Shown one piece after another: positions 1 through 64,000 of a stretch of 64,000 bases of DNA. Numbering within the stretch: the stretch's first letter is position 1; each line of letters starts with the position of its first letter. The notes below the pieces were generated by a model. It searched no databases. It was given only the letters and a program-made list of their open reading frames with translations, and had not been told where the DNA came from. Origin of the DNA: Pseudomonas sp. KBW05 (GTDB lineage Bacteria; Pseudomonadota; Gammaproteobacteria; Pseudomonadales; Pseudomonadaceae); the NCBI RefSeq assembly GCF_003852405.1, contig NZ_QAJM01000001.1:1-64000 (forward strand), given 5' to 3'. The position numbers and the translations under genes are program-made.

Positions 1-30
1 GCCCGCTCCCACACAAGCCCGTTCCCACAT
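1..30. repeat. Partial REP element
   Basis: The first 12 bases match the outer end of the REP arms seen at 34564-34591 and 42195-42222. A degenerate second copy of the same end follows (AAGCCCGTTCCCAC). The element lies just past the stop codon of pgm. Only part of it is in the window. Confidence 0.6.
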
Positions 31-45
31 TTAGGGGCTGTGGTG

Positions 46-1689
46 TTACTGGGCAATAGCGCCGTCCACCAACACCTGGGCCTCTTCCACCAACTGCTTG
101 AGGTGATCTTCGCCAATAAAGCTCTCGGCGTAGATCTTGTAGATGTCCTCGGTGCCGGATGGCCGCGCTGCAAACCAGCCGTTTTCAGTCATGACTTTCA
201 AACCGCCAATCGCCTGGTTGTTGCCCGGCGCATGGCTGAGGATTTGCTGAATGCTTTCCCCGGCCAGTTGCGTGGACGTGACCTGCTCCGGTGACAGCTT
301 GCCCAGCAGGGCTTTCTGCGCCGGCGTGGCCTTGGCATCGACGCGGATGGCAAACGGCTCGCCCAGGACATCGGTCAAGCCGCGGTAGATCTGGCTCGGG
401 TCCTGGCCTTTGCGCGAGGTCATTTCCGCGGCCAGCAGGGCCGGGATCAGGCCGTCCTTGTCGGTGCTCCAGACGCTGCCGTCCTTGCGCAGGAACGACG
501 CCCCCGCACTTTCTTCACCGCCAAACCCCAGCGAGCCTTCAAACAAACCATCGGCGAACCACTTGAAGCCTACCGGCACTTCGTACAGACGGCGGCCAAT
601 GCGCGCGGCCACGCGATCGATCAAGCCGCTGCTGACCACGGTCTTGCCCACAGCCGCGTCGGCACGCCAGTCGGGACGGTTCTGGAACAGATAGTCGATG
701 GACACCGCCAGGTAGTTGTTCGGCGCCAACAGGCCGCCGGACGGTGTGACGATGCCATGGCGGTCGTGGTCCGGGTCGCAGGCGAAGGCCACGTCGAAAC
801 GCTCCTTGAGGCCGATCAACCCTTGCATGGCGTAGCTGGACGAAGGATCCATGCGGATCTGGCCGTCCCAGTCCACGCTCATGAAGCGGAACGTGGAATC
901 GACTTCGGTATTCACCACGTCCAGGTTCAGGCGATAGTGCTCGGCAATCGCCGACCAGTAGCGCACCCCTGCTCCGCCCAACGGATCCACGCCCAGGCGC
1001 AGGTCGGCGCTGCGGATGGCGTCCATGTCGATCACATTGATCAGGTCGGCGACGTAGCTGTTGAGGTAGTCATGGCGATGGGTGGTATCGGCCTTGAGCG
1101 CCTGGGCGTGGGTGATGCGCTTGACCCCGGCCAGCTTATTGGCCAGCAACTCGTTGGCCTTGGCTTCGATCCACTTGGTCACGTGGGTATCGGCCGGGCC
1201 GCCGTTGGGTGGGTTGTACTTGTAGCCACCGCTTTGCGGCGGGTTGTGGGACGGTGTAATGACGATACCGTCAGCCAGGCCACTGGTACGGCCACGGTTG
1301 TAGCAGATGATCGCGTGGGAAATGGCCGGGGTCGGCGTGTATTCATCGCCTTCGGCCAGCATCACGTGGACGCCGTTGGCGGCGAGCACTTCCAGGGCGC
1401 TGGCGCCGGCTGGCGTCGACAGCGCGTGGGTGTCGAGGCCGACAAACAACGGGCCGTTGATGCCCTGTGCTTCACGGTACAGGCAAATGGCCTGGCTGAT
1501 GGCGAGCACGTGCCATTCGTTGAAGCTCAGCTCGAAGGAGCTGCCACGGTGCCCGGAAGTGCCAAAAGCGACACGTTGAGTGGAGATCGCTGCATCAGGC
1601 TGGCCGGTGTAATAGGCCGTGACCAGTCGCGGGATATCCACCAGCAACTGGGCTGGCGCCGGCTTGCCCGCAAAAGGACTGATTGTCAT
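46..1689 (-). CDS. pgm: Phosphoglucomutase (alpha-D-glucose-phosphate specific)
   Basis: This 547-residue protein interconverts glucose-1-phosphate and glucose-6-phosphate in the cytoplasm, linking glycolysis to glycogen, trehalose and envelope sugar synthesis. It is full length for the bacterial Pgm family. The N-terminal GTSGHRG motif (43-49) is visible. The phosphoserine loop TPSHNP carries the catalytic Ser at about 147. Further on are the metal loop DPDHDRHG and the sugar-binding GEESAG. The ATG at 1689 leaves the whole family N-terminus intact. The gene stands alone; a MocR regulator on the same strand ends 112 bases upstream. Identification is by motif recognition and is firm. Confidence 0.96.
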
Positions 1690-1801
1690 GCATAAACCTC
1701 AGAAAGAAGGATTCGGAAAAATGGCAGTTTACTGGGTGTTGGACTACTGCGCGATGGTATCTATCCCACAGCAGAAGTAGAAATTTCACACAGCCATCAG
1801 C

Positions 1802-3208
1802 TCAATTGACCTGCGACTGAAGCAATGCGTCGGCCAGTGCGTCCAAGGCCACATCCAGGTTGGGATGCCCATTGAAGGCGTGGCTCACCCGTACATGCTG
1901 CTGATGCAGGCCGCCGAGGCTGAACAACTCCCCCGGTGCAATCACCACCTGCTGGGCCACCATGCGCTGAAACACCTGGCGCATGTCCACCAGGGCCAGC
2001 GATTGCAGCCAAAAGCTCGCCCCTGCGGCCGGCATCCTATAGCTCACATGCCCTTCAAGGCGCGCATCCAGGCGCTGGCTCATGACTTCGGCTTGTTCCT
2101 GAAGACGGTGGCGCACCGTGCGCAGGTGTTGGTCGAAACGCCCACTCTGGTAAAGCCGCGCAATGGCGCGCTGGCGGATCGATGACAGACGGAAAGAGCG
2201 CAGCAAGAATTGACGTTGCAGCTCGCTGCTCAAGTGGCGGGACAACACATAGCCAAAGGGCGCTTCGGCACCGAGGGTCTTTTCGAACGAGGAAAACACG
2301 ATCAGCCGCTCCGGATTGACCAGATTGCGTAGCGCAGGCAGGCGGGGGCCGAAGACCAACTCACCAAAGGTGTCGTTCTCCAGCAGCCAGCAGCCGTGCT
2401 GATCCAGCAGATGCGCCACCTGCAAGCGCTCCGGCATGGATAGCGCCACCCCGGACGGCAAGCTGACCACCGACGACAGCAACACGACGTGCACCGGCTC
2501 GTCGCGCAAGAGTCGCTCGAATGTCTTCAGGTCCAAACGACCATCGGCTTGCCAGGGCAATTCGACCACGCGTACGCCAGCGGCCTGCAACAAGCGCAGG
2601 ATCAACCAGTCGCAGGGCGACTCGACAAGCAACGTGGTGCCCTTGAGGCCCAATACATCGATCAGGATTTCCAGTACGCCCTGCAGGTCGGCGCCGACAT
2701 ACACCTCATCGGCCTGCCAGCAACGCGAGGGCGATGAGGTATAGCGTGCCGCCAACGCCGCCCGTAGCTCCCAGACACCGCAAGGTTGCGACCACGGCTG
2801 CAGGTGACGCGGGTACCGGCGTATCAGTTGCCGCTCCAACATCAGCAGCGTGCCATCCAGCGTTGCCAGCAATGCCGGTTCATCACCACTGAGCACCACC
2901 ATTCTGGGACGACGCGCCGCTGCATAGAGCCTTTCCAGCAGATCGCCCGTCGATGCCAGCAGCGGGTTGCCGGCCACGGGCCAGGCAAAATACCCGGACT
3001 TGGCCACTGAATAGACCCGGCCTTCCTTTTCCAGCAACGAATACGCGTACTGGATCGTAGAGATGGACACACTCAAGCGCGTCGACAGTTGGCGCAGGGA
3101 CGGCAGCCTGACGGGGGTCTCAAGGCTGACTTCGTTGATCAGGTTGATCATGTAGCGGTACACCGCCTGATAGGCAAAGTCCGCCTGCCGCTCACCGCGC
3201 AAGTTCAT
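1802..3208 (-). CDS. MocR/GntR-type regulator with aminotransferase-like domain
   Basis: This 468-residue protein has a GntR winged helix at about residues 10-75 (LPSLRQLSTRLSVS, recognition helix TIQYAYSLLEKEG). A fold-type I aminotransferase domain follows. The motif FSSFEKTLG near residue 305 supplies the expected PLP lysine (about 310), and LLENDTFGEL matches the cofactor-pocket region of MocR proteins. Such proteins are PLP-responsive transcription factors. A GTG at 3214 is an alternative start; I prefer the ATG at 3208. The gene follows an unrecognised gene by 35 bases on the same strand, so the two may be co-transcribed. The effector and targets cannot be read from the sequence. Confidence 0.85.
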   Translation of the reverse strand: MNLRGERQADFAYQAVYRYMINLINEVSLETPVRLPSLRQLSTRLSVSISTIQYAYSLLEKEGRVYSVAKSGYFAWPVAGNPLLASTGDLLERLYAAARRPRMVVLSGDEPALLATLDGTLLMLERQLIRRYPRHLQPWSQPCGVWELRAALAARYTSSPSRCWQADEVYVGADLQGVLEILIDVLGLKGTTLLVESPCDWLILRLLQAAGVRVVELPWQADGRLDLKTFERLLRDEPVHVVLLSSVVSLPSGVALSMPERLQVAHLLDQHGCWLLENDTFGELVFGPRLPALRNLVNPERLIVFSSFEKTLGAEAPFGYVLSRHLSSELQRQFLLRSFRLSSIRQRAIARLYQSGRFDQHLRTVRHRLQEQAEVMSQRLDARLEGHVSYRMPAAGASFWLQSLALVDMRQVFQRMVAQQVVIAPGELFSLGGLHQQHVRVSHAFNGHPNLDVALDALADALLQSQVN

Positions 3209-3243
3209 TGCCACACACTCGCGCGGCGTATTCCAAACATGCC

Positions 3244-4680
3244 CTAGCGCCCGGACAACTGAAACGTGCGCAATTCGGCGCCGCCCAGTGAACGCAGGCT
3301 ACGTCGGCTGCGTGCGCCGGCACTGTGATCGGTCGACAACGGCCGCTTGCGGTACAGGTGCTGAAGCAACGGCAGTGGCAGCCCGCTGGTGTCGGTCACC
3401 CACTGTTGCAACATTTCCGCCGCCGACTTGCCTTGCAACACCTTGTGCAGCTCCGGCAGGGCGACCAGCATGCCCGGGTGACATTGGCGCAGGTAGCCTT
3501 CCAGCCGCGCGCCGTGGTGAATAAAGGGTGAGTAAAGCAGGCACGTCAGTTGCCCCTCCTCCAGGCCAAAAAACTCCTGGGCGTAGGTTGCCGACAACGT
3601 TCGTCCATCCCGGCTGCTCGCCCCGGCAATCAGGTGCTCGGGGATTTTTCGATCACACATGTAGTCCTGTGCCTGGCGGATAAATCCTTCCACCCCATCT
3701 TCGTAGGAAAGCTCGCGCAGGCACTGGGCTTGCAATCCAGACAGATGGGCCATCAGCAGCGGATTGGGAAAATCCGGATGGCTGAAATGGAAGCCGAGGG
3801 GGTCTGGCTTGCGGGCCAGAAACTCGTTAAGCAGCGGGGTCGAACCAGGGTCCACCTCGCCGAGCAGATCGGCAATGCCGATGTAGGCCAGGTGCCGGTG
3901 CCCCCCTCGCCCCGGGCTTTCACTCGCCACGTATTGCTCACCATAGAGGTCGCGATAACAACCGACGCTCCACTCTTCCATTCGCGCAAACAGCCCATTG
4001 AGCGATATCGGTTTTCCGGGGGGCATGGTAACGCCAGCCTTCAAGGCGTTCTTTTTCAGCCACGCCAGGTACTGGCCCTGCTTGCGCGGTGAATCACCAC
4101 TGACCAGCGCATGAACCCCGCCATTCCAGGTGGTGATGCGCTGGTAGAAATCGCCAAGGGACAGGTAGGTGTCATTGCACAGCGTTGCGCGTACATCCCC
4201 GGACGTCAGGTGCCCGACCATCAACATGGCCCGCTGGCTGACTTCCCGCCCGGCGCTCGATGGGGGCCGCTGGTGATTGAAGGGCAGGACCTCCTGGTTT
4301 TCCACCATCAGCAGTTCCACCCGCGGGTCGTCATGGAAAAACAACGCGCTGTACCCTTGCTGCAGCGTATCGAGCGTGGCCTGCGTCATGCCAGCGTGAC
4401 GCAGCGTTGCTACCCGTAGCTGGAAAGTCTTGGGGGCCCGACCGGCAATCGACAATTGCGCGGCACGCAGCAGCGCCAGCGTGTAGCTGCTGACGTCACC
4501 GCCACCATGGGCGACCAGCACCTTGTAGCCCCCCACTTGCTCCATTCCGCCCGCCGCCACCACGATCCGCTGAATCAGTAATTGAAGTGCAGTGCGTTCG
4601 ACGCGGGAAAAGTGCCCAATCAGACGCTGCAGAACTTGTTGGTAAACATAGTTCATGGCTTGTTCGTGAATTACGCTCAT
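3244..4680 (-). CDS. Unrecognised 478-residue protein
   Basis: I do not recognise this family. The frame is long, has normal Pseudomonas codon use and sits directly upstream of the MocR gene. The protein appears soluble: there is no signal peptide and no clear membrane helix. It has an N-terminal segment with a glycine-rich turn (VAHGGGDVSS), a central region with several conserved-looking Trp/Gly motifs (TTWNGGVHALVSGDSPRKQ) and a His/Pro-rich stretch (LGFHFSHPDFPNPLL). The C-terminus is basic and Arg/Ser-rich. An upstream TTG at 4695 is possible, but the ATG at 4680 is preferred. The long AT-richer upstream region probably holds its promoter. No function is proposed. Confidence 0.6.
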   Translation of the reverse strand: MSVIHEQAMNYVYQQVLQRLIGHFSRVERTALQLLIQRIVVAAGGMEQVGGYKVLVAHGGGDVSSYTLALLRAAQLSIAGRAPKTFQLRVATLRHAGMTQATLDTLQQGYSALFFHDDPRVELLMVENQEVLPFNHQRPPSSAGREVSQRAMLMVGHLTSGDVRATLCNDTYLSLGDFYQRITTWNGGVHALVSGDSPRKQGQYLAWLKKNALKAGVTMPPGKPISLNGLFARMEEWSVGCYRDLYGEQYVASESPGRGGHRHLAYIGIADLLGEVDPGSTPLLNEFLARKPDPLGFHFSHPDFPNPLLMAHLSGLQAQCLRELSYEDGVEGFIRQAQDYMCDRKIPEHLIAGASSRDGRTLSATYAQEFFGLEEGQLTCLLYSPFIHHGARLEGYLRQCHPGMLVALPELHKVLQGKSAAEMLQQWVTDTSGLPLPLLQHLYRKRPLSTDHSAGARSRRSLRSLGGAELRTFQLSGR

Positions 4681-5222
4681 AGCTTTACTACCCAAGTTGA
4701 AATATCAGTTTCAAGCAAGTGCTTAATTGGCACTTGCTCGACCCATTACATCTGTAGGCTTGACGTTTATTGCTCGGCACTTCGACTAATAAACACTAGC
4801 ACCTTGCAACAAAAGCATTGCGGGCGAGGATCCATTCACTCAGCCGCCAGGCTGCTACAGAAAGGCTGAAGCGCCAGGCTGGGCTTGAGATCTCAACGAA
4901 CCTAGGAATACTCCGACAACTTCCTACACCTTTTTAACCGGGAAATTAAAGACGCGTCCGACGTATATTAATCAACCGTATTAGCGCACCCCTTGTAAGG
5001 CTGTGCCTTTCAATAACCGGCCTTCGGGCACACAGAGAAGCGACCCGATTAGTACGAGTAGCGCGAAGCGCTGATGTCAGATATTCAATCATTGCTCAAT
5101 CCTTGAGATGACAGTGAGGCCACAATTATCGGCACTCGAATAATGATTAACAGATACAGAAATTCACCTGAAACCAGCGCAGATGAAAAGCAACCGGGAC
5201 TTTGTTTTCGCCCACACAACAA
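4681..5222. other. Gene-free stretch (with 5248-5385, about 0.7 kb)
   Basis: No frame here looks protein-coding, and the base composition is more AT-rich than its surroundings. The stretch upstream of 4680 presumably carries the promoter of the unrecognised gene. I see no tRNA-like or riboswitch-like fold. The only clear structure is the hairpin at 5223-5247. Confidence 0.5.
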
Positions 5223-5247
5223 CGCCGCACTGAAATTCAGTGCGGCG
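5223..5247 (-). terminator. Strong hairpin, possible terminator
   Basis: A near-perfect inverted repeat, CGCCGCACTG and its complement around an AAATT centre, lies about 140 bases past the stop of the oxidoreductase gene. Read on the minus strand it is followed by a T-rich TTGTTGTGTG tract, so it may end that transcript. The distance and the imperfect T-run make this tentative. Confidence 0.5.
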
Positions 5248-5385
5248 TCAGGGACAAAGGCATTGTTTGCGGGCCTTGGGGGCCGAGCGGCGACTCAACC
5301 CGAGAACGGGTTAAGCCCTGTCAAATGGCGTATTTACCCCATCCATTCGGATGCAGATACATTCATTTGCGAATACTCCTACAGC

Positions 5386-6408
5386 TCAAACAGCTTCAAC
5401 CTGCAACGCAACCCGCTCACGACACGGGCATTCGTCCATGTAGCGGTGCGCTTCGACAAACTGGCTGAACGCAAATACCGTGGTTTTCAGCGGCACCAGC
5501 ACGCGGTCGGCGGTGAGCTGGTTGATATCACGCAAGGCGCGCTGCAAGGCCACGTGGTCCTGGGTGATGCCCAGCTCCGGTTTACCGGTGAAGTTACCGA
5601 TGCAGTGGACAAAGAACTGAATGTTCTTCTGGAACGCTGCACACGCCGGGAATGGCGTCTGGTTGCCGCCCTGCAAGCCGTACAGCACCAGGCTGCCACG
5701 CGGGGCCAGTACATCGCCGAGCAACGACATCTGCGGGCCACCCAAACCATCGAATACCACGTCCACGCCGCGGTTGTCGGTGAATTTGTTGATCTGCATG
5801 AGCAGGTCCTGCTCTTCGGTGACGATGACTTTTTCCGCGCCGAGCGACAACAAATACTCACGTTCTGCGCTGTCCTTGGTGGCGGCAATCACCCGCACAC
5901 CCAGGGCTTTGCCCAGTTGCACAAAGGAAGGGCCAGCACAGTGACTCGCGTCCGTCACCAGAGCAAATTGGCCGGGCTTGACCCGCGCCAGGTCCACATA
6001 GGCAAAATAGGCGATCAGCAACGGGGTGTAATGTACACTGGCTTCAATCGGGCTCAAGACGTCCGGATAACGGGTCAGGGCCGAACGGGGCAAGACGATC
6101 TGCTCGCCATACACCGGGTAATCATTAGGGCTCTCGGCCGGAAAACTGGCGACTTTATCGCCCACTGCCAGGTCATCCACGCCTTCGCCCAGGGCGACCA
6201 CCACCCCGGCCATCTCATGACCAAGGCCGGAAGGCAGGCGCGCATGGGAAGACGCCAGGTTCTGGCGCCACAGAATGTCGTACCAACTGATGCCGATCGC
6301 TTCGACACGCACCTGCACTTCGCCCGGTGCGGGCTGCGCGGCTACATGCTCTTCGCACTTGAGCACCTCGGCCGGACCAAACTTGTGAAAACGGATCGTG
6401 CGGGACAT
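5386..6408 (-). CDS. Zinc-less MDR alcohol dehydrogenase / quinone oxidoreductase family
   Basis: This 340-residue protein belongs to the medium-chain dehydrogenase/reductase superfamily. It has a GroES-like N-terminal half (AAQPAPGEVQVRVEAIGIS, GLGHEMAGVVVALGEGV) and a Rossmann C-terminal half. The Cys that binds catalytic zinc in alcohol dehydrogenases is not present, which points to the NAD(P)H quinone-reductase/enoyl-reductase branch. The nucleotide-binding loop reads VTDASHCAGPS (residues 151-161) rather than the usual glycine-rich GAAGGVG. The ATG at 6408 has a GAGG ribosome site, and the next in-frame ATG upstream adds a non-conserved tail. A LysR gene is divergent, 269 bases away, and probably controls it. 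The substrate is unknown. Confidence 0.82.
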   Translation of the reverse strand: MSRTIRFHKFGPAEVLKCEEHVAAQPAPGEVQVRVEAIGISWYDILWRQNLASSHARLPSGLGHEMAGVVVALGEGVDDLAVGDKVASFPAESPNDYPVYGEQIVLPRSALTRYPDVLSPIEASVHYTPLLIAYFAYVDLARVKPGQFALVTDASHCAGPSFVQLGKALGVRVIAATKDSAEREYLLSLGAEKVIVTEEQDLLMQINKFTDNRGVDVVFDGLGGPQMSLLGDVLAPRGSLVLYGLQGGNQTPFPACAAFQKNIQFFVHCIGNFTGKPELGITQDHVALQRALRDINQLTADRVLVPLKTTVFAFSQFVEAHRYMDECPCRERVALQVEAV

Positions 6409-6530
6409 CGCAAACCTCGTCAAAGTAACCTCTAATGCCATGAACTCTATCTGGGCTTTCCCGGTAAGACCACAGGTCACCATTAATAGTCGACATGCCT
6501 GTCATTGATTCCGCTCCCGAGGAAAAGACC

Positions 6531-6561
6531 CCGGCTAACGCAGGAAAACTCAATTAGCCGG
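6531..6561. promoter_or_regulatory. Inverted repeat, candidate LysR operator
   Basis: CCGGCTAA and its exact complement TTAGCCGG are separated by 15 bases in the divergent space between the oxidoreductase and the LysR gene. The position and symmetry suit a LysR binding site. Assignment to this regulator is inference. Confidence 0.4.
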
Positions 6562-6677
6562 TGCAGAGTACCAGCCTTTCCCCGTAAGATTCATGCCGGT
6601 CATGCTTTTCTAATCGAATCCAAGGGGTTCTTTCATGGCCGCTCTCGTCAAGCTCGCTGACTCATCCAGGACACAAG

Positions 6678-7592
6678 ATGAACCGTAACGACCTGCGTCG
6701 TGTCGACCTTAACCTCTTGATCGTATTCGAAACCTTGATGCATGAGCGCAGCGTGACCCGCGCCGCCGAGAAACTGTTCCTCGGCCAGCCGGCGATCAGC
6801 GCCGCACTGTCGCGCCTACGCGGGTTGTTCGATGACCCATTGTTCGTACGCACCGGCCGCAGCATGGAACCGTCGGCCCGCGCCGTGGAAATCTTCGCCC
6901 TGCTCTCCCCGGCCCTGGATTCGATTTCCACTGCCGTCAGCCGTGCCGCCGACTTCGACCCGGCCACCAGCACCGCCGTATTCCGTATCGGCCTGTCCGA
7001 CGACGTTGAGTTCGCCCTGCTACCCCAACTGCTCAAACGCCTGCGCGCCGAAGCGCCCGGTATTGTACTGGTGGTGCGTCGCGTCAACTACATCCTGATG
7101 CCCGGCCTGCTGGCCTCCGGCGAAATCTCCATCGGCGTCAGCTACACCGCCGACCTGCCGGCCAACGCCAAGCGCAAGCTGCTGCGCCGCAGCGTGCCAA
7201 AACTGCTGCGCGCCGACAGCGTACCGGGCAGCCTGAGCCTCGACGACTTCTGCGCCCGCCCCCATGCCCTGGTGTCATTTGCCGGCGACTTGAGCGGGTT
7301 TATCGACGAAGAACTGGAAAAACTCGACCGCAAACGCCACGTGGTACTGGCCGTACCGCAGTTCAACGGCCTCGGCACATTGCTGGCGGGCACAGATATT
7401 GTCGCCATCGTGCCCGACTATGCCGCCGAGGCCTTGACGGCTGCGGGCGGCTTGCGCGCGGAAGAACCGCCGTTGCCGGTGCGTTCATTCGAGCTGCATA
7501 TGGCGTGGCGTGGGTCGCAGGATAACGACCCGGGGGAAAGGTGGTTGCGGTCGCGGATTCAGATGTTCTTTGGCGACCCCGAAAGTTTGTAA
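6678..7592 (+). CDS. LysR-family regulator (NodD-like)
   Basis: This 304-residue protein starts with a LysR helix-turn-helix (DLNLLIVFETLMHERSVTRAAEKLFLGQPAISAALSRLR, residues 9-48). An effector-binding domain of the periplasmic-binding fold follows. The opening RRVDLNLL with the RLRGLFDDPLFVRT linker is typical of the NodD/PcpR-like subgroup. It is divergent from the quinone-oxidoreductase-like gene, and LysR proteins usually regulate their divergent neighbour. Its 3' end abuts the convergent alpha/beta hydrolase gene, 17 bases away. The inducer is unknown. Confidence 0.9.
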   Translation: MNRNDLRRVDLNLLIVFETLMHERSVTRAAEKLFLGQPAISAALSRLRGLFDDPLFVRTGRSMEPSARAVEIFALLSPALDSISTAVSRAADFDPATSTAVFRIGLSDDVEFALLPQLLKRLRAEAPGIVLVVRRVNYILMPGLLASGEISIGVSYTADLPANAKRKLLRRSVPKLLRADSVPGSLSLDDFCARPHALVSFAGDLSGFIDEELEKLDRKRHVVLAVPQFNGLGTLLAGTDIVAIVPDYAAEALTAAGGLRAEEPPLPVRSFELHMAWRGSQDNDPGERWLRSRIQMFFGDPESL

Positions 7593-7609
7593 CTGAACGC
7601 CATAAAGAT

Positions 7610-8467
7610 CTAAAAACCCTTTAATAACATAGCATTACCATTGTCCACACCGACACCCGGATGACGATGATGAAAGTCAGCAATGCGCTGCCACATCTCG
7701 ACGGGGTTGGAATACATCGGGAAGTGACCGCAGGCTGAAATGCTGGCGAGTTCAACACCCTGCGCCTGAATATCGGCCAGGTAGGACAGGTGGCTGTTCT
7801 GCTCGCCATACATGAACATGCGAGGGCACAGTAGCCCAAGGAACTTGCTCATCAAGTCGCCGTGGTCGGACAACTCCACCATTGATGTGAATATCCCGCG
7901 GACTGCTTCGACGCGAACCTTGTATGGGAGGCTGCCCGCATAAAGCGCGCTGGCAGGGTCGCTGCCATGGCGTGTGCGCTCGATGAATGCGTCAAAAAAC
8001 ACTTCGGGTTCATCCGCAGGATAGTCGACGATCTGGCGGCTCAAGAAGCAGTCTTCCGGGGCAATGTTGCCCTCTATGTCGACAAAGCTGATAACCCGTT
8101 CGGGATGCTGATGGGCCAGCAGCAGTGCGGTGAGGCCGCCCATCGAATGGCCAACCAGATGAAAACGCTTGATGCCAAAATGATCAAGCACTCTGAGCGC
8201 GGTGGCCAACAGAATCGGGATGCACAAGCGTGACAGGTCAGCACACTGACTTTCACCAAACCCTGGGGCATCGTAGGCCACGAAGGGGCGCCCGGCGAAC
8301 GCAGGTTGACAGGTCAGACCGGCGAAATCCTCCTTGGTTGAGCCGAAGCCATGCAAAAACAGGATGGGTGCGCCTTGCCCTGCGCGATACACGCTGGAGA
8401 TTTCAAGACCAACGCCGTCAACACTGATGGGCACAAGGTCTTGGCGGAAGGGTTGCGAGTCTGGCAC
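7610..8467 (-). CDS. Alpha/beta-fold hydrolase
   Basis: This 285-residue protein has the oxyanion motif LHGFGSTKEDF (38-48) and the nucleophile elbow GHSMGG with Ser at about 108. A late ACGHFPMY motif carries the likely catalytic His. There is no signal peptide, so it should act in the cytoplasm as an esterase, lactonase or C-C hydrolase; the sequence does not decide which. A LysR gene on the same strand ends its coding region 91 bases upstream, with no obvious operon partner. The start at 8467 keeps the usual short N-terminal strand before the oxyanion loop. Confidence 0.88.
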   Translation of the reverse strand: MPDSQPFRQDLVPISVDGVGLEISSVYRAGQGAPILFLHGFGSTKEDFAGLTCQPAFAGRPFVAYDAPGFGESQCADLSRLCIPILLATALRVLDHFGIKRFHLVGHSMGGLTALLLAHQHPERVISFVDIEGNIAPEDCFLSRQIVDYPADEPEVFFDAFIERTRHGSDPASALYAGSLPYKVRVEAVRGIFTSMVELSDHGDLMSKFLGLLCPRMFMYGEQNSHLSYLADIQAQGVELASISACGHFPMYSNPVEMWQRIADFHHRHPGVGVDNGNAMLLKGF

Positions 8468-8558
8468 ACGAAGGCTCCTTTATAGTTCAGCCCGTCACTG
8501 TCGGCGCTGGCCCAGGATATGTAAATTCCTCATCAAGAATGATCTTCATACGACAAAC

Positions 8559-9455
8559 CTATTGATCAGACTGTCGGGACTGGGCCACCAGTGCTTCGAC
8601 CAAAGGGTTGGTTCGATCGGCATTCCAGGCGACTGTCGTGGTCACTACGCTGACCTTCTGTGTCAGTGGGCGCAACACGACGTTGGCCGGCGCCAGCTTG
8701 CTCATGGCTGCGGGCACCAGCGCAATGCCCTGGCCACAGCTCACAAAGGCGATTTGCGACGCCACCGAACGCACTTCATGTAGTACCCGCGGGGCAAAGC
8801 CATAGGCCCGGCACGTGGCGATCAGATTATCGAAGTACAGTGGGCTGACTTTGCGTGCGAACATCACCAATGGTTCGCTGGCCAGACTCGCCAGGGCGAC
8901 CCGATCCTGCTGTGCCAACGGATGCTCGGCCGGTAGGGCAACCATGAGGCTTTCTTCAGTCAGTGGCAGCCATTGGATGGACTTGCCCAGGTCGCCATCA
9001 AGACGCGCAAACGCCAAATCGATATCGCCCGACTCCAATGCCGGTACGGCTTCGACACTGTCGATTTCTCTCACCGATACCGTGATGTGCGGGTATTCCA
9101 GCTTGAAGCGCTCGATGATCCCCGGCAACACATCGAACATCGCTGATGAGATCGCGCCAATGGTCAACATGCCTCGATGGCCTGCCACTGCCTCATCGAC
9201 TGCCAACTCCAGACGCTCAAGCTGATCGGCGAACTTGCGCACCGCCGGCAAGATCGCAGCACCCACCGGGGTTAACCGTGCGCCACGCCGGGACCGCTCG
9301 AAGAGCTTGACCTTGAGGGCCTGCTCAAGAATCTGGATTTGTTCGGTCAAGGGCGGCTGAGTCATACCGAGGCGCTTGGCGGCGCGACTGAAGTTCTGCT
9401 CTTCGGCCACGGCGAGAAACAGCCACAAGTGACGAACCAGGCGAAAATTGATCAT
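8559..9455 (-). CDS. LysR-family regulator (CatM/BenM-like)
   Basis: This 298-residue protein begins INFRLVRHLWLFLAVAEEQNFSRAAKRLGMTQPPLTEQI, a textbook LysR helix-turn-helix. The FSRAA..L.MTQPPLT pattern is common in the CatM/BenM/CbbR branch. It is divergent from the RraA-aminotransferase pair, with 105 bases between the starts. That space contains the split repeat ATAGGT...ACCTAT (about 9467-9514). The most likely targets are the two divergent genes. The effector is unknown. Confidence 0.9.
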   Translation of the reverse strand: MINFRLVRHLWLFLAVAEEQNFSRAAKRLGMTQPPLTEQIQILEQALKVKLFERSRRGARLTPVGAAILPAVRKFADQLERLELAVDEAVAGHRGMLTIGAISSAMFDVLPGIIERFKLEYPHITVSVREIDSVEAVPALESGDIDLAFARLDGDLGKSIQWLPLTEESLMVALPAEHPLAQQDRVALASLASEPLVMFARKVSPLYFDNLIATCRAYGFAPRVLHEVRSVASQIAFVSCGQGIALVPAAMSKLAPANVVLRPLTQKVSVVTTTVAWNADRTNPLVEALVAQSRQSDQ

Positions 9456-9560
9456 GAAATTTCCATAGGTTTAGCGTATGTAAAAGATCTTTGATTAGTA
9501 ATATACCTATCACACTGCGTGCTCGACACTCCCGGCTTCCAAAAGCCTAGAGGTCTACCT

Positions 9561-10229
9561 ATGAACCAAGACGCCATTCTTGAACAGCTGGCGGCACTGG
9601 ACAGCAATACCCTGTCTGATGCACTCGATTTTCTCGGCCTCCCCGGCGCGACCTTTGGCCTGCGTCCCTTGTGGGACTGCGCAAAAGTCGTCGGCCGAGC
9701 CAGCACGGTAAAACTGGCCGCGAAGACAGACGCCATACCCACCGTCCACCTGATCACGCCGGTTATCGAAGCGATCGAAACCGATGACCGCGTACTGGTT
9801 ATCGCCGGCGGCATCGAAGGCATTTCCTGCTGGGGCGATATTCTGGCAAACGCCGCCGTGGCCAAGCGAGTGCGCGGCAGCATTATCGATGGCTGCAGCC
9901 GCGATATAGATGGCAGCGCAGAGCTTGGTTATCCGGTCTACGGTCGTGGCGTGACGATGATCAGCGCGCGCAATCGCGTGGTCCAAGTCGATGCCGCTTG
10001 TGCCGTTCTGGTTGCGGGCGTAACGGTGAATCAGGACGACTACGTGCTTGCCGACCGCTGCGGCACGGTCTTCGTCCCAGCAGGGCACATCGACGAAGTG
10101 CTGGAACTGGCTGAGCGGATCGCCCGTCGGCAGAGCGCCATGGTCGAGGCTGTACGCGCAGGACGATCGGTGGCAGACGTGATGCATGACAATCAATTTA
10201 CAGCGATCAACACGGAGCACCACCGATGA
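9561..10229 (+). CDS. RraA-like aldolase/decarboxylase (first of three)
   Basis: This 222-residue RraA-fold protein carries the D-X20-R-D signature of 4-hydroxy-4-methyl-2-oxoglutarate (HMG) / carboxy-hydroxy-oxoadipate aldolases: WGDIL...GSIIDGCSRD, with exactly 20 residues between the Asp and Arg-Asp. These class II enzymes use a divalent metal and release pyruvate from branched hydroxy-oxoacids; they also decarboxylate oxaloacetate. The ATG at 9561 has an upstream AGAGG. The stop overlaps the aminotransferase start as ATGA, indicating translational coupling. It is probably not a true RNase E inhibitor, given the catalytic-gene neighbours. The substrate is not proven. Confidence 0.85.
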   Translation: MNQDAILEQLAALDSNTLSDALDFLGLPGATFGLRPLWDCAKVVGRASTVKLAAKTDAIPTVHLITPVIEAIETDDRVLVIAGGIEGISCWGDILANAAVAKRVRGSIIDGCSRDIDGSAELGYPVYGRGVTMISARNRVVQVDAACAVLVAGVTVNQDDYVLADRCGTVFVPAGHIDEVLELAERIARRQSAMVEAVRAGRSVADVMHDNQFTAINTEHHR

Positions 10230-11449
10230 ATCGTGCCGGCCAAAAATCACTCAACCGGAACCTGGCGGCAGCTCAGCCCTCCGCCACCTACCGCATCATT
10301 GATCGGGTGGCCCAGCGTCGCGCCGAGGGTGCAAAGATTATCTCGCTGTGCGCCGGGGAGCCGGATTTCGATACGCCTATCCACATCCGTGAAGCCGCCA
10401 AGGATGCCATCGACCAAGGGTACACCCGCTACACTCAGGTCGCCGGCAGTCGAACCTTGCGAGAGGCAGTTGCGGCCAAGTTCCGCCGAGAAAACGGATT
10501 GCCGATCGACTGGCAGGACACACTGGTCTGCAGTGGTGGCAAGCAAGTGATCTACAACGCGCTGGCAGTCACGCTCAACGAGGATGATGAAGTCATCGTA
10601 CCGGCGCCTTACTGGGTCAGCTACCCAGAGATGGTTCAACTCAGTGGTGCACGAAGCGTAATTGTGACCTGCGAGGCCAGCAATGGTTTCAAGTTGACGC
10701 CCGAGGCCTTGGCGGCAGCAATCACGCCACGCACCCGCTGGCTGATCATCAATTCGCCCTCCAATCCGACCGGTGCGGTCTACAGTCACAATGAACTGCG
10801 GGGCCTTGCGGATGTGCTGCTTCAACACCCTCACGTGCTGGTGTTGGCGGACGATATCTACGAGCATCTGATTTTCGACAATCAGGTATTACACACGCTG
10901 GCCCAAGTCGAGCCCCTCTTGGCAGAGCGCACCCTGACAATGAACGGTGTGTCCAAAGCCTACGCCATGACGGGCTGGCGAATCGGCTTCGCCACTGGAC
11001 CTCGCTGGTTACTGGCGGCAATGGAAAAGCTGCAAGGCCAACAGACATCCGGCGCGTGTTCGATTTCCCAACATGCCGCGACTGCCGCGCTCGAAGGCCC
11101 GAGGAACTTCATCCTGCACAGCAGGGAAGTTTTCCAGCGACGGCGTGATCTCATGGTCGACATGCTCAATTCCATCCCGGGCATTCAGTGTGAAAAGCCG
11201 GCGGGTGCGTTCTACGTATTCGCCAACTGCGAGGGCTTGATCGGTAAGACCTCATCGGCAGGTCGGCTGCTTGCCACTGACGAAGATGTAGCGCTGGCGT
11301 TGCTGGAAGAGAATGATGTCGCGGTAGTCCATGGCAGCGCATTTGGCCTTGGCGGTCATATCAGGATCGCTTACGCGATGGACGATTCGTCACTTGCCCG
11401 GGCGTGTGAATCAATCAAGCAGTTCTGTCAGGGCACTCAGAGCATGTGA
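10226..11449 (+). CDS. Class I PLP aminotransferase (aspartate-aminotransferase-like)
   Basis: This 407-residue fold-type I aminotransferase shows CAGEPDFDTP near residue 42, the cofactor motif SPSNPTG (Asn at about 180), DDIYEHL and the PLP lysine in GVSKAYAMTGWRIG (Lys244). This is the subgroup-I-alpha pattern of bacterial aspartate, aromatic or prephenate aminotransferases. It starts inside the stop codon of the RraA gene. A plausible role is to turn a gamma-substituted glutamate into the 2-oxoacid that the aldolase cleaves; that is inference from pairing, not from active-site residues. It ends about 200 bases before a convergent RraA paralogue. Confidence 0.9.
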   Translation: MNRAGQKSLNRNLAAAQPSATYRIIDRVAQRRAEGAKIISLCAGEPDFDTPIHIREAAKDAIDQGYTRYTQVAGSRTLREAVAAKFRRENGLPIDWQDTLVCSGGKQVIYNALAVTLNEDDEVIVPAPYWVSYPEMVQLSGARSVIVTCEASNGFKLTPEALAAAITPRTRWLIINSPSNPTGAVYSHNELRGLADVLLQHPHVLVLADDIYEHLIFDNQVLHTLAQVEPLLAERTLTMNGVSKAYAMTGWRIGFATGPRWLLAAMEKLQGQQTSGACSISQHAATAALEGPRNFILHSREVFQRRRDLMVDMLNSIPGIQCEKPAGAFYVFANCEGLIGKTSSAGRLLATDEDVALALLEENDVAVVHGSAFGLGGHIRIAYAMDDSSLARACESIKQFCQGTQSM

Positions 11450-11580
11450 CCGGCCCAGATGCCCTGCTCCACCAATTCCGACGCCCACTCGACAAATGTC
11501 TCGCCGACATAACGCGTGGCCGGACTGACTTTTCTGTCGGCAGTATTCGCGACGGTTAAATCACATGAGGGTTGTTGTAA

Positions 11581-11639
11581 GAAAAACGGCAAGCGCTTCG
11601 TCCAACGGATTGAACGTCTCACTTGCCGTCTGCGGGGGA
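11581..11639 (-). terminator. Nested hairpin plus T-run terminator
   Basis: On the minus strand ACGGCAAG pairs with CTTGCCGT across a loop that itself folds (CGTTCAA with TTGGACG). The outer stem is followed directly by TTTTTCTT. It lies 15 bases past the stop of the second RraA gene and is well placed to end that transcript. Confidence 0.65.
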
Positions 11640-11653
11640 TCTACGCAACAGTA

Positions 11654-12316
11654 TTACGACTTGCGTTGCAAGGTGTGATAGCCCAGCTCTTCCCGGGCTT
11701 GCTTGAGGGTGCGACCCTGGCTGATCAAGGCACGGATATCAGCTTCGATCGCTTCAATCTGCCGGGCAACCTGGGCAACCTCTTGCGCCCGCGCACGCGG
11801 CACCACCACAACGCCATTGGCGTCCGCGACGATAATGTCACGAGAGCATACCCGGGCCTGGCCGATGGACACCGGCTGGTTGACTGACTCGACTTGGACA
11901 CGGTCTTTGCCGGTACGCATAAAACGTCCTTGGGTAAACAACGGATAGGCGTCGCCCAAGGCTTTGTTGACATCGCGGCAGACGCCGTCGATCACCGTGC
12001 CCGCAATGTTCCGGCTGCCGGCATATTGGGTCATGATGTCCCCCCACACCGTGCAATCGGTACGGCCATCATTGTCGATAACCACGATATCGCCTTCAGC
12101 GACATCCTCAATGAAGTCGCCGACAGTGCCAGGCGGAACGCTCGCCGAGACGTACTTGACCGTAAACGCAGGCCCCACGACAACCTGCTTGTAGTTGTCG
12201 AGCGGCATCACACCAAAGCAGTGGCCTGGCAGGCCGAGCTTGTCCAAGGCATCCGAAACACCGGGTGTATCCAGGCCATCGAACAGGGCGACCAGCGCTT
12301 TATCTTCTGAGTGCAT
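11654..12316 (-). CDS. RraA-like aldolase/decarboxylase (second of three)
   Basis: This 220-residue RraA-fold protein again has a perfect D-X20-R-D signature (WGDIM...GTVIDGVCRD). The Val-rich core and the short basic C-terminus are typical of HMG/CHA-aldolase-like proteins. Two tandem ATGs lie at 12319 and 12316; the second has better spacing from GGAG. It is 59 bases downstream of an ACS-type MFS permease on the same strand. The two probably form an importer-enzyme operon for an organic acid, controlled by the LysR protein encoded beyond the permease. A terminator follows. Confidence 0.85.
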   Translation of the reverse strand: MHSEDKALVALFDGLDTPGVSDALDKLGLPGHCFGVMPLDNYKQVVVGPAFTVKYVSASVPPGTVGDFIEDVAEGDIVVIDNDGRTDCTVWGDIMTQYAGSRNIAGTVIDGVCRDVNKALGDAYPLFTQGRFMRTGKDRVQVESVNQPVSIGQARVCSRDIIVADANGVVVVPRARAQEVAQVARQIEAIEADIRALISQGRTLKQAREELGYHTLQRKS

Positions 12317-12375
12317 CATTAACTCCTTTCAAACAGGTTGATTGATCACATCGGGTGACGCCACCCGCGTTAAGG

Positions 12376-13725
12376 TCACACCTTGTTGGACGTGGGCACC
12401 GGTTCCAGAATCGTCAGCAACAGCACGAAGCTGGCAAACGAACCAATTGCAAGGTAGGTGAACACGTAGTTCCAGCCGTAGCTGTCGAGCAATAGCCCGG
12501 TCATGAAGGGGGTCGCTGCCGCCCCAAGCTGCCCGACCATGTTGACAATGGCGTTGGCGACGGGGAAGGTCTTCTTGGTTGCCAGCGCCATGGGATAGAC
12601 CATGTACGACGAGAACCCAAAGCTCAGCACGATCCCCGTTGCCATCAGCAATAGTCCGTATGAGAGTGGTTCGCCAGGCGAGTGGATCAACAGGTACATC
12701 ATCACCGATGTCCCGAGTGCCGACAGCAACATCCCGGGCTTGCGCCGCCCGCCCAGCCATCGGTCTGAACAGTATCCGCCCAACAAGTTGCCCAGCACGG
12801 CACCGACCCAGGGCGCTGCCGAGACCAGGCCCATGTTCATCAGCGAGAAGCCTTTGACCGTGATGAGGTAGGTAGGGATCCAAGACAGCAACACACTGGA
12901 GACACCCAACTGGAAGCAGTAGGCCAGTGCACTCCCCCAGATCAACCACGAGCCGAAAACCTGCCGTTTGGTCTCCAGCGCAGACACTTCGCGGCGACGA
13001 ATAAAGAAGTCCAGACGCTTGAAGGCTCGCTCCGACGTCTTGTTCAGAGCCGGCGCAACACTGGCTGCACCGTTAAGCGGGGTTTTATCGGCAATGTAGT
13101 CGAGCTCCGCCTGATTGACGAAGCGGCTTTTCGACGGGTGATCCGTAATCAGAAAATACCAGGCAATCGACAATAAAATGCCGGGTATGGCAAAGAAGTA
13201 GAACACCTCGCGCCAGCCCCAGACGGCGATGATTACCGCACAGAGTGGCGGCACGATGACCGGACCAAACTTGACCGCAGACAGAAAAATGCCCGAGGCG
13301 ATGCCTTTCTCCCTCGGCGGAAACCAATTGTTGATCGTGGTGGTCATGCTAATCGGCAGCGGCCCCTCGGCCAGGCCCAGACCGAACCGATAGATCTTCA
13401 ACGCGAGCAATGAACCCGCCGTACCGACCAAGCCCGTCAGCACCGACGTCATGACCATGGCAGTCGGCAAGATCCGGCTCACGCCCAAGCGACTGAACGC
13501 CAAACCTGCCGGGATTTGCGCCAACGCGTAGGCCAGCAGGAACAGGCTCATCAGCCCACCGGCTTGCGCGTTACTCATCTCGAATTCTTTGCGAATGAAC
13601 GGCAGTGCAACACCTAGATTGGCCCTGTCAGCAGCAGCAATGGTGTAGATCGAAAAGATCATGCCAGCCACGATCCACCGATAACTGCTGCGCCCTTTTG
13701 TATGAACCACTTCAGCGGTCGACAT
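12376..13725 (-). CDS. MFS transporter, anion:cation symporter family
   Basis: This 449-residue inner-membrane protein has the twelve-helix MFS pattern. ADRANLGVALP in the first loop region is typical of the ACS family, which imports organic anions such as tartrate, glucarate, 4-hydroxyphenylacetate or phthalate by proton symport. A long central cytoplasmic loop (residues about 200-250) is normal for the group. It is divergent from a LysR gene, and their shared space holds the AGCGA-N20-TCGCT operator candidate. It is upstream of an RraA-like aldolase, so the likely cargo is the acid that enzyme cleaves. The exact substrate cannot be read. Confidence 0.88.
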   Translation of the reverse strand: MSTAEVVHTKGRSSYRWIVAGMIFSIYTIAAADRANLGVALPFIRKEFEMSNAQAGGLMSLFLLAYALAQIPAGLAFSRLGVSRILPTAMVMTSVLTGLVGTAGSLLALKIYRFGLGLAEGPLPISMTTTINNWFPPREKGIASGIFLSAVKFGPVIVPPLCAVIIAVWGWREVFYFFAIPGILLSIAWYFLITDHPSKSRFVNQAELDYIADKTPLNGAASVAPALNKTSERAFKRLDFFIRRREVSALETKRQVFGSWLIWGSALAYCFQLGVSSVLLSWIPTYLITVKGFSLMNMGLVSAAPWVGAVLGNLLGGYCSDRWLGGRRKPGMLLSALGTSVMMYLLIHSPGEPLSYGLLLMATGIVLSFGFSSYMVYPMALATKKTFPVANAIVNMVGQLGAAATPFMTGLLLDSYGWNYVFTYLAIGSFASFVLLLTILEPVPTSNKV

Positions 13726-13782
13726 ACTTCATACCTTTGTTTTTGTAATTCGGCGGTAATCTAGGCGCGACGAAGGTAGAAA

Positions 13783-13818
13783 AAAAGCGACAAATACTCA
13801 CCACTTATCATCGCTTTT
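13783..13818. promoter_or_regulatory. AGCGA-N20-TCGCT dyad, candidate LysR operator 1
   Basis: AAAAGCGA at 13783-13790 and its complement TCGCTTTT at 13811-13818 flank 20 bases between the MFS and LysR genes. The same half-sites with the same 20-base spacing recur at 14800-14829 on the other side of the LysR gene. The shared architecture supports one common regulator, presumably the LysR protein encoded between them. Confidence 0.55.
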
Positions 13819-13899
13819 GGTGGACAATCCGCCTTCCTTTTCTGCCTTGCAACTCTGGCCAAGCCGCGCGATTGCAGGCTCACGACCTTGGGGCACGCG

Positions 13900-14799
13900 A
13901 TGATCACGTTGAAGCAGATCGAGGCAATCTACTGGATTGTCGAGTTGGGCAGCTTCGAAGCGGCCGCGACCAAGCTCAACATGTCCCAGTCTGCGATCTC
14001 CAAACGTGTGCAAGAGCTCGAGGATGCCTTTGGCGTAGCCATTTTCGATCGATCCAAACGCAGCGCCCGACTTACCCAGAAAGGCCTGGAGCTACATGGC
14101 TGTGCCGTCGAGATGCTGCGCCAGCGGGATAACCTGCTCGAGCGCGTCAGCTCTAAAGAGACGCTGGTGCGGCGCTTGAGGCTTGGTGTGACGGAACTCA
14201 CGGCGCTGACCTGGCTGCCGATCCTGGTCGATCAGATACACCAGACCTATCCCAAAGTGGATCTCGAACCCTCGATCGAATTGAGCACCGACCTGTTGCG
14301 ACGGCTGCAGGCCGACGAGCTTGACCTGATCATCGTGCCTGACATTTTCCGTGACGCCCGCTTCGTCAGCACCCCGCTCATGGCTGTTGAAAACGCCTGG
14401 ATGTGTTCACCCTCGCTTTACCCGAGTGACGCGCCAATGGACTTGCAGGCGCTCTCCTCGTTCACCGTACTCACTCAGGGTGGCAGTTCAGGTACCGGGC
14501 AAACCTACGAACGTTGGTTGGCAGAGCATAATGTGCGACTGACCAAGACCCTGACCAGTAACTACCTTGTCGCTCAGGTCGGGCTGACGATATCTGGCGT
14601 AGGGCTCAGCTACCTGCCTAGACAATGTATGAGCAGCTTGATCGAACAGGGCCGCTTGAAGGTCATTCAAACCGATTTGCCGCTGCCGCCGATCAGTTAT
14701 GTCTGCGTACATCGGGCTGACCGCTACCAAGGACTCATTAGCGAAGTCACACGCCTGGCGCAAAATGTATGCGACTTCACACGCCTTATCATCACCTGA
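13900..14799 (+). CDS. LysR-family regulator
   Basis: This 299-residue protein opens MITLKQIEAIYWIVELGSFEAAATKLNMSQSAISKRVQELE, a canonical LysR helix-turn-helix, followed by the effector domain. The ATG at 13900 is preferred; a TTG at 13888 would add four residues. It lies between a divergent MFS-RraA unit and a downstream RraA gene. Matching dyads of identical spacing lie on both sides of it. It therefore looks like the local regulator of both transport and aldolase genes. The effector is unknown. Confidence 0.9.
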   Translation: MITLKQIEAIYWIVELGSFEAAATKLNMSQSAISKRVQELEDAFGVAIFDRSKRSARLTQKGLELHGCAVEMLRQRDNLLERVSSKETLVRRLRLGVTELTALTWLPILVDQIHQTYPKVDLEPSIELSTDLLRRLQADELDLIIVPDIFRDARFVSTPLMAVENAWMCSPSLYPSDAPMDLQALSSFTVLTQGGSSGTGQTYERWLAEHNVRLTKTLTSNYLVAQVGLTISGVGLSYLPRQCMSSLIEQGRLKVIQTDLPLPPISYVCVHRADRYQGLISEVTRLAQNVCDFTRLIIT

Positions 14800-14829
14800 A
14801 GCGATGTTTTTTTATCAATAAATATCGCT
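14800..14829. promoter_or_regulatory. AGCGA-N20-TCGCT dyad, candidate LysR operator 2
   Basis: AGCGATGTTT at 14800-14809 faces AAATATCGCT at 14820-14829, a ten-base dyad with one G-T-type mismatch. It lies just after the LysR stop and 70 bases before the third RraA gene. The core halves and the 20-base spacing equal those of the dyad at 13783-13818. A weak hairpin function is an alternative. Confidence 0.5.
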
Positions 14830-14898
14830 AAAAGTAACTGCTTTTCTCTCCTACCATCGGTGCCTACCCCGCTGGTTTAAATCATTCAGGAGATTGTC

Positions 14899-15564
14899 AT
14901 GCAGTTACCCGGGTCTCGTATCCTGCCGTCGCCAACACTCGCCCCTGCCCATGTGATCGAATCGTTCCAATCGGTCGTCACGCCGCACATCAGCGACAAC
15001 CTCGGTCGACACATCGGCGCGCGTGGGCTTACTCGCTACAACTCCTCGGGCAAGATTATCGGTACTGCGCTGACCGTGAAAACCCGCCCAGGTGACAACC
15101 TGTTCATCTACAAGGCATTAACCCTGATTGAACCCGGCCATGTGCTGGTCATCGATGCCCAGGGTGACACCAATAATGCGGTCATCGGCGAATTGATCAA
15201 GCTCTACGCAGAGCAGCGCGGCTGTGTGGGCTTCATCGTCGACGGGGCGATACGCGATGTTGATAGCTTCAAGTCCAGCCCTTGCTATGCCCGGGCGGTT
15301 GTTCACTGCGGCCCGTACAAAACTGGCCCAGGCGAAATCAACGTACCGGTATCGATTGGCGGCATGATCATCTCACCCGGTGACATCATCGTCGCGGACG
15401 AGGACGGCATCGTCGCGTTCCCTCAGGATGTCGCAGAACAGGTGCTGGAAAAGGCACGTGAGCACGAGGCGCATGAAGAGGCGGTCAAGGCAGAGATCGC
15501 TACGGGCGCACTGGACCAATCGTGGCTGGACAAGGTGCTGGAAAAAGCAGGCCTGGCGAACTGA
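14899..15564 (+). CDS. RraA-like protein (third of three)
   Basis: This 221-residue RraA-fold protein has the GFIVDGAIRD core. The residue 20 positions before Arg-Asp is Glu (VIGEL) instead of the Asp seen in the two paralogues, so it may differ in substrate or in metal binding. It has an AGGAG ribosome site upstream of the ATG. It is downstream of, and in line with, the LysR gene, with a dyad operator between them. It is clearly a separate lineage from the paralogues at 9561 and 11654, because sequence outside the core differs strongly. Its function as aldolase or oxaloacetate decarboxylase is inferred from the family. Confidence 0.82.
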   Translation: MQLPGSRILPSPTLAPAHVIESFQSVVTPHISDNLGRHIGARGLTRYNSSGKIIGTALTVKTRPGDNLFIYKALTLIEPGHVLVIDAQGDTNNAVIGELIKLYAEQRGCVGFIVDGAIRDVDSFKSSPCYARAVVHCGPYKTGPGEINVPVSIGGMIISPGDIIVADEDGIVAFPQDVAEQVLEKAREHEAHEEAVKAEIATGALDQSWLDKVLEKAGLAN

Positions 15565-15627
15565 CGCGAGTACGCTCGTTTGTCTGTAATCACCCTGATC
15601 AGTCGTTGATAAATGAGGGCAGATCAC

Positions 15628-17286
15628 TCAGCCCTCGCGTTCAATCAAGAAACGCTCGAGTACATTTCTTGTGATCATCACGGTGTAAATGTCTGCCTGC
15701 ATGAGCCCATGTACCCATTCGCACGTGGCGGCAGTAAAAACCTCACCTCGACCTTTGTGGAAGTGCACCATCATGCCGGCCCCACGGCTGTGCAATGCGA
15801 TGCTGGCGTCGCTAAGGTCGGGCGCCAGGATGGAAGCACGAAACCGCGCATCGCCGTCGCCGAGCATGAATGAATAGACGTCCTCGGACCGGCCGTGCTC
15901 GGCATTGGTCGCCCAGCCCATGGCGAGAATTTGCAGTGCGCTGGGCGCCCCGTCTGTGCCGAGCGGTTCTGGAAGGCCGTCGATGAACGTGTAGTCGAGG
16001 CCGTCCACTTCATAGCCAAAGATGTTGGCTTCGTCCCCGAACATGTCCGCGTAGCCAAGGCCCGTCCCGGTAAATGCCCAGTGCTCAGGCCTGAACACCG
16101 TATATCCACGCGGGTTGCGCGGTGCCATTGCGCCAAAGCTGGCGTATATCCCGCGCAGCGCATTCACCCCGAACGTCGATGCCCCGGGGTGATTTACCCG
16201 CGGGTCTTCCCAGGCTCCCGTTAGCCGATGAGGCTCGGTAGCCGCCACAGGATCGAGCGCGCCGGCATCGTACTTGTAGGCCACCTGCCGCCGCCCCTCG
16301 TCCTCCAGGCGAATCTGCCACATAAAATTGCCGGCGAATCGCGCGACCTTGCCGCCCTCCTCGACAAAGGCGTCGACATGGTCGCGCATTTCCCGCGTCC
16401 AGTACTCGTCGTGCCCAACAAAGACGGCGCAGGCGTAGCCCTCCAGCGCGTGCGGGTCGTGATGCACATCGTCCTGGGTCAGGATATGCACCGTATAACC
16501 TTGCTGTTCGGCCCAGACCACAAAGGGTCTCTCGAAAGAAGCCCACCCCGCCAGCGCGTAGTACTTGGCGTAACCGTTAAGGCCAGCCCATTCGATGAAC
16601 TCATAGCGCGCCGGCCCAGGCTGGCCGGGCCGGGTGGCGTTGACGCAACGTGGCGCGTCGTCCGGCAGCCACACCTGCCCTCGCGCCCAGGGGCGCTGTG
16701 CCGACAGCAACGGTGAGCGGCCACGCGGCGTGCCGGGGTGAAGGCCAAAGTAATGATTGGCACCGCCCCAGTCGTTGTACGCGGCCCATGTCGAGGTGGC
16801 CGCGACGAGTACCAAGGCATCGGCACGCTTGCGCAGCGCCTTGACGATAAACAGATGATGCCCGAGGACGCTGCCAGCGCCGTCCTGTACTTCGACGATA
16901 TAACCACCCTGCTCGGCATCCGTCGGGATTGACCATTGCATGAAGACGGGCCATTGGCAGCCATGCTCATAGGCGCGTTCAGGCAGGGGGTGGAATCTTG
17001 CGTCAAGGCTGTCGGTGGTATGCAGCGTGTGGGCAATGGCGCCATCGCGATAGATCCTGAGCCGCACTTGCGGGCAGTTCGACGACAGATACAGGCAAAC
17101 CGAATCACCCGGGCGATAGGCGCGTCGATCCGAATAACACCAGGCAGCCGCCGGGCCTGATGCTGAAGGGACTTCAACCCAGGTCTCGCGTGCGGCCTGA
17201 CGTGGTCCTGACGTCTGGCTGACGGTCACGCTGGCGCCGGGACGTTCACCGCGTGCAGCGAGTTTTTTGAGGTCTGTGGAATTCAT
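15628..17286 (-). CDS. N,N-dimethylformamidase large-subunit-like protein
   Basis: This 552-residue protein resembles the large (beta) subunit of N,N-dimethylformamidase. It has an N-terminal beta-sandwich (residues about 35-150, RPGDSVCLYLSSNCPQVRLRIYR). A catalytic glutamine-amidotransferase-like half follows, with STWAAYNDWGGANHYFG (166-181) and GHDEYWTREMRDHVDAFVE (291-309). The known enzyme holds iron with two tyrosines and a glutamate; Tyr170 and Glu294 are my best candidates, and the second Tyr is uncertain. It is shorter than the classic large subunit, and no small-subunit gene is nearby. It starts 14 bases after an MHS-type permease on the same strand, so the two likely form an uptake-plus-amidohydrolase unit for a small amide. 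Confidence 0.75.
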   Translation of the reverse strand: MNSTDLKKLAARGERPGASVTVSQTSGPRQAARETWVEVPSASGPAAAWCYSDRRAYRPGDSVCLYLSSNCPQVRLRIYRDGAIAHTLHTTDSLDARFHPLPERAYEHGCQWPVFMQWSIPTDAEQGGYIVEVQDGAGSVLGHHLFIVKALRKRADALVLVAATSTWAAYNDWGGANHYFGLHPGTPRGRSPLLSAQRPWARGQVWLPDDAPRCVNATRPGQPGPARYEFIEWAGLNGYAKYYALAGWASFERPFVVWAEQQGYTVHILTQDDVHHDPHALEGYACAVFVGHDEYWTREMRDHVDAFVEEGGKVARFAGNFMWQIRLEDEGRRQVAYKYDAGALDPVAATEPHRLTGAWEDPRVNHPGASTFGVNALRGIYASFGAMAPRNPRGYTVFRPEHWAFTGTGLGYADMFGDEANIFGYEVDGLDYTFIDGLPEPLGTDGAPSALQILAMGWATNAEHGRSEDVYSFMLGDGDARFRASILAPDLSDASIALHSRGAGMMVHFHKGRGEVFTAATCEWVHGLMQADIYTVMITRNVLERFLIEREG

Positions 17287-17300
17287 TGATTCGTACTCCT

Positions 17301-18623
17301 TTATTCGGCGGTTCGGCCAGCCAGGGTATTGACGCTGACTCGAGCGCCAGGGGCCTCGATGTGCGCGAGGTCGATGCCCGCCGTTTCGTCGATCAGAAAT
17401 CCTGCCAGGACGGTGACTACGCCCAACCCGATGACATAGCTGACGTACAGATAGCCAAGGTCGGCGCCGCTCAGGTAGCTGTGCAGATAGGGAGCCGTGC
17501 CGCCAAAGATCGCCACTGACACCGATGAGACCAAGCCGACGCCCTGGGCCCGTGCCTGGGTAGGCACCTGCTCGGAGAGCACCGCGGGGAAAATCGCCGC
17601 GATCAACGACCAGGCGCCGAGCCCCAGCACCTGGGCCAAGAACAGCGTGTAGGGTTCAGTGGTCACCATAATCGAGATGGGATAGGTCAGTACGATCACG
17701 CCCAGGCCCCAGGCGATGACCATGGGGCGGCGCCCTACCCGATCGGACAACATTCCGCAGACCGGCAACCAGCACACACAAAGGATCTGCGCGAGAAGAC
17801 TGGCGACATAGGCACCCGTAGAGTCCATGCCTTGGGCAATCGCCGTCGACGCGCCGAACGTGACCCAGGCGTAGTAAGTGACATTGGCGGCCGCCGCAAG
17901 CATGACGATGTTACGGGCCACACGTAGCATCTCCCCCGTGGACAGCTTGCGCGGCGGCCGCGCTTGCCCCTGCTGCGCGACAAACACATGGGATTCCTGC
18001 GCACCGCGGCGCAAGAACAACGCGTAAATACCCAGCACGCCACCCAGGGCGAAGCCTATCCGCCAGCCGTAGTCACCCATGGCTTGCGCGCCCAGCAGCC
18101 AGGTGAGTGTCGCCGCCACGGCCGTCGCCGCCATCACCCCGAACGTCACCCCCACATACACCGAACTCGACCATAAGCCACGATGTTTGCTGGGGGCGAT
18201 CTCGGCGACATAGGTGTAGGAGACCCCTGTCTCGCCACCATGAGCGAGCCCCTGCATCAGCCGGAAAAACAGCAGCGCGCCGGATGCATACAGGCCGATG
18301 CTCGAGTAGTCCGGAATAAGCGCGATGCCCATACTGCTGAGCGCAAGCAGCAGCATGGTAAGCACCATGATGGTCCGACGCCCCAGCCGGTCGCTCAGTC
18401 GGCCAAACAACCATCCGCCGATAGGGCGTGCGACAAAGCCACCCGCAAACACAGCGAGGGTCGCGAGCATCGCCGAGCGCGCATCGCTCTTGTCGAACAG
18501 ATTGCTGGCCAGGTACACCGAAAAGGTTGCGTACAGGGTCCAGTCAAACCATTCGAGCGCATTGCCGATACCTGCCGCGCGCAACGATTTGAGGCGTCCT
18601 TGGTGAGACGTCGTATTGTTCAT
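17301..18623 (-). CDS. MFS transporter, metabolite:H+ symporter family
   Basis: This 440-residue, twelve-helix protein belongs to the MHS (ProP/KgtP/ShiA-like) branch. The opening AAGIGNALEWFDWTLYATFSVYLA, the GRLSDRLGRRTIMV loop and the RLMQGLAHGGETG motif show this. Members import small organic acids, betaines or related compounds with protons. It lies 14 bases upstream of the dimethylformamidase-like gene and 49 bases downstream of another MFS gene, all on one strand, which suggests a three-gene operon. The cargo is inferred to be the substrate of the amidase-like enzyme. Confidence 0.88.
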   Translation of the reverse strand: MNNTTSHQGRLKSLRAAGIGNALEWFDWTLYATFSVYLASNLFDKSDARSAMLATLAVFAGGFVARPIGGWLFGRLSDRLGRRTIMVLTMLLLALSSMGIALIPDYSSIGLYASGALLFFRLMQGLAHGGETGVSYTYVAEIAPSKHRGLWSSSVYVGVTFGVMAATAVAATLTWLLGAQAMGDYGWRIGFALGGVLGIYALFLRRGAQESHVFVAQQGQARPPRKLSTGEMLRVARNIVMLAAAANVTYYAWVTFGASTAIAQGMDSTGAYVASLLAQILCVCWLPVCGMLSDRVGRRPMVIAWGLGVIVLTYPISIMVTTEPYTLFLAQVLGLGAWSLIAAIFPAVLSEQVPTQARAQGVGLVSSVSVAIFGGTAPYLHSYLSGADLGYLYVSYVIGLGVVTVLAGFLIDETAGIDLAHIEAPGARVSVNTLAGRTAE

Positions 18624-18672
18624 CGGTTAATTCCTGATTACGGATGGGATCAAAGCGATTTGGCTAATCGAA

Positions 18673-19923
18673 TCAAAGGTGCAATGCGGGTTTGGATTGG
18701 CGAACGGCATGGGCAGAAGGGACGCGGACCCGCAGCGCAATCAGCAGCGCGGCCAGCAACATCAACACGGCCGCGGCGACGAATACGCCTGCGCTGCCAC
18801 CGAAGCTGAACACGGCACCACCAGCGGCGGCGCCTGTCGCGATGGCGGACTGCACGGAGGCCACCACCATGCCTCCGGCGCTTTCGGCCTGATCGGGTAC
18901 CGCACTGGCCACCCAGTTCGACCACGCCACCGGCACCCCACCAAAGGCCAGGCCCCAGATCGCCAGGAGTATCGCCTGCCCCGGCAACGAGGCCGGCAAC
19001 AGCACCAACGCAAGTGCGGCAACGCCGACCAGTGCAGGCATCAACACCAAAGTGGCCAGCGGGTGGCGCTCCAGCAGCCTGCCGGCCAACAGCGTGCCGA
19101 CGAAGTTGGCCACACCGAACCCCAGCAACATCAGTGACAGCCCTTGCGCGCCAATGCCGGTAGTGCCTTCGAGGAAGGGCCGAACATAGGTGAACATCGC
19201 GAAGTGCCCGCTGTGCACCAGCACACAACCGAACATCCCCATGGCGATGCCTGGGCGCTGCAACACCTCTAAAACAGTGCGCAGCCTTGCCGGCCGACGC
19301 GGCGCGAGGCGCGGCAGGGTGAACGACTGAAACGCCAGGGTCACCATGCCGACCGCCGCCGCGGCAAAGAACGCACTGCGCCAGCCGTAAAGCCCGCCCA
19401 GATAGCTGCCCAGGGGCACGGCAACGACCGTGCCGATGGCAATCCCGCTAAAAATGATCGAAAGCGCCCGGGGCAATAGCGCACTCGGCACCAACCGCAT
19501 CGCAACCGCCGCCGCCATGCTCCAGAACCCGCCAAGGGCGATACCCAGCAAGATGCGCATCAACAACAGCACCGCGAAGCTGGAAGAAACGGCGACCAAT
19601 AGATTGGAAGCAACCATCAACGTGGAAAACCCCAGCAACACCCAACGCCGGTCGATGCCACGGGTCAGGCCTGGCACCAGCAAACCGGCGAACAGCGCGA
19701 CGACTGCCGTCACCGTTACCGCCTGGCCAGCCAGCGCTTCGGACACGCCCAGGTCAGTCGCCATCAGCGTCAACAAACTGGCCGGAAGGTACTCGGCGGT
19801 GAGTAAGCCGAACACGCCCATTGCCAACGAAAACACGGCCATCCACGCGGGGGTCGCAGGTTCTACATCCAAACCGACGCCAGGATGGCGGTCGGGTACG
19901 GCATTACAGACACAATCGGTCAT
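18673..19923 (-). CDS. MFS transporter, DHA1-type exporter
   Basis: This 416-residue inner-membrane protein has twelve predicted helices and the drug:H+ antiporter-1 pattern (NepI/AraJ-like). Motifs include GVFGLLTAEYLPASLLTLMATDLGVSEALAGQAVTV, RILLGIALGGFWSM and GSYLGGLYGWRSAFFA. Such proteins export small metabolites or drugs. It is divergent from an AraC-family gene, 102 bases away, which is the likely regulator. It heads the same-strand run with the MHS permease and the amidase-like protein. Whether it shares their transcript is not certain. Confidence 0.87.
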   Translation of the reverse strand: MTDCVCNAVPDRHPGVGLDVEPATPAWMAVFSLAMGVFGLLTAEYLPASLLTLMATDLGVSEALAGQAVTVTAVVALFAGLLVPGLTRGIDRRWVLLGFSTLMVASNLLVAVSSSFAVLLLMRILLGIALGGFWSMAAAVAMRLVPSALLPRALSIIFSGIAIGTVVAVPLGSYLGGLYGWRSAFFAAAAVGMVTLAFQSFTLPRLAPRRPARLRTVLEVLQRPGIAMGMFGCVLVHSGHFAMFTYVRPFLEGTTGIGAQGLSLMLLGFGVANFVGTLLAGRLLERHPLATLVLMPALVGVAALALVLLPASLPGQAILLAIWGLAFGGVPVAWSNWVASAVPDQAESAGGMVVASVQSAIATGAAAGGAVFSFGGSAGVFVAAAVLMLLAALLIALRVRVPSAHAVRQSKPALHL

Positions 19924-20025
19924 CGTACGGATCTCCCAATCTTCATGACGAACCGAAGTCTAGGCGCCGGATTCCGGATGATCTATGATTGAAAATCTCG
20001 ACTTTTTGACTAAAACACCTGAACG

Positions 20026-20994
20026 ATGCCTGCAGATCAGTTTGCTCTCTCCTCGGACCTCATCAACGAACTGTTGCGCGGCATGCGCCTGCGCGGTGTC
20101 GAATACCGGCGTATCCAGGCCGGCCCTACCTTCGGCTTGGGCTTCACGGAAAAACCTGGGCACGCCTGGTTCCACTTCATCGCCGTCGGCAATGCGCTGC
20201 TGCGCATGGAGGATGGCACCCCTTACGAGCTGTCTGCCGGCAACGCCGTGTTCATCTCCCATGGCGCGGCCCATCAACTGCTTTCACATCCAGACGCGCC
20301 TGTTCTGGACATCAACCATCTGGACGGCGCCCCTCTCGGTGACACCGTCAGCGCAGTGGCTACCGGCGCCGATGCCAGTGCCACGCCGAGCACTATTGTG
20401 TTCAGTGGTTGCATGGAGTTTGAACTGGGCAGCATCCATGGCCTGGGCAAGCTGATGCCGGGCCTGATGCTGATTGATGCCGGCGGCCAGCGTTACCCCG
20501 GCCTGGTACCGATCCTGAGCACCATGGAACGCGAGGTCAGCGCCGCGCGTGTCGGCTTCGCCGGTATCCTCGCGCGTTTGGCCGACGTGGTGGCGGCCAT
20601 GGTCGTTCGCGGCTGGGTGGAATGCGCCTGCGGCAATGCCTCAGGCCTGGTCGCCGCCTTGCGCGATCCACGCTTGGCCGGAGCCTTGCTTGCGCTGCAT
20701 CAGCAACCGGGCCGCGACTGGACCGTTGCGCAGTTGGCGGCGCACTGCAACACCTCACGCTCGGTCTTCGCCGACCGCTTCCAGGTGACGATTGGCATGA
20801 CCCCGCTGCGCTATGTCACCGAACTGCGCATGCGGCTTGCGAGCCAGTGGCTGACTCTCGAAAGGCTACCGATTGAAGAGGTGGCGCAGCGTTTGGGCTA
20901 CACATCGCAGGCCGCTTTCAGTCGTGCATTCAAGCGCATTACGGGTAAGACACCGGGATTGAGTCGTAAGGTGAGGCAGGCCGCTGTGACTTGA
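20026..20994 (+). CDS. AraC-family regulator with cupin-type sensor domain
   Basis: This 322-residue protein has an N-terminal cupin-like domain (HFIAVGNALLRMEDGTPYELSAGNAVFISHGAAHQLL, residues about 45-85) and a C-terminal double helix-turn-helix of the AraC type (WTVAQLAAHCNTSRSVFADRFQ; IEEVAQRLGYTSQAAFSRAFKRITGKTP). This layout fits the cupin_6 group that often controls a divergent exporter or oxidoreductase. The divergent DHA1 MFS gene is the natural target. The last helix-turn-helix is complete, so the protein should be functional. Confidence 0.9.
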   Translation: MPADQFALSSDLINELLRGMRLRGVEYRRIQAGPTFGLGFTEKPGHAWFHFIAVGNALLRMEDGTPYELSAGNAVFISHGAAHQLLSHPDAPVLDINHLDGAPLGDTVSAVATGADASATPSTIVFSGCMEFELGSIHGLGKLMPGLMLIDAGGQRYPGLVPILSTMEREVSAARVGFAGILARLADVVAAMVVRGWVECACGNASGLVAALRDPRLAGALLALHQQPGRDWTVAQLAAHCNTSRSVFADRFQVTIGMTPLRYVTELRMRLASQWLTLERLPIEEVAQRLGYTSQAAFSRAFKRITGKTPGLSRKVRQAAVT

Positions 20995-21032
20995 AACCGA
21001 GCGCGAGCAGTTCCACTTAACAATAATGCACC

Positions 21033-22133
21033 TCAAGTCCCACTCTTCACCTTGCTCCAAACCCGCGTGCGCACCCGCTCCAACTTGAGCGGCAGCGGCT
21101 CCAGCGGAAACAGCGTATCCAACACCACTTTCGCCGGATAAACCCCGGGATTATCCCGCACCCGCTCATCCAACAATGCAGTGGCGTCCTTGTTCGCATT
21201 GGCGTAACTGAGGTAGTTGGACGTCTGCGCAATCACCTGCGGACGCAGCATATAGTCGATAAACGCCAGCCCCTGCTCGGGGTTCGGCGCATCGTTGAGC
21301 AGCACCAGGCTTTCAACCCAAACCGGCGCGCCTTCCTTGGGGATGCTGTACTGGATCTGTCGGCCACTGCCCGCTGCATCGGCGGCTTTCTTGGCGTCCA
21401 TCACGCCGCCGGCCCAGCCGACCACCGCGCAGATGTTGCCATTGGCCAGGTCGGTGATGAACCGCGATGAGTCGAAGTAGCGGATATGCGGGCGCAGTTT
21501 CAGCAGCAGTGCCTGGGCTTTCTGGTAGTCGTCCGGGTTCTGGCTGTTGTAGGGCAGGCCCAGGTAATGCAGGGCGATGGGGATGATTTCGCCCGGTGCA
21601 TCGAGCATGGCCACGCCGCAGGTGTCCAGCTTGGCGAGGTTGTCTTCGTTGAAAATCAGCTCCCAGGAGTTGACCGGTGCGTCGGCGCCGAGGATGGCGC
21701 GGACTTTTTCCACGTCGTAGCCGATGCCCGTGGTGCCCCACAGGTACGGCACGGCGTAGCGATTGCCGGGGTCGTTGCTCTGCACCTTGGCCAGGATGGT
21801 CGGGTCAAGGTGGGTTGCGTTGGGCAACTGCGCGCGATCCAGCTCCTTGAGCACGCCCGCCTTGATCAGGTTGGGCAGCAGGTCGCCGGTGGCCACCACC
21901 ACGTCGTAGCCACTGCGGCCGGCCATGAGTTTGCTCTGCATGACTTCACTGTTGTCGAACACGTCGTACGCGCTGTGTATGCCGGTCTGCGCCTGGAAAG
22001 TTTTCAGCGTGTCAGGGGCGATAAAGTCGTACCAGTTGTAGATATTGACCTTCGGTTCTTGTGCCTGGGCGCAGGTCACCGCGCCACTGATCAAGCAGGC
22101 CAGGCCCCATCGTACGTATCGAGTCAGGATCAT
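21033..22133 (-). CDS. Polyamine-type ABC substrate-binding protein (PotF/SpuD-like)
   Basis: This 366-residue secreted protein has a signal peptide (residues 1-24, cleavage near AQAQE). VNIYNWYDFIAPDTLKTFQAQTGI and YAVPYLWGTTGIGYDVEKV then mark the putrescine/spermidine-binding family. It should bind a polyamine-like ligand in the periplasm. No ATPase or permease gene is adjacent, so it must use a transporter encoded elsewhere. It is on the same strand as, and 53 bases downstream of, the nitrilase-family gene, and the two may be co-transcribed. Confidence 0.88.
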   Translation of the reverse strand: MILTRYVRWGLACLISGAVTCAQAQEPKVNIYNWYDFIAPDTLKTFQAQTGIHSAYDVFDNSEVMQSKLMAGRSGYDVVVATGDLLPNLIKAGVLKELDRAQLPNATHLDPTILAKVQSNDPGNRYAVPYLWGTTGIGYDVEKVRAILGADAPVNSWELIFNEDNLAKLDTCGVAMLDAPGEIIPIALHYLGLPYNSQNPDDYQKAQALLLKLRPHIRYFDSSRFITDLANGNICAVVGWAGGVMDAKKAADAAGSGRQIQYSIPKEGAPVWVESLVLLNDAPNPEQGLAFIDYMLRPQVIAQTSNYLSYANANKDATALLDERVRDNPGVYPAKVVLDTLFPLEPLPLKLERVRTRVWSKVKSGT

Positions 22134-22186
22134 CGAGCACTCCTGGGCGTTGCCGCCCGATTATTGTTTGGGTTGGGCAAGATCGA

Positions 22187-23002
22187 TCAGCGCAGCAGCA
22201 GTTCGCGGCGTCCATCGGCATGCTGCACGCTCTCGCCGCTCAGGTGCAGGCGACGATCATTGAGGTAGTGGTAGTCCGCGCGGGCGGCGTCGAGTTGCGT
22301 CAGGTCCAGGGTCACGACCTGCCGGGTTTCGTCGCGTCCAGCCTCGAACAACGGGCGGCCGAACGGGTCGATGGCGGCGCTGCCACCGGCAAATACCAGG
22401 CCGTCGTCGCCCTCGCCGACGCGGTTGACCATCACGCTGAATAGCTGGTTTTCCTGGGCGCGGGCCATGATGGCGGTGCGGTGCACCGGGCCATAGGGGT
22501 CCATATTGCCGTTGGTGACGATGATCAGCTCGGCCCCCAACTGGGCCAGGGCGCGGGCGGTTTCCGGCAGTTCGATGTCGTAGCAAATCAGGATGCCGAC
22601 GCGGATGCCCTTCCACAGCGCCGTGACAAGACGGTCGCCGGGGGTGATGTCGCCGCGCTCGGAAGGCCACAGATGGGTCTTGCGATAACGCAATGCAATG
22701 CCCTCGGGCGTGACCAGCACCGAGGTGTTGTAGTGTACGCCGGCATCGCTCTCGACCAGACCGATGACCACCGCCACATCACGCTCGCGGGCGGCCTGTT
22801 GGATGGCACGCAACGCCGGGCCGTCAAGGGGCTGCGCCACCTCGGCCAATTGTTCGCCGGCGACAAAGCCCATCAAATGGGTTTCAGGAAACACCAGCAA
22901 GTCGGTGTCCGCGCCACACGTGGCGATGGCTTCCAGGGCGCGTCGCAGGTTATAAGCAGTGTCGCCGTCGCGGCCGGCCAGTTGCATGAGTTCGATCTTC
23001 AT
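22187..23002 (-). CDS. Carbon-nitrogen hydrolase (nitrilase superfamily amidase)
   Basis: This 271-residue cytoplasmic enzyme shows the nitrilase-superfamily triad: Glu40 in VFPETH, Lys108 in YRKTHLW and Cys140 in ILICYDIELPE. The family hydrolyses amides or carbamoyl groups. With a polyamine-binding protein downstream, a role on an N-carbamoyl or N-acyl amine is plausible but unproven. The ATG at 23002 follows an AGGATC sequence; a longer frame upstream runs through the operator region and is not conserved-looking. A LuxR gene is divergent 84 bases away and probably regulates it. Confidence 0.87.
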   Translation of the reverse strand: MKIELMQLAGRDGDTAYNLRRALEAIATCGADTDLLVFPETHLMGFVAGEQLAEVAQPLDGPALRAIQQAARERDVAVVIGLVESDAGVHYNTSVLVTPEGIALRYRKTHLWPSERGDITPGDRLVTALWKGIRVGILICYDIELPETARALAQLGAELIIVTNGNMDPYGPVHRTAIMARAQENQLFSVMVNRVGEGDDGLVFAGGSAAIDPFGRPLFEAGRDETRQVVTLDLTQLDAARADYHYLNDRRLHLSGESVQHADGRRELLLR

Positions 23003-23045
23003 CGTGGATCCTTGTGCACAGTAAGCTGGCAACGAGTATGGGCCG

Positions 23046-23084
23046 TACCCCCATGGCACAAAATCACTTCGATGGGGTAACCCC
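23046..23084. promoter_or_regulatory. Symmetric sites between amidase and LuxR genes
   Basis: TACCCCCAT (23046-23054) and ATGGGGTA (23072-23079) form a split inverted repeat. The second arm overlaps an exact palindrome, GGGGTAACCCC (23074-23084). Both lie in the 84-base divergent space, immediately before the LuxR start. They are candidate LuxR-type operators; autoregulation is possible given the position. Confidence 0.45.
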
Positions 23085-23086
23085 GA

Positions 23087-23881
23087 ATGGGTAGCGAGAT
23101 GCACCTGACCTTGCAGGACCTGGCCTGGCATGACGCCGTCGGCCGGCTGATCGAGACGCTGGACCGGCCGAATTTCTGGACGTCACTCACGCGCCTGCTC
23201 GGGCGTTATGTGCCGATGGACAACTGGGTGGTGTTGATATTCAGCGCAGGGCGCCCGCAGTTGCTGGCCGAGTCACCGGCGCAGGAAAGCGCCAGCGACT
23301 CGCTGTTCCAGGACTATCTCAAGGGCTTGTACTTGCTCGACCCGTTTTACCTGGCCAATCGCGAAGCGCCGCAAAGCGGCTTGTTCCAGTTGGATGATGT
23401 CGCCCCGGAATGCTTTGAGCAGACCGACTATTATCAGCGCTACTTCCGCCTCAACATCGTCGCCGACGAGATCCACTTCAATGTGCAACTCGACGCCGAG
23501 CGCACCCTGAGCCTGTCCCTCGGCAGCAGCACACGCTTCAGCCACGAACACTTCGCGTTGCTCGGGTTGATCCAGCCATGGGTCGCCGGGCTGATGCGCC
23601 AGCGTTGCCTCTTTGAACAGGGCTTCAAGCGCGTGCCAGAAGCCGCAACCGACTGGCAGGAACGCGTGGATTCCCCCGGGTTGCACATCAGCTCAACCCT
23701 GACCAGCCGCGAAACCGAGGTGGCCCAGTTGATGCTCAGTGGCTGTTCGAACAAAGAGATCGCGCGCAAGCTGGCGATCTCGGCCGAGACGGTTAAGGTG
23801 CACCGCCGGCACCTGTACAACAAGCTGGGGATCAAGTCCCAGTCCGAGCTGTTCCTGCTGTTCCTGCAAGCTCAGGAGTGA
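23087..23881 (+). CDS. LuxR-family regulator
   Basis: This 264-residue protein has a C-terminal LuxR/GerE helix-turn-helix (LTSRETEVAQLMLSGCSNKEIARKLAISAETVKVHRRHLYNKLGI, residues about 203-250). An N-terminal 190-residue domain of unknown ligand precedes it. The N-terminus does not show the conserved Trp/Tyr/Asp pattern of acyl-homoserine-lactone sensors clearly enough to call it one. An ATG at 23099 is an alternative start. It is divergent from the amidase gene, and its end overlaps the convergent DmpA-like gene by ten bases. Confidence 0.85.
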   Translation: MGSEMHLTLQDLAWHDAVGRLIETLDRPNFWTSLTRLLGRYVPMDNWVVLIFSAGRPQLLAESPAQESASDSLFQDYLKGLYLLDPFYLANREAPQSGLFQLDDVAPECFEQTDYYQRYFRLNIVADEIHFNVQLDAERTLSLSLGSSTRFSHEHFALLGLIQPWVAGLMRQRCLFEQGFKRVPEAATDWQERVDSPGLHISSTLTSRETEVAQLMLSGCSNKEIARKLAISAETVKVHRRHLYNKLGIKSQSELFLLFLQAQE

Positions 23882-24975
23882 GGCGCCCAGCCGACCTGTT
23901 TCAGCGCCGCCAGCAGTTGCTCGGGCTTGAGGGCCAGGGCGGTCTTGCCCCGGCCGTGCAAGTCGTTGGCGGCCAGCATGGCGTTGAGGATCGCTTCTTC
24001 AACCGCGTCCGCCGCCGCGACAAACAACGCCGAGATATAGTCGTTGTTGACCATCTGCAACGCCGTCGTCGGCGCCCCTGGCTGCCCCAGGTTGGCCACC
24101 GGCAAGCCGTTGTTGCCCACCGAGAACGCGATGAAAATATCGCCACTGTCGTCTTCGGTGCCGCCACCCACCCGTGCCAAACCGATGCTCGCCCGCTGGG
24201 CCAGGCGTGTGCATTGGTGCGGCAGTAACGGCGCATCCGTCGCCAGGGTAATCACGATGGAGCCCATGCCTGGCACGCCGACATTCACCGGGCCGTCGTA
24301 AGGCGAAGGCACCTCGCGCAACACGCTGCCAACCGGGTAACCCGCCACCCGCAATGCGCCGCGCGCGCCGTAGTTGGCCTGCACCAGCACGCCGACGGTC
24401 CAACCGCCCTCCTCCTCGCTCAGTACCCGTGACGACGTGCCGATACCGCCCTTGAATTCATGGCAGATCATGCCGGTGCCACCGCCCACACAACCTTCCT
24501 GCACAGCACCGCTACGGGCGTCACGCAGCGCTGCGTGGACATGCTCGGCCGTCACGTGCTGGTCCCAGATATCACTGAGGATGCCGTCATAGGTTTCCAG
24601 CACCACGGGCATGCACCAGTAGGTGTGCTGCTGGCCCATCTCACGCTCGGCGGCGACCAGCGCATCACGCACCACGCCGACGCTGTGGGTATTGGTGTAG
24701 GCGATGGGCGTGGTCAACAGGCCGGCTTCGCGAATCCACTCCAGGCCCGTGGCGTCGCCGTTGCCATTGAGCACGTGCACACCGGCAAAACACGGCGCCA
24801 GGTGCGCGGCAACCGCACGCGGTTCGATGACGGTCACACCGGTGTGCATGGAACGGTCGGCGTGCTCGGCATTGAGGGTGTGATGGCCGACGCGCACGCC
24901 GGGAACGTCAGTGATGGCGTTGAACGCCCCCGGTTTGCCGTCGCCGATGGTGATACCCAGATCTCGTAAACGCAT
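23872..24975 (-). CDS. P1/S58-family aminopeptidase (DmpA-like)
   Basis: This 367-residue protein matches the DmpA/BapA family of N-terminal nucleophile aminopeptidases, which release D- or L-amino acids or beta-amino acids from peptides. The precursor is expected to self-cleave in the motif GGIGTSSR (residues 176-183), which exposes the nucleophile. NAITDVPGVRVGH near the start and SIGLARVGGGTEDDSGDIFIAFS near the end are further family marks. There is no signal peptide. The ATG at 24975 is chosen because the family N-terminus (RLRDLGI) begins there. It could process an amide or peptide produced by its neighbours. Confidence 0.88.
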   Translation of the reverse strand: MRLRDLGITIGDGKPGAFNAITDVPGVRVGHHTLNAEHADRSMHTGVTVIEPRAVAAHLAPCFAGVHVLNGNGDATGLEWIREAGLLTTPIAYTNTHSVGVVRDALVAAEREMGQQHTYWCMPVVLETYDGILSDIWDQHVTAEHVHAALRDARSGAVQEGCVGGGTGMICHEFKGGIGTSSRVLSEEEGGWTVGVLVQANYGARGALRVAGYPVGSVLREVPSPYDGPVNVGVPGMGSIVITLATDAPLLPHQCTRLAQRASIGLARVGGGTEDDSGDIFIAFSVGNNGLPVANLGQPGAPTTALQMVNNDYISALFVAAADAVEEAILNAMLAANDLHGRGKTALALKPEQLLAALKQVGWAPHS

Positions 24976-25074
24976 GTTTTTACTCTTGATTGTCGAGTGA
25001 AGAACGTGCGGTAAGTCTAGGTTCACCCTGCGGCGGTGACGATAACCCCCTGTTGTTAACCCCGAAGCGTTAGG

Positions 25075-25815
25075 TCATCGCACCGGTGCAACCAACGTGC
25101 GCCCCTGCTCCCACAACCCGGTCATGCGCCATTGCTGCTCCAAAACACCTTCACCGAACGGCCGCACGCCCCCGAGGTTTTCCCCCAGTGCCTGGAAGTA
25201 AGCGCCCTCTTCAAACAGCAAGATCCATTCAGCCGATTGCAACAGGGCCGGCCCAAAGAACGTCGCGCCGCCATTGGCTTCCAGCACCGCTGGCGTGTGC
25301 GGGTTGGCGGTGAGCACATCCAGGATAAACTCGGCTTCAGGCTGACGCCGGTCGATGTACACCGGCAGCTCGCGGGCCAGCGTTACCCGTTGTGCCGCAG
25401 CATAGTTGAGCGGGAACACCCGATGCGCCGCCGCATAACCTCCCAGGTACGGCGTGTGCACATGGATCACCACGTTGACCTGCGGCGCGCCGCGAAAGGT
25501 CGCCGCATAACGGCGGCCACCACCGCCCTGGCGGCTGGCGCTCAGGGGCTGGCCCGGCGCCAGGTATTCATCCAGATGCACCACGCCGTCGTAGCTCGCG
25601 ACCACCGCACGGATGCTCTGGTCATCGTCCCACGGGCCAGGCGTGGCCACGACGATCAGCAAGTCGCTGCCCGGCACCCGCACATGGGCCTGGAAGGTGT
25701 TGGTGGCGGTCAAGGTGCGGGTGTCCTTGAGCACCTTGAAAATCTTCGCGGTATCACGCTTGGTCTGTTCGACCTGGTGCAGCAGGGCTTCACTCAACGG
25801 GGCAGGCTGGCTCAC
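25075..25815 (-). CDS. Class II aldolase/adducin-family protein
   Basis: This 246-residue protein resembles the class II aldolase/adducin fold. The metal-site motif VIHVHTPYLGGY (two of the usual zinc histidines) and a C-terminal Glu/Leu-rich helix are visible. The proposed GTG start at 25815 has a well-spaced GGAG; a longer ATG frame would run through the promoter and operator. Upstream on its strand is a good sigma-54 promoter (25865-25880), next to the same CAGCA/TGCTG elements that serve the divergent monooxygenase gene. It is therefore probably a member of the organosulfur regulon. The substrate is unknown. Confidence 0.75.
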   Translation of the reverse strand: MSQPAPLSEALLHQVEQTKRDTAKIFKVLKDTRTLTATNTFQAHVRVPGSDLLIVVATPGPWDDDQSIRAVVASYDGVVHLDEYLAPGQPLSASRQGGGGRRYAATFRGAPQVNVVIHVHTPYLGGYAAAHRVFPLNYAAAQRVTLARELPVYIDRRQPEAEFILDVLTANPHTPAVLEANGGATFFGPALLQSAEWILLFEEGAYFQALGENLGGVRPFGEGVLEQQWRMTGLWEQGRTLVAPVR

Positions 25816-25864
25816 TTGATGAACTCCAGAATCAGGAAATGGGTTACTCCATCTCTCAGCTCTC

Positions 25865-25880
25865 AGCACGAGTTGTGCCA
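25865..25880 (-). promoter_or_regulatory. Sigma-54 promoter for the class II aldolase gene
   Basis: On the minus strand TGGCACAACTCGTGCT has the -24 TGGCAC and -12 GTGCT boxes with the exact GG-N10-GC spacing. It lies 50 bases before the GTG start. It mirrors the promoter at 26024-26039 across the shared CAGCA/TGCTG elements. Confidence 0.65.
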
Positions 25881-25933
25881 GCCGCCACAGGCCCGTGATC
25901 CGGGGCATGTACGCCGCGCGGATGTTGTCTCCC

Positions 25934-25967
25934 CAGCAACCACTGCTGACCGACTGCTGCCACAGCA
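25934..25967. promoter_or_regulatory. CAGCA/TGCTG activator-site cluster A
   Basis: CAGCA-N5-TGCTG (25934-25948) and TGCTG-N3-CAGCA (25955-25967) lie between two divergent sigma-54 promoters, about 60 bases from each. The TGCTG-N3-CAGCA form recurs in clusters B, C and D, and the CAGCA-N5-TGCTG form in E. It is the likely enhancer for the sigma-54 activator encoded at 34630-35697. Confidence 0.6.
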
Positions 25968-26023
25968 GCACCCGGCCCTGCTCACCGCCGGATCGAGCCT
26001 GCGATTACGCCGCCCTGGGGGAC

Positions 26024-26039
26024 TGGCATGGGCGTTGCT
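26024..26039 (+). promoter_or_regulatory. Sigma-54 promoter for monooxygenase 1
   Basis: TGGCATGGGCGTTGCT matches the consensus TGGCAC-N5-TTGCT except for one base, with GG-N10-GC spacing. It lies 42 bases upstream of the ATG at 26082. Confidence 0.75.
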
Positions 26040-26081
26040 ATCAGCCTCTGCAACGTTTTCCATTTCCTTTCGGGAGCCTGT

Positions 26082-27212
26082 ATGAGCACGGAGTTTTTCT
26101 GGCGGTTGCCCCTGGGCACCGACGGCCAGCAACTGAGTACAGACCTGCACAACCGCGGCAGCTTCAACCGCAGCCCTGGGCATATCGCGCCAGGCCATCG
26201 GCCCAACGGCGAGCCGGATGGCTTCACCTACATCGACTACATCGCGCAGGTGGCCAAGGCCGCCGAGCTGGCCGGCTTCGAAGGTGCGTTGTTGCCCACC
26301 GGCCCGGAGCCGTGGATCGTCGCCGCGGCGCTGGCCCGCGAGACCCGGCGCATTCGTTTCCTGGTGGCGTTCCAGGCCACGTGGACCCTGCCCGCCTACG
26401 CCGCGCAGCAGGCCGCGATCCTGCAACACCTGAGCCACGGGCGCCTGGACTGGAACATCATCACCGGCGGCAACCCGGCCAGCCAGCGCGCCCAGGGCGA
26501 TTTCCTCGAACATGACCAGCGCTACCGGCGCACCGGCGAATTTCTCGACATCATTCAGGGCCTGTGGGAGCACGAGACGTTCTCCTATGAGGGCCAGGTC
26601 TACCAGCTGGAGAACGGTTCACTGCCCCCCGGCCTGCGCGCCGAACGCAAACCCGGCGTGTACTTTTCCGGCTTCTCCGAGCCTGCGCTGGACGTCGCCG
26701 CCAAGCACGCCGACGTGTACCTGAACTGGGCCGAGCCGTTGGACAAGCTCCAGCCGCACATGGACCGGGTTCGCGAGCGCGCCGCGCAACAAGGCCGCGA
26801 AGTGCGCTTCGGCCTGCGTGTGGACTTGTTCGCCCGGGAAACCGAAGAAGCCGCCTGGCGCGACTTGCGTCGCCAGTTCGACGCCGTGGGCAATCGCGGC
26901 AGCAACGAGGCCAAGGCCTTTGTCGGCGGCTCGGATTCGGTGGGCGCCGCACGCCAGACCGCCTATCACCAGAATGTCGACCGCTTTGAAGACCTGATTA
27001 TCGGCCCCAACCTGTGGGCCGGCTTTGCCAAGGCCAAGCCCGGCCCCACCGTGGGCCTGGTAGGCAGCCATGAAAACGTCGCCGAACGCCTGGCCGAGTA
27101 CCGTGACGCGGGTTTCTCGACCTTTATCCTCGCCAGCAACCCACACCTGGAAGAAGCCCTGCGCATCGGCCAGGAAGTATTGCCGCTGGTGCAAGACCGC
27201 CCTTCGCGCTGA
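26082..27212 (+). CDS. SsuD-like FMN-dependent monooxygenase (1 of 3)
   Basis: This 376-residue bacterial-luciferase-like (LLM class) protein is closest in pattern to alkanesulfonate monooxygenases: GFTYIDYIAQVAKAAELAGFEGALLPTG, RLDWNIITGGN, VGSHENVAERLAEYRDAGFSTFILASNPHLEEAL. Such enzymes use reduced FMN and O2 to cleave a C-S bond and release sulfite, and they need a separate flavin reductase. The ATG at 26082 has a GGGAG site; the frame upstream overlaps the promoter. It is followed after 11 bases by the DszB-like gene, so the pair is probably one transcript ending at the terminator at 28304. Confidence 0.88.
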   Translation: MSTEFFWRLPLGTDGQQLSTDLHNRGSFNRSPGHIAPGHRPNGEPDGFTYIDYIAQVAKAAELAGFEGALLPTGPEPWIVAAALARETRRIRFLVAFQATWTLPAYAAQQAAILQHLSHGRLDWNIITGGNPASQRAQGDFLEHDQRYRRTGEFLDIIQGLWEHETFSYEGQVYQLENGSLPPGLRAERKPGVYFSGFSEPALDVAAKHADVYLNWAEPLDKLQPHMDRVRERAAQQGREVRFGLRVDLFARETEEAAWRDLRRQFDAVGNRGSNEAKAFVGGSDSVGAARQTAYHQNVDRFEDLIIGPNLWAGFAKAKPGPTVGLVGSHENVAERLAEYRDAGFSTFILASNPHLEEALRIGQEVLPLVQDRPSR

Positions 27213-27223
27213 ACAGGATGACC

Positions 27224-28285
27224 ATGAGCACACCTTCTCTCGACACCCTCTGGTACACCCACAGCCCGGTGCCGACCGGCCTCGGCATCGCTGTGGAATC
27301 AGGGCGCCTGGCCGAGGCGTTCCTGCCTTCGGGCACCAATATCCAGGCCCTGCGCGAGTCCAGCGAGCGGGATATCCGCGAAGCCCATTACGACCATCAC
27401 CTGCCCAATTCCGTGCGCCACGGCGGCAACATTCCGGCGATCTGGGCCTACGCCAACGGCGGCGACACGCGCCTGCTGGGGTTGTCGTGGAGCGACGAAG
27501 TGCAGTTGATCCTGACCACCGTTGAAAGCGGGGTCAAAACCGTGCGCGACCTCAAGCACCGCCGCTTCGGCATCCCCAAGTGGGCCAACGTGCAGATCGA
27601 CTTCACCCGCGCCCAAGCCCTGCGCGGCCTGGAAAATGCGCTGAAACTGGAAGGCATGAGCGTCAGCGACGTGGACCTGGTGGACTACCCCTACGGCGGC
27701 ACCTACAGCGATGAACAGATGCGCCACGTCCACGGCGCCCAGGTGTCGTTCGGTTTCAACCGCGCGCAACGGCGCAACAACGAGCTGATCGGCCTGCTGC
27801 GCGGCGACATCGACGCGATCTTTCTCAAGGGCGCCCACGCCGTGCAACTGGCTGCCGAGTTCGGCCTGCATGTGGTGATCGACACCGGCTCCCACCCCGA
27901 CCCGATGATCCGTTCCAACAACGGCACGCCGCGCACACTCACCGTGGACGGGCATTTGCGCGAGCATCACTTCGACGCCGCGAAAACCATCGTCGACTGC
28001 GTGCTGCGCGCCGAGCAATGGGCCTGGGCCAACCCCGAGAAGACCCGCCAGTTCCTCGCCCGCGAACTCAACACCAGCGAGTACTGGGTGGCCACGGCCT
28101 ATGGCGAAGATGCCCATCGGCGCCTGCGCACCATGCTCGATGAACAGTCGATCCTGGCGTTGCAGGACTTCACCGATTTCCTCCATCGCTGGCAGTTCAT
28201 CCCACGGCGTTTCGATGTGCGTGACTGGATTGATTTCAGCGTGCTGGAAAGTGTCCTCGGTGCCACTTCACGCTTGTCCGTCTAG
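27224..28285 (+). CDS. DszB-like sulfinate desulfinase homologue with Ser at the Cys position
   Basis: This 353-residue protein has the periplasmic-binding fold of nitrate/sulfonate-binding proteins but no signal peptide, so it is cytoplasmic. The N-terminus DTLWYTHSPVPTG parallels the catalytic segment of DszB, the 2'-hydroxybiphenyl-2-sulfinate desulfinase. The DszB His/Arg pair ten residues apart is kept here as His55 and Arg65, in HYDHHLPNSVRHGGNIPA. The DszB nucleophile Cys is Ser14 here, whereas the paralogue at 47987-49036 has Cys20. It may be a desulfinase variant, a desulfinase-fold enzyme with other chemistry, or a binding protein. It follows monooxygenase 1 by 11 bases. The ATG at 27224 is preferred over 27218 for ribosome-site spacing. 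Confidence 0.72.
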   Translation: MSTPSLDTLWYTHSPVPTGLGIAVESGRLAEAFLPSGTNIQALRESSERDIREAHYDHHLPNSVRHGGNIPAIWAYANGGDTRLLGLSWSDEVQLILTTVESGVKTVRDLKHRRFGIPKWANVQIDFTRAQALRGLENALKLEGMSVSDVDLVDYPYGGTYSDEQMRHVHGAQVSFGFNRAQRRNNELIGLLRGDIDAIFLKGAHAVQLAAEFGLHVVIDTGSHPDPMIRSNNGTPRTLTVDGHLREHHFDAAKTIVDCVLRAEQWAWANPEKTRQFLARELNTSEYWVATAYGEDAHRRLRTMLDEQSILALQDFTDFLHRWQFIPRRFDVRDWIDFSVLESVLGATSRLSV

Positions 28286-28303
28286 TTTCATGTCGCGCAC
28301 CTT

Positions 28304-28326
28304 GGCCGGCTTGCCGGCCTTTTTTT
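28304..28326 (+). terminator. Rho-independent terminator
   Basis: GGCCGGC and GCCGGCC form a perfect seven-pair stem with a TT loop and are followed by seven T. It starts 18 bases past the stop of the DszB-like gene and closes the monooxygenase 1 operon. Confidence 0.9.
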
Positions 28327-28368
28327 CGCCCATGGAAAAGCCCGCCTGCTCACCCGCAAACAGCCCCT

Positions 28369-28395
28369 TGCTGACCGGCTGCTGCTGGGGCAGCA
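28369..28395. promoter_or_regulatory. TGCTG/CAGCA activator-site cluster B
   Basis: TTGCTGACCG is followed by TGCTG-GGG-CAGCA (28383-28395). The stretch TGCTGACCGGCTGCTG is almost the same as TGCTGACCGACTGCTG in cluster A. It lies about 50 bases upstream of the sigma-54 promoter of the TonB receptor gene. Confidence 0.6.
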
Positions 28396-28446
28396 ACACC
28401 TTGCGCAAATACAAATAAAATCCTTAATTATCAACAATATAAAACT

Positions 28447-28462
28447 TGGCACAGGCCCTGCT
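28447..28462 (+). promoter_or_regulatory. Sigma-54 promoter for TonB receptor 1
   Basis: TGGCACAGGCCCTGCT has a perfect -24 box, one change in the -12 box and GG-N10-GC spacing. It lies 90 bases before the ATG at 28553. Confidence 0.72.
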
Positions 28463-28552
28463 ATAGCGCTGTAGCTTTCAAGGTTTGCAGCGCACTTAAA
28501 AGACAACTTAAGCAGACCGAAAAGTACCAGCACCATTACTTTCGGAGGGGTT

Positions 28553-30793
28553 ATGTACCGCATCAACAGGATCACCCACAGCCTATGGCTGGCCACGGCA
28601 TTGACCGGCACGCTGCACAGCCTGCCCGCAATGGCACAGGAACAAACGCCCGCCGCCGACGACAGCGCGCCCACCCTCAAGTCGGTGACGGTCACCGCCC
28701 AGCGCCGCGAAGAAAGCGTGCAGGACATCGCCAACGCGGTCAGCGCCGTGTCCGGCGAAAGCCTCGGCCAGACCGGCACCGACTACATCGGCAAGGCCCT
28801 CAAGTTCGTGCCCAACGCCCAGGCCAACAACCCGGACGGCGATGCACGGCCGCGCTGGTACATTCGCGGCGTGGGCACTGGCGACCAGGGCGCCGCCACG
28901 GTGTTCCCGGTGGGCGTGTACGTCGACGATGTGTACCTCAACGCGCCGCTGGCCGGCGGCGACCCGCTGTTCGACCTGGACCGCATCGAGATCCTGCGCG
29001 GCCCGCAAGGCACGCTGTATGGCAAGAACACCACCGGTGGCGCGGTGAACATCCTGACCAAAAAACCGAGCTTTGAGAACGACGGCTACGCCACCCTCGG
29101 CTACGGCAGCAAGAACGAGAAAATCGTCAATGGCGCCATCGGCGGCACCCTGGTGGAAGACCGCCTGGCCGCGCGCGTCTCGCTGTATTCCAAGGAGCGC
29201 GACGGCTTTATCAAGAACGTCTATGACGACAAGGATTACGACCGCGTCGACAACAAAGCCGTGCGCCTGCAATTCCTCGCCAAGCTCAACCCCGACCTCA
29301 CCGCACTGTGGACCCTGCACGACAGCCAGACCCGCGGCACCGCAGCGGGCCTGTTGCCGGTGGGCAGCTTCCCCTGGCTGGGCGGCTATAACCGCAGCAA
29401 CCCGGACCGGCGTTACATCGACAGCAACGTCGACAATAAATCGAAGATCGAACACGCCGGCACGGCCCTGACCCTCAACTACGACCTGGGCGACTACCGC
29501 CTCACCTCGATCAGCGCCTACGACGAAACCAAGCAACGCAGCATCAGCGATGATGACCTGTCGCCGGTGGAAAGCGGGCGCAACTACACCAATAACCGCT
29601 GGCGCCAGTACTCCCAGGAATTCCGTGTTGCCTCGCCCACCAGCGAGACCCTGCGCTGGATCCTCGGCACGCACTTCTTCCACGAAGACCTGCAAAGCGC
29701 CGGTGCCACCTCGGCCTTGCCGGATGAAGGCGCGTCCGAGGCCAGCTATACCGGCACCTCATTCAGCCATAAAAACACCAGCTACGCGTTGTTCGGCAAC
29801 CTGGCCTACGACTTCACCGACCAGTTCACCGTTACCGGCGGCCTGCGTTGGACCCGCGAGAAAAAAGCCATCGACCTGGACCTGGTACAAACCACCGGCA
29901 GCAACTTCAACGGCGACTGGTGGGACTCGGGCTCCCTGCAAAACCCGGTGGACGTGACCGGCGCCGGCATCACCACCAACGGCAATGCCAAGCGCAACAA
30001 GACCTGGAGCGCGGTGACCTACGACCTGACTCCGGAATACCGCATCAACGACAACCTGCGGGTGTATGCCCGTTATGCCAAGGGCTTCCGCTCGGGGGCG
30101 TTCAACACCGGTTTGTCCAGCAGCCTGGAGCAGTTGAGCACGGTGCAGCCGGAAACCCTCAATTCCTACGAACTGGGGCTCAAGTCCGAGTGGTTCAACG
30201 GTCGGGTACACGCCAACGCCAACGTCTTCTACTACGACTACAAGGACATGCAGGTCAGCGCTACCACCACCACCGCCAGCGGCAGCCTGGTGTCGTTGCT
30301 CACCAATGGCGCCGAAGGCACGGCGCGTGGTGCGGAGTTCGAACTGGAAGCCCAGGCCACCGACAACCTGCACCTGCAACTGGCCGCCTCGGTGTTTTCC
30401 AGCGAGTTCACCGGCGACCTGTGGAAAGGCAACAGCTTTATCCGCGCGCCACGCCACACCTACGCGCTGGGCGCCGACTACCGGTTCCCGCTGGATATTC
30501 CAGGCGCCCTGGTCCTGGGCGGCGACCTGCGTTACCAGAGCAAGGAGTACTTCATCTCGGCGTACCAGCAGTCGCAGTGGACCTGGCTCAACCAGGGTGG
30601 CTACACCGTCAGCAATGCGCACCTGAGCTACACCACCGCCGATGAGAAGTACAACATCACCGGCTTCGTCAATAACCTCACCGACAAGCAGTACCAGAAC
30701 CACGGCATCTCCCTCAACCGTGGCAGCGCGCCGTATTGGGCATCGTTCGGTGACCCGCGCACCGCCGGTGTGACCGTGACGGCGAAGTTCTGA
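28553..30793 (+). CDS. TonB-dependent outer-membrane receptor (1 of 2)
   Basis: This 746-residue outer-membrane receptor has a signal peptide (residues 1-28, cleaved near AMAQE). A TonB-box-like segment (KSVTVTAQRREES) follows, then the plug domain (YIRGVGTGDQGAATVFPVGVYVDDVYLNAPL, EILRGPQGTLYGKNTTGGAVN) and a 22-strand barrel ending in an aromatic residue (VTVTAKF). It takes up a bulky ligand with energy from TonB. It is a clear paralogue of the receptor at 45748-47982. The upstream sigma-54 promoter and TGCTG sites, and the sulfur genes around it, suggest uptake of an organosulfur compound rather than a siderophore. An MFS gene follows after two bases. Confidence 0.9.
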   Translation: MYRINRITHSLWLATALTGTLHSLPAMAQEQTPAADDSAPTLKSVTVTAQRREESVQDIANAVSAVSGESLGQTGTDYIGKALKFVPNAQANNPDGDARPRWYIRGVGTGDQGAATVFPVGVYVDDVYLNAPLAGGDPLFDLDRIEILRGPQGTLYGKNTTGGAVNILTKKPSFENDGYATLGYGSKNEKIVNGAIGGTLVEDRLAARVSLYSKERDGFIKNVYDDKDYDRVDNKAVRLQFLAKLNPDLTALWTLHDSQTRGTAAGLLPVGSFPWLGGYNRSNPDRRYIDSNVDNKSKIEHAGTALTLNYDLGDYRLTSISAYDETKQRSISDDDLSPVESGRNYTNNRWRQYSQEFRVASPTSETLRWILGTHFFHEDLQSAGATSALPDEGASEASYTGTSFSHKNTSYALFGNLAYDFTDQFTVTGGLRWTREKKAIDLDLVQTTGSNFNGDWWDSGSLQNPVDVTGAGITTNGNAKRNKTWSAVTYDLTPEYRINDNLRVYARYAKGFRSGAFNTGLSSSLEQLSTVQPETLNSYELGLKSEWFNGRVHANANVFYYDYKDMQVSATTTTASGSLVSLLTNGAEGTARGAEFELEAQATDNLHLQLAASVFSSEFTGDLWKGNSFIRAPRHTYALGADYRFPLDIPGALVLGGDLRYQSKEYFISAYQQSQWTWLNQGGYTVSNAHLSYTTADEKYNITGFVNNLTDKQYQNHGISLNRGSAPYWASFGDPRTAGVTVTAKF

Positions 30794-30795
30794 GG

Positions 30796-31977
30796 ATGCC
30801 CGTGAAGACCTCGCGCCCGGGATTCCTGGTCAACTTCATGCTGCTGGCCACGTTCAGCGGCGCCACCATCGGCATGGCCAAGATCGTCACCACCTTGTAC
30901 GCCCTGTCGTTGGGGGCGAACGCCATGCAGGTGGGGATTATCTCGGCGATGGAATCCTTGGGGATGGTGTTTCTCACCCTGCCTGCGGGTTTCGTGATCG
31001 CCCGCTATGGCGCCAAGCCGATCTACTTTGCGTCGAGCCTTGGCCCGATGCTGGTCAACCTGCTGATCCCGCTATTCAGCGGTTGGCTGTGGCTGGCGCT
31101 GGCGCAGTGGCTGATCGGGTTGTTCATCCCGTTTCGCATCGTGGCGATGAACAGCGCCTTCCTGCGCGAACTCAAGCACCTGGGGCTGAGCAAGGCCGGC
31201 TGGTACCGCGGCGCCTTGACCCTGGGCCTGGGCTTGCTGGGGCCGCTGCTGGGCAACCAGTTCAGCGGCGAGGGCCAGTTTCACTGGGCGTTTGTGCTGA
31301 TCAGCCTGTGCTTTGGCGCGATGGCGGTGTACAGCCTGAGCTTCTGGGAAGGTGAACCGCCCAGCGAGCGCGCGCCTGCGCTCAACCTGGCGGACATGTT
31401 CAGCGAAGCCCGTGGGCTACTGGGGCATCGAGAGATCCGCGAGCCGTGCGCCATGGAGGCGCTGAACAGCGCGACCACCTCGGTGTTCAGCACCTTCATC
31501 ATCCTCTATGCGCTACAGGAGGCGGGCCTGTCTCAGGACCGTGCGGTGGCGTTGGTGGTGATTGAAGGGATCGGCGCGGTGCTGGCGCTGTTTGGCCTGG
31601 GGTACGCGCTGCGTCACCTCAGCCAGGGCTTGGCCTATGGCGTGAGCCTGCTGTTTGGCATAGCGGCGCTGCTGCTGATCGGGCTGAGTCGGGACTTTGT
31701 CTGGCTAGCCCTGGCGGGGGTTCTGCTGAGCCTTGCGGCCGCCGCGTTGCACCTGCTGAACATGAACCAACTCAGCCAGCAGGTACAGGACAAGAGCAAG
31801 GTGTCGGGGCTGTTCCAGCTCGCCTCCATGGCCGGCGGTTTTGTCGGAGCCATGGCGGGCGGTGTGATCAGTTACCTGATCGGCCTCGGCCCTCTGTTTA
31901 TGTGCTGGGCGCTGCTGATCCTGGTGATCGCGGCGACCTGGTATACGGCACGGCGCCACGTGCCGGTCGCGGCCTGA
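30796..31977 (+). CDS. MFS transporter
   Basis: This 393-residue, twelve-helix MFS protein starts two bases after the TonB receptor gene and must share its transcript. Visible features are an opening helix LVNFMLLATFSGATIGMAKIVTTLYALSLGANAMQVG, a GFVIARYGAKPIYFAS loop between helices 2 and 3, and a central loop near residue 195. I cannot assign a subfamily. It may carry the receptor's ligand across the inner membrane or export a product. The C-terminus ends where activator cluster C begins. Confidence 0.83.
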   Translation: MPVKTSRPGFLVNFMLLATFSGATIGMAKIVTTLYALSLGANAMQVGIISAMESLGMVFLTLPAGFVIARYGAKPIYFASSLGPMLVNLLIPLFSGWLWLALAQWLIGLFIPFRIVAMNSAFLRELKHLGLSKAGWYRGALTLGLGLLGPLLGNQFSGEGQFHWAFVLISLCFGAMAVYSLSFWEGEPPSERAPALNLADMFSEARGLLGHREIREPCAMEALNSATTSVFSTFIILYALQEAGLSQDRAVALVVIEGIGAVLALFGLGYALRHLSQGLAYGVSLLFGIAALLLIGLSRDFVWLALAGVLLSLAAAALHLLNMNQLSQQVQDKSKVSGLFQLASMAGGFVGAMAGGVISYLIGLGPLFMCWALLILVIAATWYTARRHVPVAA

Positions 31978-32015
31978 CTGCTGCTGTAGCAGCAGTGCAC
32001 CAGCAACGCGTTGCC
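31977..32015. promoter_or_regulatory. TGCTG/CAGCA activator-site cluster C
   Basis: A 20-base near-perfect palindrome (31977-31996) contains TGCTG-TAG-CAGCA (31982-31994). CAGCA-N5-TTGCC follows (32001-32015). It lies about 75 bases upstream of the sigma-54 promoter of the ABC operon. Confidence 0.6.
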
Positions 32016-32068
32016 CTTGCAGCAGCGCGGCTGCCCTCCTTCACCCGTGTTTGCCGGGCCTTGGGCCT

Positions 32069-32084
32069 TGGCATACAAGCTGCA
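32069..32084 (+). promoter_or_regulatory. Sigma-54 promoter for the SsuC/SsuB-like operon
   Basis: TGGCATACAAGCTGCA keeps GG-N10-GC and the -24 TGGCAY and -12 CTGCA boxes. It lies 36 bases before the ATG at 32120. Confidence 0.68.
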
Positions 32085-32119
32085 CTAATCGCCTGAAGCA
32101 GACTGATAAGAGTATCCCC

Positions 32120-32902
32120 ATGCCCCAACCCTCACTGCCGGCGCTTGCGTCCCGGCTCTCTTGGCTTATTTCGCCGCTGGCCTTGCTTGCCCTGTGGGCC
32201 GGCGTCGCGGCGGCCGGGGTATTCCCCCGGCAGTTGCTGGTGCCGCCCGCCCAGGTGTGGCGCACCTTTGAACTGCTGCTGGCAAATGGCGAACTGCTGG
32301 ACCACTTGCTCACCAGCCTCGGCCGCCTGGGCTGGGGTCTGGCCATTGGTGCAGCGAGCGGGCTGCTGTTCGGCTTGCTGATGGGGTTGTCGAAAACCAT
32401 GGAAGCCTATTGCGGGCCGCTGTTCCATAGCCTGCGGCAGATCCCCAGCCTGGCCTTGATTCCTTTGCTGGTGCTGGTGTTCGGCATCGATGAAATTTTC
32501 AAGATCGTCATCGTTGCCGAGGCCGCGTTTTTTCCGCTGGCGTTGGCCACCAGCCAGGGCGTCAAGGGCATTCCCCGCAGCTATTTCGAGGTGGCGGCGG
32601 TGTATCGCCTGCCCTGGCTGAGCCTGGTCAGGGCGGTGGCGCTGCCAGCCGTGACGCCGCAGATGGTCACCGGCCTGCGCATCGGCCTGACCCGCGCCTG
32701 GGTGGTGCTGATCGCCGCCGAACTGCTGGCGGCCGACAGCGGCCTGGGGCAGATGATCGAGATGGCGCGGCAGATGTTGCGCATCGACGTGGTGATGGTC
32801 GGCATCGTGGTCACCGGCCTGGTCGGCTTCGCCCTCGACTGGTCCCTACGTCGCCTTGAGCGCCGCTTGCAACGCTGGCAACCGACGCGGGTGGTGCCAT
32901 GA
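32120..32902 (+). CDS. SsuC/TauC-like ABC permease (first)
   Basis: This 260-residue inner-membrane permease of the sulfonate/nitrate/taurine (NitT/TauT) ABC family has about six helices. The conserved cytoplasmic EAA loop reads YFEVAAVYRLPWLSLVRAVALPAVTPQMVTGLRIGLTRAW. The ATG at 32120 is chosen because the longer frame crosses the promoter. The stop overlaps the next permease start as ATGA. An unusual point is that a second, different permease follows, so the transporter is probably a heterodimer. Confidence 0.88.
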   Translation: MPQPSLPALASRLSWLISPLALLALWAGVAAAGVFPRQLLVPPAQVWRTFELLLANGELLDHLLTSLGRLGWGLAIGAASGLLFGLLMGLSKTMEAYCGPLFHSLRQIPSLALIPLLVLVFGIDEIFKIVIVAEAAFFPLALATSQGVKGIPRSYFEVAAVYRLPWLSLVRAVALPAVTPQMVTGLRIGLTRAWVVLIAAELLAADSGLGQMIEMARQMLRIDVVMVGIVVTGLVGFALDWSLRRLERRLQRWQPTRVVP

Positions 32903-33654
32903 AGCGCCTGTTGCACCACACCCGTGGCGCGCTGCTGCCCCTGCTGTTGCTGGCCGCCTGGGAATATGCCTCGCGCCAGGGTGCCAGCGGCGCGTACGCC
33001 GTGGTGCCGTTGGCGCAGGTGGTGGCTGGCTTGGTGGAGATTGTCGGCAACGGCGAGCTGCTGACCAACCTGCTCGCCAGCCTGCTGCGCACCAGCCAGG
33101 GCCTGCTGTTTGGCGTGCTTGCCGGGACCGTGCTTGGCGCCAGCATGGCGTTGTCCGCGTGGGGCGAGCGCTTGATTGCACCGCTGTTCCATAGCCTGCG
33201 GCAAGTGCCGATGCTCGCCTGGATTCCCTTGATCGCGCTGTGGTTCGGCAACGGCGAAAGCTCCAAGGTGCTGATCATCGCCCTCGCCGCCAGCTACCCG
33301 ATGGCCCTCAACACCTTCGAAGGCTTGCGCCAGGTGGACGCGCGCCACCTGGAAGTCGCCCAGGCCCTGGTCCTCAACCGCCGCCAACGTTTTGCCCTGG
33401 TGCTGCTGCCGTCGGCACTGCCAAGCCTGTGTACCGGCGTGCTGCAAGCGATTGCCTTCGCCTGGGTCACAGCGGTGGGCAGCGAACTGTTCCTCTCTGC
33501 CGGCCCCGGGCTGGGCAACCTGATGATGAATGCCGAAGCCGGCGCGCGCATGGAGATCATCTTGCTGTGCGTGATCAGCATTGCCGCCCTGGGCTACGGC
33601 ATGAGCCTGTTATTCACCTGCCTGAGCCGCTACCTGCTGCGCTGGCGCCCCTGA
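32899..33654 (+). CDS. SsuC/TauC-like ABC permease (second)
   Basis: This 251-residue NitT/TauT-family permease is about the same length as the first but clearly divergent in sequence. Its EAA-type loop reads HLEVAQALVLNRRQRFALVLLPSALPSLCTGVLQAIAFAWVT. It is translationally coupled to the first permease by a four-base overlap and is followed after 17 bases by the ATPase gene. It probably forms the transmembrane pore together with the first permease. The substrate is inferred to be a sulfonate-like anion from the surrounding monooxygenases. Confidence 0.88.
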   Translation: MKRLLHHTRGALLPLLLLAAWEYASRQGASGAYAVVPLAQVVAGLVEIVGNGELLTNLLASLLRTSQGLLFGVLAGTVLGASMALSAWGERLIAPLFHSLRQVPMLAWIPLIALWFGNGESSKVLIIALAASYPMALNTFEGLRQVDARHLEVAQALVLNRRQRFALVLLPSALPSLCTGVLQAIAFAWVTAVGSELFLSAGPGLGNLMMNAEAGARMEIILLCVISIAALGYGMSLLFTCLSRYLLRWRP

Positions 33655-33671
33655 TTCTGGAAGGCTTGGAC

Positions 33672-34475
33672 ATGACTGCAATCGCACCGGACATTGTTTC
33701 CCTGACACCCCACATCCTGCCCGGCGCCCTTGAAATCAAAGGGCTGAGCAAGGACTACAACCTCAAGGGCCAGCGCCTGGCCGTGCTCGATGGCATCGAC
33801 CTGACGGTTGCCCCCGGCGAGTTTGTCAGCATCGTCGGCCCCAGTGGCTGCGGCAAATCCACCTTGCTGCGCTTGATCCTCGGCCTGGACAACGACTACA
33901 GCGGTCAGATCCTCCTCGACGGCCAACCCGTGACCGGCACCAGCCTCGACCGTGGCATCGTGTTCCAGGACCATCGTTTATTCCCGTGGATGACCGTCAG
34001 CCAGAACATCGCCCTCGCCCTGAAAAACCACCGCCTGAGCGCCAAGGCCAAGCAGCAGTTGGTGGACGAGCACATCGCCAAGGTCAACCTCGAAGGCTTT
34101 GCCGACGCCTACCCGCACCAACTCTCCGGCGGCATGGCCCAACGCGCCGCCATCGCCCGCGCGTTGATCAACACGCCAAAAGTGCTGTTGCTCGACGAAC
34201 CCCTGGGCGCCCTGGATGCCCTGACCCGGGTATACCTGCAACAGGAACTGCAACGCATCTGGGTCAAGCAGCGGTGCACGGTCATCATGGTCACCCATGA
34301 CATCGAAGAGGCGCTGTACCTGGGGGATCGGGTGATCGTGATGCAGGCGCATCCGGGCAAGATTCGGCGGGAGATTGCGGTGGGTTTGCCCCATCCGAGA
34401 GATCATCTGTCGCCAGAGTTGCATGGGTTGAAGGCGCAGTTGCGCGCCGAGTTGCTAGGGGAACATCAGGCCTGA
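33672..34475 (+). CDS. SsuB/TauB-like ABC ATPase
   Basis: This 267-residue ATPase energises the two permeases. Walker A (VGPSGCGKSTLL), the Q-loop region (GIVFQDHRLFPWMT), the signature (LSGGMAQRAAIARAL), Walker B (VLLLDEPLGALD) and the H-loop (VMVTHDIEEAL) are all present. The pattern is that of the NitT/TauT/SsuB group. The ATG at 33672 is the start that gives a normal length; the longer open frame upstream overlaps the permease gene. A REPIN follows the stop. The likely partner binding protein is encoded at 37311. Confidence 0.93.
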   Translation: MTAIAPDIVSLTPHILPGALEIKGLSKDYNLKGQRLAVLDGIDLTVAPGEFVSIVGPSGCGKSTLLRLILGLDNDYSGQILLDGQPVTGTSLDRGIVFQDHRLFPWMTVSQNIALALKNHRLSAKAKQQLVDEHIAKVNLEGFADAYPHQLSGGMAQRAAIARALINTPKVLLLDEPLGALDALTRVYLQQELQRIWVKQRCTVIMVTHDIEEALYLGDRVIVMQAHPGKIRREIAVGLPHPRDHLSPELHGLKAQLRAELLGEHQA

Positions 34476-34504
34476 CACATACAAAAATGTGGGAGCTGGC
34501 TTGT

Positions 34505-34591
34505 GTGGGAGCGGGCTTGCTCGCGAATGCGGAGTATCAGTCACCTATATTTCGACTGATCCACCGCATTCGCGAGCAAGCCCGCTCCCAC
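34505..34591. repeat. REPIN (inverted REP pair) 1
   Basis: Two perfectly complementary 28-base arms (34505-34532 and 34564-34591) flank a 31-base loop. A further partial end lies just before (34489-34500). The arms are identical to those of the element at 42136-42222. It lies between convergent genes and could slow or end transcription from both sides. Confidence 0.93.
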
Positions 34592-34629
34592 AGGGGATGG
34601 TGTTGAGTCAGGCCGTAAGCGTGCGCCTG

Positions 34630-35697
<1,068 letters not shown>

Positions 35698-35809
35698 CTT
35701 ACGGTCCTGTTTCCAAAGTACTTGGGCGCCATAGTGAACCAAGCCGCATAGATAAAATAATTATTAATTGGCATTTGAATATTCCAATAAAACATATGAG
35801 ATTCACTGC

Positions 35810-35855
35810 TGCTGGAGCAGCAATCCATCAGCAATCGGTCGCTGCTGATTCAGCA
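35810..35855. promoter_or_regulatory. TGCTG/CAGCA activator-site cluster D
   Basis: Two TGCTG-N3-CAGCA sites (35810-35822 and 35843-35855) lie between the activator gene and the M20 operon, about 53 bases from the sigma-54 promoter at 35908. An extra CAGCA lies between them. It is the densest cluster of the set and lies next to the regulator gene itself. Confidence 0.62.
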
Positions 35856-35907
35856 AAAGCCCAGTCGAAAACGCCGTAAAACCCCGAGAACAGGGGATGT
35901 GGGCGGC

Positions 35908-35923
35908 TGGCATGCATTCTGCG
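35908..35923 (+). promoter_or_regulatory. Sigma-54 promoter for the M20-SsuA-SsuD-Dpp operon
   Basis: TGGCATGCATTCTGCG has GG-N10-GC spacing and a good -24 box; the last base of the -12 box is off consensus. It lies 42 bases before the ATG at 35965. Confidence 0.62.
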
Positions 35924-35964
35924 TTGTCCCTCGGCATTCGTCGTTTGAACCCCGAGGCTTTTGC

Positions 35965-37314
35965 ATGAAGTTGACCTGCCCCCTCCCCGCGCTGCTCGCC
36001 GCCCTGTTGGTCGCGCCCCTGGCCTGTGCCGTCGAGCTCGACCCGCAACGGTTGAGCCAACTGGACCAAGACATCCAGCGCGCCACCCCGCAGTTGATCG
36101 AACTGCGCCATGCCATCCACCAGCATCCCGAACTGGGCAACCGTGAGTTCGAGACGGCCAAACGCGTGGCCAAGCGTTTGCGTGAACTCGGGCTGACGGT
36201 GCAGACCGAAGTGGCCCACACCGGCGTGGTGGCGATTCTGCGCGGCGGCAAGCCCGGCCCGGTGGTGGCGATCCGCTCCGAGCTGGATGCGCTGCCCGTC
36301 ACCGAGCAAACCGGCCTGCCCTACGCTTCCACGGTCAGCGTGCCCTACAGCGGCAACGACTTCAGCCAGGCCGGCAAGACCGTCGGCGTGATGCACGCCT
36401 GCGGCCACGACGCGCACATCGCGATTGTGCTGGGGGTGGCCGAAGTGCTGGCCAAGCACAAGGACAGCCTGCCTGGCACCGTCAAGTTCATCTTCCAGCC
36501 CGCCGAGGAAGGCGTGCCGGTGGGCGAGAAAGGCGGCGCGCGCCTGATGATCGAACAAGGCGTGCTGGCCGAGCCGGCGCCGCAGGCGATTTTCGGCCTG
36601 CATGTGGGGCCCGGCGTGTCCGGCTCGCTGTCCATCAGCCGCGAGCGCACCACGGCAGCGGCCGACACCTTCGTCGCCACCGTGACCGGCGAACAAACCC
36701 ACGGCGCCTTCCCCTGGGCCGGGATCGACCCGATTCCCCTGGCGGCGCAGATCGTGCTGGGCTGGCAAACCATCCCGAGCCGGCAGATGGATCTGGTGGC
36801 GCTGCCGGCCCCGGTGATTTCCGTCGGGCGCATAGACGCCGGTGTGCGCAGCAACATCATCCCCGCGCAAGTGCGCCTGGAAGGCACCGTGCGCACCTTG
36901 AGCCAGGCCCAGCGCGACAACGTGATCGAACGCCTGCGGCGCACCGCCAGCAAGATCGCCGAAAGTGCCGGCGCCAGTGCCAGCATCGACATCACCCCGA
37001 CGTACCCGGCGGGCTACAACAACAGCGCGCTGGTGGATGCGCTGCTGCCGCAACTCAAGGCCTCATCCAAGCTGCCGGTGGACATCGAATCCGGCGTCTA
37101 CGCGGCGGACGACTTCGCTGAATACTCGCGCAAGATCCCCGGCGTGTTCTTCGGCCTCGGGGTGACGCCCGACGGCATCGACCCGGCGCACACCTGGCCC
37201 AACCACTCCCCCAAGTTCCTGGTGGACGACAACGCGCTGCCGGTGGGCGTGCGGGCGCTGTCCCGCGTGACCCTGGCCTATCTCGCCAACAACGGCTTTG
37301 GAGCACAACCATGA
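35965..37314 (+). CDS. Exported M20-family amidohydrolase
   Basis: This 449-residue metallo-amidohydrolase of the M20D (hippurate / N-acyl-amino-acid hydrolase) family has a signal peptide (about residues 1-23, ACAVE) and so acts in the periplasm. Zinc-site motifs HACGHDAH and PAEEGVP are intact. The family removes an acyl group from an N-acyl amino acid. In Bacillus, a related deacylase works with a luciferase-type monooxygenase to salvage S-alkyl cysteines. The same pairing here, with SsuD-like genes two positions downstream, points to deacylation of a sulfur amino acid derivative. The stop overlaps the next start as ATGA. Confidence 0.86.
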   Translation: MKLTCPLPALLAALLVAPLACAVELDPQRLSQLDQDIQRATPQLIELRHAIHQHPELGNREFETAKRVAKRLRELGLTVQTEVAHTGVVAILRGGKPGPVVAIRSELDALPVTEQTGLPYASTVSVPYSGNDFSQAGKTVGVMHACGHDAHIAIVLGVAEVLAKHKDSLPGTVKFIFQPAEEGVPVGEKGGARLMIEQGVLAEPAPQAIFGLHVGPGVSGSLSISRERTTAAADTFVATVTGEQTHGAFPWAGIDPIPLAAQIVLGWQTIPSRQMDLVALPAPVISVGRIDAGVRSNIIPAQVRLEGTVRTLSQAQRDNVIERLRRTASKIAESAGASASIDITPTYPAGYNNSALVDALLPQLKASSKLPVDIESGVYAADDFAEYSRKIPGVFFGLGVTPDGIDPAHTWPNHSPKFLVDDNALPVGVRALSRVTLAYLANNGFGAQP

Positions 37315-38381
37315 AGCTGCCCTACAAACGCTTGATCGCAGCACTGGCGCTGATTCCCGCGCTGAGCGTGTTTGCTGCCGACACCCCGAGCAGTGTGCGC
37401 ATCGGCATCGTTTCGTTCACCCAGGGTGGCAAGCCGGTGTTCGGCGGCATTCCCGGGCGCGTCATCGAGGAAGGCTGGCTGCAGCAGGAACTGCAAAAAC
37501 GCGGGGTTACCCTGGAGTGGCAAGCCCTGCCCCACGCCAACGCCGGGCCGCAGATCAACGAAGGTTTTTCCAACAATGGCCTGGACTTCGCCGTGCGCGG
37601 TGACCTGCCCTCGGTGATCGCCCTGGCCGGTGGCGTGCCCGGCAAGCTGGTGGTGCCCGGCGGCAGCGGCAATAACATCTACCTGGTGGTGCCCAAGGAT
37701 TCGCCTGCGCAGTCCATCGCCGACCTCAAGGGCAAGCGCCTGGCCCTGCACCGTGGTCGGCCGTGGGAGTTCCCGTTCAGCCAGTTCCTCGCCAGCCAGG
37801 GCCTGGCGCTGAAGGACTTCAAGATCGCCAATATCAATCCGCAGGTCGGTGCGGCGGCGGTGTCGGCAGGCAAGGTCGATGCCGCCGTGCTGCTCAGTGA
37901 GGCCTATCTGCTGGAAGACAAACAGGTCGGCCGGGTGCTCTGGTCCAGCAAGCAAGGCGACACTGACTGGCGCCTGGCCTCGGACCTGTGGGGCACCGAA
38001 CGTTTTGTCGATAGCCAGCCGCAACTGACCCAACTGGTCGCCACCGCCTGGGTCAAGGCCAGCCAATGGTTGGCCGATGAGCATAACAGCGCTGAGTACT
38101 ACCGCTTCTCGTCCCTGGCCGGCACCCCGCAAAGCGTGCTGCGCCGTGATGATCAAGGCGACCCGGTACCGTGGGTACAACGCTGGGCCCCGAAGACCGA
38201 TGCGCAGTTGCTCAAGCACTTCGCCGCGCTGTCCCAGTACGCCCTCGACAACCAGTTGATCAGCAGCCAGCCCGACTTCAGCCAGGCCCTGGCCACCCGT
38301 TTCACCGACCAGGCGATCCGCGACCTCGGCCTGATCGACCTGTGGCCCAACCTCAAGGCCCAGGTCGAAAGCGCCCGCTAA
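37311..38381 (+). CDS. SsuA/TauA-like substrate-binding protein
   Basis: This 356-residue periplasmic protein has a signal peptide (1-22, ending VFAAD) and the nitrate/sulfonate-binding fold: VRIGIVSFTQGGKPVFG, LDFAVRGDLPSVIALAGG, SIADLKGKRLALHRGRPWEFPFSQFLA. It should deliver a sulfonate-like or sulfur-containing anion to the SsuC/SsuB-like transporter at 32120-34475, which has no binding protein of its own. It overlaps the M20 gene by four bases, so deacylation and capture are tightly coupled. The monooxygenase 2 gene follows after 21 bases. Confidence 0.88.
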   Translation: MKLPYKRLIAALALIPALSVFAADTPSSVRIGIVSFTQGGKPVFGGIPGRVIEEGWLQQELQKRGVTLEWQALPHANAGPQINEGFSNNGLDFAVRGDLPSVIALAGGVPGKLVVPGGSGNNIYLVVPKDSPAQSIADLKGKRLALHRGRPWEFPFSQFLASQGLALKDFKIANINPQVGAAAVSAGKVDAAVLLSEAYLLEDKQVGRVLWSSKQGDTDWRLASDLWGTERFVDSQPQLTQLVATAWVKASQWLADEHNSAEYYRFSSLAGTPQSVLRRDDQGDPVPWVQRWAPKTDAQLLKHFAALSQYALDNQLISSQPDFSQALATRFTDQAIRDLGLIDLWPNLKAQVESAR

Positions 38382-38402
38382 CTTTTCCCAGGAGACTGCT
38401 TG

Positions 38403-39587
38403 ATGAGCATCGACTTCTTCACCCGCCTGCCCTTGCATGGCGAAACCCAATTCCTCCCCGGTGACCCGCGCAACCGCGGCGACTGGCAAGCCCCGGAAAA
38501 CAACAGCGGCGCCGTCTCGGACTTCGCCGTCGGCGACCCGTTCACCTACATTGACTACCTCGGGCAGATCGCCCGTGCCGCCGAGATCAACCGCTTCAGC
38601 GGTGTGCTGATGGTCAACGCACCCAGCGGCGAAGAACCCTGGACCGTCTGCTCGTTGCTGGCACGGGAAACCCGCACGCTGAAATTCGTCAGTGCGTTCC
38701 AGCCCTTCCATTTCTCGCCCTTCGTCGCCGCGCAGATGGCCGCCACCTACCAGCGCGCCAGCGGCAACCGCCTGGTGTGGAACATCATCAACGGCGGCTC
38801 CGAAGTGATGCAGCGCCAGGTCGGCGACGTCACCGGCCACGATGAGCGTTATGCGCGGGCCAGTGAGTTCATGGATGTAGTCAAGGGCTACTGGAACAAC
38901 GAAAGCTTCCACTACAGCGGGCGCTACTACAGCGCCGAAGGCGGCGGCCTGCGCGGCCCGCAGAAAAAAGCCGAGCTGCCGTTGATTTGCACCGCAGGCT
39001 CTTCCGAAGCCGCCCGCGAATTCGCCGCCAAACACGCCGATTACTACCTGATGCGCGCCGAGCGCCCGGAAGAAATCCGCGCGCTGATCGACGACGTGCG
39101 CCGCCGCGCCGTGGCACATGGCAATGGCACGCTGCGTTTCGGCTTGTCGGTAGACGTGGTCACCCGCCCCAGCGAAGACGAAGCCCGTGCCGAGGCCCGG
39201 CGCTTTTTCGACGAAGGCGTGGCCAAGGGCGTGGTCCAGCAACTGGCGGCCCACGACGGCCTGCGCTCGGCGCGCAAGCTGGGTTTTGAACATGAATACG
39301 CGCAAAAACAGGCACCCGGGTTCGATGACTTTTTCATCCACCCCAATGTGTGGTCCGGCTTCGGCTATATCGGCGTGCCGCCCGGCGTGGCGCTGGTGGG
39401 CAGCTACGCCCAGGTGATTGAACGGATTCACGAGTACAACGCGGTGGGCATCGAGCTGTTTTTCCTCGCTGGCTACCCGCACCTGGAAGAAAACTATCGC
39501 CTGGGCGAACACATCCTTCCGCACTTCCGCCACCTGCGCCAACCCGCGGCGCGGCAGCCGGCCCAACCCAGCGAACAGGTGGCGTGA
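38403..39587 (+). CDS. SsuD-like FMN-dependent monooxygenase (2 of 3)
   Basis: This 394-residue luciferase-like monooxygenase is related to the enzymes at 26082 and 44539. Motifs include FTYIDYLGQIARAAEINRFSGVLMVNAP, RLVWNIINGGSEVMQRQ and a C-terminal GIELFFLAGYPHLEENYRLGEHILP, as in SsuD. It should oxidise a C-S bond using externally reduced FMN. The ATG at 38403 has an AGGAG site; a TTG one codon upstream is possible. Its stop overlaps the binding-protein gene start by one base. Its position between two different binding-protein genes is unusual. Confidence 0.88.
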   Translation: MSIDFFTRLPLHGETQFLPGDPRNRGDWQAPENNSGAVSDFAVGDPFTYIDYLGQIARAAEINRFSGVLMVNAPSGEEPWTVCSLLARETRTLKFVSAFQPFHFSPFVAAQMAATYQRASGNRLVWNIINGGSEVMQRQVGDVTGHDERYARASEFMDVVKGYWNNESFHYSGRYYSAEGGGLRGPQKKAELPLICTAGSSEAAREFAAKHADYYLMRAERPEEIRALIDDVRRRAVAHGNGTLRFGLSVDVVTRPSEDEARAEARRFFDEGVAKGVVQQLAAHDGLRSARKLGFEHEYAQKQAPGFDDFFIHPNVWSGFGYIGVPPGVALVGSYAQVIERIHEYNAVGIELFFLAGYPHLEENYRLGEHILPHFRHLRQPAARQPAQPSEQVA

Positions 39588-41170
39588 TGGATCAGACGCT
39601 TTTCAGCCGCCGCCGTTTTCTCGGCAACAGCCTGACCCTCGGTTCTGGCCTGGTACTCGGCAGCAGCCTGCTCAGCGCCTGTGGCGACGGCGCAGCACCG
39701 CAAGCCTTGGCGAATACCCTGCCGAGCGGCCCGCAGTACGGCGGGCGCCTGCGTCTGGGGGTGATCGACGGCAGCCGCAGCGGCAACCTCGACGCCCATA
39801 AACCGGTGGGCAGCGGAATCATTCGCGGTTTTGCGCTGTACAGCAAACTGTGGGAATGGGACGAAAACATGCTGCCGCGCCTGGCCCTGGCCGAGGAGGC
39901 CGAAGTCAGCGCAGATGCACGCACCTGGACCCTGCGCCTGCACAAGGACCTGGAGTTCCACCACGGCAAGACGATCGACGCCGATGACCTGGTGTTCTCC
40001 ATCCGCCGCCTCACCGACCCACAACTGGCCTCGCCCTACGCGGCGCTGCTGCACTGGATCGACCGCGACAACCTGGAGAAACTCGACAACCGCACCCTGC
40101 GCGTGCGCTTCAAGGACGGCGCCGGCTTCGTGCCATTGCCGGAAACCTGGGTCAACTTCGGCGGCATCGTGCCAGTGGACTATCACCCGGTGACCAATCC
40201 AGTGGGCGCCGGCCCCTACAAATTCAAGAGTTTCAACCCGGGCCAGCGCTCGCTGTTCACCCGCTTCGAGAACTATTACAAGGCCGGCAAACCCTATGCC
40301 GATGAATTGGAGATCATCGATTTCAAGGACCAGACCTCACGTCTGGGCGCCCTGCAATCCGGGCAGATCGACCTGGCCAACGGCTTGGCCAACGAACACC
40401 TGCGCCTGGTCCAGGCGGATCCCAAGCTGCACGTGCTGACCTCGGTCACCGGCAACTGGCTGACCTTCGACATGAACCTCAGCCAGGCACCGTTCAACGA
40501 CCCGCGCGTGCGCGAAGCCTTTCGCCTGATGGCCGACCGTGAAGAACTGGTGGCCCGCGCCCTCAACGGCCAGGGCCGCGTGGCCAACGACCTCTATGCG
40601 CCCAACGACCCGACCTTCGACCACAGCATCCCGCAGCGCAGCTACAACCTGGAACGCGCCAAAGCCCTGCTGCGCGAAGCCGACCAGGAGCACTTGAGCG
40701 TAGAACTGGTGGCCGACCAGGACAGCGGCGGCGTCGGCTCGGCGCTGGTGTTTGCCGAACAGGCCAAGCGCGCTGGCGTGGACATTCGCGTGCGTCAGGT
40801 CGACAGCGCCACCTTCAACGGCCCGCAACTCACCGAGTGGCCGCTGAGCACCGGCGGCAGCATCGGCGCGCCGTTCCTCACCTGCGGGCTGCACTCCGAC
40901 GCGCCGGTGTCGGTGGCCAACAAGACCCACTTCAGCGACCCGCGCTTCGACCAGCTGTTCCTCGAGGCCCTGGCCCAACCCGATCTGGAAAAACGCCGCG
41001 TGCTGGTACACGAAGCCCAGCAGATCCAGCATGACAAAGGCGGCATGCTGATCTGGGGCTACGCCAACCTGCTCGACGGCATCGCGAACCGGGTCGGCGG
41101 CGCCCAGGCGGAAAAAACCCTGTTCCCCACCTGGCGCTTCGACAGCCTGTGGCTCAAGGAGCCCGCGTGA
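39587..41170 (+). CDS. Dipeptide/oligopeptide-type binding lipoprotein, Tat-exported
   Basis: This 527-residue family-5 solute-binding protein (DppA/OppA type) begins with a twin-arginine motif SRRRFLG followed by a hydrophobic stretch and a lipobox LLSAC. It is probably exported folded by Tat and then lipid-anchored. The fold is marked by YGGRLRLGVIDG, WEWDENMLPRLALAEEAEVSAD and VNKTHFSDPRFDQLFLEAL-like segments (VANKTHFSDPRFDQLF). It belongs with the permease gene that overlaps its stop and with the permease and ATPase genes at 42246-44542. The cargo may be a sulfur-containing peptide or conjugate. Confidence 0.88.
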   Translation: MDQTLFSRRRFLGNSLTLGSGLVLGSSLLSACGDGAAPQALANTLPSGPQYGGRLRLGVIDGSRSGNLDAHKPVGSGIIRGFALYSKLWEWDENMLPRLALAEEAEVSADARTWTLRLHKDLEFHHGKTIDADDLVFSIRRLTDPQLASPYAALLHWIDRDNLEKLDNRTLRVRFKDGAGFVPLPETWVNFGGIVPVDYHPVTNPVGAGPYKFKSFNPGQRSLFTRFENYYKAGKPYADELEIIDFKDQTSRLGALQSGQIDLANGLANEHLRLVQADPKLHVLTSVTGNWLTFDMNLSQAPFNDPRVREAFRLMADREELVARALNGQGRVANDLYAPNDPTFDHSIPQRSYNLERAKALLREADQEHLSVELVADQDSGGVGSALVFAEQAKRAGVDIRVRQVDSATFNGPQLTEWPLSTGGSIGAPFLTCGLHSDAPVSVANKTHFSDPRFDQLFLEALAQPDLEKRRVLVHEAQQIQHDKGGMLIWGYANLLDGIANRVGGAQAEKTLFPTWRFDSLWLKEPA

Positions 41171-42117
41171 GTGGGCTGGCACGGCGCGTGTTGTCCGCGC
41201 TTGGCAGCGTGCTGCTGATCAGCTTGCTGGTGTTCCTCGCCATCCGCCTGCTGCCGTCCGACCCGGCGCGGGTGATCCTCGGGCCGGGCGCGCCCGAGGC
41301 GTCGTTGCAGGTGCTGCGCGAACAACTGGGCTTGCACTTGCCACTGTGGCAGCAATACCTGCACTGGCTGGGCGCGGCGCTGCAGGGTGACCTGGGCCTG
41401 TCCCTGGACTCCCAGGTGCCCGTGACCCAGCTCCTCGGCCAACGCTTCGCCAACTCCCTGGCGTTGCTCCTCCCCGTTGCCCTGTGCAACCTGCTGCTGG
41501 CCGTGGGGCTGGGTACGCTGCTGGCGATGTACCGCGACCGCTGGCTTGACCGCCTGACCCTGCCCCTACTGGTGATGTTCAAATCATTGCCGGGGTTTGT
41601 GCTGGCGATCGGCTTAATCATGCTGTTCGCCACCAGCCTGTTCACCTGGCTGCCAGCGGTGTCGCTGCTCGACCCGGATCACTCGGCGTTCACCCAGGGC
41701 CGCTACCTGGTGCTGCCCGTGGCCGCGCTGGTGCTGGCGAGCGCGCCGTACCTGATCCGCCTGGTGCGTGGGGCGATGATCGAAGCGCTGCACAGCGACT
41801 ACCTCGAAGCCGCCCGGCTGCGTGGCCTGCAACCCTGGCGGCTGGTGCTCGGCCATGCGCTGCCCAACGCCATGCTGCCGCTGATCCAGGGCCTGGCGTT
41901 GACCCTCAGCGTGTTTTTCAGCAGCACGTTGCTGGTGGAGATGGCGTTTACGTATCCGGGGGTGGGCAGCCTGCTCAACGATGCGATTCGCCTGAGGGAT
42001 GTGCCGGTGATTCAGGGTGGGGTGAGTGCGATTGCGGCGTTTGTGGTGGGGGTGAATTTGCTGGCGGATGTGCTGGCGAGGCTATGCGTGCCCAAACTGC
42101 GTACCCAACACCTCTGA
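41167..42117 (+). CDS. Dipeptide-type ABC permease B
   Basis: This 316-residue DppB/OppB-like inner-membrane permease has about six helices. It shows LLPSDPARVILGPGAPEASLQVLREQLGL near the N-terminus and the EAA loop YLEAARLRGLQPWRLVLGHALPNAMLPLI. The GTG at 41167 is chosen: it overlaps the upstream stop as GTGA and has a well-placed AAGGAG. It is the last gene of the M20 operon. Its natural partner permease C and the ATPases lie on the opposite strand beyond a REPIN, so the transporter is made from two operons. Confidence 0.88.
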   Translation: MSGLARRVLSALGSVLLISLLVFLAIRLLPSDPARVILGPGAPEASLQVLREQLGLHLPLWQQYLHWLGAALQGDLGLSLDSQVPVTQLLGQRFANSLALLLPVALCNLLLAVGLGTLLAMYRDRWLDRLTLPLLVMFKSLPGFVLAIGLIMLFATSLFTWLPAVSLLDPDHSAFTQGRYLVLPVAALVLASAPYLIRLVRGAMIEALHSDYLEAARLRGLQPWRLVLGHALPNAMLPLIQGLALTLSVFFSSTLLVEMAFTYPGVGSLLNDAIRLRDVPVIQGGVSAIAAFVVGVNLLADVLARLCVPKLRTQHL

Positions 42118-42135
42118 CTACATGGGATCAAAACT

Positions 42136-42222
42136 GTGGGAGCGGGCTTGCTCGCGAATGCGGTCTTCCAGTTGATGAATTCATGGCTGACACACCGCAT
42201 TCGCGAGCAAGCCCGCTCCCAC
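42136..42222. repeat. REPIN (inverted REP pair) 2
   Basis: The 28-base arms at 42136-42163 and 42195-42222 are perfect complements and identical to those of REPIN 1, around a different 31-base loop. On the plus strand it is followed by a short T-run, so it can act as a terminator between the two convergent halves of the peptide transporter. Confidence 0.93.
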
Positions 42223-42245
42223 ATTTTTTAGCCCGCGTACATCCG

Positions 42246-43700
42246 TTACTCAAGTGTCATGACCCGATCCGCAATCGCCCGCACCACATTCAGATCATGG
42301 GTAACAAACACCAGCGCCATCCCCTCCGCCTGCAACCCCCGCAGCAATTCGAGGATCGACGCCTGCACCGACACATCCAGCGCCGAGGTGATCTCATCGC
42401 AAATCAGCAACCTCGGCTCGCACACCAGCGCCCGGGCAATCGCCACACGCTGGCGTTCGCCACCGGACAAACTGCCGGGATAGGCATCGGCGATGGCTAC
42501 GGGCAAGGCCACGCGGGTCAAGGCTAGCTCGATGCGTTCGCGCAGTGCCGCGCCGCTCAGGCCGAAGAAGTGCCGCAGTGGCGTGGCCAGGCTTTGCGCC
42601 ACGGTATGGCGCGGATTCAACGCACGCAGAGGGTTCTGGAAGATGTACTGGATGCGCCGCCGTTGCTCGGACGAGCGTGCGCCCACCGCCAGGCTCAGCG
42701 GTGCGCCGGCAAATCGCAGGCGCCCTGCCGCTTCCTGGGCCAGGCCGACCAACGCGCGGGACACGCTGCTTTTGCCGGAACCCGACGCGCCCACCACGGC
42801 CAGGCATTCGCCCCGGCGCACATGCAGGTTCACCCCTGCAACCACGCGCCGCCCGGCATAACTCACCGCCAGCTCATCGACCTCCAACAACAGCGGCTGC
42901 TGCGACAAGTCCTCCAGTGGCCGCGCCGCCAGCCTTGCCGCAGCCAGCAAGCGTTGGCTGTACGGGTGTTGCGGCTGGCGAAACAACTGCGCGGTCTCGG
43001 CGCATTCCACCACCCTGCCGGCGTACAGCACCATCACCCGGTCGGCCAGGGACTCGACCACGCCGAGATCATGGGACACGTACACCGCCGCCACGCCCTG
43101 GGTTTTGCACAACTGGCGCAAGGCGGCCAGGAAGTGCGCCTGGGTGGTCACATCCAGCGCGGTGGTCGGCTCGTCGAGCACCACCACTTGCGGACGCAGG
43201 ATAAACGCCAGGGCGAGCAATACCCGCTGCTGCTGGCCGCCGGACAATTGATGGGCAAAGCGCCTGAGAAAGCCTTGGTCATCCGGCAACCCCACTTGCT
43301 GCAAGGTGTCGCGCAGGCGTTGCTGGCGAGCCTCCCGCGACAGCTGTGGCGCATGAGCGGCCAGGGTTTCCTGCAACTGGCCGAGGATGCGCAGCGCAGG
43401 GTTGAGCGCCATCGCCGGGTCCTGGGGGATATAGGCGATCACACCACCCCGGGCCTGGCGCAAGGCTTCGCCCTGCAAGCCGAGCAGATCAGTGCCGGCG
43501 ACAAGCACCTGCCCACCACTGATCCGCGCGCCCTTGCGCACATGCCCGAGCAACGCGGTGGCCAGCGTGGTCTTGCCCGAGCCGGACTCTCCCACCAGGC
43601 CGAGGATTTCTCCTGGGTTCAGTTCGAAATGGATATCGGCAACCACCGCCTTGCCGCTGTCCAGTTGGACCCGCAGGTCCTGCACACGCAACGGCATCAT
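42246..43700 (-). CDS. Fused dipeptide-type ABC ATPase (DppD-DppF-like)
   Basis: This 484-residue protein is two ABC ATPases in one chain. Domain 1 has Walker A GESGSGKTTLATALLG, signature LSGGQQQRVLLALA and VVVLDEPTTALD. Domain 2 has GASGSGKSSVSRALVG, LSGGERQRVAIARAL and LLICDEITSALD. Fusions of the D and F ATPases are known in some peptide and microcin transporters. The ATG at 43700 overlaps the stop of permease C as ATGA; a much longer open frame upstream is only a shadow of the permease gene. It is the last gene of the DszB2 operon. Confidence 0.92.
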   Translation of the reverse strand: MMPLRVQDLRVQLDSGKAVVADIHFELNPGEILGLVGESGSGKTTLATALLGHVRKGARISGGQVLVAGTDLLGLQGEALRQARGGVIAYIPQDPAMALNPALRILGQLQETLAAHAPQLSREARQQRLRDTLQQVGLPDDQGFLRRFAHQLSGGQQQRVLLALAFILRPQVVVLDEPTTALDVTTQAHFLAALRQLCKTQGVAAVYVSHDLGVVESLADRVMVLYAGRVVECAETAQLFRQPQHPYSQRLLAAARLAARPLEDLSQQPLLLEVDELAVSYAGRRVVAGVNLHVRRGECLAVVGASGSGKSSVSRALVGLAQEAAGRLRFAGAPLSLAVGARSSEQRRRIQYIFQNPLRALNPRHTVAQSLATPLRHFFGLSGAALRERIELALTRVALPVAIADAYPGSLSGGERQRVAIARALVCEPRLLICDEITSALDVSVQASILELLRGLQAEGMALVFVTHDLNVVRAIADRVMTLE

Positions 43701-44542
43701 GGCGTGTGCTCCAGGACCCCGGCGCGCACCCGGCCGATGCCTTCGGCGAGCATGTTGCTGGCATAGGCGAACACGCCGATCAGCAGCGCCGGCACCAGCA
43801 CCGCCCAGGGTTGCAGGACCAGCCCGCCCTGGTTCTCGCTGATCATCAGGCCCCAATCCGCCGCCGGCGGCGCCACGCCGTAACCGAGAAAGCTCAGCCC
43901 CGACAAGATGCCGATGGCCCAGGTCAGCATGCTGCCAAAATGCACGAGCATGGGGGTGAGGATATTCGGCAGCACTTCGCGCAGCAGCAGGTGGCGGCGC
44001 GGCAAGCCCATGGCCCGCAGCACTTCGATGAACTCCTGCTCGACCACAGCCTGGGTGCTGGCGCGGGTCTGGCGGATCATGCCGGGCAAAAACGCGAAGG
44101 CCACCGTCAGCACGATCAGCCACGGCTCGCGCCCCAGCAGCGAGACCACCAGCAGCACCAGGATCAACTCGGGAAACGCCAGGGACAGGTCGGCGCTCCA
44201 GCGGATCAAACGGTCCAGCGGCCCACGGGAAAAACCCGCCAGCAGCCCCAGGCCCGCGCCCACCAGCAACGCAAGCAATGCGGCCGCCAACGCCATCCAC
44301 ACCACGCTCCAACCGCCTACCAGCACCCGTGACAGCACGTCATGCCCGAGGTAGTCGTAGCCCAGCGGCGCACGGGTGCTGGGCGCGCCGTACACGGGCC
44401 CGAGCAGTTCACTCGCGCCATGGGGCGCCAGCAGCGGCCCGGCCAGTGCCAGGCCGATCACCAGCAGGCTCAGGCCGGCGCCCTGGCGCACTTGTCGATT
44501 GGCGGCCAAGGCACGCCAAGGTAAGCACAGCATCAGGTTCAC
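43697..44542 (-). CDS. Dipeptide-type ABC permease C
   Basis: This 281-residue DppC/OppC-like permease shows the family N-terminus with a first helix GLSLLVIGLALAGPLLAPHG, then LGYDYLGHDVLSRVLVGG and the EAA loop FIEVLRAMGLPRRHLLLREVLPNILTP. The GTG start at 44542 overlaps the stop of monooxygenase 3 as GTGA, so translation is probably coupled. It should pair with permease B, which is encoded in the convergent operon. A later ATG at 44533 is an alternative. Confidence 0.9.
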   Translation of the reverse strand: MNLMLCLPWRALAANRQVRQGAGLSLLVIGLALAGPLLAPHGASELLGPVYGAPSTRAPLGYDYLGHDVLSRVLVGGWSVVWMALAAALLALLVGAGLGLLAGFSRGPLDRLIRWSADLSLAFPELILVLLVVSLLGREPWLIVLTVAFAFLPGMIRQTRASTQAVVEQEFIEVLRAMGLPRRHLLLREVLPNILTPMLVHFGSMLTWAIGILSGLSFLGYGVAPPAADWGLMISENQGGLVLQPWAVLVPALLIGVFAYASNMLAEGIGRVRAGVLEHTP

Positions 44543-45699
44543 CTCGCCGACAACAACGGGATGTCGAAACCGTGATCCAGATCCAGCAACGGGAACAGCA
44601 GATCCGCCACGCGTTGCGCTTCGTCGATCAGCGGATAACCCGAGAGGATGAACGCCGACACGCCCTGCGCCTGGTACTCACGCACGCGCTCGGCCACCTG
44701 GATGGCACTGCCCACCAGATAGGTACCGGCCGCCGGACGCAGAATGTCGAACCCAAACAGGCTCGGCCCGACCCACACGTTGGGGTAGATCTCCAGTTCC
44801 CGCGCCGTGGGCAGGCGGCCTTCGCGCAGGGTTTGCAGGTTGCGTTGCACCTGGGGGTCGTCACTGACGTACGTCTCCAGGGTTTCGCCCGGGGGCAACT
44901 GCGCGGCCACGCCGTCGAGGGCGGTTTGCAGGGAGGTGCGCTGCAACAACAACTCGGCGTGGGCCCACGCCTCTTCTTCGGTCTCGCGCACGATAATCTG
45001 CAAGCGCGTACCAAAACGCAGGCTGCGCCCGCGCTTGGCCGCCTCCAAGCCGACGCGGCGGAACTTGTCCCCCAGGCGTGGCGGCGTATCGGCAAAGCTC
45101 AGGTACACGTCGAGCAGGTCGGCCGAGTGGGCCACACCGGCGTCGGACGTGCCCGCGCCCCAGAACTCGATGGGCGTGGATTGCGTCGGCGCCAGCCAAC
45201 CGCCCAACGGGTGCTCGGCGTCTGCCGGATCGCGGGGTGCCAGGTTGATGTATCTACCGGCAAAACCTTCGGTTTCACCGGCGTACACACTGCGAAAAGC
45301 CCGCCAGTAGTCGCGGCTGAAGTCGTAGCGCTCATCGTGGGGGAAATGCACGCCCAAGGCCGCCAGGCCGCTGTCATCGCCATTGACCAGGTTGAGCAAC
45401 AAACGCCCACCGGAATACTGGTCGAAGCTCAACGCCCACTTGGCCAATACCGCTGGCGACAGTTCACCGGGGTACTGCGCAATCAAAAACCGCAGGCGTT
45501 TGGTCGCATCGATCAAGGCAGCGGCCGTGGCCAGGTTGGAATTGGGGCTGGTGCCCAGCAGCGAGCCGTAATAACCCAGGCGGTCGGCGACCACGGCAAT
45601 CTGCTTGAGCTGTTCGAAACCGGTCACCCAGCGCCCGGCCGCTTCCCACGGGTACGGGCCATCGGGGGTGGTGAGGTACCACAAGAGTTTGATCGTCAT
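44539..45699 (-). CDS. SsuD-like FMN-dependent monooxygenase (3 of 3)
   Basis: This 386-residue luciferase-like enzyme shows the alkanesulfonate-monooxygenase pattern: LLWYLTTPDGPYPWEAAGRW at the start, then GGRLLLNLVNGDD, FWGAGTSDAG and a closing GVSAFILSGYPLIDEAQRVADLLFPLL. It is predicted to oxygenate a C-S compound with reduced FMN. No flavin reductase gene is in the window. It follows TonB receptor 2 by 48 bases and overlaps permease C by four bases, so it is translated in the same operon as the transporter. It has a different N-terminus from monooxygenases 1 and 2, so its substrate probably differs. Confidence 0.88.
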   Translation of the reverse strand: MTIKLLWYLTTPDGPYPWEAAGRWVTGFEQLKQIAVVADRLGYYGSLLGTSPNSNLATAAALIDATKRLRFLIAQYPGELSPAVLAKWALSFDQYSGGRLLLNLVNGDDSGLAALGVHFPHDERYDFSRDYWRAFRSVYAGETEGFAGRYINLAPRDPADAEHPLGGWLAPTQSTPIEFWGAGTSDAGVAHSADLLDVYLSFADTPPRLGDKFRRVGLEAAKRGRSLRFGTRLQIIVRETEEEAWAHAELLLQRTSLQTALDGVAAQLPPGETLETYVSDDPQVQRNLQTLREGRLPTARELEIYPNVWVGPSLFGFDILRPAAGTYLVGSAIQVAERVREYQAQGVSAFILSGYPLIDEAQRVADLLFPLLDLDHGFDIPLLSAR

Positions 45700-45747
45700 G
45701 CTGTGTTGCTCCAGAAAAAGGTCAGGGATGCACGCAAGGGCATGGCC

Positions 45748-47982
45748 TTAGAAACGGGTCAGCGCACTGACACCAAAGGTGCGCCGGTCGCCCCGCGCGT
45801 CCCAGGCCACATCGAAGGGCAAGGGCACGCTGTCGGTCTTGTATTGTTTGTCGGTGAGGTTGTTGACGTAGGCGGTCAGGTCCAGGTCCAGGCGCCCGCC
45901 AAAGTGGTATGTGGCGCTGGCGCTGCCCAGGGTGTAGCCGCCTTGGGACACGCTGTGGTCCTGCTGGGCGGTGGGCAGGAAGTAGATGCGGCTCTGGTAG
46001 CGCCAGTCGCTGCCGAAGTTGAGCGCATTGCCGTTGTCCAGCGGGATGCGGTAGCTGGCGCCCACGGCCAGGGTGCGCGACGGCGAACGGGCGATGCGGT
46101 TGCCGGAGTAATCGACGCCGCCGGATTCGAAGTCCTGCAACTCCGTGTGCAACAGGCCCGCCGAGGCGTTCAGGTGCAGGTTGGTGAACGGCAGCGCTTC
46201 AAGTTCGAACTCGGCGCCGCGAATCACGCCCTTGCCACTGTTGGTCAGCAGCGACACCACCTGGCCGTCGCGCACCGACACGGCGTTGACCTGGATGTCT
46301 GAGTAGTCGTAGTAGAAGACGTTGGCGTTGGCGGTCAGGCGTTCATCAAACCATTCACTCTTGATCCCCAGTTCGTAGGCGTCGACGTTTTCCGGCGCCA
46401 CCACCGACGCTTCGGCTTGCACCAGCGCGCCGCCGCTGAAACCACCGGATCGGAAGCCCTTGGCATAACGGAAGTACACGCGGGCGTTGTCGTTGAGCTG
46501 GTACTCGGGGGTGATGTCGTAGGTGAGCTTGTTCCAGGTGCGTTTTTCGTCCTGCACCACGGTGGTCGCCAGCGGCCCGGTGTAGTGCTTCCACCACTGG
46601 TCGGCGCTGGCGAACGACACGGCATCACTGCTCGGCGCGGCCACGCGTTGCAGGTCGATGTCCTTGGTTTCGCGGGTCCAGCGTAGGCCGGTAGTGATAC
46701 TCAAGGGCTCGCTGACCTGCCAGGTGGTGCTGCCGAAGATTGCGAAACTGTCGGTGGTCTGGTCAATCGAGGTCTTGCCGTAATCGGCGACGCCGAACGC
46801 CTGGTTGTAGTCGGCCGGCAGCAACGCACTGCTGGAAGCGCTGTCCAGGTGTTCGTGGAACAGGTGGGTACCGACGATCCAGCTCACCGCCTGGTTCTTC
46901 GCCGAGGACAGGCGCAGTTCCTGGGAGGCCTGCTTCCAGTGGTCGTCGGAATAGGAGCGGCCGAACTCGTAGATACTCATGTTCGGGCCCTGGGCTTTTT
47001 CCTGGATGTCGTCGAACGCCGTAATCGAATCCAGTTGCAGCTCGCCCAGGTCCCACTTCAACGCCAGTTGCACGCCGTTGTGCTGGATGCGGTCGTCGGC
47101 CTTGCCGGTAAACGCGGCGTGGCCGGTGTTCGGCTTGGGCGCCGGGCCGAACAACGTGCTGCCGCCCGCCCCTGCGCCCCAGGCGCGGGTGGCGATGCCC
47201 TGGCCTTTGTAGTCGCGGGCATGCAGTTGCAGGGTGGCTTGCAGGTCATCGTTGATTTGCGCCAGCAGTTGCAGGCGCAGGGCTTGGTCGTGGATGTCGC
47301 CAACCGTGTGGCCGTCCACCTGGTTTTTCAATTGGCCGTCGCTGCTCTGGTCGATAAACGCCACGCGGCCGGCCAGCTTGTCCTTGAGCAAGGTGCCGCC
47401 GTAGGCGCCTTCATACAGCTTGGAGTTGTAGTTGCCAGCATCGGCCTTGAAGTAGCCTGCGGGATCTTCGAAGGTCGGTTTGCGCGAGACAAAGTTGATT
47501 GCCCCGCCGGTGGTGTTCTTGCCCCACAGGGTGCCTTGGGGGCCACGCAGCACTTCCACGCGCTCCATGTCATACAGCGGAAAACCGGTGGCCACGTGGG
47601 GGTCGATGTACACGTCGTCGGTGTAGATGCCCACCGGGTACACCGTGGTCGAGGCCATGTCGCCGGAGCCCATGCCTCGGATGTACCAGCGCGGGCGCTG
47701 GTGGCCGGCAAACTCCGGCGCGATGGCGTTGGGCACATTGCGCAGGGCTTTGCCGGCACTGAAACCGCCGCCGTTACTCTCGATGTCCTTGGCGCTGACC
47801 ACGGAGATCGCCGAGGGCACGTCCTGCAGCGATTCTTCGCGTTTTTGCGCGGTGACGGTCACCGTGGGCAACGCATCGTTAGCTGCGGCCACCGGTTCGT
47901 CGGCGGCGGCGAGTGGGCCGTGCAGCGCCAGGGCCCCGGCAATGGCCCAGGCCAGGAGGTTGAAGCGAAAGTGTGCGGGCAT
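45748..47982 (-). CDS. TonB-dependent outer-membrane receptor (2 of 2)
   Basis: This 744-residue receptor has a signal peptide (1-27, HGPLAAADE). A TonB-box-like PTVTVTAQKREES, a plug domain (YIRGMGSGDMASTTVYPVGIYTDDVYIDPHV, EVLRGPQGTLWGKNTTGGAIN) and a barrel ending in ALTRF follow. It is strikingly like the receptor at 28553 in plug sequence and length. Its ATG at 47982 is four bases past the stop of the DszB-like gene. The operon context (desulfinase-like, monooxygenase, ABC importer) suggests it takes up an organosulfur compound. The longer open frame upstream is out of frame with any conserved feature. Confidence 0.9.
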   Translation of the reverse strand: MPAHFRFNLLAWAIAGALALHGPLAAADEPVAAANDALPTVTVTAQKREESLQDVPSAISVVSAKDIESNGGGFSAGKALRNVPNAIAPEFAGHQRPRWYIRGMGSGDMASTTVYPVGIYTDDVYIDPHVATGFPLYDMERVEVLRGPQGTLWGKNTTGGAINFVSRKPTFEDPAGYFKADAGNYNSKLYEGAYGGTLLKDKLAGRVAFIDQSSDGQLKNQVDGHTVGDIHDQALRLQLLAQINDDLQATLQLHARDYKGQGIATRAWGAGAGGSTLFGPAPKPNTGHAAFTGKADDRIQHNGVQLALKWDLGELQLDSITAFDDIQEKAQGPNMSIYEFGRSYSDDHWKQASQELRLSSAKNQAVSWIVGTHLFHEHLDSASSSALLPADYNQAFGVADYGKTSIDQTTDSFAIFGSTTWQVSEPLSITTGLRWTRETKDIDLQRVAAPSSDAVSFASADQWWKHYTGPLATTVVQDEKRTWNKLTYDITPEYQLNDNARVYFRYAKGFRSGGFSGGALVQAEASVVAPENVDAYELGIKSEWFDERLTANANVFYYDYSDIQVNAVSVRDGQVVSLLTNSGKGVIRGAEFELEALPFTNLHLNASAGLLHTELQDFESGGVDYSGNRIARSPSRTLAVGASYRIPLDNGNALNFGSDWRYQSRIYFLPTAQQDHSVSQGGYTLGSASATYHFGGRLDLDLTAYVNNLTDKQYKTDSVPLPFDVAWDARGDRRTFGVSALTRF

Positions 47983-47986
47983 GGGC

Positions 47987-49036
47987 TTACTGTCCTTGGC
48001 TACGGTTGAGCAATGCGCGGGCGTCTTGCAACGGTTGGGGGGCGACCCACTGGGCGAGGTCGAAATCGTGCTCAAGGAAGCCATGCCGGTAGAGGAAGTT
48101 CTTTTGCAGCGCCAGGTACTCCAGGCGCTCGGCCGATAAATCCGGGTGCAGCGAGGTGTGGAAATCCCCCCGGTAGGCCGCCTCGACACCGGCACTGGCG
48201 GCACGGGTTTCTTCGGCGAGGATGCCGCGCAGCGCATCAAGGTTCTGCGCGGCCCAATCGGCGGCACGCAGCGTTTGCGCGAGGAACCGCACCACTACGT
48301 CGTAGTGCTCGTCCAACAGGTTCTGGTGGATGGTGATCGGGCGCGGCGTGCCGTTATTGATGCGTTGGCGAGGCGTGGCGACCTGGTCGAGGTCGATGCC
48401 CACCACCAAGCCCAGGCGCTGCGCGGCATCGGCGGCCGAGGCGCCCTTGACGTACACCGCGTCCACCTCGCCGCGCACCAGGTGATCGAGGCCCGACCAC
48501 AGGCGCTGCAAACCTTCCTCGGGCGGCAGGCTGTCGTCACGTGGGTGCAGGGCCACTTCCACCAGGTCCACATCGCTGAAATCCAGGCCGGCCAACGACA
48601 GCGCGCCCTTGTAGCCGGACAGGCTCATGGCGCGGGCGATGCTGCCGGGACGGTCCCCGGCTTCCCAGGCCGGCAGGGCCAGGCGCTTGCCGCGCAGGTC
48701 GGCGGGCGAACGAATGCCCGAGTCGGGACGCACGAGGATGGTTTGCCATTCCTCGATCCAGGTCAGGCCGATCAAGCGTGTGGGTGTACCGGCGCCGCGT
48801 GCGGCCAGGGCCGGCACGTTGCCGCCTTCACGAAACAGCCCCGGCAGTTCGTGATCGTAATGATGACGGCCCAGTTGCAAGGCGTCCTGCAAGGTGGCGA
48901 CGCGGATACCGTCGCGGGCGAATTCTTCGCCCAGCCAGCCGAGCTTGAAGGCAATACCCGAGGCGGTCGGCACCGGGCAGCGGGTGAACCACAGTGTGTC
49001 CAGGGTGGAAGGAGGCAAGGCAGCAGCAATGGGCAT
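47987..49036 (-). CDS. DszB-like sulfinate desulfinase homologue with the catalytic Cys
   Basis: This 349-residue cytoplasmic protein has no signal peptide. Its segment DTLWFTRCPVPTA carries Cys20 where DszB has its nucleophilic Cys27 (SNCPVP). His59 and Arg69 in HYDHELPGLFREGGNVPA match the DszB His60/Arg70 pair, with the same ten-residue spacing and the same RxGG turn. The closing segment DLAQWVAPQPLQDARALLNR also resembles DszB. DszB splits an aryl sulfinate to release sulfite. I therefore predict a sulfinate desulfinase, on a substrate not yet known. It heads the minus-strand operon and has a GGAG site and a sigma-54 promoter. Confidence 0.76.
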   Translation of the reverse strand: MPIAAALPPSTLDTLWFTRCPVPTASGIAFKLGWLGEEFARDGIRVATLQDALQLGRHHYDHELPGLFREGGNVPALAARGAGTPTRLIGLTWIEEWQTILVRPDSGIRSPADLRGKRLALPAWEAGDRPGSIARAMSLSGYKGALSLAGLDFSDVDLVEVALHPRDDSLPPEEGLQRLWSGLDHLVRGEVDAVYVKGASAADAAQRLGLVVGIDLDQVATPRQRINNGTPRPITIHQNLLDEHYDVVVRFLAQTLRAADWAAQNLDALRGILAEETRAASAGVEAAYRGDFHTSLHPDLSAERLEYLALQKNFLYRHGFLEHDFDLAQWVAPQPLQDARALLNRSQGQ

Positions 49037-49092
49037 GGGAACTCCGGTCAGCACAAATGAAAGACCCGTTAGCGGGTAGATGGGCAGCTCAT

Positions 49093-49108
49093 CGCAACGA
49101 CCATGCCA
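49093..49108 (-). promoter_or_regulatory. Sigma-54 promoter for the DszB2-TonB2 operon
   Basis: On the minus strand TGGCATGGTCGTTGCG has GG-N10-GC spacing, a good -24 box and TTGC at -12. It lies 57 bases before the ATG at 49036 and mirrors the promoter at 49270-49285. Confidence 0.68.
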
Positions 49109-49170
49109 ATCATCCAAGCCAATGATTTATATGGATTTTATTCAGTGACTCGATTTTCAAAGGCATTGAC

Positions 49171-49207
49171 TGCTGCCAGCGCAGCAGGCCACCAGCAGCC
49201 ATTGCTG
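49171..49207. promoter_or_regulatory. TGCTG/CAGCA activator-site cluster E
   Basis: TGCTG-N6-CAGCA (49171-49186) and CAGCA-N5-TGCTG (49193-49207) lie midway between two divergent sigma-54 promoters, about 62 bases from each. The N5 form matches cluster A, but the N6 spacing departs from the N3 seen elsewhere. Confidence 0.55.
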
Positions 49208-49269
49208 CCAATGCCACAACCAGCGCGGTTGCGTCGCGCCAAAGCCCCAGCGCACGGGCAAATGCGCGC

Positions 49270-49285
49270 TGGCGCAGAACTTGCT
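49270..49285 (+). promoter_or_regulatory. Sigma-54 promoter for the DszC/SfnB-like gene
   Basis: TGGCGCAGAACTTGCT has GG-N10-GC spacing and a perfect -12 TTGCT box, with one change in the -24 box. It lies 48 bases before the ATG at 49334. Confidence 0.68.
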
Positions 49286-49333
49286 CAGGGCTGGCGTGAG
49301 CCTTTTTTCATCTGCCCAACGAGACGTTTACCC

Positions 49334-50551
49334 ATGAGCGACATCGCCCTGCCCCTACGCACCGAACGCCAGGCCCTGGACGCCGCCCACGCGGCCGCCC
49401 TGCGCATCGCCGAGCTGGCCCGCGACCCTGCGAACAACGAACAACTCCCGACCCGCCAGGCCCAATGGCTCTCCGATTACGGGCTGACCGCCATCGGCGT
49501 GCCCACCGCCTTGGGTGGTCTCGGCGCCTCAGTGCGCACCCAGGTCGAGGTGGTGCGGATCATTTCCACGGCCGATGGCGGCGTCGGCCAGTTGCTGCAG
49601 ATTCACTACGTGATGCTGCGCGGCATCCTCGAGGACTACAGCGCCACGGCACGCGAGCGCATCGTCAGCGATGTGTTGGCCGGCAAGCGCCTGGCCAACG
49701 CCCTGGCCGAAGTCGGCGGGAAAAACAAATTTGCCTTGAAGACCCGCGTCGAGCGGCGCGCCGACGGGCAACTGGTGCTCAACGGCAGCAAGTTCTATTC
49801 GACCGGCGCCTACCTGGCCGACTGGATCTGGCTGGCCGCCGCCTCAGAGCAAGGCGGCGCGGGTATCTGGCTACACCGCGACACCCCCGGCCTGACCCTG
49901 GTGGACGACTGGCGTGCCTTTGGCCAGCAGCATTCGGTGAGCGGCACCGTGCGCTTCGATGACGTGATCCTCGACCCCGACTTCGTGTTGCTGCGCGAAG
50001 GCCCGATGAAGCGCACCGGCCTGACCTTCCCGCAAATCCTCCACGCCGCTATCGACACCGGCATCGCCGCCGGCGCGTTGCAGGCCGGCGTCGACTACCT
50101 GCGCCAGCACGCACGACCGTGGGTGGAGAGTGGCGTCGATCACGCCTATGAAGAGCCCCACGTGATCCGCCAGATCGGCGAATTCGCCGTGGCCCTGCGC
50201 GCCGCCGAATCCCTGCTGCGCGACGCCGCCCGGCTGTTTGACCAGCATCTGCTGGATGAGCACGACACGGCCCTGCAAAGCGAGCTGATCCTTGCGGTGG
50301 CGACGGTGCGCGCCCACTCCGACAGTGCCTCGCTGAAAATCTCCAGCGAGATCTTCGCCCTGCTCGGCGCCAGTTCCGCCCTGAGCAAATGGAACCTCGA
50401 CCGCTTCTGGCGCAATGCGCGGGTGCACACCACCCATGATCCAATCCGCTGGCGTTTGCACCATGTCGGCAATTACTACCTCAACGGCGTGGACCCCGGC
50501 GAATACACCGCGATCCTCGCCAAAGGCGAACAGGGCCGTAAAGCCGGTTGA
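49334..50551 (+). CDS. Acyl-CoA-dehydrogenase-fold flavoprotein (DszC/SfnB-like)
   Basis: This 405-residue protein has the acyl-CoA dehydrogenase fold: an N-terminal helical domain, a middle domain around VGGKNKFALKTRVERRADGQLVLNGSKFYSTGA and a C-terminal four-helix domain with WNLDRFWRNARVHTTHDPIRWRLHHVGNYYLNG. That ending and the overall length suit the DszC/SfnB group. These are flavin-dependent monooxygenases of sulfur compounds, not CoA dehydrogenases. The ATG at 49334 follows the sigma-54 promoter; longer upstream frames run through the regulatory region. An ordinary acyl-CoA dehydrogenase is the alternative, but the context disfavours it. Confidence 0.8.
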   Translation: MSDIALPLRTERQALDAAHAAALRIAELARDPANNEQLPTRQAQWLSDYGLTAIGVPTALGGLGASVRTQVEVVRIISTADGGVGQLLQIHYVMLRGILEDYSATARERIVSDVLAGKRLANALAEVGGKNKFALKTRVERRADGQLVLNGSKFYSTGAYLADWIWLAAASEQGGAGIWLHRDTPGLTLVDDWRAFGQQHSVSGTVRFDDVILDPDFVLLREGPMKRTGLTFPQILHAAIDTGIAAGALQAGVDYLRQHARPWVESGVDHAYEEPHVIRQIGEFAVALRAAESLLRDAARLFDQHLLDEHDTALQSELILAVATVRAHSDSASLKISSEIFALLGASSALSKWNLDRFWRNARVHTTHDPIRWRLHHVGNYYLNGVDPGEYTAILAKGEQGRKAG

Positions 50552-50639
50552 GATGCAGGTAGCTGCAAGGAAGCGCCAATGTGTGATCCAATCGCCGCCA
50601 ACTCGCCCCAACCATCGGCACTACAAGGATATTGCGCAC

Positions 50640-51176
50640 ATGGCTGCTTCCAATAAATGGCTGATGTCATCAGTCGCTTATTACCTCGACTTTTTCACCG
50701 TCCCGCTGTTTATCGCCCTGGCCCTTTACCTCGCGCCGTTCGACGCCGGCCTGGCCCTGCTGGGCCTGCTGGCCTGGACGCTGGTGGAGTATTCGACGCA
50801 CCGCTTCCTGTTCCACTCGCTGTACCGCCGCGAACACTGGACCCACCATGTCGACGTGCTGGCCTATATCGGCGTGTCGAGCTGGAAGACCAGTTCCACC
50901 TTCGCCGCCCTGCTGCTGTTTGCCTGGTACATCGGGCTGACCTCGGTGTTTATCGGCGCGGTCACCGGTTACTTCTTCTACATTTCCCTGCACTACGTGA
51001 TGCATCGCCCCGAGCACTGGGCTTACCGCTACATTCCCGGTTTGGTGGCCAACCACGACCTGCATCACCGCAAGGGCATCGAGAAAAACTTCGGGGTGTC
51101 GTCCCCGCTCTGGGACCATGTCTTTCGCAGCTACATCCGCGCCGAATCGCTGAGCACCGAGGAAAAGCCAGCCTGA
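50640..51176 (+). CDS. Fatty acid hydroxylase / sterol desaturase superfamily protein
   Basis: This 178-residue membrane protein has about four helices and the di-iron histidine clusters of the superfamily: HRFLFH, HWTHH, HRPEH and NHDLHH. It therefore probably oxygenates a lipid-like substrate in the membrane. It follows the DszC/SfnB-like gene by 88 bases on the same strand and could be read from the same sigma-54 promoter, though a separate promoter is equally possible. Its 3' end overlaps the convergent LysR gene by 46 bases. The start at 50640 has AAGGAT upstream. Confidence 0.82.
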   Translation: MAASNKWLMSSVAYYLDFFTVPLFIALALYLAPFDAGLALLGLLAWTLVEYSTHRFLFHSLYRREHWTHHVDVLAYIGVSSWKTSSTFAALLLFAWYIGLTSVFIGAVTGYFFYISLHYVMHRPEHWAYRYIPGLVANHDLHHRKGIEKNFGVSSPLWDHVFRSYIRAESLSTEEKPA

Positions 51177-52111
51177 CCCGTGGGTCGCGAATACTCAGGG
51201 TCGTCAATCACCCGTACATGCTGGGCCAGCAGCAAGGGCAGCTGCGCTTGCAGGAACTCCACCCAGGTGCGCACCTTGGCATCCAGGAAGCGCCGGGACG
51301 GATACAGCGCGAAGATGCTGCGTTCACGCAAGCGGTGATCCGGCAACAGGCGCACCAGCGAGCCGTCCTGCAACGCCTGGTGCACACTGAAAAACGGCAG
51401 CAGGCTGATGCCCATGCCTTCCTCGGTGGCCTTGACCATGGCGTCGGCCACGTTGGTCCTGAAGGTGTCGCCCGGGGCAATGGCCAGGTCACCCGCTGGG
51501 CCTTTAAACAGCCAGGCGTCTTCCTGGAAGTCTTGCAGGTGCAGGCGCCGGTGTTGGATCAGGTGCTCCGGCTGTTCGGGCACGCCGTGCTGAAGCAGGT
51601 ACCGGGGCGCGGCGCAGGGCACGCTGAACAACTGGCCAAGCGTCTGGCTGACCAATGCCGAGTCGGGCAGTGAGCGGGCAATCGAGATCACCACGTCGTG
51701 GCCTTCCTCCAGCGGGTCCGGGTTGTGCTGGGAGAGGCTCAGCTCGATGCACACGTCGGGGTAACGCTCGCTGTAACGCGCGATCAAGGGTGTAATCAGT
51801 ACGCCCAGCCCGCTCATGCAATGCACGCGCAAACGCCCGCGCGGGTTGCGATGGGCGCCGTGGGCCTCCGCCGTGGCCTCGCGGACGTCTTCCAGAATGT
51901 CGCGACAACGCAGCAGGAAGCGCTCGCCGGATTCGGTGAGGCACAGGCGCCGCGTGGTGCGTTGCAACAGGCGCGTCTGCAAGTGCTTCTCGAGGTCGGA
52001 CACCAGCCGCGATACCTGTGCGCCGGACAGGTCCAGGCACTCGGCGGCGCCCGCAAAGCTGCCACTGTCCACCACCCGTGCGAACACCTGCATGCCGTGG
52101 AGCAGGTCCAT
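51131..52111 (-). CDS. LysR-family regulator
   Basis: This 326-residue protein opens MDLLHGMQVFARVVDSGSFAGAAECLDLSGAQVSRLVSDLE, a LysR helix-turn-helix of the CrgA/DmlR-like subgroup. A full effector domain follows. The long C-terminal extension, rich in Arg and Ser, overlaps the convergent hydroxylase gene by 46 bases. A small DUF2790 gene is divergent, 110 bases away. Targets and inducer are unknown. It is not obviously tied to the sulfur genes. Confidence 0.88.
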   Translation of the reverse strand: MDLLHGMQVFARVVDSGSFAGAAECLDLSGAQVSRLVSDLEKHLQTRLLQRTTRRLCLTESGERFLLRCRDILEDVREATAEAHGAHRNPRGRLRVHCMSGLGVLITPLIARYSERYPDVCIELSLSQHNPDPLEEGHDVVISIARSLPDSALVSQTLGQLFSVPCAAPRYLLQHGVPEQPEHLIQHRRLHLQDFQEDAWLFKGPAGDLAIAPGDTFRTNVADAMVKATEEGMGISLLPFFSVHQALQDGSLVRLLPDHRLRERSIFALYPSRRFLDAKVRTWVEFLQAQLPLLLAQHVRVIDDPEYSRPTGQAGFSSVLSDSARM

Positions 52112-52221
52112 CAGCGCGGCCCCGCGATTGCTGCGTAAAACGTATGAGTCATTTACCCGCTCCTGTCTTTAACCCTGCGCTGTGCTGGCTAAACTGAAGC
52201 CTACTGACAGAGGGTCATCCC

Positions 52222-52434
52222 ATGAACATCAAGTTTTGCAGCCTTATCCTGCTCTTCGCCGCCAGCGGCGCTTTCGCCGCCGACAGCGTGCCGGATGTGC
52301 AGCGTGTGGTTTCCGTCACCGCCGTGCCTGGCGGTTGCCAGGTGGCGCCGGCAACCCTGGTGTATCTCGACAGCCAGGGCGTGCAGCACACCGTCAACTA
52401 CCTGGTGATGGGCACCTGCCAGGGCGGCGTTTAA
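52222..52434 (+). CDS. Small exported DUF2790 protein
   Basis: This 70-residue protein has a clear signal peptide ([20 protein letters not shown]) and then a short domain with two cysteines (GGCQVAP and GTCQGGV) that could form a disulfide. Pseudomonads encode many such DUF2790 proteins of unknown function. It has an AGAGGG ribosome site. It lies divergent to a LysR gene, and its last four bases overlap the end of the porin gene. Confidence 0.8.
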
Positions 52435-53687
52435 AGCAGGGTCCAGGTGTAGCTGAGGATCAGCCGGTTCTCGTCGATATCACTGCGGTAGTTGGAACGC
52501 GCCATGACATTGCGCACGCGAATGCCCAGGCCGCGTAACACGCCGCTTTGCACGGCGTAGCCGATGTCGAGGTCGCGCTCGCGGTCCTTGCCTTCGTAGC
52601 CGGCGCCGGTGGTCACGTTGTCGCCGGTGATGTAGCGCAGCGTGGTGGTCAACCCAGGCACGCCGAGCGCGGCGAAGTCGTAGTCATACCGCGCCTGCCA
52701 GGAGCGTTCGTCGGTGTAGGCGAACTCGTAGGTGGGCACCTCGTTGCCCAGCGGCGTGACGTTGGCAAACACTCGAGGGAACGCAGTATCGCCGTACATG
52801 GCCTGGTAGCCGACATAGACCGTGTGGCCGCCGTGCCGGGCCGACAGCAGCGAGAAAAACGCGCGGTTGTCGATCTTGCCCAGGCGTTTTTCGCCGTCTT
52901 CCCGCGCCGTGTAGTAACCGAGGTTGGCGCCCAACACCCAATTTCCCAGCGGCTGGCTGTGCTTGAGGCCGAGGAAGTTCTGCGCGTAGATGTCTTGCAA
53001 CTCGCCACGCCACAGGCTGACGCTGGTGCGGTTGGCGTTGAAGGCGTAGTCACCGCCCACATAATCGAAGGCATCGCTGTCGGCACTGCGCTGCGGCACG
53101 TGGCCGAGCATGGCGAGCATCTTCTCGTCACCGGCTTCATTGCGCAGGCTGGTGGTAGTCAGGTGGCCGGCCTGTAGCGTGAGGCCTTTGATCTCACTGG
53201 AGCTGATGTTCACCCCCTGATAACTCGGTGGCAGCAGGCGGATATCACTGAAGGCCAGTACCGGCAGGTTGGGCTGCAATTCGCCGACCTTCAATTCGGT
53301 CTCTGACAGCCGCGCCTTGAAGGTCAGGCCCAGGCGGCTGTAGTCGTCCGCCGCGCGGCCATCGTCCTTGACCGGCAACAAACCTGTATTGACCCGGTCC
53401 GGGCTGCTGTCGAGCTTGAGGCCCAGGGTGCCCAGGGCATCCAGGCCAAAGCCGACAGGCCCCGGGGTATAGCCGGATTTGTAGGTGAGGATAAAACCCT
53501 GGCCCCACTCTTCAGCCTTGGACTGTTTATTCGCGCCGACGATGTCGGAGAAGTCGCGGCTGAAGTAATAGTTGCGCGCTTGCAAGGTGGCACTGGAGCC
53601 TTCGAAAAAGCCGCCCTCGGCCGCCGTCGCGGCGAGGGGCATGCCCAGTAAAGACAGCCAGAGTCGCTGGGTGGTCTGCTGATTCAT
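52431..53687 (-). CDS. OprD-family outer-membrane porin (BenF-like)
   Basis: This 418-residue outer-membrane protein has a signal peptide (about 1-23, ATAAEG). It then shows the OprD-family start [22 protein letters not shown], beta-strand repeats throughout and a barrel ending ILSYTWTLL. Its position 40 bases downstream of benK at the end of the ben operon suggests a benzoate-specific channel like BenF. The specificity is inferred from position. Confidence 0.87.
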
Positions 53688-53727
53688 GTCGTTGCTCTTT
53701 TAATTGTTGTTATCGACGATGGGGAGA

Positions 53728-55062
53728 TCAACGCGCGCCAGCCGTCTCCAGGCGCTCGCGCGGCCGGCGCACATTCAGCGCATAGGTCAGCATCGCCAGC
53801 GCCGCAATCGCGCCGGGAATGGCAAAGACCAGGAAGTTCAGTTGCAACGGCAGCTCCGCCGACATCAACGCGCCCCCCAGCAATGGCCCGACGATTGCGC
53901 CATTGCGGCCGATGCCGGACGCCCAGCCCAGGCCGGTGGCGCGGATGGACAAGCCATAGAGCTGCGCGGCAGCGGCATACAACAGGATTTGCGTGCCAAT
54001 GGTGGTGGCGCCCGCAAGGAAGATCAGCAGGTACAGGACCGGCATCGGGCTGTTGATGCCCAGCAGGCTGATGGACACCACCCCGGTGAGGAAGAACGCG
54101 ATCATCACTTTGATCAGGTTCAAGCGGTCACCCAACCAGCCACCCACCAACGCCCCGGCCATGCCGCCGAGGTTCAGGGCCACGAGGAACGACAGGCTCG
54201 AACCGAGGCTGTAACCCGCCCCCGCCATCAGCTTGGGCAGCCACGAACTCAGCGCGTAGACCATCAGCAGGCAGCAGAAAAACGCGACCCAGACCATTGC
54301 CGTGCGCACGCCCAGCCCGTGGCGGAACAGCTCCACCACCGACGCGCCCTTGGCTTTCACATCGTTGAGCACCAGCTCATCGCCCGCCTCGATCTGCGTG
54401 CCCGGCGACAGACGCATCAGCAACCCCCGCGCCTGTTCGTGGCGGCCCTGGCGCACCAGGAAGCCGATGGATTCCGGCAGCCAATACACGATGATCGGCA
54501 ACAGCAACAACGGCACAGCCGCCGCGAAGAACATCGACGACCAGCCATAGTTGGGCAGCATGAAAATCCCCACGCTGGCCGCGAGCATGCCGCCCAGGGA
54601 ATAACCGCTGAACATCACCGCCATCAGGGTACTGCGCAGTTTTTTCGGTGCGTATTCGTTCATCAGCGCCGCTGCATTGGGCATCAGCCCGCCACAGCCA
54701 AGCCCGGCGATAAACCGGCAGATACCAAATTCCGTGGGGCTGCTGGCAAAGCCGTTGACCACCGTGGCCACGCTGAACAGCGCGAAGCACACGGCGATGC
54801 CTTTCTTGCGCCCGAAGCGGTCCGCCAGGCTGCCAAACACCAGCGCGCCGAACATCATGCCGAACAGCGCATAACTGCCCAGCGCCCCGGCTTGCAAGGG
54901 CGAAAGCCCCCACTCTTTCATGATGGACGGCAGGACCACGCCGTAGATGAACAAGTCGTAGCCGTCGAAGATCAACAGCAAGGCACACAGGCCCACCACC
55001 ATCCAGTGGAACCGGCTGAAGCGGGCGTTATCGATGATTGAATGAACGTCATGGGTACGCAT
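53728..55062 (-). CDS. benK: Benzoate:H+ symporter BenK
   Basis: This 444-residue, twelve-helix MFS protein belongs to the aromatic acid:H+ symporter family. IDNARFSRFHWMVVGLCALLLIFDGYDLFIYGVVLP, FGSLADRFGRKKGI and RFIAGLGCGGLMPNAAALMNEYAPKKLRS are the family marks. It imports benzoate across the inner membrane. The ATG at 55062 begins the conserved N-terminus (MRTHDVHSIID). It lies 41 bases after benD and is followed by the porin gene, the usual order in Pseudomonas. Confidence 0.92.
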   Translation of the reverse strand: MRTHDVHSIIDNARFSRFHWMVVGLCALLLIFDGYDLFIYGVVLPSIMKEWGLSPLQAGALGSYALFGMMFGALVFGSLADRFGRKKGIAVCFALFSVATVVNGFASSPTEFGICRFIAGLGCGGLMPNAAALMNEYAPKKLRSTLMAVMFSGYSLGGMLAASVGIFMLPNYGWSSMFFAAAVPLLLLPIIVYWLPESIGFLVRQGRHEQARGLLMRLSPGTQIEAGDELVLNDVKAKGASVVELFRHGLGVRTAMVWVAFFCCLLMVYALSSWLPKLMAGAGYSLGSSLSFLVALNLGGMAGALVGGWLGDRLNLIKVMIAFFLTGVVSISLLGINSPMPVLYLLIFLAGATTIGTQILLYAAAAQLYGLSIRATGLGWASGIGRNGAIVGPLLGGALMSAELPLQLNFLVFAIPGAIAALAMLTYALNVRRPRERLETAGAR

Positions 55063-55103
55063 GGCAGTGCTCTCTTTATTGTTGTTGTGAGTGCAAAGGA
55101 GGC

Positions 55104-55865
55104 TCAACCCAGGTCGCCGCCTCCCACGGGCAGGGTCACGCCGGTGATGTAGGAGGCTTCGTCAGACGCGAGGAACAGGATCGCGCCGGCTTGTTCGTCG
55201 ATGCTGCCGTAGCGTTGCATCGGGCTGCTGGCGAGGGTCTGGTCGACGATCTGTTGGTACCACACGCGTTCCTGTTCGGTTTGCGCCTGGCTGTTACGCG
55301 GAATACGGCGCGGCGGTGCTTCAGTGCCACCGGGCGCGGTGGCGTTGACGCGGATGCCGCTGCCGGCGGTTTCGAAGGCCAGGCACGCGGTGAGGGCATT
55401 CACGCCGCCCTTGGCCGCGCCATACGGCACGCGGTTGACACCGCGCGTGGCAATCGACGACACGTTGACGATGGCGCCGCTGCCCTGCTCCAGCATGTAC
55501 GGCAACACGCAATGGCAGCACCACAACGTGGGGAACAGCGAGCGGCGCACTTCGGCTTCGATTTGCGCCGCGGCGTAGTGCTCGAAGGGCTTGGCCCAGA
55601 TGGTGCCGCCGACGTTGTTGACCAGAATATCGATGCGCCCGAAGTGCGCCTGGGCCGCCGCCATCACCCGCGCGCAGTCGGCGTGTTGCTCCAGGTCGGC
55701 GGTGAGGATCAGCGCGCGCTCGTGCTGCAATTCGTGCACGAGCTCCGAACGATCGACGGCCACCAGCCAGGCCCCCTCCTCCAGCAAACGCTCGGCCACA
55801 CGCCGGCCAATGCCTTGGGCAGCGCCCGTCACGAGGGCCACCTTGTTGTTGAACCTTAAAGTCAT
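55104..55865 (-). CDS. benD: Benzoate diol dehydrogenase BenD
   Basis: This 253-residue short-chain dehydrogenase oxidises and decarboxylates 1,6-dihydroxycyclohexa-2,4-diene-1-carboxylate to catechol with NAD+. The nucleotide motif TGAAQGIG (14-21), NNVGG and the catalytic YGAAK are present. The length and the position between benC and benK match known ben clusters. No catechol dioxygenase gene is in the window, so catechol is handled elsewhere. Confidence 0.94.
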   Translation of the reverse strand: MTLRFNNKVALVTGAAQGIGRRVAERLLEEGAWLVAVDRSELVHELQHERALILTADLEQHADCARVMAAAQAHFGRIDILVNNVGGTIWAKPFEHYAAAQIEAEVRRSLFPTLWCCHCVLPYMLEQGSGAIVNVSSIATRGVNRVPYGAAKGGVNALTACLAFETAGSGIRVNATAPGGTEAPPRRIPRNSQAQTEQERVWYQQIVDQTLASSPMQRYGSIDEQAGAILFLASDEASYITGVTLPVGGGDLG

Positions 55866-55876
55866 GGGGGGGCTCC

Positions 55877-56899
55877 TCAGGCTGCATCGCCGGTGACGAT
55901 GGCGTTGGGGGTGAATTTCTCGTAGTGGAAGCTGGCCGGGCTGACGCCTTGGCGCTTGAAGTACTCGCGCACGGCATCAACCATCGGCGGCGGCCCGCAC
56001 AGGTACACATCGACGTCACCGTCGTGGAGCGCGTCGCCGGGCATGTGCTGGGTGACATAGCCCTGGCGTGGGTGGGTGGTCTGCGGGTCGGCGACGCAGG
56101 TGACCACGGTAAGATTCGGTAAACGCTGGGCAAACCCGTGCAGCGCCTCGACCATCACCAGGTCCTGGTCACGGGTCACCCCGTAGATCAGCGTGATTGC
56201 ACGCGCTTCCTGGCGTTCGGCGAGCACTTCAAGCATCGACAGAAACGGCGCCAGCCCAGTACCACCGGCCAGCAGCAACAACGGCCGCGCCACCTCGCGC
56301 AGGTAGAAGCTGCCCAGTGGCCCGATCATCGAGACCGCGTCGCCGGGCTGGGCCTGGGCCAGCCAGCCGCTCATCAAGCCGCCCGGCACCTGCTTGATCA
56401 GGAAACTCGCACGGCGCTCGCCAGGGCGGCTGCTGAAGGAATAGGCGCGGGTCTGGCCGCTGCCGGGCACGCCGATATTCACGTATTGGCCCGGCAGGAA
56501 TACCGGCGCTTGATCCAGTTCGAAACTCACCTCCACCGCCGCATCGGCATGGCGGGTGATGCTGGCCAGCGTCGCGGCAAATTGCGCGGTGCCGGTCTTG
56601 CACGCGCTGGACGGCACCGGCACGGCGATCACGCAATCGGACTGCGGCACCATCTGGCAGGTGAGTACCAGGCGTGCCTCGGCTTCATCGGCGCTGAGGG
56701 CGTCGTCGATGTAGTCGTCGCCCAGGTCGTAGGCGCCGGTTTCGCAGCGGCACTTGCAGGTGCCACACACGCCGTCCGAGCAATCCATGGGCAGGTTGAT
56801 ACGTTGGCGAAAGGCCGCGTCGAGGACCTTCTCCCCCACCTTGCAGTCGATGAAACGGGTCACCCCGTCCTCGAAGTTCAGGGCAATGGCGTACGTCAT
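55877..56899 (-). CDS. benC: Benzoate 1,2-dioxygenase reductase BenC
   Basis: This 340-residue electron-transfer component has an N-terminal chloroplast-type 2Fe-2S ferredoxin domain with Cys40, Cys45, Cys48 and Cys81. An FAD/NADH reductase half follows (TRAYSFSSRPGE, LLLAGGTGLAPFLSML, YLCGPPPMVDAV). It passes electrons from NADH to the BenAB oxygenase. It starts 10 bases after benB. Confidence 0.95.
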   Translation of the reverse strand: MTYAIALNFEDGVTRFIDCKVGEKVLDAAFRQRINLPMDCSDGVCGTCKCRCETGAYDLGDDYIDDALSADEAEARLVLTCQMVPQSDCVIAVPVPSSACKTGTAQFAATLASITRHADAAVEVSFELDQAPVFLPGQYVNIGVPGSGQTRAYSFSSRPGERRASFLIKQVPGGLMSGWLAQAQPGDAVSMIGPLGSFYLREVARPLLLLAGGTGLAPFLSMLEVLAERQEARAITLIYGVTRDQDLVMVEALHGFAQRLPNLTVVTCVADPQTTHPRQGYVTQHMPGDALHDGDVDVYLCGPPPMVDAVREYFKRQGVSPASFHYEKFTPNAIVTGDAA

Positions 56900-56909
56900 T
56901 GGGGCGTCC

Positions 56910-57398
56910 TCAGATGTGATAGATGTCGATGACCTGATGGATGTAGTCGTTTTTCAGCACCACCTTCTTGCGCGTGATCAGCGGTTGTTCGCCGCGCATA
57001 TCGAGGTGATAGAACGAGGTGCCGAAGTACGTGTCCGTGGTCTTGTAGCGGTGGCTGAGGGTTTGCCAGTTGAACCGCAAGTGCACCTGCGCGCCGTCGT
57101 CGGCCAGCACTTCGAGGTTGGTGATCAGGTGCGCGGTGCGCGGCTCCGGCGTGCTGGCGCTGGAGCGTTCGGTCTTGATGCGGAACACCCGGTCTTCGAG
57201 GCCGTCACGGCTGGGGTAGTAGATCAGCGAGATCTCGCGCTGGGGGTCTTCGGTTAGGGTGTCGTGGTCGTCCCACGCCGGCATCCAGTATTCGACCTTG
57301 GGCGAGTAGCACGCCAGCCATTCGTCCCACTGGCGATCATCCAACAGGCGCGCTTCGTAGTAGAGAAAGTCGAGCAAACGGTCACGGGAGGCGCTCAT
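56910..57398 (-). CDS. benB: Benzoate 1,2-dioxygenase small subunit BenB
   Basis: This 162-residue beta subunit of the ring-hydroxylating dioxygenase begins MSASRDRLLDFLYYEARLLDDRQWDEWLACY, as in known BenB/XylY proteins. It packs with BenA to form the oxygenase. The ATG at 57398 overlaps the benA stop as ATGA. A longer frame upstream runs into benA and is not conserved. Confidence 0.94.
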   Translation of the reverse strand: MSASRDRLLDFLYYEARLLDDRQWDEWLACYSPKVEYWMPAWDDHDTLTEDPQREISLIYYPSRDGLEDRVFRIKTERSSASTPEPRTAHLITNLEVLADDGAQVHLRFNWQTLSHRYKTTDTYFGTSFYHLDMRGEQPLITRKKVVLKNDYIHQVIDIYHI

Positions 57399-58771
57399 GA
57401 CAACACCGCCTTGTCGCTGGCGATCAGGTGTTGTTGCTCGTGCTGGATCGCGCGTTGCAGGCTTTGCGCCCAATGGGCGTGCTGGCGCACAAACAGGCCT
57501 TCGTCTTCGGTCTTGACCCCGCTGAGCTGCGGCTGCATGCCCATGGCGCGGGCGTTTTCATCAGCGCCTTCGACCCATTGTTTGGCGCCACGGCTGAGGT
57601 CGTTCCACAGGGTGGTCGCGCCCTGGTAGCCGGTCTGGCAGGCGCGGAACTCTTCGAGGTCATCCGGCGTGCCCATGCCGCTGACGTTGAAAAAATCTTC
57701 GTACTGGCGGATACGCGTGGCGCGCTCCTCGGCACTTTCGCCAATGGGCGCCATGCAATAGATGGTGACTTCGGTCTTGTCCACCGCGAGCGGGCGTACC
57801 ACGCGGATCTGCGTGGAGAACTGGTCCATCAGGTAGACGTTGGGATAGAGGCACAGGTTGCGCGTCTGCTCGACGATAAAGTCGGCACGTTCCTGGCCCA
57901 GGCGTTCGGCGAGCGCCGCGCGGTGGGCGTGGACCGGGCGCACTTCGGGGTTGAGCAGGCGCGTCCACAGGAGGATATGCCCGTGCTCGAAGGCGTAGAC
58001 CCCGCCGAGGCTTTTCGACCAGCCATTGGCGTCGACGGTGCGGGTGCCTTCGGCCTCGTAGTTGCGCCGGCCCATGGTCGCCGAGTAGTTCCAGTGCACC
58101 GAGCTGACGTGGTAGCCGTCGGCGCCGTTTTCGATCTGCAGCTTCCAGTTGCCGTCGTAGACGTAGGAGGAACTGCCGCGCAGCACTTCCAGGCCCAGGG
58201 GCGCCTGGTCGACCATCTGGTCGATGATCACGCGGGTCTCGCCCAGGTAATCGCTGAGTTCCGGCACCGTTTCACTGAGGCTGCCAAACAGGAAGCCGCG
58301 GTAGTTTTCGAAGCGGCCCAGGCGCGTGAGGTCGTGGGAGCCGTCGCAGTCGAAGCTGTCGGGGTAGGCGCCGGTCTTGGCGTCCTTCACTTTGAGCAGC
58401 TTGCCGGCGTTGCTGAAGGTCCAGCCGTGGAACGGGCAGGTAAACGAGCCTTTGTTGCCTTGTTTGCGTCGGCAGAGCATGGCGCCACGGTGCGCGCAGG
58501 CGTTGACCAGGCCGTGCAGGGTGCCGTGCTTGTCGCGGGTGATGACCACCGGTTGGCGGCCGATCCAGGTGGTGAAGTAGTCGTTGATCTCGGGCACCTG
58601 GCTTTCGTGCGCCAGGTAGATCCAACCACCTTCGAAGATGTGTTTCATCTCCAGGGCAAACAGGTCGGGGTCGGTGAAGATGTCGCGGCGGCAGCGGAAT
58701 ACCCCGGTGGCGGGGTCTTCCTGGACGGATTCGCCGAGTTGCCGGGCGAGGCGGTCGAGCGTGCTGATCAT
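57395..58771 (-). CDS. benA: Benzoate 1,2-dioxygenase large subunit BenA
   Basis: This 458-residue alpha subunit has the Rieske 2Fe-2S site Cys92-x-His94 ... Cys112-x2-His115 (CAHRGAMLC, CPFHGW). The mononuclear iron ligands lie in NGADGYHVSSVHW (His221, His226). It dihydroxylates benzoate to the cis-diol. It is the first gene of benABCDK, with a BenR-type site just upstream and benR 85 bases further on. Confidence 0.96.
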   Translation of the reverse strand: MISTLDRLARQLGESVQEDPATGVFRCRRDIFTDPDLFALEMKHIFEGGWIYLAHESQVPEINDYFTTWIGRQPVVITRDKHGTLHGLVNACAHRGAMLCRRKQGNKGSFTCPFHGWTFSNAGKLLKVKDAKTGAYPDSFDCDGSHDLTRLGRFENYRGFLFGSLSETVPELSDYLGETRVIIDQMVDQAPLGLEVLRGSSSYVYDGNWKLQIENGADGYHVSSVHWNYSATMGRRNYEAEGTRTVDANGWSKSLGGVYAFEHGHILLWTRLLNPEVRPVHAHRAALAERLGQERADFIVEQTRNLCLYPNVYLMDQFSTQIRVVRPLAVDKTEVTIYCMAPIGESAEERATRIRQYEDFFNVSGMGTPDDLEEFRACQTGYQGATTLWNDLSRGAKQWVEGADENARAMGMQPQLSGVKTEDEGLFVRQHAHWAQSLQRAIQHEQQHLIASDKAVLS

Positions 58772-58836
58772 GGGGTAGGCCCTCGGTTGTTCTTGTATCA
58801 GGCGCCTTCACTGTAGGGGCACGCTTCAACCGTCAA

Positions 58837-58851
58837 TATCCGCTGGCTGCA
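58837..58851 (-). promoter_or_regulatory. BenR/XylS-type binding half-site upstream of benA
   Basis: On the minus strand TGCAGCCAGCGGATA matches the XylS/BenR half-site TGCA-N6-GGNTA exactly. A TTGACG-like -35 box follows directly. It lies 66 bases from the benA start. A second half-site is less clear. Confidence 0.65.
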
Positions 58852-58856
58852 ATTCG

Positions 58857-59813
58857 CTATCCGCCGGGCGCGCGGCGTTTCCAGGTCTGCGACGGCAACT
58901 CGCCAAAGCGCTTGCGATAGGCCTCGGAAAAGCGCCCCAAGTGCACGAAGCCGTGATCCAGCGCCACCTCGGTCACGCTGCGCGCCGTGGCCAGTTGCAG
59001 GCGTGCGTGCACGCGCTCCAGCTTGCGTTGACGCACGTAGTCGCGCGGCGACAGGCCGACCTGACGTTCAAACAGGGTATAGAGCGAACGCTCGCTGACC
59101 TTGGCGGTGGCCATCAGTTGTTCGACGCTGATGTCGTCGGTCAGGTGCTCCTCGATAAACTGGCGCACCGCTTCGAACCCGCCGCCCTGCGCCACTGGCG
59201 GGACCACGCGCAAGACATTGCTGGCCAACAACGCCAGGAGCTTGTTGGCGACGATGCGCTCGTACAGGCCCTGAACCTCGGGCTCGGCGGCGTTTTCCGC
59301 CTCGTGGCAGATCAAGCCCAGCAGCTGCAGGAAGCCGCTCATCTCACTCAGGGCATGGCGCGCCGTGGCAAAGCGGATGCCCTGTTGCGGCAGGGTCCAG
59401 CGCTGTTCCAGGCAGGCGTTTTCCAGCAGGCGCACCGGCAGCTTGATGATGAATTTCTCGCAGTCGGCGGAATAAGTCAGGTCCACCGGGTCATCCGGGT
59501 TGATCAGCAGGATCTCGCCGGGCTGGAACACCTGCTCCACACCACGGGCATTCGAGCGGCAGTGGCCGCTCAGGAGGATTTGCAGGTGGTAGATGGTCTG
59601 CAGCGCCTCGGACGTGACCTGCACGGGCGCGCCATAGCTGATGCGGCACAGGTCCAGGCTGGAAAAGGTGCGATGGCTGATGCTCGCCTGCGGGCGCCCG
59701 CGCGGTGGCAGGCGAATGCAGTGGCTGCCCACATGCTGGTTGACGTAGTCGGATACCGCGTAGGCATCGGCACGCTGGAAGATCTGGCTGCGCTCACTCA
59801 ATAGCACGGTCAT
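58857..59813 (-). CDS. benR: AraC/XylS-family activator BenR
   Basis: This 318-residue regulator has an AraC-type C-terminal double helix-turn-helix (ISVEQLMATAKVSERSLYTLFERQVGLSPRDYVRQRKLERV; VTEVALDHGFVHLGRFSEAYRKRFGELPS). An N-terminal domain of the XylS type precedes it. It lies upstream of and in line with benA, as in other pseudomonads, and activates the operon in response to benzoate. The ATG at 59813 gives the usual XylS-family length. Confidence 0.93.
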   Translation of the reverse strand: MTVLLSERSQIFQRADAYAVSDYVNQHVGSHCIRLPPRGRPQASISHRTFSSLDLCRISYGAPVQVTSEALQTIYHLQILLSGHCRSNARGVEQVFQPGEILLINPDDPVDLTYSADCEKFIIKLPVRLLENACLEQRWTLPQQGIRFATARHALSEMSGFLQLLGLICHEAENAAEPEVQGLYERIVANKLLALLASNVLRVVPPVAQGGGFEAVRQFIEEHLTDDISVEQLMATAKVSERSLYTLFERQVGLSPRDYVRQRKLERVHARLQLATARSVTEVALDHGFVHLGRFSEAYRKRFGELPSQTWKRRAPGG

Positions 59814-59892
59814 GGTTGCGCCTCTTTTATAGTTATTGGGTGCAGGCTGACGCCTGAGGGTGTGGCCGTCCAATATGGATAAGGTCTCAATG

Positions 59893-59909
59893 AATACCCA
59901 GCGGGTATT
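59893..59909. promoter_or_regulatory. Palindrome AATACCC-AGC-GGGTATT
   Basis: A perfect seven-base inverted repeat with a three-base centre lies between the divergent benR and cytochrome genes. TTGAC follows directly on the plus strand, as a possible -35 box. It is a candidate operator for either gene. Confidence 0.4.
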
Positions 59910-60010
59910 GACGTGTCTAGTGCGTCACGCAGTGAGCAATTGGACTTATTACGAAACAATCTAGCCGCCCATACACCGGCCTGCGCCGCCTTATCTACGC
60001 TCAGCAACGT

Positions 60011-60058
60011 GCCAGGAGGCGTATTGAAGAGTCCATGACGGACCCACTGTCTCCTGGC
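60011..60058 (+). promoter_or_regulatory. Nested hairpin in the leader of the GMC dehydrogenase operon
   Basis: GCCAGGAG (60011-60018) pairs perfectly with CTCCTGGC (60051-60058), and GTCC pairs with GGAC inside the loop. It lies 22 bases before the ATG at 60081. The role, whether mRNA stability, leader control or protein binding, is unknown. Confidence 0.4.
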
Positions 60059-60080
60059 GCCTGATGCCTAGGAGATTACG

Positions 60081-61448
60081 ATGAGAAAGGAAACCCATCG
60101 CCCCCGGCCCGGGTTCGGCTGCGCGTTGTTCGGCGCATTGCTGAGCCCACTGGTCGTCGCGGCCCCCACGCTGTCTACGCAAATCCCCTTCGATGTCACG
60201 GCCACCCCGCCGTTTTCCCTCACCAGCCTGCAACAGAACTTCGACGATATGTCGTGGCAGACCTTCATTGCCCTGAACTGGCCAGCCCTGGCCGACGGCA
60301 ACCCCAATACCGGCGTACAGATCGGCCAGCAGGACGCGGCCACGGTGTGGGAAAGCTACCGGGAGAGTTACCAGATCTTCCTGCCCCAGGGGCAGAAGCC
60401 GCAGCCGTTTCGCGCGCCGGCGGCCGTGCCACCTGCCTGTGAGGGCAAGGGCTCCGGGCGCTTGCTGCAACAGATGGGCAAGGTCCCGGACGTGCTGGAC
60501 GAGTTTATCCAACCCTTTGAAAGCGGCCCGCTGGTGGACCAGAGCGGCGTGTACACGCGCAACGAAATCGTGGTGAACCAGTCGATGTTCGACGGCATCG
60601 TCAACAACGGCTTGTACAGCGTGCAGGGCCAGCAGGCGTTTTTTGCCGCCAGCCCGACCAATGCGGTGGCGTTCAGTTGCGGCAACCCGAGCACCAGCGA
60701 GGTGGGCTCGATCATGGTCAAGGCGTCGTGGAAGGTGCTGGACGGCAACGATAAGCCTGGCAGTTTCCACACTGTCGATGCCTTGGTGTATACACCGGGC
60801 AACAGCGACCCGAGCAAGGGGCCGGTGGTGGCGGAGTCCTGCACGGCCGAGCCGGTGGGCCTGGTCGGCCTGCACATCGTGCACAAGACCACCAGCGCGC
60901 CGCAGTGGGTGTGGTCCACCTTCGAGCACGTCGACAATGTGCCGGAAAAGACCACGCCACCGGCCGAGCGCAAAGGCCCGTACCTGTTCTACAACGCCAG
61001 TAGCCACGCCGAGGTCAACCAGCCGCCGCCACGCCCTTGGAACCCGGCGGTGAAAGCGACGCCGTCGCAGATCGTGCGCGAGATACCGCTGACCGACGCC
61101 ACCAAGGCGCTGAACAGCACCTACCAGACGTTGCTGCGCACGGTGAACCCCAACAGCGTGTGGGCCAACTACCAGTTGATCAGCACCCAGTGGCCCACCC
61201 TCAGCGGCCAGCCGCCGTGCCAGATATCGGCCACCGTGCCCCTGGGCAAGCCGGCGCCGCCGTTCCTCGCCAATGCAACGCTGGAGACGTACATCCAGGG
61301 CACCGTGCCCCAGGCGTCGTCCAGTTGCATCGCCTGCCACGGCAACGCCGCGACCCACGTCACGCAGTCGCCACGCACCAGCTTCGCCGACTTCACTTAC
61401 CTGCTCGAACGCGCCCAATCCACCGGGGCAACAGGGAGCCAGCCATGA
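60081..61448 (+). CDS. Exported c-type cytochrome protein, one heme
   Basis: This 455-residue protein has a signal peptide (about 1-28, VVAAP). A long domain of no family that I recognise follows, with many Trp and Pro residues (MSWQTFIALNWPAL near residue 57). A single heme-binding motif CIACH (about 418-422) lies near the C-terminus. It overlaps the next gene as ATGA, and the third gene is a GMC oxidoreductase. It is therefore probably the electron acceptor of a periplasmic dehydrogenase. The ATG has a GGAG site seven bases upstream. Confidence 0.75.
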   Translation: MRKETHRPRPGFGCALFGALLSPLVVAAPTLSTQIPFDVTATPPFSLTSLQQNFDDMSWQTFIALNWPALADGNPNTGVQIGQQDAATVWESYRESYQIFLPQGQKPQPFRAPAAVPPACEGKGSGRLLQQMGKVPDVLDEFIQPFESGPLVDQSGVYTRNEIVVNQSMFDGIVNNGLYSVQGQQAFFAASPTNAVAFSCGNPSTSEVGSIMVKASWKVLDGNDKPGSFHTVDALVYTPGNSDPSKGPVVAESCTAEPVGLVGLHIVHKTTSAPQWVWSTFEHVDNVPEKTTPPAERKGPYLFYNASSHAEVNQPPPRPWNPAVKATPSQIVREIPLTDATKALNSTYQTLLRTVNPNSVWANYQLISTQWPTLSGQPPCQISATVPLGKPAPPFLANATLETYIQGTVPQASSSCIACHGNAATHVTQSPRTSFADFTYLLERAQSTGATGSQP

Positions 61449-61957
61449 GTACCGACCTCGACAATTTCACCGGCCTGAGCGTGGTGCTCACCGGTATCAA
61501 TCAGAAACTGCTGGCGCCCTCCGTGGACCCCATCGGCCTGCCCGCCACCTTCCTCGACTTCATCGGCCCGCGCCTGGGGCAGAACGTGCTCAGCGCCCTG
61601 CTCGGCCAGTACGCGTCGCTGCTGGCCGAGCAACAAACGCCGCAGCAAATCGGCACCGCGATCCTCATGCAAAACGGCCAGCCCGCCACCACGCAAACCG
61701 CCCAGGCGGCGCGCGCGATCATGAAGCTGTGGCTGCTCGGCGTGTGGTACCAGCCGTATGCCCAGGGTGCATTCCCGGCAGATGAGCAAACCGTGGTCAG
61801 CGCCGAGGCCTACACCCAAAGCTGGGCGTGGAGCATCGCCCAGGCGCACCCGATGGGCTACAGCGAGTTCTTTTTTGGCTACTGGAACAGTGCACCGCCG
61901 AGCCTTGAGGACTTCACCGGTGTTGCCGCCAATACCCAGCCAGGAGCCTCATCATGA
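61445..61957 (+). CDS. Small subunit of a GMC-type dehydrogenase
   Basis: This 170-residue protein resembles the small subunit of membrane-bound sorbitol/fructose-type dehydrogenases: FTGLSVVLTGINQKLLAP at the start and IMKLWLLGVWY and AWSIAQAHPMGYSEFFFGYW later. Such subunits are needed for folding or export of the flavoprotein. It has no clear signal peptide of its own. The ATG at 61445 lies in the upstream stop, and its stop overlaps the next start, so all three genes are coupled. Confidence 0.78.
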   Translation: MSTDLDNFTGLSVVLTGINQKLLAPSVDPIGLPATFLDFIGPRLGQNVLSALLGQYASLLAEQQTPQQIGTAILMQNGQPATTQTAQAARAIMKLWLLGVWYQPYAQGAFPADEQTVVSAEAYTQSWAWSIAQAHPMGYSEFFFGYWNSAPPSLEDFTGVAANTQPGASS

Positions 61958-64000
61958 GTACCGAACAAGCGGATGTAGTGATCGTTGGTGCAGGCCTTGC
62001 GGGCAGCTTGATTGCCTATCAACTGGGATTGGCTGGGGTGAAGGTGCTGGTGCTGGAATCCGGCCCGGAAATCCCGGCGAACCGTAACCAGTACCTGGAG
62101 CGGTTCTATACCGCCACCCTGAAAACCCCGGAATCGCCCTACCCACCCGTCAGCACCCTGAGCCCGGCGCGCAACCCGGCCGAGCAAAACGCACCGCGTG
62201 CAACCATCGCCGACCTGATCCTGGGTTGGAACAACCCCGACGTCAGCTACCTGGTGCAAAAAGGCCCGCTGCCGTTTACCAGCACCTACGAGCGCGTGGG
62301 CGGCGGCACCACCTGGCATTGGGTGGCGACGTGCCTGCGCATGTTGCCGAATGACTTTCGCCTGAAGTCGCTGTACGGCGTCGGGGTGGATTGGCCGATC
62401 AGCTACAACGACCTGCAAAGCGCGTATTGCCGCGCCGAGGCGGAAATCGGCGTGGCGGCCAACGTGGCCGACCAGGGCTACCTGGGCATTACCTTCCCCG
62501 CCAACTATGAGTTCCCGATGACCAGCATCCCGCTGTCGCTGGTGGATGGCAGCTTTGTCAGCGCGGTGCAGGGCCAGTCGTTCCAGGGCTTGCCCCTGGT
62601 GGTCAGCCCGACCCCGGCCGGGCGCAATTCGCAGCCCTATGCCGGGCGCCGGGTGTGTGCGGGCAATACCAATTGCACACCGATCTGCCCGATCCAGGCC
62701 AAGTACGACGCCACGGTGACGATGAATAACGCGCTCAACACCGGCAATGTGCGCATCTTGTACAAAACCGTGGCGAGCAAGGTCACCGTGGCGGCGGACA
62801 AGACCATCAGTGGCATCGAGTTCATCCAGTATCAACTGGGCGACGGGCCGGCGACCGGCACCGGCGTGGCCATCGGGCAGCGTTATGTGATCGCCGCCCA
62901 TGCGATCGAGACGCCCAAGCTGCTGCTCAATTCCACCAGCAGCGCCTGGCCCAACGGCGTGGCCAACAGCAGCGGCCAGGTCGGCCGTAGCCTGGCGGAC
63001 CACCCGATCTACCTGGCCTGGGGCTTGATGCCCGAAGGCAAGACGGTGTTCCCGTACCGGGGGCCGGTGTCCACATCGGGCATTGAAAGCCTGCGCGACG
63101 GGGCGTTTCGCAGCCAGCGTGCGGCGTGGCGGATCGAGATCGGCAATGAAGGCTTCAACTGGCCGATTGGCGATCCCTACACCACCGTCGCCGACCTCAT
63201 CGATGGCACCAACGTCAGCCGCACCAACCCGCTGCCCAATGCGAGCGGCGCCTCGCAAGTGCTGTTCGGCACGGCGCTGGTGCAACAGTTGAACAACCTG
63301 CTGACCCGGCAATTTCGCGTGGGCTTCCTGGTGGAGCAAGTCGAGGACGACCCCAACAACGCCAACTGCTACATCGTGCCGTCCAGCCAATACAAGGATC
63401 GCCTGGGCATTCCGCGCCCGGAAATCCACTACGACCTGTCGGACTACACCAAGGAGGGCTTCAAGCAGGCGCGCATCCTGGCCAGCCACGTCATCACCGA
63501 ACTGCTCGGGGCAACGGAACTGACCGCCGACATCCCGCCGGGGGTGTTCGTCTACCAGGGCGAATCCTATTCGTTCCAGGGCGCCGGGCATTTGATGGGC
63601 ACCTACCGCATGGGCGCCGATCCGAAAACCTCGGTGGTGGACAAGTACCAGCGCAGTTGGGACCACGCCAACCTGTTCCTGGTGGGTGACGGCGTGTTCC
63701 CCAGCACCGGCACGTCCAACCCCAGCCTGACCATTGCCGCGCTGTCGATCCAGGCCGGTGACACCCTGTGCAACGACCTCAAGGCCGTGACCGTGCAGGT
63801 GCAGGCCAACCAGCCGTGGCAAGGCACCGGCGTGCAGATCAGCGGGCCGAGCCCACGCCTGGTGCGCTACGTGAGCGGCAAATGGCTGGCGAGCCCGGTG
63901 GGCGGGATGGTGGATGGCAATGGCAGCCCGGGGTTGATCGCCAAGGCGGGCTATACGTTGCCGGGGGCCAATGAAGGCGCGTTGATTGGGCGTGTGGGCA
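61954..64000 (+). CDS. GMC-family FAD oxidoreductase with lectin-like C-terminus (partial)
   Basis: This gene runs off the window after 682 codons. It begins MSTEQADVVIVGAGLAGSLIAYQLGLAGVKVLVLESGPE, the FAD-binding motif. VGGGTTWHWVATCLRMLP and a C-terminal FQGAGHLMGTYRMG (catalytic His) with GTSNPSLTIAALSIQAGD mark the GMC oxidoreductase C-domain. Cysteines in CAGNTNCTPICPIQ are shared with the sorbitol dehydrogenase group. It would oxidise a sugar or polyol and pass electrons to the cytochrome encoded upstream. After the enzyme domain comes ANQPWQGTGVQISGP...LPGANEGALIGRVG, which resembles the PA-IL (LecA) lectin fold. Confidence 0.85.
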   Translation, partial: MSTEQADVVIVGAGLAGSLIAYQLGLAGVKVLVLESGPEIPANRNQYLERFYTATLKTPESPYPPVSTLSPARNPAEQNAPRATIADLILGWNNPDVSYLVQKGPLPFTSTYERVGGGTTWHWVATCLRMLPNDFRLKSLYGVGVDWPISYNDLQSAYCRAEAEIGVAANVADQGYLGITFPANYEFPMTSIPLSLVDGSFVSAVQGQSFQGLPLVVSPTPAGRNSQPYAGRRVCAGNTNCTPICPIQAKYDATVTMNNALNTGNVRILYKTVASKVTVAADKTISGIEFIQYQLGDGPATGTGVAIGQRYVIAAHAIETPKLLLNSTSSAWPNGVANSSGQVGRSLADHPIYLAWGLMPEGKTVFPYRGPVSTSGIESLRDGAFRSQRAAWRIEIGNEGFNWPIGDPYTTVADLIDGTNVSRTNPLPNASGASQVLFGTALVQQLNNLLTRQFRVGFLVEQVEDDPNNANCYIVPSSQYKDRLGIPRPEIHYDLSDYTKEGFKQARILASHVITELLGATELTADIPPGVFVYQGESYSFQGAGHLMGTYRMGADPKTSVVDKYQRSWDHANLFLVGDGVFPSTGTSNPSLTIAALSIQAGDTLCNDLKAVTVQVQANQPWQGTGVQISGPSPRLVRYVSGKWLASPVGGMVDGNGSPGLIAKAGYTLPGANEGALIGRVG

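Follow-up and report, generated by a model that had tools for sequence, protein, structure and literature searches.

The described systems closest to the locus examined here are the msuEDC-sfn regulon of Pseudomonas with its activators SfnR, SfnR1 and SfnR2, the 4S (Dsz) pathway, the Ssu alkanesulfonate system, and the yxe/scm pathway for S-(2-succino)cysteine in Bacillus subtilis. One paper places SfnR1 with MsuCDE (PMC12581299), and another puts sfnR1 and sfnR2 with msu (PMC8234197). Our locus lies in a 64,000-nucleotide stretch of Pseudomonas sp. KBW05, hereafter the window, in which 19 genes between positions 25075 and 50551 flank one sigma-54 activator, the majority of them with functions in uptake and C-S cleavage:

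25075-25815, minus: ald, class II aldolase/NovR-type protein (PF00596)
26082-27212, plus: ssuD1, SsuD-superfamily flavin monooxygenase
27218-28285, plus: dszB1, DszB homologue carrying Ser in place of Cys27 (PDB search, alignment)
28553-30793, plus: tbdr1, TonB-dependent receptor (family scan)
30796-31977, plus: mfs, MFS transporter (family scan)
32120-32902, plus: perm1, SsuC-like permease (family scan; start set by eye)
32899-33654, plus: perm2, SsuC-like permease (family scan)
33672-34475, plus: atp, SsuB/SaoA-like ATPase (family scan; start set by eye)
34630-35697, minus: SfnR2-type sigma-54 activator, sensor domain absent (family scans, clade comparison)
35965-37314, plus: M20 amidohydrolase, probably periplasmic (PDB search; start set by eye)
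37311-38381, plus: sbp2, SsuA/NMT1-like solute-binding protein (family scan)
38403-39587, plus: ssuD2, SsuD-superfamily monooxygenase
39584-41170, plus: oppA, Opp/Dpp-type solute-binding protein (family scan)
41149-42117, plus: oppB, permease (family scan)
42246-43700, minus: oppDF, double OppD/F ATPase (family scan)
43697-44533, minus: oppC, permease (position, and synteny in loci L211 and L149)
44539-45699, minus: ssuD3, SsuD-superfamily monooxygenase
45748-47982, minus: tbdr2, TonB-dependent receptor (start set by eye)
47987-49036, minus: dszB3, DszB homologue with Cys27, His60 and RxGG (PDB search, alignment)
49334-50551, plus: sfnB, SfnB/DszC-like flavoprotein (start set by eye)

A preliminary description had proposed an organosulfur set of about 20 genes starting at 25075, and family scans together with PDB matches confirm its gene content. 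The three SsuD-superfamily flavin monooxygenases, two DszB-like proteins, SfnB/DszC-like enzyme and two TonB receptors that it named were all recovered, as were the M20 amidohydrolase and the class II aldolase-like protein. Its extension to 51176, which takes in an FAH gene (50415-51176), is unsupported: tblastn gave no match to FAH in the loci of 80 relatives or in 20 further regions, at most 12 of which carry an sfnB orthologue at ≥73%. The combination had also been put forward as one not recognized as described. Within what the open-access PMC literature makes accessible, we likewise found no description of the enhancer presented below, of the cluster, or of a Ser-form DszB; the activator, however, has a precedent in the SfnR2 clade.

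With a probability of roughly 0.82, we interpret the cluster as a regulon for sulfur scavenging that is controlled by an SfnR2-type enhancer-binding protein. Under sulfate scarcity, the activator would be made, probably via CysB, and would need no signal because it lacks a sensor domain; it would then bind five enhancers, loop to the sigma-54 polymerase and turn the units on. Bulky or conjugated organosulfur compounds may be brought in by the two TonB receptors, the periplasmic amidohydrolase and the two ABC importers. They would then be oxidized and cleaved at C-S bonds by the SsuD-superfamily monooxygenases and the SfnB/DszC-like enzyme to give sulfinates or sulfite; DszB3, the Cys form, would free sulfite from a sulfinate. 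TonB-dependent uptake would be joined to C-S cleavage by one switch, and this candidate SfnR2-type target set exceeds the known msu/sfn genes.

The cluster resembles the Ssu system in its SsuA/B/C-like importer and its SsuD-superfamily enzymes but differs in having two unequal permeases, in scores under the equivalog cut-offs, and in changes to the active-site residues. The three monooxygenases reach 294.5, 232.1 and 262.5 bits against the SsuD equivalog TIGR03565, which has a cut-off of 518 bits. Of the catalytic positions that we take to be Cys54, Arg226, His228, Arg297 and Tyr331, alignments read by eye indicate that ssuD1 keeps one (Arg226), ssuD2 one (Tyr331) and ssuD3 three (Arg226, Arg297 and Tyr331). 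The earlier label "SsuD-like" therefore stands at the level of the superfamily but not as alkanesulfonate monooxygenase, given the scores and the change of most of these residues in two of the three. The top-scoring family for sfnB is SfnB (TIGR04022, 378.6 bits, below the cut-off of 430.9), and its best PDB matches are DszC. No flavin reductase is found among the genes assigned to the cluster.

With the yxe/scm pathway the cluster shares an M20 protein, whose best PDB relative is YxeP, a flavin monooxygenase and an ABC importer. It differs in that its monooxygenases are of the SsuD type, no N-acetyltransferase occurs among the assigned genes, and its M20 protein carries an N-terminal signal-like stretch (identified by eye, as on sbp2). 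The periplasmic location given in the preliminary description is probable. Among the loci compared, M20 is present only in the nearest relatives (L081, L082 and G372), so that an N-acyl-cysteine substrate is no more than a possibility. The "split importers" of the same description are indeed two ABC importers, but they comprise one Opp-type importer spread over two convergent operons plus one Ssu-type importer.

The likeness to the 4S pathway lies in the joint presence of a DszC-like protein, a flavin monooxygenase and DszB-like proteins. The relationship is distant (best PDB E-values of 9e-18 and 7e-10 for DszB and 5e-51 for DszC); moreover, the cluster monooxygenases match SsuD/MsuD best, and control falls to a sigma-54 activator. 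DszB is the best PDB match of both DszB-like proteins. DszB3, despite its distant overall similarity, retains Cys27, His60 and Arg70 in RxGG, whereas in DszB1 the catalytic Cys27 is replaced by Ser, with His60 and RxGG retained. This Ser form is found in all 56 genomes in which the position is readable, 48 with a Cys-form neighbor and 8 without. It occurs in 56 of 57 activator-positive but only 1 of 342 activator-negative sampled genomes, and in 37 of the 56 the activator and dszB1 share a contig within 51 kb. At a threshold of 1e-30, relatives of DszB1 appear in 3 of 321 genomes of the class, counting the genome of the window itself, and the other two are ≈30% identical.

Could the serine support an altered chemistry, for example as the nucleophile of a hydrolase acting on sulfonate or sulfinate esters? 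The strong conservation of the Ser form, and the retention of the His60 and RxGG equivalents in every Ser form with readable sites, speak for such an active enzyme, but we know of no hydrolase with the DszB fold and consider the proposal rather unlikely. In a study of DszB itself, the C27S change abolishes activity (PMC6100217). Judged from its residues, DszB1 is probably not a desulfinase, and it most likely binds substrate or partners a Cys form. Its persistence in eight genomes without a Cys neighbor contradicts the expected need for Cys27. Tentatively, at a little under even odds, we propose that this natural Cys27-to-Ser protein, "DszB-S", is a core component of the SfnR2 regulon, serving as part of a two-subunit desulfinase with the Cys form, as a cytoplasmic sulfinate binder, or in a new serine chemistry, within an undescribed TonB-fed pathway for bulky organosulfur compounds.

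The likeness to the msuEDC-sfn regulon lies in the enhancer described below and in the activator, a 355-residue protein with an AAA+ domain from about residue 22 and a C-terminal helix-turn-helix; an N-terminal sensor is absent, as the preliminary description had stated. It matches the copy in P. aeruginosa-group strain PA7 (L155, 10001-11041), located beside msuD-msuC-sfnR1, at 79% and the sfnR/sfnR1 clade at 60-62%, and its helix-turn-helix core is identical to that of this PA7 gene at the SfnR2 position. By these comparisons, it groups with P. aeruginosa SfnR2 in one clade and not with sfnR itself, whose canonical copy in the same genome is a separate paralogue (60%). Its candidate targets differ from those of the msuEDC-sfn regulon: they form a cluster of 19 genes that includes DszB-like proteins, M20, TonB receptors and two ABC importers. 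The following elements surround the units:

25943-25968, plus: enhancer (UAS) 1, exact 26-mer, between ald and ssuD1
28368-28395, plus: enhancer 2 (motif scan and matrix)
31981-32006, minus: enhancer 3, exact 26-mer (motif scan and matrix)
35809-35834, minus: enhancer 4, exact 26-mer, with a further palindrome at 35843-35855
49173-49198, minus: enhancer 5, two mismatches, between the divergent dszB3 and sfnB units
25865-25880, minus: predicted sigma-54 site for ald (consensus scan)
26024-26039, plus: predicted sigma-54 site for ssuD1-dszB1, 12/12 letters
28447-28462, plus: predicted sigma-54 site for tbdr1-mfs (consensus scan)
32069-32084, plus: predicted sigma-54 site for the Ssu-type importer (consensus scan)
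35908-35923, plus: predicted sigma-54 site for M20-sbp2-ssuD2-oppA-oppB (consensus scan)
49093-49108, minus: predicted sigma-54 site for dszB3-tbdr2-ssuD3-oppC-oppDF (consensus scan)
49270-49285, plus: predicted sigma-54 site for sfnB (consensus scan)
35759-35784, minus: conserved AT-rich block, candidate CysB-controlled promoter, ≈86 bp upstream of the activator

We infer the CysB assignment for the AT-rich block, which is kept in 75 of 80 loci at ≤3 mismatches and has its sole exact match in the genome at this position. A second match, with two mismatches, lies at L228.

Common to the five intergenic regions is the enhancer YTGCTG-N5-YTGCTG-N3-CAGCAR, in which two YTGCTG half-sites lie 11 bp apart and the inner one faces an inverted CAGCAR. 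All three exact copies of the 26-mer in the 6.5-Mb draft genome fall inside the cluster. A matrix was trained on 47 distinct sites of other species, picked by exact palindrome, and its 13 best matches in the window (overlapping registers included) all lie within the five regions, of which the fourth, at 35.8 kb, is orthologous to training sites, so that only the other four are independent of the matrix. Eleven of the 13 exceed the best of 50 shuffles (13.7), and none of 60 column-permuted matrices gave matches at that level. At ≤2 mismatches the genome holds 33 matches, 25 of them outside the five regions; 22 of these 25 were scored with the matrix, and the two above 14 (L028, 20.0; L029, 16.4) sit inside long open reading frames.

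The preliminary description had counted seven sigma-54 promoters, and seven enhancer-adjacent sites fit these predictions. Using TGGCAYRN4TTGCW, which we take to be the consensus, we find seven sites at ≥11 of 12 letters in the 64 kb, six at operon heads and one inside ssuD1. At ≥10 of 12 letters there are 30; seven of them have an enhancer within 115 bp, against an expectation of 0.54 (p = 8.6e-7), and the distances are ≈72-98 bp. The plain consensus at two mismatches is not enriched (40 found versus 43.6 expected). The first 15 bases of the site at 35908-35923 recur in 4 of 80 loci, and TGGCATGCAATCTGC in 19 of 80.

Across Pseudomonas, the activator is present in 57 of 399 sampled genomes, and the exact 26-mer occurs in 35 of these 57 versus 25 of the 342 activator-negative genomes (p = 1.7e-19, a value that overstates independence because the genomes are related and the activator and dszB1 are frequently linked). 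Three recurrent families, assumed to be coding and accounting for 31 of 78 exact matches, were left out of a second count. In the further regions, mostly chosen because of an exact enhancer match, an enhancer scoring ≥13 lies within 250 bp upstream of orthologues of ssuD1 (12/13), tbdr1 (9/10) and perm1 (7/10), and one also precedes stand-alone oppA (2/2). It is found before msuC-sfnR1 as well, in L135 with a score of 25.0 and weakly in L136 (14.4). The SfnR2-type activator thereby gains a candidate enhancer, making regulons predictable in the 57 genomes. The PA7 genome has three matches at one mismatch, and the one inspected sits inside an ABC-type open reading frame.

A different account would be that separately controlled sulfur operons adjoin by chance and that the shared motif is that of another regulator. 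Binding of the motif by the activator is a prediction, gene content is a mosaic from species to species, and 12 of the 80 loci with the activator, PA7 included, have no enhancer of ≥14 in the DNA scanned. Enhancer 5 is the weakest of the five and the least conserved in relatives: among 11 other genomes with the divergent sfnB/dszB3 pair, it recurs between the two genes in 2 (L154 and L202, the latter from G372) and is absent from 9, so that membership of this unit is weaker. Yet in 50 of 80 loci the palindrome precedes the activator gene itself, mostly by 111-137 bp. The motif also tracks the presence of the activator across genomes, and the canonical sfnR locus in the genome of the window lacks it (L021; best score 1.6), which makes a chance arrangement improbable. 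The proposal of a single sigma-54 regulon is thus upheld by the shared enhancer, by its conservation across species and by its occurrence ahead of orthologous operons at scattered places, least firmly for the sfnB/dszB3 pair. The activator, the enhancer and several operons are kept together in other Pseudomonas.

A regulon mainly for catabolism of carbon or aromatic compounds, with sulfur removal incidental, would suit the class II aldolase/NovR-type protein, the TonB receptors and an Opp importer, none of them specific for sulfur, but is less probable still in view of the SfnR2-clade activator, the SfnB/DszC-, DszB-, SsuA- and SsuC-like parts, and the recurrence of the enhancer ahead of msuC-sfnR1. 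Ald itself scores 35.7 bits in Pfam (gathering score 22.2) and 19.7 in NCBIfam (cut-off 251). It retains the HVH motif, but where NovR has the usual NHG, the His of which is presumably the third metal ligand of class II aldolases, each of the 15 aligned sequences has NGG; the three metal-binding His residues of that class are thus not all present. Its relatives include NovR and fuculose aldolases.

The cluster is well supported as an SfnR2-type sulfur regulon, and it exceeds in size, to our knowledge, any other of that type. It lies in a 6.5-Mb draft Pseudomonas genome of 69 contigs, and the window is the opening 64 kb of contig 1. Judged by the activator gene, Pseudomonas sp. CBZ-4 (99%) and P. 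haemolytica DSM 108987 (97%) are the closest named genomes. Within the cluster, the gene calls of the preliminary description agree with family scans and with PDB comparisons. Besides the sensorless sigma-54 activator gene (34630-35697, minus), the cluster holds 19 genes; from their spacing and strand we deduce seven transcription units:

ald (class II aldolase-like), minus
ssuD1-dszB1 (SsuD-superfamily monooxygenase, DszB-like)
tbdr1-mfs
perm1-perm2-atp
M20-sbp2-ssuD2-oppA-oppB
dszB3-tbdr2-ssuD3-oppC-oppDF, minus
sfnB

The interval originally given ends at 51176, with a fatty-acid-hydroxylase-like ORF; this ORF has no match in 80 related loci or 20 further regions, and we left it out.

From the sequence we define a candidate enhancer, YTGCTG-N5-YTGCTG-N3-CAGCAR. 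The string TGCTGNNNCAGCA has seven copies in the window, where 100 Markov resamplings predict 0.22; five copies lie within four of the five enhancer-bearing intergenic regions and the others at 2397 and 51219. All three exact genome-wide matches to the 26-mer fall in the cluster; with up to two mismatches there are 33 genome-wide, eight of them in the five regions (reversed pattern, one). An exact palindrome precedes the activator gene in 50 of 80 named loci, and from such palindromes in named relatives, two near-identical strains excluded, we built a 53-bp matrix of 47 distinct sites, whose core is partly built in because the sites were picked by exact palindrome. The top 13 matrix matches in the window (overlapping registers counted) all lie within five regions:

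near 25.95 kb, matrix match
near 28.38 kb, matrix match
near 31.98 kb, matrix match
near 35.81 kb, matrix match, orthologous to the training sites
near 49.17 kb, matrix match

The other four sites are independent of training. The 14th-ranked match scores 9.1; the top score in 50 shuffled windows, 13.7, is exceeded by 11 real matches and was reached by none from 60 column-permuted matrices on the same window.

A plain sigma-54 consensus search of the window gave no enrichment. Of 30 sigma-54-like sites scoring at least 10/12, seven lie 72-98 bp from enhancers (distances between approximate centres), versus 0.54 expected near enhancers by chance, in agreement with the seven promoters originally said to face these units:

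25865, minus, sigma-54-like site
26024, plus, sigma-54-like site
28447, plus, sigma-54-like site
32069, plus, sigma-54-like site
35908, plus, sigma-54-like site
49093, minus, sigma-54-like site
49270, plus, sigma-54-like site

Among the 80 named activator loci, a match of at least 14 stands 50-260 bp before the activator in 60 and solely elsewhere in the locus in eight. None was found in the locus DNA examined for 12 (L134, L139-L141, L144, L148, L150-L153, L155 and L156), whose SfnR2-type activators must use other or distant sites; these include P. nitroreducens, P. nicosulfuronedens and PA7, whose species names we place near P. aeruginosa. Of 399 sampled genomes of the genus, 57 score as activator-positive, and 35 of these contain the exact 26-mer, compared with 25 of the 342 that score as negative (p 1.7e-19); with three recurrent families removed, the counts are 30 and 6. 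The figure of 57 is a lower bound, since five candidates were scored per genome and G372, scored negative, carries the activator at 76% in an apparently frameshifted assembly. Several G372 regulon genes, including dszB1, M20 and oppA, match in pieces only (L201, L202, L277), which could be assembly error or decay.

In 20 further regions, most selected for an exact 26-mer, an enhancer scoring at least 13 lies no more than 250 bp upstream of orthologues of ssuD1 in 12/13, tbdr1 in 9/10 and perm1 in 7/10. The enhancer also precedes both lone oppA genes (L209, L218) and a solitary perm1-perm2-atp unit (L208), and occupies the gap between ssuD1 and divergent ald in L094, L096, L101, L119 and L147. 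The weakest enhancer of the window, in the sfnB/dszB3 gap, recurs there in L154 and G372 (L202) and is missing from nine other genomes having the divergent pair (L128, L205, L206 [the place of L086], L207, L211, L213, L215, L217 and L219). The proposal of one sigma-54 regulon is supported by the shared enhancer, its conservation across species and its position before orthologous operons. For the sfnB and dszB3 units, the case for membership comes mostly from the window; the pair may have joined in a few lineages or may elsewhere use a sub-threshold site.

The activator is 79% identical to the PA7 gene, with an identical HTH core (28 protein letters), versus 60-62% to sfnR-clade members; the canonical sfnR of this genome has the core HYNQVHTANLLGLSRNVTRTRLIKIGEL and no enhancer at its locus (top matrix score 1.6). 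Behind the PA7 gene come msuD, msuC and a paralogue of sfnR1 type. SfnR1 is placed with MsuCDE (PMC12581299), and in P. aeruginosa both sfnR1 and sfnR2 are grouped with msu (PMC8234197), which would make PA7's other activator SfnR2. The enhancer also stands upstream of msuC-sfnR1 in L135 (score 25.0) and, as a weak match, in L136 (14.4), and is absent there in L151, L153 and PA7. The locus tag of SfnR2 is presumably PA2359. An AT-rich block ~86 bp before the activator start recurs in 75 of 80 loci (up to three mismatches; pattern derived from the same loci), and we take it as a candidate sulfur-starvation (CysB-type) promoter, by analogy with the title of Kouzuma 2008.

The most surprising part of the regulon is a conserved Ser-form DszB. 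DszB is the best PDB match of both DszB1 and DszB3, which carry Ser and Cys, respectively, at position 27. According to PMC6100217, C27S inactivates DszB, the computed barrier rising from 31.4 to 37.4 kcal/mol. His60 and RxGG are retained in the Ser forms. Matches to dszB1 at 1e-110 occur in 57 of the 399 genomes; we examined the site in all, and the 56 that are readable (G372 is not) all have the Ser form, one of them twice. The Cys form lies beside it in 48, the Ser form stands alone at that place in eight, including ours, and none has the Cys form without it. The Ser form accompanies 56/57 activator-positive versus 1/342 negative genomes (p 3e-66, a descriptive value because species are not independent), the exceptions being G045 (activator present, dszB1 not found) and G372. 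The Ser-form gene and the activator gene share a contig in 37 of 56 genomes, 3.7-51 kb apart, and lie on different contigs in 19; in G007 both are deep within long contigs, at least ~160 kb apart. One genome, G242 (L255, L256), has two activators and two Ser/Cys pairs, a duplicated regulon. A further DszB-like group (L129, L130, L145, L156), has TRCGAATA in place of TRCPVPTA; its neighbours are a gene of class II aldolase type and one for a TonB receptor.

All three SsuD-superfamily monooxygenases score below the SsuD and SfnG cut-offs, and ssuD1, ssuD2 and ssuD3 retain one, one and three of five SsuD active-site residues; plain alkanesulfonates would therefore not be their likeliest substrates. 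The best PDB match of the ald profile is the decarboxylase NovR (E 1.8e-5); HVH is retained, and NGG stands at the place of NovR's NHG in 15/15 aligned. Instead of the split importers initially described, the Opp genes form a single rearranged importer with halves in two units bearing the same enhancer type, since L211 has ssuD3-oppA-oppB-oppC-oppDF in one run, with a separate oppA adjoining ssuD2, and L149 shares the convergent arrangement of the window. Two long near-identical hairpins (GTGGGAGCGGGCTTGCTCGCGAATGCGG and its complement; 34505-34592 and 42136-42222) lie between convergent gene ends within the cluster; REP-like by eye, they are likely repetitive elements or terminators.
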